From the IMG/VR virus record IMGVR_UViG_3300020442_002669, positions 1-33,565 of that record: a stretch of 33,565 bases of DNA; one strand, given 5' to 3'. Made by a program: the position numbers and the translations under genes. The notes beneath the pieces were generated by a model, which searched no databases, was not told where the DNA came from, and saw only the letters and a program-made list of their open reading frames with translations. Source of the DNA: a virus. This document shows positions 1 to 33,565 of this stretch, piece after piece; positions within the stretch are counted from its first letter, which is position 1; each line of letters opens with the position of its first letter.

Positions 1-2102
1 GCTGAGGAAGAAGTACCCTCTTGATTAGTACCACTATCAACTTCAACGATATTGGATTGATTTGTATAAGTCTGCCCAACAATATTAGAAACTGTGACTC
101 CAGTTAGAGTCAAAGATGGAGATCCAGAATTATAATAAGGAATACCTGAGATATATCTGTAAGTTCCTGCAACATTCTCAGTTAATGTTGCTCCAGATAT
201 ACTAGTAGTTGGAGATGAGGTTAAATCATCTTTTACAAACTCAACAGTATTTGTATTTCCAGTTGCACTATGGAGTAGTTGCATACTGTTTAATCCAGTA
301 GCAATACTAGATGCTGCTTTTGCAACTCTTGCTTTAAATCCTTTATATAGACCAGGATAGTAAATACTACTTGCAAAAGATGTAGAAGATCCACCAGAAT
401 TTAATAATTGATAATCACTCTCAGAATCAATTACAAGACTTGTATAAGTTCCTGAGTCATCTCCACTTGTAAGTGCTACAGATCCATCTGCAGAACCATT
501 TAGATTTGCAGTAAGAGTTCCAGAGTCTCCATTATATGCAAAAGTGGTGATTGGACCAGCAGTTGCAGTTCCTGAAGTAATTCTGTTTACATTATCTCCA
601 GCAGACAAGACTGCGCCACCAGTATTATCTGTAAACCCAGAGGCAAGTTTTGGAGAAGTACCAGTGCTGGAAACATTAGATAAAGTTTTTGAACTTAATC
701 CATCAGGTGCTGTAGGAGCATCATCATAAACTTTTAGTGAAACTGAATCACTAGTGGGAATAACATTAGGATCAGCAGTATTATGATTATTAAGCGTTAA
801 TGTTAAAGTGTCTCTGGATGTGGAACTATTTGTTCCTTGACTCCAAGTATGAGCAAGTCTAGATCCTGATACACCACCATTTGCATTATCATCTGCGATG
901 GCATCATTTGTAGATCCATCTCCCCAGTTCATTGTGTAATCAACAGTAGCTCCTGTTGTATTTGTTGTCGAGTTTTCTAGGTAAAGTGGTTGACCTTCAA
1001 TTACATAGAAATCATTTCCACTGATTGGAGATCCACCAGTTGCTGCTCTATAAAGTGAGAAATCTACAACTGGATTTGGAGTATATACTGTAATATAATC
1101 TGCTTTTGAAACAGTTTGACTGCTTCCAGCACCTACTCCACTATTATTTTTTGCAGTGGCGGTAATTGAGAATAATCCGCCGTTTGGTTGTGTATAAGTA
1201 TGTGATATTATTGAAGATGATGCATTTAATGTAGATGTACCATCTCCCCATGTAATATCATAGCGATTTGGATTACCATCAAAAGTTACTGTTAAACTTA
1301 CATTTAATGGAGATCCACCAACTGTTGGAGTACTTGAGAAATCTACATTAGATACTGCAGTGTTTCCAAGAATATTGTATGCTAATTCATTTAGATCATC
1401 AATACCATCAACAATTCTTGTAGTGGTTGTGAAAGTATTTAAGGCACCTCCAGTAACAATATCACCATCGGTAGGAGTTCCTAAAGTTAAGTCACCACCT
1501 TCTCCATGGAATGAAGTTGCGGTAGTGACTCCAGTAATGTTAACATTAGATTCTGCTAGGACATCTGATTCAAAGGTTGATATTCCAGAAACTCTTAATA
1601 TTCCACCAACATTAGCATTCTTTTCTATACCTACGCCACCTTCAATGACTAATGCACCGGTATCTTTATTATCAGATTGCGTAGTATCTGAAATTAAAAC
1701 CTGAGCAGCAAAAGTAGATACTCCCGCTACATCAAGATTGGTTAAAGTTAATGAAGGGATAATTGAAACCCAACTTAACTGACCATCACCATTAGTCGTT
1801 AACAGTGCTGCATCTACTGGAGTCTCTGGGAACGTATATGTAGTTACACCAGATAAAGTATCTGGTGACTTTAGATCAATGGAATTATCTCCATCTTTAT
1901 CTACTAAGGAGAATTTTAGAGAAGTTGTTCCGTCTTCTCTATCCCAATAGCGATGAGAACCAAAGAACTTATTGTCAGCAAGAGAACTTGTTAATCCAAC
2001 AAAAAGATCATATCTATCTGTTGTAAATCCAGGTTCACCTGCTCTCAATCCTGGTAGTTGAGAATAATTTCCCCTTTTAAACTGTAATACTGGAGTAGCC
2101 AT
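1..2102 (-). CDS. Large fibre-like virion structural protein with PKD-like domains (C-terminus off window)
   Basis: An open frame runs without stops from ATG at 2102 to the left edge, giving 700 visible residues; the C-terminus lies outside. The N-terminus (about residues 1-70, LQFKRG, LPGLRAGEPGF, KFFGS) is the opening I associate with cyanomyovirus fibre-like structural proteins. Residues about 140-165 carry the DTGALVIEGGVGI type of repeat common in cyanophage tail fibres. Two PKD-like beta domains follow at about 250-330 and 344-460, each with a WGDG core (ITWGDGTS, MNWGDGST) and a later HTY or HTW strand. The rest is Ser/Thr/Gly-rich, as expected of an extended beta fibre. It lies 24 bases after a small structural gene, with AGGT about 6 bases before the ATG. 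Role inferred: exposed tail or head fibre, possibly binding the host surface. Structural class fairly sure; exact virion location unknown. Confidence 0.8.
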   Translation of the reverse strand, partial: MATPVLQFKRGNYSQLPGLRAGEPGFTTDRYDLFVGLTSSLADNKFFGSHRYWDREDGTTSLKFSLVDKDGDNSIDLKSPDTLSGVTTYTFPETPVDAALLTTNGDGQLSWVSIIPSLTLTNLDVAGVSTFAAQVLISDTTQSDNKDTGALVIEGGVGIEKNANVGGILRVSGISTFESDVLAESNVNITGVTTATSFHGEGGDLTLGTPTDGDIVTGGALNTFTTTTRIVDGIDDLNELAYNILGNTAVSNVDFSSTPTVGGSPLNVSLTVTFDGNPNRYDITWGDGTSTLNASSSIISHTYTQPNGGLFSITATAKNNSGVGAGSSQTVSKADYITVYTPNPVVDFSLYRAATGGSPISGNDFYVIEGQPLYLENSTTNTTGATVDYTMNWGDGSTNDAIADDNANGGVSGSRLAHTWSQGTNSSTSRDTLTLTLNNHNTADPNVIPTSDSVSLKVYDDAPTAPDGLSSKTLSNVSSTGTSPKLASGFTDNTGGAVLSAGDNVNRITSGTATAGPITTFAYNGDSGTLTANLNGSADGSVALTSGDDSGTYTSLVIDSESDYQLLNSGGSSTSFASSIYYPGLYKGFKARVAKAASSIATGLNSMQLLHSATGNTNTVEFVKDDLTSSPTTSISGATLTENVAGTYRYISGIPYYNSGSPSLTLTGVTVSNIVGQTYTNQSNIVEVDSGTNQEGTSSS

Positions 2103-2126
2103 TGATTACCTATATGAATTTAACGA

Positions 2127-2453
2127 TTACCAAGATCCACCATCTAGATCAATTTCACTATCTAGTTGATCCGCCAATTGAACTACAACTTGAGTAGGTA
2201 GACCGGGAGATATTGGATCATCAACTGCATTCACTAATATATCATCTGGGTTTACAGCAACATATTTTTGAACATTCGCATCATACATTAACATATATTT
2301 ATCTTGAACATTACTAGAATCAACATCTAACAAGTCTTCTATGTTACGAGCCATGATTATTCCTGATGCTACAGAAGTTTTGTTTGGACTTTTAGGTTTA
2401 CTTAGTTTTACAGAAACCCTATTACTAGTTGTTACTTTTACTGAAATCGTCAT
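2127..2453 (-). CDS. Small cyanophage virion structural protein (108 aa)
   Basis: A 108-residue protein whose ATG overlaps the stop of the upstream gene by four bases (ATGA), so translational coupling is likely. The first ~33 residues are basic and Ser/Thr-rich. The remainder is acidic with MARNIEDLLDVD and DKYMLMYD segments and an acidic C-terminal end (DSEIDLDGGSW). An internal methionine at residue 34 (MARNIED) could be an alternative start; the overlap favours the first one. I recall similar small proteins next to gp16 in cyanomyoviruses, where they are usually called structural. No catalytic motif is visible. Its place between the packaging block and a fibre-like gene fits a virion component, but the function is unknown. 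Confidence 0.75.
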   Translation of the reverse strand: MTISVKVTTSNRVSVKLSKPKSPNKTSVASGIIMARNIEDLLDVDSSNVQDKYMLMYDANVQKYVAVNPDDILVNAVDDPISPGLPTQVVVQLADQLDSEIDLDGGSW

Positions 2454-2785
2454 ATGCTGGAAGTTTCCTCTACTATAACGTTTCCTTGTAGAACCTTACT
2501 TAATTTATTAAGAGGGTTGGTCAACACTAAATCATAGTAACATCTTCCACTTGGTAAAGTGGAAGTAACAGTACTTGCCATAGAAACTTTTACAGTTCCA
2601 GTAGACACTGTAATAGAAGTTGCAAATGAGAAAGATGTTGTTGATTTTGGATGTTTTCTTAACTTACATGCTGCAGAATGATTAGTTAAGTTTAAAATAT
2701 CACCATCATCTCCAGATAATGTAAAATCTTCTTCAAAGTAAGTACCCTTATGAATAATTAAATTTACATTGCTTACTGCAGCCAT
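2450..2785 (-). CDS. Small beta-rich cyanophage structural protein (111 aa)
   Basis: A 111-residue protein made of alternating hydrophobic and polar stretches typical of a beta sandwich. Recognisable segments are HKGTYFEEDFTLSGDDGD near residues 12-29, LRKHPKS near 42-48 and a CYYDLVLTN strand near 82-90. The layout resembles small Ig-like phage proteins that sit on fibres or baseplates, but I cannot name a family. It follows gp16 by 18 bases and overlaps the next gene by four bases, so the pair is probably translated as a unit. A candidate late promoter lies about 20 bases upstream of its start, which would allow expression separate from gp16. Function unknown; structural role inferred from position. 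Confidence 0.75.
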   Translation of the reverse strand: MAAVSNVNLIIHKGTYFEEDFTLSGDDGDILNLTNHSAACKLRKHPKSTTSFSFATSITVSTGTVKVSMASTVTSTLPSGRCYYDLVLTNPLNKLSKVLQGNVIVEETSSI

Positions 2786-2803
2786 TGTTCATAAACATTT
2801 TAA

Positions 2804-3244
2804 CTATTTATTATTGTTATCAGTTAACTGATTTTTTAACATCTTCGATAGTTCAGCAGTAGATCCAACAAATAATGCATTATTTACTGTAGTTGGACCT
2901 TTTGGTGTCTTATCTTCTTCCAAATCTTTCAATTTCTTCTGAAGGTCCAATAGTTTATCTGTTGCATCAGAAACATTTTTTATCAATTGACCAGCGACTT
3001 CATATGCTCTTGGTTGATCACTTTCTTGTGCTAACTCTAGAACTCCATTTAATGCTTCTTGACCTTTTTCAATTATAGAATATAAATTTCCTCTGGTATA
3101 TTCATAATCTTTTTTTACATCAGTATCCTTAAGTTCTTTTTGAATACTCTCTTGCTTTTTTTGAACTAACTTTACATCAACATATTTTTCATCAGAAAAA
3201 TCTGTATCAAATGTTTTATTCAAGTTATCATATTTGTCTGCCAT
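2804..3244 (-). CDS. 16: Terminase small subunit gp16
   Basis: DNA packaging: the small terminase subunit regulates the large subunit gp17 during loading of concatemeric DNA into the prohead. The 146-residue protein is nearly all helical and highly charged. Its central part (YEYTRGNLYSIIEKGQEAL, then LAQESDQPRAYEVAGQLIK, then DKLLDLQKK) is the conserved core of cyanophage gp16, and the tail has NNALFVGSTAEL. T4 gp16 is 164 aa. I chose ATG at 3244 because a GTG nine bases upstream would place the start only four bases from the preceding stop, and MADKYDN is the usual kind of opening. It sits directly after gp15, as in related phages. The partner gp17 is not in the window and is expected beyond the left edge. 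Confidence 0.9.
   Translation of the reverse strand: MADKYDNLNKTFDTDFSDEKYVDVKLVQKKQESIQKELKDTDVKKDYEYTRGNLYSIIEKGQEALNGVLELAQESDQPRAYEVAGQLIKNVSDATDKLLDLQKKLKDLEEDKTPKGPTTVNNALFVGSTAELSKMLKNQLTDNNNK
2805..2812 (-). promoter_or_regulatory. Candidate T4-like late promoter (AATAAATA)
   Basis: Minus-strand AATAAATA, seven of eight bases matching the T4 late promoter TATAAATA. It lies about 20 bases before the start at 2785 and overlaps the stop codon of gp16. The same extended form TAATAAAT occurs at two other gene junctions here. The octamer also occurs by chance inside genes (for example within gp14 near 4386), so position is the main support. Confidence 0.45.
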
Positions 3245-3256
3245 GGTAATCACCCA

Positions 3257-4273
3257 TTAAAAATATTCTGTGCTAAATCCAAAATCATCTCCAGGTTCTA
3301 TTAGAGCATTATCTTGGGCATCTATTAAGAATACTTCAGTTCCAGCAACATGATTTTGACTGGTTGTTGTATATTGTGATCTTTCGACTTTAACTTTATA
3401 AGTATCTTGTCCCATATCTTCAAGAACTTTATCTACCTTAAGAGTTTCATTATCTAGAGTTATATAAGAATTCTCGGTAAGTGTAGAAGATTGATTTACT
3501 ATAATAGTAGTGTCTGTGGCCGTAATATCGTCCCTAAGTAGAGCAAAAGCGTTTCCAGTGTAGTTCTTAGTAGCAACTGGTGTTACTGAATAAGTTAGAC
3601 CTCTATCATAAGAAGATGGAGAACCAGCATTGAATCCAACAGTAACCTTCTTGATAATATCTTTGGATACATTGGTATTGATTGGTCCGAATAGATATGT
3701 TTTAGCAATAAATCTTAAAGTGTAAATTAAAGATCTTCTAGTTGAATAATCACCTTCATAATCATCTTGCATTGCAATGTTACTTAAGACAACTGGAACA
3801 TCTTTTTTCTCTCCAATTGTTGAAGTTAAATCAATTGTTAAGTTATAACTGGGTTGGAAAAATGGTAATATCTGCTCAATTATTTGTAACATATCATCAT
3901 TTAACTTAGTCATAATTGCCAATTCAAATTCAATATTATATGGAACTGGCATATAACTTTTAACTATTTGAGAACTATCCTTTGCCTTTGCAAGAAAAGA
4001 TTGAGTGTTAGTTACCTTTCTAGATGGGTCATATGTTATACCGACCATCTCAAATGACATTCTTGGTAATGACATTTGGACGGGTTTATTTAAATTAGGA
4101 GATTGTTGTAATCTCGCTAAAAACTTTTGTTTTGGTCCATAACCTAGAGGAACTTGAACAACGGAAAAAGTATCTCCATCATCATCTTTCTTTTGAATTG
4201 AAATATCGTTAAATAACGTTCCAAAAGAAATAACAGTCCTTCTTAAAATTTCGTGGTAAAAATAATCAAACAT
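3257..4273 (-). CDS. 15: Tail completion and sheath stabiliser protein gp15
   Basis: In T4, gp15 caps the finished tail, stabilises the sheath and tube end, and provides the surface that joins the head. The N-terminal half shows the family pattern: MFDYFYHEILRRTVISFGTLFNDI, then MSLPRMSFEM near 67-76, PVPYNIEFELAIMTK near 109-123, and PFFQPSYNLTID near 138-148. The final third is unusual. Residues about 248-318 contain a beta module (TLDNETLKV, VERSQ, NHVAGTEV) also found in the two giant tail genes of this window, making the protein 338 aa against 272 in T4. It lies 12 bases after gp14 and 12 bases before gp16. No clear Shine-Dalgarno is visible; the leader is A-rich. Identification is firm; the role of the added module is unknown. 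Confidence 0.92.
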   Translation of the reverse strand: MFDYFYHEILRRTVISFGTLFNDISIQKKDDDGDTFSVVQVPLGYGPKQKFLARLQQSPNLNKPVQMSLPRMSFEMVGITYDPSRKVTNTQSFLAKAKDSSQIVKSYMPVPYNIEFELAIMTKLNDDMLQIIEQILPFFQPSYNLTIDLTSTIGEKKDVPVVLSNIAMQDDYEGDYSTRRSLIYTLRFIAKTYLFGPINTNVSKDIIKKVTVGFNAGSPSSYDRGLTYSVTPVATKNYTGNAFALLRDDITATDTTIIVNQSSTLTENSYITLDNETLKVDKVLEDMGQDTYKVKVERSQYTTTSQNHVAGTEVFLIDAQDNALIEPGDDFGFSTEYF

Positions 4274-4285
4274 TTTTTAAACTTG

Positions 4286-5680
4286 TTATGGATTTCCAAA
4301 AGGATTTTTTTCGCTAAAATCTAATAACTGATCTGCTTCAAATTCGATATCATCATTTTGAGCGAATGCATCTTTAGTATTATATGTATTTATTGGTTTA
4401 AGTTTATACTCTGCTCCAGAAGTACTTCCAACAATAGTTTCAAATGTTACAAACTCTCCATCAATTTGATAAACATTCAATTCATTTTTAGAAGCATCCC
4501 AGGACTTAACTAGTGCAGTAGTTCCACTTGTTCCACCAGTAACAGTTTCATTCTTAATAAATGTTCCACCAAGACCAACTATTGTAGGAGCAGCAATTGT
4601 AATAGTAGGTGCAACTGTATATCCAACTCCAGCATCAACTACTAAAATATCTGTAATAGTTCCTGCAGCACTAACTAATGCCTTAGCAGTAGCAGTTGCT
4701 AGTCCTGAAGCAGGAGAAGATACTGTTACTACTGGTGTAGTATAGTAATTACTTCCTCCATTTTGAACACTAATTATTTGTACACCACCATCAGAGATAA
4801 CTGTAGTTGCTGCAGCTCCAGAACCTCCTCCGCCGATAAATGAAACACTAGGGGCTGTAGTATATCCATATCCAGCATTAATTAAATCTACACCTTGAAC
4901 TCTAAATTTAGTTGGATCTGGACTGCAAAGATCAACAATATTGCCAATCATAGTTGCTATTCCAACTGCAGTAAGTCCTGTGCCATCTGTAGGAGCAGCA
5001 GAGAATTTTACTTCTGGTCTAGAGTCATAATTTGTTCCTCTATTCGTAATAAAGACCTGCCTTACTACTCCATTAGCTATGGTAGCACTTGCTGTAGCAG
5101 TTACACCTACTCCAAGAACGCTAAGTGTTTGAATATAACCCTCAGACTCTACAGTTGCATCTATAGAACCAACTCCAGTATCTACAACTTCATCACCATA
5201 ACGGAATAGTTCACATCTTAATTCATAAACATAATTTTTTTGTAGTTGATAGAAAGGTTTTTCATGTTCAACGTACTTTATCTCAAATAGTCTTTCACCT
5301 AAAGGAAAAAATATTAAATCACCTTCTTTAGGTCTAGTTAAGTAATTAATGCCCTCAAAATTTTGAGTTAGAGGTGCAATTTCCATCTCAAAACGTTCTT
5401 TAGATATTGTTACAACTAATTCATCAATATCTTGAACTCCAAATTTTGATAGGATAGTTCCTTGTCCTCCATATCCATCGTAAGTATTAACATATGCTTC
5501 TATTGGAGACGCATTGTTAAATTCGGACTGAATAACTTCAGAAATAACCGTATTTGTAGTTAAATATTGTCTTGGAATATAATAAATCTCTACTCCATAT
5601 ATCTGTAATTGTTCATTAATTAGATCTTGAACAAGACCCTGTTCTGATTTGGATCCTTGAAGAAAAAATGGATTTAACAT
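4286..5680 (-). CDS. 14: Neck protein gp14 with inserted beta repeats
   Basis: Head completion (neck) protein that, with gp13, seals the packaged head and forms the tail attachment site. The first ~165 residues carry the family signature: LNPFFLQGSKSEQ, then VEIYYIPRQY near 30-39, DGYGGQGTILSKFG near 68-81, and FFPLGERLFEIKYVEHEKPFYQL near 124-146, ending in an ELRCELFRYG strand. T4 gp14 is 256 aa; this one is 464. The extra length is an insert at about residues 200-370 of four tandem beta repeats, each with a GxxYxxxP core, followed by two SGxxA-type motifs (GGTSGTTA, GSTSGAEY). The C-terminal ~30 residues (FEADQLLDFSEKNPFG) resume a gp14-like end. It starts one base after the gp13 stop, so coupling is likely. 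Identification firm; the insert is probably surface decoration. Confidence 0.92.
   Translation of the reverse strand: MLNPFFLQGSKSEQGLVQDLINEQLQIYGVEIYYIPRQYLTTNTVISEVIQSEFNNASPIEAYVNTYDGYGGQGTILSKFGVQDIDELVVTISKERFEMEIAPLTQNFEGINYLTRPKEGDLIFFPLGERLFEIKYVEHEKPFYQLQKNYVYELRCELFRYGDEVVDTGVGSIDATVESEGYIQTLSVLGVGVTATASATIANGVVRQVFITNRGTNYDSRPEVKFSAAPTDGTGLTAVGIATMIGNIVDLCSPDPTKFRVQGVDLINAGYGYTTAPSVSFIGGGGSGAAATTVISDGGVQIISVQNGGSNYYTTPVVTVSSPASGLATATAKALVSAAGTITDILVVDAGVGYTVAPTITIAAPTIVGLGGTFIKNETVTGGTSGTTALVKSWDASKNELNVYQIDGEFVTFETIVGSTSGAEYKLKPINTYNTKDAFAQNDDIEFEADQLLDFSEKNPFGNP
4575..5075 (-). repeat. 14: Four tandem GxxYxxxP beta repeats inside gp14
   Basis: The encoded units share the pattern of a hydrophobic strand, then xxxGxxYxxxP, then a second strand, often followed by a Gly/Ala-rich turn. 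The cores are NRGTNYDSRPEV, NAGYGYTTAPSV, QNGGSNYYTTPVV and DAGVGYTVAPTI, spaced about 35-60 residues apart. Related units occur in gp8, the DUF4815 protein and the gp7-position giant. Confidence 0.75.
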
Positions 5681-5681
5681 A

Positions 5682-6500
5682 TCAACCTATCATATCTAAA
5701 GGTGGTAGTTCATAATAAGATGTCATCTTATCCATTAACATATCAATTTCTCTTTGTCCATCATCAAATAATTGCCTTCCATTTAGTTCTGTTCCTCCTG
5801 GAAGTTTTACACCTTGGAACTTGATTAAGTTTTGACCCCACTGCCTTTTTATTAGAGCAGTTAAATATTGTTTTAAGAATGAATCATTCCATACATCTGC
5901 ATAATCAGCTGGATTCATCATTCTATAACAATCTATGACTAGATATTGATCTACCTTTACTGTATCCCAATTAATATCTAAGTACAATCTATCTTGACGT
6001 TTATTAAATCTTACTTGCTTTTGAGTTGAAGTTAAAAAGTTAATATCTTCAAGATAAGACTTGACCATTGAATAACTTAGTAATTCAATAGAACTCCAAT
6101 AATAAACGTCATTTAAGAATAATTGATATTTAATGCTAAACATTCCACTTGAGATACTACTATCTCCTTCAAATTGAAATATTTTCTTAACTCCAATTAC
6201 GTATGATGGAACCTTTATATAATTGGCATTTTCTTCATAATCAAAACTTAGAGATCCATCTGCAACGGTTGTAGTTGTAATTCCAGCAGTACCTTTTCCT
6301 CTATCAATATCTTCTTGGGTAATTTTATATTTTAATAACGCAGGATAAACACCATCAAAATGACGCTCTTGAAAAAATTGAACAGCATCATCAACTAGGT
6401 CTTCAATTTGCTCTTCGGCAACATTTATTTCTAAAACTGGAGCACCTAGTTTTCTCAAACAATAATCTATAAGTTCTTGTCTAGTTGATGGTTGTGCCAT
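5682..6500 (-). CDS. 13: Neck protein gp13
   Basis: Head completion protein that with gp14 forms the neck between portal and tail. The 272-residue sequence opens with STRQELIDYCLRKLGAPVLEINV and AEEQIEDLVDDAVQFFQERHFDG, the characteristic start of cyanophage gp13. It continues with VIGVKKIFQF near 102-111 and a CYRMMNPADYADVWND segment near 191-206, then QYLTALIKRQWGQNLIKFQGV. T4 gp13 is 309 aa. It starts 23 bases after the small coiled-coil gene and its stop is one base from gp14, so gp13 and gp14 are likely translated together. No strong Shine-Dalgarno is visible. Identification is firm. Confidence 0.93.
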   Translation of the reverse strand: MAQPSTRQELIDYCLRKLGAPVLEINVAEEQIEDLVDDAVQFFQERHFDGVYPALLKYKITQEDIDRGKGTAGITTTTVADGSLSFDYEENANYIKVPSYVIGVKKIFQFEGDSSISSGMFSIKYQLFLNDVYYWSSIELLSYSMVKSYLEDINFLTSTQKQVRFNKRQDRLYLDINWDTVKVDQYLVIDCYRMMNPADYADVWNDSFLKQYLTALIKRQWGQNLIKFQGVKLPGGTELNGRQLFDDGQREIDMLMDKMTSYYELPPLDMIG

Positions 6501-6523
6501 TTCTTTTTAAATTACCCCGTATA

Positions 6524-6757
6524 CTATGTATTGTCGTTAATTAATGATTTTAATAAAGACTTCAGTTCAGACAAATCATTTTTTATACTATTGACATCAT
6601 CTTTTAGTTCATCAATTTCATTATGTTTCTTGAGGTTTGCATTTCTCCTTTTTAAGTAATTTTCATATTCACAAGAATCTGTATTGATAACTGAGTTGGT
6701 ATTCATATCTCTATACAGATTCTTATGATCTTTTACCTTTATATATTTTTTATTCAT
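6524..6757 (-). CDS. Small charged coiled-coil protein between the DUF4815 gene and gp13
   Basis: A 77-residue protein whose start overlaps the end of the DUF4815 gene by four bases (ATGA). Its first half is basic with a YENYLKRR segment near 33-40. The second half (about 48-75: IDELKDDVNSIKNDLSELKSLLKSL) has leucine, isoleucine and valine at heptad-like spacing and should form a coiled coil, so oligomerisation is likely. Small proteins of this kind occupy the same place in other cyanomyoviruses, but I know no assigned function. It could be a chaperone-like or minor structural partner of the giant protein translated just before it; that is inference from coupling only. Confidence 0.75.
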   Translation of the reverse strand: MNKKYIKVKDHKNLYRDMNTNSVINTDSCEYENYLKRRNANLKKHNEIDELKDDVNSIKNDLSELKSLLKSLINDNT

Positions 6758-9700
6758 AATGCACCAAGAGCAATTGCTCTTAGATTTCTAACTTGAGGGA
6801 CATAGGAACTATTATCGGTAGATCCAACGATTTTAATTCTAAATTCAGTGAAAGATGAAATATCATCAATTGTATATTCATGTTCAATAAATTCAGAAGG
6901 TCCAGGTTCAAATGAATATGCATCAGATTTTTTAATATTTAAATCAGATGTACCATCACTAATAGAAGGATCAATTCCTGTAGAAGAATTGTAATTCCTA
7001 TATCCTGGGAATGGTACAAACCGATTACTTCCCCCAGTACTATAGAATACTCTAAGATCAGAATCTTCATTTAAGTATGCATCAAGAATTACTTTAATTC
7101 CTGATGCAGGATTTTGTAAAATAATTGGTTTTGTTACATATGTAAATAGGTGTGGATCTTCAGTTATAGATGCAACAGAAGCATCTTCTGCATAATTAAC
7201 ATTAGGGTTATTCACAATATTAGAGATCAAAACAATATCAGTTCTAGCCAAGTCAATAATAGGAGTTAATTTTGAATTCAAAGTTGAGAATGTCGCATTG
7301 AATACAATTGATTTATTATATGCAAAATCTCCTAAGAACTGAGTTTCATTATTTGCTGATCCAAGTACTCTAGTAGATTCTAGATAATTTATTTTGTTAT
7401 TCTGAACAAATGTTAATGGAGCCGCTTGCCAAGAAGACTTATTAGATCCTATTGATGTTCCTGTCACACTACTCATAGTATAAGATATATTTGTTTTAGC
7501 AGGAATCATTTCATTAATACTAGGTGTAATAGCATCATACAATTTATTATATGAAATTTTAACTTCTTGTCCACCTATAGAAGATAAAGTTTTATTCAAT
7601 TTAAGATCAGATCTAGTTCCCATATCAATTTTAATGTAATAAGAATCCTTCGTAATTGGATCCGATAATGTAACATCTCTTAAATCATGTGTTTTGTTAA
7701 TTCTTCTCAAAGAGATACTACCAAGTTCATACTTTGATACAAAAGATCCAGAGTAATGTGATTGTGCCTTAGTAGAATCTTGTGCTCTTTGAACTCCAGT
7801 TAACTCAGTATTTGTATATCCAGTGTAAGAAAGAAGTTCTCCATCAATTTTTACATATCCTGGATTTAGGGGACTGATAGGCAGATTTTCAAACGTTCTA
7901 AAATTAACTGTATTACTAACAGGAATATTTCCTACTGCATCAACTAGATAGTCAGAACTCAATGTAACGGGTTGAATATCACTCTGAACATCCTTAAGAG
8001 AAACTATATTCACATTTGAATACATTCCATGATTTTTATGATGAATTTTTATATGAGTTCCATCAGTTACTGTTACTGGAGCATCACTAATATATACTGC
8101 ACCACCATTTAAAGGAGTTTTAGTAAGTCCACTATTTAAATACTCAAGTTGATAAGTACCACTTTGTACAAATTCACCTTGAATTTCATCAATTTCAATT
8201 TCCTTTCTTGATAAAACATCACTAACAGTAAGAACTCCATTTACTCCAACAGGATTATTTCCTAGAGATGGTACTGATAATACATCTCCAACATTAAATC
8301 CACTACCTCCATTGCCACCTGAAATTACAGCATTGGCAATTACTCCACCAGTAACAGTTATGTCTGCGGTAGCATTGACACCCTTTCCACTCTTAGTGGT
8401 TAGTGATATATTTGAATAAGTAAATGATCCAGCTCCAGGGGTATATCCAACTCCAACTCCAGTAACTACAAACTGAGTTATACTTCCACCGTAACCAACA
8501 ACAGTTCCAGTTGCTGTTCCAACTCCTGTTCTTGTTTGATAAATGGTAGAACCATAGTCAAAATCTGTACTGGTTATTGTAGATGAAGTAGAAACTCTAA
8601 CTCTACTAGACTCAATTCTTAATGGATCATTTTTAGTAGATTCTGCTAGTTTAGTTGGTTTAGAATTAAGTAATTGAACTGATCCAGGATTTGTACTAAA
8701 TTCTGCTCTATATATTTCAAATTTCAAATCTTCATATTGACTTGGAGTCCAAGTTGAAGCATTCTGGGATTTAAATAAGGATCCCAAAATTGGTTGTGAA
8801 CTGACAAGAATCTGGTTTTGATTATTGGATAAAGTAGATACATCGATCTCTCCCATTTGAGATATCCAAACTTCATAATCTGTAGAATCTGAAAGTAATA
8901 TTAAAGCATATTCTCTCTTAGACTCTAAGTAAACTGGTGCTTTAAATGCAACAGTTGTTGATACACTAGAATCATCTGAAATATTAATTTGCTCAGGTAA
9001 TAAATCAACTTTTGAGAATGGGAGAATTTTCTTAGAAGGTAATCCAAGTTCAACTTCTCTAATTTCAACCATAACTGGAAGTTTTTCCGCTTTACTCTTA
9101 AAGAAGAGATCAACTTTAGTTACAAATATTCCACTATCGTCCCAAACAGTAAATGTTTGCGCCAGAGGATCTCTTCCTGGTGGTTGTGGTGGTAGCGGTG
9201 GTCTTGGTGGGGGTGGTGGGGGTGGTGGAGGTGGAACCGCTTGTTGATCAAGAATAATTGGGAAGTTAATGTTCTGTGATTCTGTAAAGTCTGTATTTAC
9301 CTCAACTTCAGCATTTCTAATAGATAATGTAGTATTCTGAGATACATCTGTAGAACCTTGACTATAGAATATAGCCTCAGCAAATGATTGTATAGATCCA
9401 GGAATTTCTGAATTTGTGTTACTATTGGTTAATCTTAAAGTAGATCTTCCGGTTTCAAATATAGGATAACCACTTACTGTTGGATCAGGAACTCTAAATG
9501 AACCAGTTAAAGATCCAACTTCATCAGAAATTAAATCAGTGCTAACAATTCTTGCCTCTGCCCCACTAGTTAGACCTCTAATAATCGCTCCTACTACTAG
9601 GTTGCCATTAAAATCAACTTCAGTCTCTTCACTTAAAGAGAAAGTGTCTATGTTTAATGTTGTACTATTAGTGCTGTATTCGGAAGAAACATTTGAATCT

Positions 9701-12700
9701 CTTTCATAAATGTTAGTTCCATAGAATCTTGTAGGTGACAGATATGATCCTTCTTTATGATTGGAAGAAGCAATTCTAAAAGTGCCTGTATTATCAAATG
9801 TGCGAACCTGATCTCCTGTTATATCTGTTTGTGCAGTTTCGCCTACCTGGAAAGTTCCAGATATCATCTGTATTTTGATTAGTTTATTAAAACAAAAATC
9901 AGATACATCAATTCCATCAAAGTATGGATACATCTTTGTAAATGGTTTTAGTCCACTACAAACAAATTCAATATTAATGGACCTCATTACAGTATCAAGT
10001 TCACGACTAACAATTCGTTCACCTAATGATTCAGTTTGAATACTTTCAGAAACTGAATATTGCAATCCATCTCTAGTTTGATTAAGTTCTATATTATTTG
10101 TTGTAGTAATGGTTCCCCATGCACCTGCAGTAGTATCATTTCTATCAGTTGTTGTGGTTATCTCTTGAGAATTAATACCTGTCGTTTCCCAAGAATTCCA
10201 AAGAACAGGACTTACTCCAGATCTTAAACCATCACCTGAATCTACAATATCAACCTGTAAAGCACTTGCAATGGCTTCAAATGATCCATCAAGAGTTACG
10301 TTATTTGGTTGAATAACTCTAGTATCAATCCAAACATCTGTGTCTGGATTTAATTGAATAGATCCAGTGTAATCTCTCACAAGATATGGAGTAACACTTA
10401 TTATTCTGGTTGCGAAAGGTTGCTTTAACCAACTTACATCACTATAGTTTAGTGTTAGTAAATCACCAGTCCTCCTCATATTATTAGCAAGTAATCCAGT
10501 ATATCTGTAATCTTGCTTTTGATTTACAGTTACTTGAGCAGAATTATTCAAACTATCATTTGAAACTTCAAGTTTCATATGAGTAGTGTTATGAGAGGGT
10601 CTAAGAATACCTTTTTTAGTATCAATACTATTTCTTACACCTCCAGAAACATCTTGTGCTTTTAGTGTAGTGAAGTTGTCTACAAAAAATCCAGATTTAA
10701 ATCTATTAAGTCCAGTTCCATCATCTACAAATAAGTTTTCTGTATTTGCTTCAAGTAATGATAAACTAGTTATTTTTTCAACCGTTTGTAAACGCTTATC
10801 TATTTTTGAAATATCTTTCATTTGATATCTCTTATGCTCGGTTAATCTTATTTGAGCATCTTTTACTGAATAGAGGTATGGTGGAAGGAATACATCAGCA
10901 ACTCTCATAGAACCAGGAACGGGTTCTATTATTTTTGGATCATCTTTTGAAGTTCCAGAAACGACCGAGAATACTCCATTTTTATCTACAAAAATACTAT
11001 CATATCTTGGTAGATAATAGGAGAAGTTTAAAGTTAAGGAGTCTGATTTAGAAATTACATGAGGTGTGCTATGAAGTCCAGAAGAAAAATCTCTTCCAAA
11101 AAACTCAAATGGTGATCTTATTCCTCCTGCTAAAGTATAAGTATTAACTCTAGGTCTAAGATCAACTAAATCTGTTACTCTAAGTCCATTAATTTTTGGA
11201 ATTTCCTTACCATAATCAAATGCAGAATAAGATTCTACTGTTGTAATATCTCCAGAATCTGAAGGATCATAATATCCTCTAGAGAAGAATACTTTTAGTT
11301 TTCTAGAAGGTGCTTCAACTCCAGGGTTTCTTACTAACTTTGAATATCCATAATATCCTAATTGTTGTCCTCCTTCCAATGTATAAGATGATGTAATATC
11401 TTTACTATTGAATACTATTGAACTAATTTTTGCAGAAACAGAAGATGATTTAAAATCTATAATCTCTTCTAGTAAAAAGACTTTACTGTTTTGATAGACG
11501 AATTTAGATTGAGTATCGTTTATACTTCCTAGATATTTCGCAATTGCCCCAGAAGTTCTTCCAACAATTTGCTCACCTACGAGGAAATCTGTAGTAGTTC
11601 CAGTAGATCCAGATATATCTGTTAATGTCATTAACGGAGCTTCTGGATCGGCAGTATTAATAGACTCATAAATTGCATGTATTTCTACAACATCTGGGTG
11701 AACTAATCCAATTTCTTCATCTTGTACTCTAGTTCCATATGGATAATTGTCATAAATTAATCCATCATTTAAACTATTTTGAGTGCTTCCAGATGCTTTA
11801 TTTGAAGACGCTGATATAATAGTAGATCCAACAATTTCTTTAAGTTTCTTTTTAGAGGAAACATTAGTCTTCCTCATAGTCGCTATGAGTCTACAAGTAC
11901 TATTAGATCCTAAGTTATTAATCTTTAGTTCTGTTGATCCCTGTGTAAATTGGAATTTATCTGCGGTTAAAACTTCATAAGTATTGTCACTTCTAATTAA
12001 AGTATATCTATCTTCATCAAAAGGTAAAAAAGTTTCATTTGCGTTTGCAGAAATAATACCAGTAGAATTTGATGTAATTGTTACACTAAATTCTCTTCTT
12101 ATTACTATACTGCTATTATTAAATTCTACAGAGGCAACATTCGGTTTAGGAAATGCACTAAACAAAGAATTATTATCTGCTGGATTTCCTGTATATTCGG
12201 TCTTAGAAAGTTTTGACTCTAAGACTTTAAAGTCACTTACAACCAGTTGACTAGATGGTAGAGTACCATAATTTACCCCAGTTACAGTAGTAACTTCATC
12301 GACAAATATTGTTATTAGAGTCTTGGATGAAACTACTGCATATGTTGGATCAGATTGTCCAGGAGTACTAAAACTTACAATGTCTCCAGTTTTAATTTTT
12401 TGAATTTTTTCTGGACTAATAGTTACTTCTGAAGTACTACCAACTTTAGCTGCAATAGTAGCGGAACCAACATTTAGTTTAAGACTCTGAATTACATCTG
12501 CATTAAAATTTGCTCCAGATGTATTTGAGAAAATTGACTTTACATCAGAATATCCATATCTGGTAATACCAGTAATATATCTTCTATCAAAGTTTTCATT
12601 TTCATCTGCTTCATCAGTAAGAATTCTAATTGGTTCATTTGCAACAAATTCTCCTTCAATGCTATAAAGAGTTAATGATGTAGAATTAGTGACTGAACTT

Positions 12701-14196
12701 CTTAGGTATGCTGTTGCTCCAGAATTCTCACCAATAATTTTAGATGGTACATCTAATGAAATACTTGTATTAATAGTTACAACTGTGTATAGTTGAACAT
12801 CAAATAATGAGATATTCCATCTATTAGAATCAGGTGTGGAAGAGTCGTAACTTCCACTATCTAGATAAAAATCATATGCTCTAGCAACACCTATCTCAGT
12901 TCCAGATCGTGCGCTGTCACTAGATCCAATTCTAGTGTTCTGTAAATAAAGAACCTCTGTAGTATTAAATCCTAATTGAGGAGCACCGTATGCTCTATTG
13001 ACCATTAGTGATGGTCCAAAATCGAAATTAACTGCTTGACCAGTTACAGTTTTGGCTACTCTAGGTTTGTTTATATCTACAAAAGAGTGTGATATTGTCT
13101 CCACCTCATATCCTTTCACATAAGCTTTTCCTGGACTTATCTTATAAGTAGCAAGAGATTCATCAGGAGAATTTCCAGATCTAGTTGTTTCTCCAAGTTT
13201 ATAAATTCCATCAGAATTTAAACCATCATTTAAAGTATTTTTTAGAGAAAGATTAAAAGATTTTACATAATAATCTCCAGATTCATCATATGTTCTTCTA
13301 GCGAGTTCTTCACCAATAATATTATAATCTGTTTTAGTTTCTACTTTTAATAATTCACCATCTCTAACTTCCGCTAGTTGAATAAAATTCTTATCATCAA
13401 AATCATCTAAAGTTTTCTTATCAAGTGTTGCAGTAATTTTAAGTCTATCAGCACCTGGAGCAGAGAAATTACTAAACCCTTTGGCATTATCTGTTAAACT
13501 AGAATCGTCATAATAATTTACAAGACTCTCTTCGATACTGAGTCCTAATCTATAACTTGCAAATCCATCGTACTGATTGAGAATTAAAATATCATTGTGT
13601 ACCTTTACAAAATGACCTCTAATAAAATAAATTCCTTCTTCAATAGTAAATGCTGATGATGGAGAAACTGCATTTACTATTTTTGTAGAAGCAAATCCTT
13701 CACCAACAGAAATAAAGACATTAGAAGTTACTTCTATAGCAGTGGTTGCTTCAAGAACTTCATTATCAAAGAAGTTTATTTGAGTTCCGTCAGTAGAAGT
13801 ATCAATGTATGAAACATATAACGTTAAAGAGTTTCTTTCTGATTGCTGCTCTTCAATAATATCTAAGATTTTAGCAGTAACTCCAGAACTTCTTCCTTTA
13901 ATAGTTAAACCAACTAGTTGATCTGTATATGAGATTACTGGAATTCCTGCAAATAATGAATTAATCTCTACAGCAACAACATCAATATAGTTTGTTTGAC
14001 CTGGAATTACAACAGATCCTTCTTTGAAGAAATGACTTCCAAAGCGTTCAACTTGATTCTGAAGTATCGTTTGTAGAGTAGTTAATTCTCTAGCCTGAAT
14101 AGGGTATGATGGTTTGAATAAAACCTTATGAAAATTTTTGTCCTCATCAAAATCATCAAAATAAGGACTTACATTAAGATTAGTTTCTTGAGGCAT
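6754..14196 (-). CDS. Giant DUF4815 tail/baseplate structural protein (2,480 aa)
   Basis: Very large virion protein in the slot of gp9-gp12 between gp8 and gp13. The N-terminus (SPYFDDFDEDKNFHKVLF, PIQARELTTLQTILQNQVERFG, GSVVIPG) matches the DUF4815 domain, which I associate with baseplate-attached phage proteins. The middle is beta-rich, with repeated G-S/T-SGA motifs (GRSSGVTA, GENSGATA, GRTSGAIA, GLTSGAEA). At 1655-1674 lies a proline tract (ten P, R, then PPLPPQPPG), immediately followed by DPLAQTF. Around 1900-1990 are GxxYxxxP-type units and at about 2094-2165 an IDGE...R...H module, both shared with neighbouring genes. The C-terminal part ends in a discoidin-like TEFRIKIVGS strand. 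The start is five bases after gp8, and its stop overlaps the next gene. Inferred: wedge-to-fibre connector or side fibre. Domain call good; T4 equivalence (gp9/gp10) uncertain. Confidence 0.85.
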   Translation of the reverse strand: MPQETNLNVSPYFDDFDEDKNFHKVLFKPSYPIQARELTTLQTILQNQVERFGSHFFKEGSVVIPGQTNYIDVVAVEINSLFAGIPVISYTDQLVGLTIKGRSSGVTAKILDIIEEQQSERNSLTLYVSYIDTSTDGTQINFFDNEVLEATTAIEVTSNVFISVGEGFASTKIVNAVSPSSAFTIEEGIYFIRGHFVKVHNDILILNQYDGFASYRLGLSIEESLVNYYDDSSLTDNAKGFSNFSAPGADRLKITATLDKKTLDDFDDKNFIQLAEVRDGELLKVETKTDYNIIGEELARRTYDESGDYYVKSFNLSLKNTLNDGLNSDGIYKLGETTRSGNSPDESLATYKISPGKAYVKGYEVETISHSFVDINKPRVAKTVTGQAVNFDFGPSLMVNRAYGAPQLGFNTTEVLYLQNTRIGSSDSARSGTEIGVARAYDFYLDSGSYDSSTPDSNRWNISLFDVQLYTVVTINTSISLDVPSKIIGENSGATAYLRSSVTNSTSLTLYSIEGEFVANEPIRILTDEADENENFDRRYITGITRYGYSDVKSIFSNTSGANFNADVIQSLKLNVGSATIAAKVGSTSEVTISPEKIQKIKTGDIVSFSTPGQSDPTYAVVSSKTLITIFVDEVTTVTGVNYGTLPSSQLVVSDFKVLESKLSKTEYTGNPADNNSLFSAFPKPNVASVEFNNSSIVIRREFSVTITSNSTGIISANANETFLPFDEDRYTLIRSDNTYEVLTADKFQFTQGSTELKINNLGSNSTCRLIATMRKTNVSSKKKLKEIVGSTIISASSNKASGSTQNSLNDGLIYDNYPYGTRVQDEEIGLVHPDVVEIHAIYESINTADPEAPLMTLTDISGSTGTTTDFLVGEQIVGRTSGAIAKYLGSINDTQSKFVYQNSKVFLLEEIIDFKSSSVSAKISSIVFNSKDITSSYTLEGGQQLGYYGYSKLVRNPGVEAPSRKLKVFFSRGYYDPSDSGDITTVESYSAFDYGKEIPKINGLRVTDLVDLRPRVNTYTLAGGIRSPFEFFGRDFSSGLHSTPHVISKSDSLTLNFSYYLPRYDSIFVDKNGVFSVVSGTSKDDPKIIEPVPGSMRVADVFLPPYLYSVKDAQIRLTEHKRYQMKDISKIDKRLQTVEKITSLSLLEANTENLFVDDGTGLNRFKSGFFVDNFTTLKAQDVSGGVRNSIDTKKGILRPSHNTTHMKLEVSNDSLNNSAQVTVNQKQDYRYTGLLANNMRRTGDLLTLNYSDVSWLKQPFATRIISVTPYLVRDYTGSIQLNPDTDVWIDTRVIQPNNVTLDGSFEAIASALQVDIVDSGDGLRSGVSPVLWNSWETTGINSQEITTTTDRNDTTAGAWGTITTTNNIELNQTRDGLQYSVSESIQTESLGERIVSRELDTVMRSINIEFVCSGLKPFTKMYPYFDGIDVSDFCFNKLIKIQMISGTFQVGETAQTDITGDQVRTFDNTGTFRIASSNHKEGSYLSPTRFYGTNIYERDSNVSSEYSTNSTTLNIDTFSLSEETEVDFNGNLVVGAIIRGLTSGAEARIVSTDLISDEVGSLTGSFRVPDPTVSGYPIFETGRSTLRLTNSNTNSEIPGSIQSFAEAIFYSQGSTDVSQNTTLSIRNAEVEVNTDFTESQNINFPIILDQQAVPPPPPPPPPPRPPLPPQPPGRDPLAQTFTVWDDSGIFVTKVDLFFKSKAEKLPVMVEIREVELGLPSKKILPFSKVDLLPEQINISDDSSVSTTVAFKAPVYLESKREYALILLSDSTDYEVWISQMGEIDVSTLSNNQNQILVSSQPILGSLFKSQNASTWTPSQYEDLKFEIYRAEFSTNPGSVQLLNSKPTKLAESTKNDPLRIESSRVRVSTSSTITSTDFDYGSTIYQTRTGVGTATGTVVGYGGSITQFVVTGVGVGYTPGAGSFTYSNISLTTKSGKGVNATADITVTGGVIANAVISGGNGGSGFNVGDVLSVPSLGNNPVGVNGVLTVSDVLSRKEIEIDEIQGEFVQSGTYQLEYLNSGLTKTPLNGGAVYISDAPVTVTDGTHIKIHHKNHGMYSNVNIVSLKDVQSDIQPVTLSSDYLVDAVGNIPVSNTVNFRTFENLPISPLNPGYVKIDGELLSYTGYTNTELTGVQRAQDSTKAQSHYSGSFVSKYELGSISLRRINKTHDLRDVTLSDPITKDSYYIKIDMGTRSDLKLNKTLSSIGGQEVKISYNKLYDAITPSINEMIPAKTNISYTMSSVTGTSIGSNKSSWQAAPLTFVQNNKINYLESTRVLGSANNETQFLGDFAYNKSIVFNATFSTLNSKLTPIIDLARTDIVLISNIVNNPNVNYAEDASVASITEDPHLFTYVTKPIILQNPASGIKVILDAYLNEDSDLRVFYSTGGSNRFVPFPGYRNYNSSTGIDPSISDGTSDLNIKKSDAYSFEPGPSEFIEHEYTIDDISSFTEFRIKIVGSTDNSSYVPQVRNLRAIALGAL
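9175..9234 (-). repeat. Polyproline hinge coding tract (ten consecutive prolines)
   Basis: Codes for ten consecutive prolines, one arginine, then PPLPPQPPG within the DUF4815 protein. The plus (template) strand is correspondingly G-rich, with several runs of three to five G separated by single T or A. The tract divides a beta-repeat N-terminal two thirds from a C-terminal third that begins DPLAQTF, as expected of a stiff linker. Confidence 0.85.
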
Positions 14197-14201
14197 GATA
14201 C

Positions 14202-15761
14202 TTAGAACTGTAGTATAACTTTAATTAATTCTTTTTGGTTCTGTGACCTTGTAATCGGAGGTCTGTTGTCAACGTAAATTATATTGCCCGAATATTTTTC
14301 AACTTCCGGATTTGCAAGACCATTTACAAAACTTTGCCCGAGATTATATGTCCTATTATTTATCTGCATCGTTGAACCAGTAAACGCAGTGTCAATTTGA
14401 AGAATGATATCTCCACCGTTACCACGAACATTTATTGATCCACCTGTAGCGGGAGTGTTAGTAAAAGAATATCGATCTAAACCATAAGTTGGTTCATATG
14501 TGATTGTCCCTCCATATCCAACTCCGTGAGTATATCTATCATTCCAATATTTTAATATTCCAGTAGCTTTATTATATGAAACTACTCTTCCCATAGCAGT
14601 TTGGCCAGCACCAACAGTTTGTTCAACTACACTATCCTCATCAAAAGATACATTATTAAATCCATCTCCAACTAACTTAATTGCTGCTATAGAACTAGCT
14701 TTATCCAAAGTCAAAATATCGGTCGAATTATACACCGTTGGATTTTGAATAAGACCAACTCTTGAAATTTGATTTTCTAAGATAAAATCTGGATTTTCTA
14801 AATCATTTTCTATAGATGAGAAGACCATTACATTGAAGGCACCAAGTTCATTGTAAATATCAGCACCATGTCCCCCTTTGGGAGGAATCATAACTTCAAA
14901 TGAAGGTTCTAAAACATTCACAGGTAATCCACCACTAACATAGTCCACAATCCCATAAGTATATCCAGATCCCCCACTAGTAATTACAATTCTATCAACT
15001 TTAGAATCATTTCCAATTACGATTGATGCCTCTCCACCAGTTCCATCACCCTTAATAGGAATATTAGTGTAAATTACATTTGCAGTTCCTAATCCAACTC
15101 CACGATTTTTAATTAAAATATTTTTTAGTTGACCACTAGATTCTGCATGATTTCTTACATCAGCAGTATTTGAATTAGTTTCCCAATTATTTGGGACTGG
15201 GATATAATTTGTAGAGTCAAATTTTATAATTTCACTTGGTTTTATTGTGTAGAGATATTTCCAAATATATCCATCTCCACTTAAACCAGCTGCTTTTGGT
15301 TCTAGATCAGTAAATGTTGGTTGATCTAGTGAAGGTCTACCATCTGGATGTTCTGGATCCGTTCCATTACTTAGACAAATATAAACCCTATAATCTTCAT
15401 TAACAACATAATAATTTGAAGCATACAAACTTGAAGAATTTGAAGAGTTTGATAAATTAGTTCTACTAATATCATTTCTATACATGTCATAGACATTTTC
15501 TCTTGTCCAGACATTTTTTTGAACTACATGCCGTACATCATCACTATTAATTTTCTTTACTGCAATAATAGTATCCCAATAATCATTCTCTTCATTACCA
15601 TTATCTTTTGGTGCTGGAGGAGTTACATTCCAATTTGAATCATAATCATATGGATTTGGCAATCCAATAAAAGAATAAAATGAATTATTAGAATCCCTCA
15701 CAGAATTTACAAAATTCTTCGCATTTAATATTCTTAATTGATCCGTAATTATTGCAGCCAT
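14202..15761 (-). CDS. 8: Baseplate wedge protein gp8
   Basis: Baseplate wedge subunit that in T4 joins gp7, gp6, gp10 and gp25 in each of the six wedges. The N-terminal ~190 residues are typical of cyanophage gp8: ITDQLRILNAKNFVNSV, SFIGLPNPY, then KNVWTRENVYDMYRND, NYYVVNEDYRVYICLSNG and GYIWKYLYTIKPSEIIKFDS. At about 207-280 are units with NRGVGLG and TSGGSGYTYG cores, resembling the gp14 repeats. The length is 519 aa against 334 in T4, so the growth is in these inserts. A late-promoter-like octamer lies 16 bases upstream, overlapping the stop of the preceding giant gene. That could restart transcription after 12 kb. It is followed after five bases by the DUF4815 gene. Identification firm. 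Confidence 0.9.
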   Translation of the reverse strand: MAAIITDQLRILNAKNFVNSVRDSNNSFYSFIGLPNPYDYDSNWNVTPPAPKDNGNEENDYWDTIIAVKKINSDDVRHVVQKNVWTRENVYDMYRNDISRTNLSNSSNSSSLYASNYYVVNEDYRVYICLSNGTDPEHPDGRPSLDQPTFTDLEPKAAGLSGDGYIWKYLYTIKPSEIIKFDSTNYIPVPNNWETNSNTADVRNHAESSGQLKNILIKNRGVGLGTANVIYTNIPIKGDGTGGEASIVIGNDSKVDRIVITSGGSGYTYGIVDYVSGGLPVNVLEPSFEVMIPPKGGHGADIYNELGAFNVMVFSSIENDLENPDFILENQISRVGLIQNPTVYNSTDILTLDKASSIAAIKLVGDGFNNVSFDEDSVVEQTVGAGQTAMGRVVSYNKATGILKYWNDRYTHGVGYGGTITYEPTYGLDRYSFTNTPATGGSINVRGNGGDIILQIDTAFTGSTMQINNRTYNLGQSFVNGLANPEVEKYSGNIIYVDNRPPITRSQNQKELIKVILQF

Positions 15762-15776
15762 TTGTGAGTTTTTAGT

Positions 15777-15784
15777 TATTTATT
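15777..15784 (-). promoter_or_regulatory. Candidate T4-like late promoter before gp8 (AATAAATA)
   Basis: Minus-strand AATAAATA within TAATAAATAA, 16 bases before the gp8 ATG and overlapping the stop codon of the giant upstream gene. It matches T4 late consensus TATAAATA at seven of eight positions. Its place after a 12-kb gene makes a fresh initiation point plausible. Confidence 0.5.
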
Positions 15785-18700
15785 AGGGATTGTAGTTTTT
15801 AAAGTTTAAGAATGCTTTTCTTCTAACAACAGGTAAATCATCAACATTAGTCATATTATTTGGGAATCCAAATGAATAGTTTCTAAGTTTTCTATCAGTT
15901 CCAATTATTCTACCCCAACTATAAGAACCAAAGTAATATGGATCGGGAGCAGAATCTAAATCGGTCAATACACTACCATAACCATTAACACTAACGGTTA
16001 CACTTAAATTGCTATAATCACCAATAGTAAATTCAATACCATCATTAACTGTAATATCTCCAGTTGTATCAATCATAGTTGCAGAAGCAACTTCAGTATT
16101 TACACTGATTACTTGAGTAGTTGATACGATATTATCACCAACTTCAGCATCAATTACCTTGTATATATTATCAATAAAAGAACTGGATTGGAATAATAAA
16201 TTACTGTCATCATCTAAACTATTTAACCCACTTCCAACATTAGAATTACTGACTCTAAAATAATAACCTTTTTCTAATCTTGAAGTAGTAGCAGCAAATC
16301 CAGAGATAGACTTATCTCTTAAGATAGAATCTCCTGGAATTTCTAATTGAAATTTTAGTCCAGTTGTTGCACCAGTGACTGATGTTGCTGCAACCCCAAC
16401 AATATTCCCATAATCACCAAAGTATTCCACATCTGTTAGAGTTTCTGCTTTTAAATCGGGTTGATTTACAGTTATTGTTGGTGGAGTTATGAAACTAGTT
16501 CCTGTCTGTGCAATACTTACACCTACAATAGATCCATCTGTATCATTGACAGTTGCAACTAATAAAGGAACTTGACTAGAAGCAGTACCAACATTAGTTT
16601 CTACACTAATTATAGGCGGATAAGAATATCCAGTTCCACCATTAACAATAGTAATTTGATTAATAAATCCATTAGAATCTAATCCTGCAATTAGTTGTGC
16701 TCTTGTACCTTCAAATTTTGAAACAACTTCAACAGTTTTACGCTTTTCATCAACTGCATTCTCTTTTTCACTACTAAAAAATGGAAGTAAAGTATCTACA
16801 AATATATGAGTAGAACCAATACCAACACTATTAATAACATTACATGTAGGATAAATCTGAGGTTCAAGACCAACTCTATCCTTTGTATATACGGTATTAC
16901 CGGCCACAATGTCATTTCTTTGCTTACACCACATCAGTGGGCGCTCTAAATCAAAGTCAGTGCTAATTCCTGCTCCAGAATATGGATTGGTAATAACACT
17001 ATCAATAGATTGTATTACTTGTACTCTTCTTTCATTCTCTTGATAATAGAAGTCATCACTATTAATAGTTACATGATCTCCAGGTTCTATAGTTTCAATA
17101 ATATCATTGAATACAACATCAATATCAGGAGTTCCTTTATAGAATAGAATTTCACATCTATCTCCTTTTTTAGGTGCTTCTGCAAATGTTATGTAACTTC
17201 CACCCTCAAATTTATATCCAACATCTGGTCTCTGTAAAATATTATTGACAAAAACTAATAAGGTCATCTTTAGATCAATATTAGATCCTTTTCTTGTAAC
17301 TATTGGATATACTTCACCATTAAATGCTAATGGGAATGTAAATCTTTGACCATTAAACATATTATCAATATAATCTAATGGAGTAAATTCTCCCATAGAC
17401 CATCCAGAGAACTTATCAATATAAACTCTATCTAAAGTGATTTGTAGTTCGTTGAAAGTCTTACTGGTGTCTACAGGAATTCCATAATCACCATCAGTTG
17501 GTATTGTTAGAACCTCTAGATTATCATAAGAATAACCATAATTTTTAATTTCAAAACTTTCTATAGTTCCATCTTGACTTACTATAATGTCTGCAGTTGC
17601 TTGTGTACCAATACCATTTACTGGAGAAGATGAACTATAAATTAAAGGAATATTATCATAAGTTTTTGGTTCATCAATAACAACAACTGGTGGATATACT
17701 TCACTTGATACATTTATTGGATTTGTAATAGTAACACTATAAACACGTCCATCAGCTACGTTAGCATAACCAACAACTACATCTAATGTTGATTCATAAT
17801 CATCGGAAGATATACCAACTAATTTGACTGCAATTGATTGATCTTGTTGTGAAGGTCTGTATCCAGATCCAGAAGACTCAATACTAATAGACACAAGGTC
17901 ATTAGATAGGTTATAAACTGCAGTTCCTCCAGCACCAGATAGTGGTTGATATCCAGTAGCATCATTACTAGAAATTTGTTGAATAACACCACCAACAGGA
18001 ATATTGAAGGTGTTTATATCATAATCTTGATTATTATCATCTGTAACGAAGAAAATAGTACTAATTCCAGTTCCTCCAATATAGTAAGATCCTTCAATCG
18101 CAGGATTTCCATCTCTCTTTGGAATTTGGAATACATCCTTAATAAGGACAACTGCATTCATATCTTGTACATCATGTACATTATACTCATTAGATTTTAT
18201 GAGTAGATTATCACTACGTAGTTTAAATTGAGAAGAAATATCATCAAAAATATAGTTTTCTCTATAAGTAGTATTTGCAGTTCCAACTTCACCAGATCTA
18301 AAGAATACTCTTCCGTAGAAACTAGAACTAGTTTGTATTCCAGTGAAGTCTATTTCATCAGGATCAGTTGTTTCTTGAGGTGTTAGACTTATTGGATCTC
18401 CAACAAAAGTCATAAAGTTTTCATGAACATTGTAATTTCCACTATACTTTCTAACTTCGGATCCTGATAAGTGAGATGCAATTCCAATATTCATCCAATC
18501 TCTTCTTACTCTACAGAGATTAGTAATATTACCAACACCAACATCATCAATTAGCATGTACTCATTATCAATCTTAACCAAATCACCAGTATAAATTGAT
18601 CCAATACCACTTAAACTAATGAATGAAGTTGTATCATTAATATTTGAAGAAAGTGTAGTTTTAATTGGTGTAATAGATATTGGAGATTGAATTATATTAT

Positions 18701-21700
18701 CGATAGTGACTAAGCATTTCTCAATTTGCTTATCTGATTGTAAGAAGTGACTATTACCAATACCAACTGAAGAGAATGATAATACTTGAGGTAATTTGTT
18801 TAAAGCGTCTTCAGCAGTTGCACATAAATGAACTTCTGCTTGATTAACTCTTACAGCATATACCTCAGAAGGTAGAATACTAGTCAATCCAATTCCAGGA
18901 ATATTTGTTGGTTGTATAGAAATAGGAACATTTCCATCTCCATAAGAATAATGAAGTTTTTCTCCAGTCACAAAGTTATTTCCAAAAATTTTAATAGTAC
19001 TACTTCCAATACTTACAACATTATTATCGGATCCATCAAATGAACGTTTGAATATAGGATAACCATTATTAAACATCTCAAAAGATCGGTTCAATGTAAT
19101 TGAATATCCTCCAAAGAAGGAGTTGGAACCACTTAGAGCAGCATTTCCAAGATTAACTGTCACCAGATCAGCATTATCTGGATTAGAAGTTCCAACACTC
19201 TTTATAAATCCACGAACTTCAATGTTTGCAGTTCCATAAAGTGGAACAAAGTTTATGAATGTTTCCTCTCCTGATAATGTTGCAGTAAAATACCCATGCC
19301 TGTAATCATTTACACCAATAGTTCCATATTCACTTATCAATGCCTCGGAATTATCTGGATCTGATAAAACTAGAACCTCAGTACACTGGTGTTCACCGCT
19401 ACTCTTATTTTCGATGGTAACATATAGATAGGCTCCATATTCATGCTTATTATTATAACTAGAAATCTGATTTTCATCCAAAGATCCTATTGGAATATCC
19501 ACATAAAAAGATTTAATAGTACCAGTGTTTAAATTAGTACTACCAGTCGATACATTACTATGGTCATTAACTCTAATAATTGAAGAGTTAAAATCACAAT
19601 CAAATGGAAGTGATGAATTTGAGATAAAATCAACTTTAATATCATCTCCATCTACATATGCAAAATAAGTTCCAAGACCAGACGTATCATCAGAAACTAG
19701 TTTTCCATAATCCAATATATTAACAGAAATTGAGTCTGTAGTACCAGATCCAATAAAAGTATCTGAAACAAAAGTCAGTTCATTTACCTGAATATAATTG
19801 TTTGTATCACTACTAATTGCTACAATTGCTTTAGCAGATCTAAATTCTGATTTTGCTATTGAAATTATAGTTTGACTTGTAGATCCACTTAATCCTAAAC
19901 TATATGCACCAAAGACCTCTGAAACATCACCTAAGTAGAATGTATTAATACCAACATCATTGTTGATGTCAAGAGATATAACAGTATTAGAAAAATCATT
20001 AGGTCCAAATTCAGTATCTTGAGTAGGAGTAAATTGCAGTGTCATTACTCCATTATCAACATTAAAATCATAACTTCCAGTGTATTCTTCATCTGTTGTT
20101 AAAATTCCATATTCATCAAGATATGATGCTTCTCCAGAGAATGCGGCGGAAAGTAGAGAAATTTGCTTTTTACCGTCTTCTTCTGAGAATTCTGAATAAG
20201 TGAGATATTTTTTATATCTCTTTGTATTCACATTAAATTGATCAAGTAAAACTGTTCTTACAATTCCTCCAACAACCTGTGATCTATCATCAGGAACTTC
20301 AATTTGAACTACACGATTTCCAATAGATTCAAAATAATCACTTAGTATTCTAGAGTTAAATACTATTTTATTAGAAACTGATCGATTAGATATATTCTCA
20401 GTTACTTCTCTAACAATATCAAAATCATTATAGCAATCTAAATCCATTTCACTAACTAATTCAGATATACCAATAAAATCTCCATTATCTTGACTTGTAC
20501 ATATACCTGATACTAACTCACAATTTCCATTAATTTCAGTAGGGGTTGACTGAACAGTTAATTCTGAAAATTCTTTGAATCCTGCGGGGTGAGCTAGAGA
20601 TCCTACAGATTCTCCCCAAGTATCATATGAAATTTCACTATTTAAAGCATATGAGAACCTTTGATAATAATCATTATCATGAACTCTTTGTGTAGGTTCA
20701 TTTAAAAATCCTTTTTGATCAACCCAGTTATTTGTAACAACATTATAAGGCCCCAAATTAAATTTAGATTTTGTAAATGTATTAGAGATAATTGATGATA
20801 TATTTCCAGAAGATTTTCCAATAAGAGTTCCTTCTTGGGGGAAGATTTTATTGGAAGCAAGTTTTAATGATCTATTCTCATAATTCCAACCTAATACAGT
20901 ACCTGTATATTCTTCTCCAACTACAACATTTTCTCCAATATTAAAGTTAATATAATCTAAAGAAACATCAAATTGTGGTAAATCATCTTCTTTTATAACT
21001 CTACCAAAAGATAACTGTTTAACAAAATCACCTGCTGTAGAGAAAATATCAAGATAAGATGCTAAACTGTAACTAATAGTCGGTAAAAATCCACCAATAT
21101 TAGGATCTGTATCTGTAATTTCAAAGAAATTGTAATCGTAATCAGATGAATTATAACCAGAACCATTATCATGAACAATATTTTCAACTAAAATACTATC
21201 TCCAACAGAAAATGGGAAATCTTCAGGTTCACTATATGCGGTATCTAATTGTAAAGTTACTTTTTGTGTTACTAAACTATAAGTTGCAGAACTAATTCCA
21301 ATTCCATTATCATTATTAATTGGGAAAATTTTAGGAGAGTTACCAATTAAAGATTGTTCATTACTCAAGAATTCTATATTTTCATTCACTGGATCATATA
21401 CCATAGAAATTTTATCTGTTGGCATATTGTTGTAAGAATCGACAACAATTAAATCCTGCTTAGAAGAGTATCCAACACCATTATCAGCAATTTCAATAGA
21501 ACCAATTTTATATCTTGGTTGAACTTTTAATAATTGTGGGAATATGCAAGTAGGTCTTAATGTAATATCAGATGGATATTCAAAAGAAGTATCACTTATA
21601 ATAATGTCTCCAGGTTTTCCAATGTCTTTTGTTACTGGATTTAAGAAAGCACCATATCCATGATCAGTTTTTATAGAATTAATTATAGGTTCTTTCTTGT

Positions 21701-24700
21701 AAAGTTTATTATATGAATTGAGTAAAATACCTTGTATTGGACCATAAGCACTAGTTGAATTTGTGATATAACTAATGTCATTCTCCACTCCATTATAATA
21801 AGGTTCCTCTAGAGTATTATCACTAAAGATAGTAAATGAATACGTAGAGATTCCTGTTACACTATAAGTTCCATTATAATTACTTGGTTGTATATTTAAT
21901 AAATTGTTATTAATTATTGAATCCGAATCATTAATATATTCTTTCTTCTCAAGCGGAATTAAATTTTCATCAACTGTAATTAGTGAATAATATAGTTCTC
22001 TTGGAACATCATTTGTTAGAGTTAACGTTAATTTAGCCTCGGAACTTATTCCAGGTCTACCTTCATAAACTACATTAAATTTATTGGTTTTTTCGGAAGA
22101 GAAAAATTCTCTATGATAATTAGGATCCTCATATAATCTAAAATTAAATGCTGAAATATCTTGACCAAAATAATTAGTTGCTAATGATGGATCTGAAAGA
22201 TCAAAGATTATTTTTGAGTTTGCATATACTAATATTTCTGGATTTACTTTACCAATATATCCATCAAACTGAGTGACAATCCCTACTACTTCTGGATTTT
22301 CTTGTATAGATTTATAATAGTTTTCCGCAAACTTTATATTATTACCATCTATAGAAATAATATATACAATTCGGTCATCTCCAAGATCTGTTATAGATCC
22401 AGAAGCTTTATAGATTACTTTGTCACCAGTGTTAAACCTGTGATTGGGAATTGTAAGAGTATTATTAGTGACACTTAAATCTGTGTCAGAAAAATTAACT
22501 GGATCAATAAGCATTCTCCTATGAGTATCATTATATACAACCTTATAACTGGTTGTAATTCCAGAACTTAAGCTCAGTTCAACACGATCATTTATAGATA
22601 GTCCATGGGTTTGTGCTGTAGCAACAGTTATTAAACTTCTCTCTGCATCAATTTTTACAACATCAGTTAAGTCGGTAGTAAACTTGTGATTATTTAAAGT
22701 TCCAGGATCAGAAAAATATACTAATGCATCATGGAAAGATACAGTAGATCCATAACTAACTGATTTATATTCAGATCCATTATTCAATAGTCTTTGAGTT
22801 GAGAGTCCAATAATATCTTTGGATAACCAAACAGTGTAAAGTTCTTCCCCTTCGGATAATTCAGAAGAGGTTGATCCATCTAGAGAGATCAATATTGGAT
22901 CTCCTCCATTTGAAGAGTAAGATAATTTATCTCCAGTTCTTAAAGAGTGATCCCTGTAGTAAATTGATCTAGTATTAACAAAGATTTCAGTACTTCCAGA
23001 AGACACATTTGGTATAGGTAAAATATTTCCAATACCAGGACCATAAGTCAATCCAATTGAAACTGTGCTCTGAGGATCAATATAAAGAGTTTTGTTTATT
23101 CTTGATTTAAAATTAATCTGATCCGATTCAAGATTAAATCTAACTTTTTTAGTATCTTGGGTTATTACTGATGATGCAGAATGTGCAAGACCAACTGTTC
23201 CATCTATCCCTCTCTCAACTCGTATAAACTTATTAACTCTATCAACTTCTAATACTTTTAGTTTTTCATTATTAATGAATAAAATATCGTCGGGCATTAA
23301 AATTGGAAAACTGAGATCTCCATACACTCCTATACTAGTAATATCTCCAGTTGTAATAGAATTGGGTAAATCGGTTTTTAGTGCGTATGATGGAGTATCA
23401 ACATTTAATAGGAATCGATCCGACTTAAGTTTAGATGTGATATCAGTAGAGAATCCACTAATAATTACTGGATCCAAATTTTTAAATTCATGAATAGATG
23501 TACATACACCAACATACTGAGAACTATTAATTTGAACAACTTCAATACCTCTTACAGTATAATTTGAGTACGATACACTATTAACTTTTTTACCTTGAAG
23601 GTAATTAATTTTTACAGTTTCTGTAATCTCACTATCAGTATCTAAAGATAACGCAACTCTATCACCAACTTGATAATTATCACCAGGATCAACAATTTCA
23701 AAGGAATCTATTTTACCTGTAGATGTATAATCAATAATTGCATTTTGATTAGCAACTTTTAATGGGTCATCAATATATGAATATGCACTATTTTCATCAG
23801 TGAAGTTATAATCTGTAGTATTTCTTTGAAGACCAGTTTTAATTGGATCATAAGTTCCTTGATCATTATTTGAAGTAAAGTTAAATTCTATTGGTATTGA
23901 TTTGAAATTTTCACCAATGATATAAGGATATACTGGTCTTCTAAATCTTCTAAATGGAGACCCAGGAGTAGCATCTACACCACTTGGATCTATAGTAGCA
24001 AAATATGCATAAACTCCATTTGGATACTCTGGAGTCACACAGTATCTTCCATTATTTTCATCAAGATCACCAGAATTTGAAAAATAGTAATCACGCACAA
24101 AGAATCCGCCAGGATATACTGGTGGTCTATTGGTATCATATGTTTGTACAAGTTCATAACCACTTTCTAAACATTTAACACCACCTGTACCATCTATATT
24201 TGCAAAACCATATGGTCCATATATTGGATGTCCATCATAAGACCATCCAATAATTGGAGAGTGTCTATCAGATTCCTTTTCATTATTAGATTCATCAAAA
24301 GTTAAATCTTTTTCAAAAGTTAGTTTACCTGATACATATTTCTTTCCAAAAACAGTTTTTCTAAACTCTCTCGGTGCATATAAATGCGTATATTGTATTC
24401 CATACTTACCATCTCTGATAAAACCATCATCACTGGTAACTTGTTTATAATAAAGTAGTTTTTCAACCTCATTAATTTTCCATTCATCAATTTTAGCTTC
24501 TAATGTTGCCCCAGAACCTGCAGGCTCTATTGTAATATAAGTAGAATTAACATCATAACCAGTTCCTTTCGCAAAAACTACAACTTTATCAATATATCCG
24601 TCAATAATAACTGGAACTAATTTTGCTCCTCTTCCAACTCCATTTACAACAATATTTGGGATAGAAAAATAATTTCTACCTTTATTTTTTATCAGTACTG

Positions 24701-27700
24701 CTTCAATTTTCCCATCAACAACAAGTGGTTCAAGGTCTCCCTTACTTCCAGTGTCAATCTCAAAAGTTGGTTGTCTATCGTAATTGGGTATATTTTCGGA
24801 ACCATATCTAGTTCCTTCAGAATTAACAAATGCTCTAACTACACTACCTTTAAATATTGGTTGTAAAACTGGTCTCCTTGTAGTGGAACTAATTCCAGTT
24901 ACTTCAACAGTGATAGGTGGATAGTTAAATTCATGACTAGATCCACTTTGTACATATGTAAATTCAACATATTGATTTGTTCTTAAATTAAAATCATCTC
25001 CATTAATAGTAGAAATTCCACATAATCTAAAACTGTCTTCATCAATTACATTTACAAGATATTTTGTTTGATCTTCTAATCCTTGGATAGCATCAAAAAC
25101 TCCAACTCTTCTATAGATTATAGTATCCCCATTATTATATCCATGGTTTTTTATGTAAATACTGTTATCATGAATATTTACATTTTGAGATTGGACATAT
25201 ATTTTTTTAGATCCGTATTCGTATCCAGGATTAGTGACAACTACTGATTCAATTTTATTTTTATTTCTTAATGATTTAAAATTATGAATTCCTTTACCAT
25301 ATCCATCAAGACTTACAGTGTTTAATCCAGCAGAAATATCTTTGAAAGTATCAAATAGTCTAATAGAATATTCATCAACAACTTCAACAAAATATTGTGC
25401 TCCAGTTTCTAATCCGACGATTCTTGTTTGATTATATTCAGGATTGTATATTACTTCTTCATAATCTCTAAATCTGTGGAATGTACCAAATCCAATAATA
25501 TTATTAGTTAAATCAACTCTATTAGGATCTGCAGAGTTAAATGATAATACATTTTCTACTACTGATAATTTTACTTCAGCACTAGCTTCTTTTCCGTTAC
25601 CACCACTTATAATTACTTTGGGTTCTAACGAATAGAAATCAAATCCTGGATCAATTATATCAATTCTTTGTAAAGATCCCTGTATTTCAATATCAATAGT
25701 TGCTCCAATTCCAACAGAATCAGTTATAACCACTTTTGGCGGATTAATAACATCATACCCAGATCCACCACCAGAAACTACTACTTCTTTAATTCCACCA
25801 TAAAAAATAGAATCTTTTGAGATATTATTTGATATTTCAACGCCATTATTTAAAATGCCGACTGTATCATAATTTTTAACCGGGTAATTTTTATCAGAAT
25901 ATGCTGGATGAGAAATTTTCTTTATAATTTTTGCGGATTGTAAACTATCATTTGAATATTTCTCAAGAACAAAAGTATTTTCAAATACGCTTCCTACTGT
26001 GTCACCATAAGATGCCTCAGTTGAATCTACAGTAATAAAGTTTGCAGCAAATAAATTTGCTCTACTACTAGCTATTTGAATTATTTTATCACTAACTCTA
26101 CTAACATAATAAAATCCTTCTGGAATGTTAAGTTTATTATTACCTTCACCAGCGATGTATCTAATAAAATCTCCAGTAATAAAATTATGATCTGGTATGT
26201 CTAAAAATTCACTTGAAAAACTTCCAGAAAATTTTCTTACCGGATTTTGAGTGTTTACTTTATAATTTGGTAATGATGATGAAACAATGTATAAATTATC
26301 ATCGTCATCATAGTAAGTATTTTGAATATTTGTTAAATTCTCGGTTGATTCTGGAAAATTAACAGATTTTAACTTTTGTAGTTTTCTCTTTACATACAAA
26401 AGAGATTCTTCTATGAAAGATGAAACTTCTAGATCTAATGTTACGAAGAATGTATTTTTGTCTTGAATATCGACAACATCATACTCTTTTTCCAATAAAT
26501 TTTTAAATCTAAAAATAAGTTTTTCTCCTAGTTTAAACTTATTTTCAGTTATAGTTTTTACTTTAAATAATCCCCTCTCAACAACAATGGATTCGATATC
26601 ATATTGTATTGGTAAATTATAAAATAACTCACTATTTCTAATATCAAGAGGATTTGTTTTTCCTAAATTTTCAATTTCAATTAAATCTCCGACTTGATAA
26701 AAATAATCACTATCTACAGGATCAACTCCACTAGCAATTGAAGATACTCTAAACCTTACTTGATTTTCGGAATTTCCAACGTATGCATATGCATAGGAAT
26801 TCATTCTTACTGAATTATTTTCTGGTAAATCAATAGTTATTCCAGAGCATCCTAAAAATTGATTATAATTTTTAGAGGAATATGTGATAGTATAATCTGC
26901 TCGACTTCCTGGAACTCTATAAACAATACTTCCAGACTCTGGGAAACCTAAAGTTGATTCTACATTGATAACTGTTGAATTTTTAACAGCAGTCTCAGTT
27001 ATTTGAGTCTTAGGATGAATTGAAAAGTTTCCAACTACAGTTCCTCCAGATACTGTAATATCTTTATCATAGTCATAATCTAATTTAAGACTATAATAAG
27101 TGTCATTACCCAATGATAGTATTTGAACATCACTTACAGAACCTTGAGCAAACTCAATTCCATTTAAACTATCTTCATCCTGGAATACTGTTCTATTTTT
27201 AATATCCTCAAAATTACCTGATAAGATTTCTACTGTTAAATTTTGAGAAATTCTATACTTTGATCCTGAAGGTTCAATTGTATTTTCATAAGGCCTTGTT
27301 ACACTTACTTCCGTTCCATATAATGCACGGAATAAGATTTTAAATGCCTCATCAGAACCCTTTGCAGAATAAAAATCTATAGAGTTAGATAAGAATGTAT
27401 TCTTGTTTAAACCCTCTGCTAAATTTCTATTTTCAAACCCAGGAGAAATTTGTGATTTTAACTTTTCTAAGAACAGTCTTAAAGATAAACCACTAATATT
27501 TTCAACTGTAGACCCACTAGTATGAGAATCAGTTTCTGATGAACTAAAAACTAATTCTTCACTTAAATTGGATTTACTAATTCCACTAAATCCACGAGTA
27601 CAAGTCTTAAAAGAATTAGTTCCTCTTTCTTGATATAAAATAATTTCATCATCAATTTTAATTAAACCATTTCTATCTGGAAAACCAATAGTATTATCTA

Positions 27701-27944
27701 CGAATATTTCATTATCAAATAATTCTACATTAGAAGTTAAACTAGTACTCTCAGGAATATTTGATAATACATCTAATTTAACATACTTATCAATATTATC
27801 AAGTAAATCTTGTGGTAGTGACTGACCATCAACAGAATTATAATAACGACTTAAAAAATCACCTATTAACGGAAATTCTACCCGAATAAATTCTGGTAAC
27901 TGACTTTCGACAACTGAACTGACTTTTATTCTCTCTTGATTCAT
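15783..27944 (-). CDS. Giant baseplate structural protein in the gp7 position, with YHYH domain (4,053 aa)
   Basis: One uninterrupted 12.2-kb frame between gp6 and gp8, the place of the wedge initiator gp7 in T4 (1,032 aa). The N-terminus (LPEFIRVEFPLIGDFLSRYY; then DFYSAKGSDEAFKILFRALYG near 190-210) resembles the start of cyanophage gp7-type proteins. A YHYH domain lies at about 1,220-1,345 (HSPIIGWSYDGHPIYGPYG, GGFFVRDYYF, NGVYAYFATID). IDxE...RG...H modules sit at about 71-150, 1540-1597 and 3096-3168. GxxYxxxP-type units (GGGSGYDVINPP, NKGRNYFSIP, SSGSGYRPS, GGTGYSYPP) are scattered throughout. No enzyme motif was recognised. The start is four bases after the gp6 stop, with an A-rich leader. 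Inferred: baseplate wedge core enlarged by domain accretion. The CDS is certain; the gp7 equivalence rests mainly on order and N-terminus. Confidence 0.85.
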   Translation of the reverse strand: MNQERIKVSSVVESQLPEFIRVEFPLIGDFLSRYYNSVDGQSLPQDLLDNIDKYVKLDVLSNIPESTSLTSNVELFDNEIFVDNTIGFPDRNGLIKIDDEIILYQERGTNSFKTCTRGFSGISKSNLSEELVFSSSETDSHTSGSTVENISGLSLRLFLEKLKSQISPGFENRNLAEGLNKNTFLSNSIDFYSAKGSDEAFKILFRALYGTEVSVTRPYENTIEPSGSKYRISQNLTVEILSGNFEDIKNRTVFQDEDSLNGIEFAQGSVSDVQILSLGNDTYYSLKLDYDYDKDITVSGGTVVGNFSIHPKTQITETAVKNSTVINVESTLGFPESGSIVYRVPGSRADYTITYSSKNYNQFLGCSGITIDLPENNSVRMNSYAYAYVGNSENQVRFRVSSIASGVDPVDSDYFYQVGDLIEIENLGKTNPLDIRNSELFYNLPIQYDIESIVVERGLFKVKTITENKFKLGEKLIFRFKNLLEKEYDVVDIQDKNTFFVTLDLEVSSFIEESLLYVKRKLQKLKSVNFPESTENLTNIQNTYYDDDDNLYIVSSSLPNYKVNTQNPVRKFSGSFSSEFLDIPDHNFITGDFIRYIAGEGNNKLNIPEGFYYVSRVSDKIIQIASSRANLFAANFITVDSTEASYGDTVGSVFENTFVLEKYSNDSLQSAKIIKKISHPAYSDKNYPVKNYDTVGILNNGVEISNNISKDSIFYGGIKEVVVSGGGSGYDVINPPKVVITDSVGIGATIDIEIQGSLQRIDIIDPGFDFYSLEPKVIISGGNGKEASAEVKLSVVENVLSFNSADPNRVDLTNNIIGFGTFHRFRDYEEVIYNPEYNQTRIVGLETGAQYFVEVVDEYSIRLFDTFKDISAGLNTVSLDGYGKGIHNFKSLRNKNKIESVVVTNPGYEYGSKKIYVQSQNVNIHDNSIYIKNHGYNNGDTIIYRRVGVFDAIQGLEDQTKYLVNVIDEDSFRLCGISTINGDDFNLRTNQYVEFTYVQSGSSHEFNYPPITVEVTGISSTTRRPVLQPIFKGSVVRAFVNSEGTRYGSENIPNYDRQPTFEIDTGSKGDLEPLVVDGKIEAVLIKNKGRNYFSIPNIVVNGVGRGAKLVPVIIDGYIDKVVVFAKGTGYDVNSTYITIEPAGSGATLEAKIDEWKINEVEKLLYYKQVTSDDGFIRDGKYGIQYTHLYAPREFRKTVFGKKYVSGKLTFEKDLTFDESNNEKESDRHSPIIGWSYDGHPIYGPYGFANIDGTGGVKCLESGYELVQTYDTNRPPVYPGGFFVRDYYFSNSGDLDENNGRYCVTPEYPNGVYAYFATIDPSGVDATPGSPFRRFRRPVYPYIIGENFKSIPIEFNFTSNNDQGTYDPIKTGLQRNTTDYNFTDENSAYSYIDDPLKVANQNAIIDYTSTGKIDSFEIVDPGDNYQVGDRVALSLDTDSEITETVKINYLQGKKVNSVSYSNYTVRGIEVVQINSSQYVGVCTSIHEFKNLDPVIISGFSTDITSKLKSDRFLLNVDTPSYALKTDLPNSITTGDITSIGVYGDLSFPILMPDDILFINNEKLKVLEVDRVNKFIRVERGIDGTVGLAHSASSVITQDTKKVRFNLESDQINFKSRINKTLYIDPQSTVSIGLTYGPGIGNILPIPNVSSGSTEIFVNTRSIYYRDHSLRTGDKLSYSSNGGDPILISLDGSTSSELSEGEELYTVWLSKDIIGLSTQRLLNNGSEYKSVSYGSTVSFHDALVYFSDPGTLNNHKFTTDLTDVVKIDAERSLITVATAQTHGLSINDRVELSLSSGITTSYKVVYNDTHRRMLIDPVNFSDTDLSVTNNTLTIPNHRFNTGDKVIYKASGSITDLGDDRIVYIISIDGNNIKFAENYYKSIQENPEVVGIVTQFDGYIGKVNPEILVYANSKIIFDLSDPSLATNYFGQDISAFNFRLYEDPNYHREFFSSEKTNKFNVVYEGRPGISSEAKLTLTLTNDVPRELYYSLITVDENLIPLEKKEYINDSDSIINNNLLNIQPSNYNGTYSVTGISTYSFTIFSDNTLEEPYYNGVENDISYITNSTSAYGPIQGILLNSYNKLYKKEPIINSIKTDHGYGAFLNPVTKDIGKPGDIIISDTSFEYPSDITLRPTCIFPQLLKVQPRYKIGSIEIADNGVGYSSKQDLIVVDSYNNMPTDKISMVYDPVNENIEFLSNEQSLIGNSPKIFPINNDNGIGISSATYSLVTQKVTLQLDTAYSEPEDFPFSVGDSILVENIVHDNGSGYNSSDYDYNFFEITDTDPNIGGFLPTISYSLASYLDIFSTAGDFVKQLSFGRVIKEDDLPQFDVSLDYINFNIGENVVVGEEYTGTVLGWNYENRSLKLASNKIFPQEGTLIGKSSGNISSIISNTFTKSKFNLGPYNVVTNNWVDQKGFLNEPTQRVHDNDYYQRFSYALNSEISYDTWGESVGSLAHPAGFKEFSELTVQSTPTEINGNCELVSGICTSQDNGDFIGISELVSEMDLDCYNDFDIVREVTENISNRSVSNKIVFNSRILSDYFESIGNRVVQIEVPDDRSQVVGGIVRTVLLDQFNVNTKRYKKYLTYSEFSEEDGKKQISLLSAAFSGEASYLDEYGILTTDEEYTGSYDFNVDNGVMTLQFTPTQDTEFGPNDFSNTVISLDINNDVGINTFYLGDVSEVFGAYSLGLSGSTSQTIISIAKSEFRSAKAIVAISSDTNNYIQVNELTFVSDTFIGSGTTDSISVNILDYGKLVSDDTSGLGTYFAYVDGDDIKVDFISNSSLPFDCDFNSSIIRVNDHSNVSTGSTNLNTGTIKSFYVDIPIGSLDENQISSYNNKHEYGAYLYVTIENKSSGEHQCTEVLVLSDPDNSEALISEYGTIGVNDYRHGYFTATLSGEETFINFVPLYGTANIEVRGFIKSVGTSNPDNADLVTVNLGNAALSGSNSFFGGYSITLNRSFEMFNNGYPIFKRSFDGSDNNVVSIGSSTIKIFGNNFVTGEKLHYSYGDGNVPISIQPTNIPGIGLTSILPSEVYAVRVNQAEVHLCATAEDALNKLPQVLSFSSVGIGNSHFLQSDKQIEKCLVTIDNIIQSPISITPIKTTLSSNINDTTSFISLSGIGSIYTGDLVKIDNEYMLIDDVGVGNITNLCRVRRDWMNIGIASHLSGSEVRKYSGNYNVHENFMTFVGDPISLTPQETTDPDEIDFTGIQTSSSFYGRVFFRSGEVGTANTTYRENYIFDDISSQFKLRSDNLLIKSNEYNVHDVQDMNAVVLIKDVFQIPKRDGNPAIEGSYYIGGTGISTIFFVTDDNNQDYDINTFNIPVGGVIQQISSNDATGYQPLSGAGGTAVYNLSNDLVSISIESSGSGYRPSQQDQSIAVKLVGISSDDYESTLDVVVGYANVADGRVYSVTITNPINVSSEVYPPVVVIDEPKTYDNIPLIYSSSSPVNGIGTQATADIIVSQDGTIESFEIKNYGYSYDNLEVLTIPTDGDYGIPVDTSKTFNELQITLDRVYIDKFSGWSMGEFTPLDYIDNMFNGQRFTFPLAFNGEVYPIVTRKGSNIDLKMTLLVFVNNILQRPDVGYKFEGGSYITFAEAPKKGDRCEILFYKGTPDIDVVFNDIIETIEPGDHVTINSDDFYYQENERRVQVIQSIDSVITNPYSGAGISTDFDLERPLMWCKQRNDIVAGNTVYTKDRVGLEPQIYPTCNVINSVGIGSTHIFVDTLLPFFSSEKENAVDEKRKTVEVVSKFEGTRAQLIAGLDSNGFINQITIVNGGTGYSYPPIISVETNVGTASSQVPLLVATVNDTDGSIVGVSIAQTGTSFITPPTITVNQPDLKAETLTDVEYFGDYGNIVGVAATSVTGATTGLKFQLEIPGDSILRDKSISGFAATTSRLEKGYYFRVSNSNVGSGLNSLDDDSNLLFQSSSFIDNIYKVIDAEVGDNIVSTTQVISVNTEVASATMIDTTGDITVNDGIEFTIGDYSNLSVTVSVNGYGSVLTDLDSAPDPYYFGSYSWGRIIGTDRKLRNYSFGFPNNMTNVDDLPVVRRKAFLNFKNYNP

Positions 27945-27948
27945 TTTT

Positions 27949-29841
27949 TTATAGTCTTATTGGTAATCCGTTTGTATAACTAGGAGTTGAAATATGCGTA
28001 GATCCTGATATATCTATTTCTGATGCCATGACATCAGTAACTACATCTACCTCACTATTATTTACATCCAATTGAAGATAGATATCTTGAAGACCTATTA
28101 TATCATTTGATCTAGGAGATGCTGAAATTTCTATGATATTGAGTCCATATTTTTTCTTTTTGGTATTCAATACTTTAATTGCTACCAAATTAATTTCACC
28201 TGTTTCATAATTTATTCTACCAACTGTTCTCTTTACTGATCTTGAAGCAGCACTAGCTCCATAAGTGAATAGGAATACTGTTCCTTTCTTTTTATCCTTA
28301 TCTGGAAGATCACCAAGGTATACAGTTTCATTAATTCCAGAAACAGTAAAACCAGAAGATTTTATATTATATCCATTCATACTCTTAACTTGGAAAGCAT
28401 TTCCATAACAAATTTCATATTCAGCAAATTTATTAATCTTAACTACCAAATCCCTTCTAATTGAAATGGTAGTAATGTTTGAAGTTATCGATTTATGTGT
28501 ATTATCAATTAAATTCAAAAACTTACTATACTTAAATTTAGCTCCATAAGTATTAAGTTCAGAAGACTTTGCAAATAGTTCAATATTTTTGTTTATACTA
28601 TTTTTCAACTGATCTCTACCAGGAAAAATATTTACATTATAATATGCAGAAGTATCATACTCAATAAACAAGTATTTTAAGTCAACTATTTCTGGAAGAA
28701 TTCCAGCAACACTATAACGCTTTAATTCTTGAACAATATTATCTTTAATTGAGTTTGGAACAAAATCACCAAATAAAGGTTTGATTGCAATAAAGACTTT
28801 TCCAAACTGAGGAGGAACTAAATCTTCTCCACCATAAACAGAAATTGATTGAACTTCTGGATAGATTTTAGGAACAATCGATTCATAATCGATTGCTGTT
28901 ACTGCTCTATTCTGTGCAGCATAGATCTTAGTAGAAAACTTTCTTATAGATTCAACAGGTTCAATCTCAGAACCACCGAAAGATTGACCACTTAAAGTTA
29001 ACAATGATACGTTTCCATTTACAACAGCACCATCATTATCAATAACTCTACCATTATAAGTTATAGAATTTACACCGTTTCCTTCTTCACCTTCAGTTAC
29101 AATATAACTAACTTCAATCTCATTTAAATTTTCTAACTTTTCTCCAATAATACCATCACCAAAAATTAACTCATATCTTTCATCTCCAATTTCATGAACA
29201 AAGAATACTTTTGAATTTGATTTAATCTCAAAGATACTACTAGATTGAATAAATCTCTTTCTTACACTTGAGTCTTGAGATGGTTTTACAAATACTCTAA
29301 TAGAAGATGTATCAATAGATGGATTATCTAATATAAACTTCTGATCTTTATTATTTGAATCTACAATGAAACTTTTTCTAATTAATGTGCCTTGATATAC
29401 TTTAATTTTATTGAAGTATGCAACATTGTCAATTACAGGAACTGTAATATCATCTGGTATTGAAAATATGTAACTTACATTTGTTCCTATAGATCCTTTT
29501 CTCAATGTTAATGATACTGGATCAGTTCCTATTTCTGATATATCAATTGAAAAAGTTACTTCTGCTACAGACGCTTTTTTAGACTTTGGTACATATCCAA
29601 TATTACGTGCAAGTGCAACAACATTCTCTCTTAATGTCGCACTATCAATGAAAGTCTCATTGACGAGCATGTTCGCATTATATGAACTAATATAAGTGTT
29701 GTATGCTAATACATCAATAATTGTGGATAAATTAGATCCTTCAAAATCATAATCCGTAAAGTTTGAATCGGATCTTAAATAATCCTTGATCGAAACTTTA
29801 ATTTGATCAAAGTCTAAATTTGTAAAGTTTGCAATTGCCAT
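27949..29841 (-). CDS. 6: Baseplate wedge protein gp6
   Basis: Core wedge protein that in T4 forms the continuous ring holding the baseplate together and drives its change of shape on contraction; related to Baseplate_J proteins. The opening is diagnostic: LDFDQIKVSIKDYLRSD, TIIDVLAYNTYISSYNANMLVNE and ATLRENVVALARNIGYVP. Later parts include IFGDGIIGEKL near 226-236, and a segment near 300-350 (TKIYAAQNRAVTAIDYESIVPKIYPEVQSISVYGGED) typical of the family. The length, 630 aa, is close to T4 gp6 at 660, so unlike its neighbours this subunit has not expanded. Its ATG directly follows the gp25 stop with no spacer, and the next gene begins four bases after its end, so the three are one translational unit. 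Confidence 0.93.
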   Translation of the reverse strand: MAIANFTNLDFDQIKVSIKDYLRSDSNFTDYDFEGSNLSTIIDVLAYNTYISSYNANMLVNETFIDSATLRENVVALARNIGYVPKSKKASVAEVTFSIDISEIGTDPVSLTLRKGSIGTNVSYIFSIPDDITVPVIDNVAYFNKIKVYQGTLIRKSFIVDSNNKDQKFILDNPSIDTSSIRVFVKPSQDSSVRKRFIQSSSIFEIKSNSKVFFVHEIGDERYELIFGDGIIGEKLENLNEIEVSYIVTEGEEGNGVNSITYNGRVIDNDGAVVNGNVSLLTLSGQSFGGSEIEPVESIRKFSTKIYAAQNRAVTAIDYESIVPKIYPEVQSISVYGGEDLVPPQFGKVFIAIKPLFGDFVPNSIKDNIVQELKRYSVAGILPEIVDLKYLFIEYDTSAYYNVNIFPGRDQLKNSINKNIELFAKSSELNTYGAKFKYSKFLNLIDNTHKSITSNITTISIRRDLVVKINKFAEYEICYGNAFQVKSMNGYNIKSSGFTVSGINETVYLGDLPDKDKKKGTVFLFTYGASAASRSVKRTVGRINYETGEINLVAIKVLNTKKKKYGLNIIEISASPRSNDIIGLQDIYLQLDVNNSEVDVVTDVMASEIDISGSTHISTPSYTNGLPIRL

Positions 29842-30243
29842 TTATCTACTGGACTGGAGTACGAAGGATAATTGTTGAGGAGTAGCATCAATACCAATAA
29901 TTTCATATTGTATTACGACATCAAAAGTATAATTATCAATATTTGCCTGTACGTTTATATTAGTTAAATTAACTCTTGGTTCATATGTTTCAATTGTGTA
30001 TCTAATTTCACTCTCAATTCTACTTGCGGTCAATAAATCAACATTATCAAACAATAACCTATTTACTCCACATCCAAGATTTGAATTGAAAAATCTTTCT
30101 CCTTTATTTGTGAGAATTAAATTTCGGATTGATCTTGAAATAGCAGTTTCATTTTTTATAGTCAGTATATCATTATTCAAAGGATTAACCTTGAATGACA
30201 TACTGACATCTTTAAAGCTTTTAGATACTCGTTCTAAAGGCAT
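29842..30243 (-). CDS. 25: Baseplate wedge protein gp25
   Basis: Small wedge subunit that in T4 binds gp6 and nucleates sheath assembly; member of the GPW/gp25 family shared with contractile injection systems. The 133-residue sequence has the family landmarks: SISRSIRNLILT-like helix at about 35-45 (ISRSIRNLILTNKGER), then FFNSNLGCGVNRLLF at 51-65, and the conserved EPR at 88-90 followed by strands ending in a QLSFVL tail. The length is nearly identical to T4 gp25 (132 aa). A CTAAATA sequence 27 bases upstream may be its late promoter. The stop directly abuts gp6. Identification firm. Confidence 0.94.
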   Translation of the reverse strand: MPLERVSKSFKDVSMSFKVNPLNNDILTIKNETAISRSIRNLILTNKGERFFNSNLGCGVNRLLFDNVDLLTASRIESEIRYTIETYEPRVNLTNINVQANIDNYTFDVVIQYEIIGIDATPQQLSFVLQSSR

Positions 30244-30269
30244 GTATATAGGTTAATAAAGTCTCTTAA

Positions 30270-30276
30270 TATTTAG
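30270..30276 (-). promoter_or_regulatory. 25: Possible late promoter before gp25 (CTAAATA)
   Basis: Minus-strand CTAAATATT, 27 bases before the gp25 ATG, in the only spacer between the 54-aa gene and the baseplate block. It resembles the T4 late element but differs at the second base of the octamer (ACTAAATA). Support is position plus similarity only. Confidence 0.3.
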
Positions 30277-30441
30277 TCAGTCTTGTAGAAAATCTTTAGA
30301 ATCATCATTCATAATCTCCTGAATCACCTTCTTCTTTGGTTTTGGTGATGCCCAATCACCATAATCAGTCACTAAACCTTCAGTACCCCACATTTTCCTC
30401 ATATATTCGACATCTCTGTCGGGATTTGGATTGTTTGCCAT
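30277..30441 (-). CDS. Small cyanophage protein of unknown function (54 aa)
   Basis: A 54-residue reading frame with one of the best ribosome binding sites in the window: AGGAGA seven bases before the ATG. The sequence opens MANNPNPDRDVEYMRKMWG, has a central TDYGDWASPKPKKK basic patch, and ends in the acidic NDDSKDFLQD. I recall similar short proteins in cyanomyoviruses but no assigned role. It has no membrane segment and no enzyme motif. It lies between the 236-aa conserved protein and the gp25-gp6 block, and a late-promoter-like motif is about 60 bases upstream. Coding status is well supported by start context and composition. Confidence 0.8.
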   Translation of the reverse strand: MANNPNPDRDVEYMRKMWGTEGLVTDYGDWASPKPKKKVIQEIMNDDSKDFLQD

Positions 30442-30501
30442 CTGTTTTCTCCTAAAAAGTGGTTAAAACAGAACTTTTAGAGGGGTTGCTATCCCTTTTT
30501 T

Positions 30502-30509
30502 CATTTATT
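30502..30509 (-). promoter_or_regulatory. Possible late promoter (AATAAATG) overlapping a stop codon
   Basis: Minus-strand TAATAAATGA, six of eight bases matching T4 TATAAATA in the octamer AATAAATG. It overlaps the stop codon of the 236-aa gene, about 60 bases ahead of the 54-aa gene. The arrangement repeats what is seen before gp8 and at 2805. Confidence 0.3.
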
Positions 30510-31218
30510 ATGGGTCAATTGGACGATTTTCTTGCGATTTGTACATATCAAGGTCATTTTCTTCCTCTTTTTTACGCTCTTTTGCTGTTTTCCAGAAATA
30601 TTCATCTTCTCTACCCATTCCAAGACGGTCAAAACCATTCTCAACACTATAAATTTGCGTTGAAACCTTAAAATCAGGCATTTTTGGTGTCTCAGGAGTC
30701 AAACTATTGTCAAAAATACGCATTCGATTGTTTGGATACAGTGCATATTGACCATTTTCTAACTCAATGAGGTTATGTGACTTATGTTCAGCTGGATTTT
30801 CACTTGTTGCATAGTCAATTACATCACAATCTTGATGATAATTGTCAATTGTACAAATATATGTCCCTTTCATGATTCCATGATCTCTTGTATAACACTC
30901 AAAATCCATTGAACCAATGAATTGCTTATGAATTGATACTACACCATAGTCCATACAGTTCCAAAACTGTAGATTCGGTAGTGACATATCAGGATCAGGT
31001 GTCTTTGGTTCCGAGAGAAACGCGCTAATCGGTAATTTATCATACATCGCAGCATACTCAGGTAGATACGTTTCAAAATAAAACGCTCGACCAGGAATAC
31101 TCTTCGCTGATACCCAAACGCCCTTCACAAACTCCCCATGACCGCTCTGGTGGTCCGTTAGATACTCTTTACGTACCCATACCTCCTCAGAGGGTAAATT
31201 TACAATTAAACATGCCAT
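30508..31218 (-). CDS. Conserved cyanomyovirus protein of unknown function (236 aa)
   Basis: A 236-residue protein I recognise as a recurrent cyanomyovirus gene near gp25, usually annotated as hypothetical. Visible segments are VWVRKEYLTDHQSGHGEFVKG near 13-33, then PGRAFYFETYLPEYAAMYDKLPISAFL near 42-68, LQFWNCMDYGVVSI near 83-96, FIGSMDFECYTRDHG near 100-114 with KGTYICTIDNYH, and a C-terminal charged region. Several aromatic and cysteine residues suggest a compact fold; there is no signal peptide, membrane segment or catalytic signature I can name. It has its own TATAAAATA element 27 bases upstream, just after the terminator of the neighbouring operon, so it probably begins a separate transcription unit leading into the baseplate genes. 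A minor virion or assembly role is possible but unproven. Confidence 0.85.
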   Translation of the reverse strand: MACLIVNLPSEEVWVRKEYLTDHQSGHGEFVKGVWVSAKSIPGRAFYFETYLPEYAAMYDKLPISAFLSEPKTPDPDMSLPNLQFWNCMDYGVVSIHKQFIGSMDFECYTRDHGIMKGTYICTIDNYHQDCDVIDYATSENPAEHKSHNLIELENGQYALYPNNRMRIFDNSLTPETPKMPDFKVSTQIYSVENGFDRLGMGREDEYFWKTAKERKKEEENDLDMYKSQENRPIDP

Positions 31219-31244
31219 CGAGTTTCCGGCTCCGGTCTGTACAC

Positions 31245-31253
31245 TATTTTATA
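31245..31253 (-). promoter_or_regulatory. Candidate promoter TATAAAATA for the 236-aa gene
   Basis: Minus-strand TATAAAATA, 27 bases upstream of the start at 31218 and directly after the T-tract of the terminator at 31257-31284. It differs from T4 late TATAAATA by one inserted A and also fits a sigma-70 minus-10 box. A promoter immediately following a terminator is the expected layout for a new transcription unit. Confidence 0.5.
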
Positions 31254-31256
31254 AGA

Positions 31257-31284
31257 CAAAAAAAGAGACTCATAAAGAGTCTCT
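31257..31284 (-). terminator. Intrinsic terminator after the 47-aa gene
   Basis: Perfect 8-bp stem (AGAGACTC / GAGTCTCT) with a five-base loop, followed on the minus strand by an uninterrupted T run of about seven. It begins 8 bases after the stop of the 47-aa gene. This is the clearest rho-independent terminator in the window, and it separates the glycosyltransferase group from the 236-aa gene and baseplate block. Confidence 0.9.
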
Positions 31285-31291
31285 GAAAAAT

Positions 31292-31435
31292 TCAACGACC
31301 TTGACCACGATAACGCTTACGCTTTCCATTTCGTGAGGTCGCAGCATACTTGGTGTGTTGCCCCGATCCCTGTCGCGTCTTCTTGGGTTTGGACTCCATA
31401 AAAGTAGTCCCAAGTAGTGATTTCTTAACTGCCAT
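31292..31435 (-). CDS. Tiny very basic cyanophage protein (47 aa)
   Basis: A 47-residue protein with 14 Lys/Arg and a single acidic residue (Glu14). It opens MAVKKSLLGTTF and ends in the dense basic run GKRKRYRGQGR. I recall close relatives in many cyanomyoviruses (AVKKSL...GTTF...SKPKKTRQG...TKYAATSRN), never with an assigned function. The start overlaps the end of the preceding gene by 11 bases and is preceded by GAGG at a suitable distance, so it is probably translated by coupling plus its own site. A strong intrinsic terminator follows. The composition suggests binding to DNA, RNA or another anionic partner such as a ribosome; that is inference. Coding status is well supported by conservation of the motif and by context. 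Confidence 0.85.
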   Translation of the reverse strand: MAVKKSLLGTTFMESKPKKTRQGSGQHTKYAATSRNGKRKRYRGQGR

Positions 31436-31580
31436 GATTAATTTCCTCAAGTTGAATTTTAGTTGGATCGATTAACTCACCGTCGAAATAACGACTCGCT
31501 ATCTCTTCAATGATATCAGATACTTCGTCATATGACAAGTTCGTGAATAGTTCTTCACCCTTGTAGAGAAGTCTATACAT
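31425..31580 (-). CDS. Small acidic cyanophage protein (51 aa)
   Basis: A 51-residue frame starting within TAATG at the end of the glycosyltransferase-like gene (one-base overlap), so re-initiation by terminating ribosomes is likely. The sequence has YKGEELFTNLSYDEVSDIIEEIASRYFDGE followed by DPTKIQLEEIN. It is acidic and probably helical. The LSYDE type of motif recalls other short cyanophage proteins (compare LSYEELEL in the gene at 32434-32625), suggesting a small family. It overlaps the following 47-aa basic gene by 11 bases; an acidic and a basic small protein encoded as an overlapping pair might bind each other, but this is speculation. Function unknown. Confidence 0.78.
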   Translation of the reverse strand: MYRLLYKGEELFTNLSYDEVSDIIEEIASRYFDGELIDPTKIQLEEINHGS

Positions 31581-32362
31581 TAGATGATACGGGTCTTCTC
31601 ATGTCCTACGCGAATGCGTGGATCACACCAAATCTCAAATCCTTCCTCTTTTGCATCTAAACAGAATGAAACATCCTCACCACACATGTCTTGTACTTCC
31701 CCAGATTCAAAGACTTGCATCTTTGGTGCAAACCATGGATACTCTAAGTTTTCAAAGACTCCATTCTTAATCAATACCCAGCCAAAACCTGTATAGTCTA
31801 CTGTAAATGGTTTCTTACGCTTCTGAATACTATCTACAGTCTCATGATTCATCACTCCACCATTACTACGGAAATCATCCTCCTCTAACCAATGAGCAAC
31901 ACTTGTAGTACGTCCATCTTCTGTAGCATACCATCCTGCAGTGATCTCTCGCTCTTCACCCTCCTCAGGTACTGCTAGATCACATAGTTGCCAAAACTTC
32001 TCAGTGTTAAACACAATGTCGCTATCAATCCATAGTTGATAATCATACTTTAAACGACCATCCCATGGTACTTGACGAGGTCCTCTTAGTACATTTGCAC
32101 CAAGTACTTTACAACGTGCAAAGTTTACCATGGATGAATAATCTTGACTGATCTGAATATTCATCCCATTCTGTACCATATCAAATGATAATTGTACAAA
32201 TGCTTTTAGAAAATTATAAGAACATCCCCGTCCTGGTAGACAGAATACAATGCTCTTACCTCGCATCCTCTCTTTGATCTTTGCATAGTCCCACTCAGCA
32301 ACTGACTCAGTTGTGCTCTTCTTCTTTGGTGGAACGGTCTTAACAGTGAATCCTTTGGCCAT
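31580..32362 (-). CDS. Glycosyltransferase-like protein, GT-A type (260 aa)
   Basis: A cytosolic protein with features of a GT-A nucleotide-sugar transferase. After a basic N-terminus, a beta-turn segment KSIVFCLPGRGCSYNFLKAF occurs at about 36-55. A DSD motif at 113-115 (LWIDSDIVF) fits the metal-binding DxD. GGVMNHE lies near 168-174, GFGWVLIKNGVFENL near 192-206 resembles the acceptor region, and GED at 228-230 (MCGEDVSFCLDAKEEGFEIWCDP) plus VGHEKT at 252-257 match the C-terminal ED and histidine motifs. I recall homologues in cyanomyoviruses annotated as glycosyltransferases. A late-promoter-like element lies 36 bases upstream and a GAGG site 12 bases before the ATG. The substrate is unknown: it could modify a virion protein, DNA bases or host surface. 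Fold fairly sure; activity inferred. Confidence 0.8.
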   Translation of the reverse strand: MAKGFTVKTVPPKKKSTTESVAEWDYAKIKERMRGKSIVFCLPGRGCSYNFLKAFVQLSFDMVQNGMNIQISQDYSSMVNFARCKVLGANVLRGPRQVPWDGRLKYDYQLWIDSDIVFNTEKFWQLCDLAVPEEGEEREITAGWYATEDGRTTSVAHWLEEDDFRSNGGVMNHETVDSIQKRKKPFTVDYTGFGWVLIKNGVFENLEYPWFAPKMQVFESGEVQDMCGEDVSFCLDAKEEGFEIWCDPRIRVGHEKTRII

Positions 32363-32397
32363 AAGAAATTAATACCTCAATGTCAATTCTATCTCAA

Positions 32398-32405
32398 TAT
32401 TTATT
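32398..32405 (-). promoter_or_regulatory. Candidate late promoter before the glycosyltransferase-like gene (AATAAATA)
   Basis: Minus-strand AATAAATA in the 71-base gap upstream of the glycosyltransferase-like gene, 36 bases before its start. It matches T4 late TATAAATA at seven of eight positions and is non-coding, which makes it one of the better candidates here. The unit it would start ends at the terminator at 31257-31284. Confidence 0.5.
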
Positions 32406-32433
32406 TTGTGTCAACACTACTACCAGTCTATGA

Positions 32434-32625
32434 CTAATAAGAAGCACACCTCATCTCATACTTGTTTAATTCTAACTCTTCATATGATAAGTCCTCCGCA
32501 TTATACTCTGTTTTCATTAATCCGACAATACCATGAAGTGTTGACCAAGTAACCTTGAATTCTTCCTCCTTGATATTCGCAAATATACATTTGTCTCCTA
32601 GGTAAATGTGGTATATCTTCTCCAT
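32434..32625 (-). CDS. Small conserved cyanophage protein (63 aa)
   Basis: A 63-residue protein of a type I recall from many cyanomyoviruses: MEKIYHIYLGDKCIFANIKEEEFKVTW, then a LHGIVGLMKTEYNAEDLSYEELELNKYE part. The pattern (xIYLxDxCxxxxxxEEEF, then MKTxYxxEDLSYEE) looks like a compact alpha/beta domain. No function is known to me. It begins eight bases after the small membrane-protein gene, sharing the same strand and probably the transcript. The acidic LSYEE end recalls the LSYDE motif of the 51-aa protein nearby. No catalytic or metal-binding set of residues is evident. Confidence 0.8.
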   Translation of the reverse strand: MEKIYHIYLGDKCIFANIKEEEFKVTWSTLHGIVGLMKTEYNAEDLSYEELELNKYEMRCASY

Positions 32626-32633
32626 ATTCTCAT

Positions 32634-32822
32634 CTATGATGTTAACAACTTATGTATCCATACTATCATAATACCCAGTGGAACACAAGCAATCCTCAAT
32701 ACAACTCCAGGATACCTGATTAACCACCCAGCAAACACTACACGCCAAAAATTCCAATAAGGTTCTCGGTGAGATTTTTTTATCCGGGGATTTTTTACAT
32801 GTAAAGTGTTTCTAAAAGGCAT
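32634..32822 (-). CDS. Small putative membrane protein (62 aa)
   Basis: A 62-residue protein with a strongly basic N-terminus (PRIKKSHREPYWNFW) followed by a hydrophobic stretch from about residue 30 to 58 (FAGWLIRYPGVVLRIACVPLGIMIVWI) able to form one membrane segment, or two short ones split by RYPG. By the positive-inside rule the N-terminus should be cytoplasmic. I chose ATG at 32822; a TTG two codons upstream would add only Met-Lys. There is no good Shine-Dalgarno. Single-pass small membrane proteins of this kind occur in cyanophages; a holin-like or membrane-adaptor role is conceivable but unsupported. Its first codons overlap two of the iterated GATTTTTTA elements. Confidence 0.6.
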   Translation of the reverse strand: MPFRNTLHVKNPRIKKSHREPYWNFWRVVFAGWLIRYPGVVLRIACVPLGIMIVWIHKLLTS

Positions 32823-32876
32823 TTTCAAATACTTAAAGACCTTATGGAGGATTTTTTATGGGGGCCGGATTTTTTA
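32773..32876. repeat. Four iterated GGATTTTTTA elements
   Basis: GATTTTTTTA at 32773-32782 and exact GGATTTTTTA at 32788-32797, 32849-32858 and 32867-32876 (TAAAAAATCC on the minus strand). The first two lie in the 5' part of the small membrane-protein gene and the other two upstream of it. A second short repeat, AAGACCTTAT, occurs at 32836-32845 and 32907-32916. The cluster marks the border between AT-rich and GC-rich DNA. Function unknown. Confidence 0.6.
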
Positions 32877-32950
32877 TTATGAAAGTGATATTTAAAGGGC
32901 AAAAGCAAGACCTTATAGATTACAGGGACCCATTGATTTTATATACGGGG

Positions 32951-32976
32951 GGCGGTACGCCCTTACGGGCGGGCGC
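32951..32976 (-). other. GC-rich stem-loop with GUAA tetraloop
   Basis: On the minus strand CGCCC-GTAA-GGGCG forms a perfect 5-bp stem closed by a GNRA-type loop (32958-32971). Outer GCG/CGC pairing can extend it across a small internal loop. It lies downstream of the 104-aa gene in a 220-base spacer with no convincing gene. It could be an RNA 3' end structure. Confidence 0.45.
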
Positions 32977-33020
32977 AGGGACGCTTAAAGAACTGTCACA
33001 TGTGCCCGCACGAACAGAAG

Positions 33021-33044
33021 GGGGACACCTGTTAAAGTGTCCCC
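33021..33044 (-). terminator. Hairpin after the 104-aa gene, possible terminator
   Basis: Perfect 8-bp stem GGGGACAC / GTGTCCCC with an eight-base loop, starting 7 bases after the stop codon at 33052. On the minus strand it is followed by CTTCTGTTCG, only moderately T-rich, so it may be a weak intrinsic terminator or a 3' stabilising structure. Confidence 0.5.
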
Positions 33045-33051
33045 AGACGGT

Positions 33052-33366
33052 TTACAGGTTGTCTGCTTTGGTGCAGACCCAGCGGATGTAACCGATCCGC
33101 TCACCCGATAACCAATCTTCAGGTGTCACATTCCATGCAAACGACATATAAGCGTCTGCACGGTCCCTGACGTAGCGTTCCCATAAGGCAGGCGTGAAAC
33201 GGTCACGATACTGTTCAGGGACGACTGAGAAGGGTGTGGGGGTGCCACCGATGCGGGATCTGAACAGTTCCGCTGCCTGATCAGCAGGGGAGAGGTTGTC
33301 AGACCATGGGCGGTGTTCGGTGTTGTTCATGGTGTTCTGTGGTGATGAACAATCGAATTCTACCAT
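33052..33366 (-). CDS. Unrecognised protein in GC-rich islet (104 aa)
   Basis: A 104-residue frame (92 if it starts at the second ATG, 33330) in DNA of roughly 55-60% GC, unlike the AT-rich phage backbone. The core (NLSPADQAAELFRSRIGG, VVPEQYRDRFTPALWERYVRDRADAY, VTPEDWLSGERIGYIRWV) is rich in Arg, Trp and acidic residues and looks helical and soluble. I do not recognise the family. Neither candidate start has a Shine-Dalgarno; the first lies seven bases after a strong hairpin, the second begins MNNTEHRPW. The regular amino acid composition and the hairpin placed just after the stop support a real gene. No membrane segment or catalytic motif is visible. Function unknown; possibly acquired from a GC-richer cyanobacterium or phage. 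Confidence 0.65.
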   Translation of the reverse strand: MVEFDCSSPQNTMNNTEHRPWSDNLSPADQAAELFRSRIGGTPTPFSVVPEQYRDRFTPALWERYVRDRADAYMSFAWNVTPEDWLSGERIGYIRWVCTKADNL

Positions 33367-33373
33367 GGATTGT

Positions 33374-33393
33374 GGGAGGGTGTGAACCCTCCC
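33374..33393 (-). other. Perfect hairpin between the two islet genes
   Basis: GGGAGGG / CCCTCCC with a six-base loop, extendable by wobble pairs to about ten. It sits 8 bases after the stop of the 54-aa gene and 7 bases before the first ATG of the 104-aa gene. No T-tract follows on the minus strand, so termination is doubtful; it may instead affect translation of the downstream gene or stabilise RNA. Confidence 0.5.
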
Positions 33394-33400
33394 GTAACAA

Positions 33401-33565
33401 TCAGTAACCCAACCAGGTTAGGAATTCTCCTAGGTCAACGCCTAAGGGTTCGCCATCTTCCCATCGGGATCGGTCGCCGTACTCATAGAGGAATTCTGAG
33501 TTTAGGGAATGATAGCGAGCAACCGCTGAAGCGATCGTATAGGGGATGCAACCCACTTCGTCCAT
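33401..33565 (-). CDS. Unrecognised small protein at the window edge (54 aa, possibly partial)
   Basis: An open frame from an ATG exactly at the last three bases of the window to TGA at 33401, giving 54 residues. The sequence includes CIPYTIASAVARYHSLNSEFLYEYGDRSRWEDG and ends LGVDLGEFLTWLGY. The ATG at the edge may be the true start, or an internal Met of a longer protein continuing past 33565; the window cannot tell. Composition is acidic and probably helical. I do not recognise the family with confidence. It shares strand and GC-rich composition with the 104-aa gene downstream and is separated from it by a hairpin. Confidence 0.5.
   Translation of the reverse strand: MDEVGCIPYTIASAVARYHSLNSEFLYEYGDRSRWEDGEPLGVDLGEFLTWLGY

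Follow-up and report, generated by a model that had tools for sequence, protein, structure and literature searches.

A paired β-module recurs in the neck and baseplate proteins of a cyanomyovirus-like virus and is probably related to domain I of the T4 tail sheath

The closest described counterpart of the repeat analysed here is domain I of the T4 tail sheath protein gp18 (PF22639; solved in 3FO8, 3FOA and others), a six-stranded barrel with a helix that protrudes from the tail (PMC3004832), makes no inter-subunit contacts (PMC3004832) and, in T4, binds both the baseplate and the long tail fibres in their retracted state (PMC3004832). The gp18 mutations G106S, S175F and A178V block fibre retraction (PMC3004832); the published positions fit only if the first methionine is left uncounted, and correspond in full-length numbering to G107, S176 and A179. 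No Pfam model matched the repeat unit above cut-off, our literature searches (mostly outside subscription journals) found no description of it and no cyanophage experiment that bears on its role, and a term search of Sullivan 2010 (PMC3037559) turned up no repeat in these proteins.

The DNA under study is a virus contig of 33,565 bases (the whole of which we call the window) that encodes on its minus strand gp25, gp6, a giant gp7, gp8, a DUF4815 protein (named VrlC in some relatives), gp13, gp14 and gp15. The gene order is identical in S-SM2, Bellamy and SynMITS9220M01, and is found with additional genes in P-SSM2 and P-TIM68 (the DUF4815 protein of the latter is named “putative neck protein”); this conservation among cyanophages marks the window as a cyanomyovirus-like (Kyanoviridae-type) structural operon. 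The reading frames of gp14 (464 aa), gp8 (519 aa), the DUF4815 protein (2480 aa) and gp7 (4053 aa) are genuine. Pfam recognizes T4-like cores in gp14, gp8 and gp15: the N-terminal neck domain of gp14 is PF11649 (residues 2–180, E 8.8e-30), and the core of gp8 is PF09215 (E 1.4e-16), which also aligns with T4 gp8. Elsewhere in the window, positions 30508–31218 match phrog_3704, “ferredoxin” (E 6e-116), and no Pfam family; the name is doubtful because the relatives are labelled ferredoxin in some cases and purM in others.

The repeat is a unit of ~40 aa in three strands, running strand, GxGY, then xxxP or xVGD, strand, a Gly/Ala turn (G-S-G-A) and a last strand, with the consensus GxVxxITITNxGxGYTxAPxVTFSSPxGxGxTA and a variant form GYxVGDxLxV. 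In gp14 it occurs as four tandem copies (residues 204–240, 260–293, 298–332 and 340–373; window 4562–5071, minus strand, as are the other sites of the repeat and of the two further modules in the window), lodged after the T4-like neck domain and ahead of the conserved C-terminal tail, in agreement with the original prediction of four tandem units at 4575–5075. An AlphaFold2 model of gp14, computed with 44 relatives, gives about three strands per unit at a pLDDT of 77–96 across the block (mostly above 86), and no helix is predicted inside the units. Strand E1 precedes GY, E2 follows P and E3 is the Ala-rich stretch, which turns straight into E1 of the next unit. For gp8 the AlphaFold2 model has low confidence (mean pLDDT 48.8, with about 54–71 in the insertion), and no solved neck or baseplate from a member of the Kyanoviridae was found.

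Outside gp14, one pair is present in gp8 (residues 210–250 and 254–272; 14946–15134), located by a profile of gp14 units, by relatives and by alignment with T4 gp8, and one in the DUF4815 protein (residues 1904–1949 and 1952–1995; 8212–8487). The second unit of the DUF4815 pair is of the GYxVGD variant, and the pair is weak in the window genome and clear at the homologous place in relatives. Profile matches in gp7 define tandem pairs at residues 716–749 and 756–790 (25575–25799) and at 3759–3789 and 3804–3833 (16446–16670; present in 65/71 and 68/71 relatives), units at 1078–1107 and 1116–1154 (24483–24713), lone units at 1410–1438 (GYxVGD type, 23631–23717) and 2146–2171 (21432–21509), and a pair at about 3350–3430 (17655–17897) that is weak in the window genome and present in 40 and 43 of about 65 relatives. 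The coordinates first proposed in gp8, the DUF4815 protein and the giant protein were correct to a few tens of bases, and gp7 units at about 25256–25206, 24599–24483, 23717–23631, 21509–21432 and 17750–17655 had been overlooked. A YHYH domain (PF14240, E 1.3e-23) occupies gp7 residues 1189–1320 (23985–24380), immediately after a run of units.

The units are homologous across gp14, gp8, the DUF4815 protein and gp7, as profile comparisons of their sequences demonstrate. When a profile was built from the window's four gp14 units only, the best matches after gp14 itself were three giant-protein and two gp8 units. A second profile that included no gene other than gp14 (323 units from 81 phages) detected gp7 residues 3759–3789 at 12.9 bits, gp8 254–269 at 9.4, gp7 756–790 at 7.8 and gp7 716–749 at 6.5, against a top score of 5.3 bits over 50 shuffled copies of the window proteins. 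The scan with a gp14-built profile that had been set as a check of the family thus recovered the gp8 and giant-protein units above the shuffles but not the DUF4815 unit of the window genome (−5.9 bits, no match above the shuffled controls), which emerged instead in its relatives, with 16 matches of at least 6 bits in 15 ORFs. A wider profile found 33 matches of at least 8 bits in the DUF4815 relatives and zero in shuffled DUF4815 sequences. Alignment of pair profiles by hhalign joined all four genes (gp14/gp7 E 4e-16, gp14/gp8 6e-11, gp8/DUF4815 3e-10, DUF4815/gp14 4e-9, DUF4815/gp7 1e-8, gp8/gp7 1e-6), with negative controls at a probability of 1.5% or less and neck-domain and other sheath-domain profiles at 0.2% or less. 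One β-unit family running through four genes that are otherwise unrelated, as originally proposed, is therefore borne out. The composition of the units is biased, and a synthetic consensus gave no BLAST match with the filter on, both of which would suit convergence on low-complexity Gly/Ala/Thr-rich β-sequence; that reading is nevertheless exceedingly improbable, given profile–profile E-values that reach 4e-16 and given that the profile iterated to all genes made 469 matches of at least 8 bits against 0 in block-shuffled sequences of equal composition (one shuffled match at this level once the set was enlarged with gp8 relatives). Two candidate similarities were discarded along the way: the same consensus, which was written by hand and whose searches under the low-complexity filter had drawn a blank in phages and plasmids, touched the lectin OAA in the PDB (E 0.048), a match unrepeated by real profiles, and HPr matches of one profile (A3, E 0.027) were absent with a broader one (A4).

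Pairs predominate among the units. Beyond the four units of gp14, with one pair each in gp8 and DUF4815 and several in gp7, the runs counted comprise 77 pairs and 29 singles in gp8, 33 pairs and 27 singles in DUF4815, and 102 pairs, 72 singles and 14 triples in gp7, where 130 adjacent pairs were observed versus 27 expected under random placement. In some singles the partner has degenerated to below the cut-off, or a contig end clips the pair; the gp7 units at 900, 1420 and 2160 look truly single. Because the run counts favour pairs, and from the comparison with gp18 domain I, we infer that the pair is the folding unit.

That comparison indicates that the unit family is very probably a distant relative of gp18 domain I, as far as profiles can tell. 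The unit profile matches domain I in 13/13 Straboviridae gp18 sequences, at one place and at 5.6–14.5 bits, with 0–1 of 200 shuffles each reaching as far. In the reverse direction, a profile of domain I only (13 sequences), run against 1336 ORFs, put 18 of the best 20 matches and 89 of the best 100 on unit sites, which make up 4.2% of the residues searched; these fall in gp14, gp7 and DUF4815, and matches among relatives are not independent. As the best shuffled score was 10.4 and single scores are weak, the reverse case rests on where the matches lie. By hhalign, domain I and the units align at up to 84% probability (E 8e-6), versus at most 1.7% for 30 column-shuffled decoys. The best match of the unit profile in T4 was gp18 102–119 (7.4 bits) in a scan that covered about 133 of 169 kb, the 50–76 kb region and the last 10 kb lying outside it; a spurious frame scores 6.8 bits, so the T4 sequence by itself proves nothing about the link. 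Blind searches gave weaker results: the Pfam cut-off of PF22639 was not reached (2/42 pairs matched, best E 0.014, with no gp14, gp8 or gp7 match at E 0.1), gp18 ranked 13th in a PDB profile search (E 0.38), and T4 gp18 was absent from the best 50 of a PDB fold search with the gp14 model. The strand order of the gp14 model would fit a six-stranded barrel made as two three-stranded halves. G107 is the G of GSNY, and S176 and A179 lie in an SGLA loop, such that the retraction mutations fall in the module's two signature loops.

Comparison with T4 and the pelagiphage HTVC008M informs on how the units came to lie where they do. T4 gp14, gp8 and gp7 contain no unit; the first two are, as had been noted, much shorter (256 and 334 aa) and align without the insertions. 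Alignments of gp14 and gp8 with T4 and HTVC008M reveal insertions in the cyanophage proteins, and at the level of sequence establish that the units are inserted into T4-like cores. HTVC008M has two units in a gp7-like protein and one in gp8, while its gp14 (290 aa) retains the N-domain and the DFTEKNPFGDP tail and lacks the array; either gain of the array in the cyanophage line or loss in HTVC008M would fit. Among relatives selected for their resemblance to gp14 or gp8 of the window, a sampling that more distant arrangements may escape, exactly four units are found in 87/87 cyanophage-type gp14 proteins, and unit positions are constant in gp7 (3360, 3420, 3780, 3820), gp8 (220, 260) and DUF4815 (1920, 1960).

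The original prediction envisaged exchange or duplication of a single module among co-assembled proteins. The genes are adjacent and hold three kinds of module in common, which would suit ongoing exchange or gene conversion among the four neighbours; we regard this as very unlikely, however, since the nearest relative lies at the same position for 340/348 gp14 units and identity between gp14 positions is no higher within a genome than between genomes (0.36–0.43 in both). With positions fixed, the gp14 copy number constant and within-genome identity equal to that between genomes, any duplication or exchange behind the family is old, and the claim of exchange is unsupported. The family also extends beyond these four genes, so that exchange among them is indistinguishable from several insertions drawn from a wider pool.

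The proposal of a single module likewise needs amending, since two further modules are shared among gp14, gp15, DUF4815 and gp7. An SGA module (VxGxTSGxTAxV...GxFxxxExIxGxTSGA), found by iterated profile, follows the array in gp14 (residues 375–425; 4406–4558) and recurs in DUF4815 (11431–11583, 12625–12744) and in gp8 and gp7 of HTVC008M. Its motifs are in register with those of the unit, yet hhalign gives a probability of just 0.1–1.5%, for which reason homology of the two is not claimed. A third module (IDxExLxxT type), also from an iterated profile, forms a C-terminal extension of gp15 (residues 243–324; 3302–3547) and is found in DUF4815 (7708–7968) and gp7 (27480–27749, 23151–23378, 18429–18662).

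The unit pair itself matches 22 PHROG families (baseplate wedge, tail fibre, head closure, head decoration, hub and others), and other fibre-like proteins near gp14 in relatives carry it; in the window, an incomplete protein at 3–2102 has Mtd_N and PKD domains, and a fibre-like gene thereabouts bears a unit pair in several relatives. PHROG families are built on whole proteins, and the module is therefore unnamed and can transfer names across unrelated proteins. In HTVC008M, I899_gp055 (33435–36485, 1016 aa) has the RefSeq name “head closure Hc2”; it resembles gp14 in the repeat and SGA region only, and its N-terminal similarity is gp7-like (E 1e-5). The name probably came via the shared module, a warning that annotation can pass in this manner between unrelated proteins. 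The name “putative neck protein” on the P-TIM68 DUF4815 protein is a parallel case.

On balance we favour, as probable, an old paired β-module with a barrel of the gp18 domain I type, inserted in loops of neck and baseplate proteins and serving outwardly for docking or spacing. Each pair would most likely fold into one compact barrel of six strands that belongs with domain I in a single superfamily, a fold that we would expect in all copies; pairs would have been inserted anciently into loops of cyanomyovirus gp14, gp8, gp7 and DUF4815, leaving T4-like cores intact, and afterwards inherited in place. By analogy with T4, the pairs would be surface-exposed and offer an outward docking or spacer face for tail fibres or adjoining baseplate parts, with the conserved GxxY and GSGA loops as the candidate contact face. 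Docking is the leading idea for the cyanophage copies because the retraction mutations hit the signature loops of domain I; these mutations, being tight-turn changes, may simply destabilise or unfold that domain. The “decorative” role in the original prediction is likewise plausible, since domain I protrudes from the T4 tail.

A different role, unlikely in our estimate, is that the units are purely structural cement, interior or between subunits, which would make the neck ring and baseplate larger and stiffer without docking. The fixed gp14 copy number (four in 87/87) and gp8 and gp7 positions, unlike those of variable decorations, and the ordered, high-confidence gp14 strands would sit well with cement, but the repeat region is more variable than the neck domain (mean column identity 0.66–0.75 versus 0.84), HTVC008M manages without the gp14 array, and the related domain I protrudes without inter-subunit contacts (PMC3004832). 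Carbohydrate-binding sites usually present a set of aromatic and polar residues, whereas the signature residues of the unit are Gly, Ala, Tyr and Pro. A role as carbohydrate-binding modules that hold the virion on a host surface glycan appears distinctly improbable, even though the best solved match of the pair profile is a tailspike depolymerase (Dpo31/Dpo36, E 7.5e-7) and one report (PMC6669499) describes carbohydrate-binding modules in neck proteins of lactococcal phages; no Pfam carbohydrate-binding family matched at cut-off, with 1/42 pairs touching PF22579, “Cbm74” (E 0.13).

Returning to the outward docking or spacer pair, its recurrence in core structural proteins of abundant marine phages, with no Pfam match above cut-off, suggests that virion surface proteins have an old, uncatalogued building block in common. 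The link connects cyanophage neck and baseplate proteins to a T4 domain with a known structure and a partly known role, and makes the purpose of the extra parts in cyanophage necks and baseplates testable. A bolder and doubtful extension would make the pair an uncatalogued fibre-docking module, general among tailed phages, whose GxxY and GSGA loops hold folded fibres along the virion. If this were true, T4 would show the pair on the sheath as gp18 domain I, Stenotrophomonas phages would do so at another sheath site, and cyanophages, in which the sheaths examined (S-SM2, P-SSM2, S-SKS1) contain no unit, would carry it instead on neck (gp14) and baseplate (gp8, gp7, DUF4815).

Several known systems invite comparison. 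The unit is contained in PHROG 460, 438, 2885, 708, 701, 5342 and others. The tail sheath of Stenotrophomonas phage Moby (record 1964–3937) has a near-consensus tandem pair at residues 240–312 (26.3 and 36.8 bits), at a different sheath site from T4 domain I; related sheaths are encoded in 17 Stenotrophomonas records and by one Xanthomonas phage. Among solved structures, the sequence that best matches the pair profile is that of Dpo31/Dpo36 (28lx, 28mg, 8ck1; residues about 449–527), a tailspike depolymerase by name, likened here through sequence only; PDB 8fqc_A residues 45–84, of the baseplate central spike gp27, gives a weak match to the pair profile (E 0.028). Ig-like and other shuffled phage domains (e.g. 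PMC10684548) are likewise small β-domains spread across many unrelated virion proteins, but they form a separate sequence family (42 pairs, compared with Pfam up to E 10, matched no Ig-like family), and the unit shows no sign of recent shuffling here. T4 gp18 domain I differs from the cyanophage units in its location in the sheath and in having a helix, which is absent from the gp14 units; it resembles the unit pair in its size of about 90 residues, the six strands that a pair is expected to have, its insertion in another domain, and a reciprocal profile similarity that spans the first unit and extends into the second.
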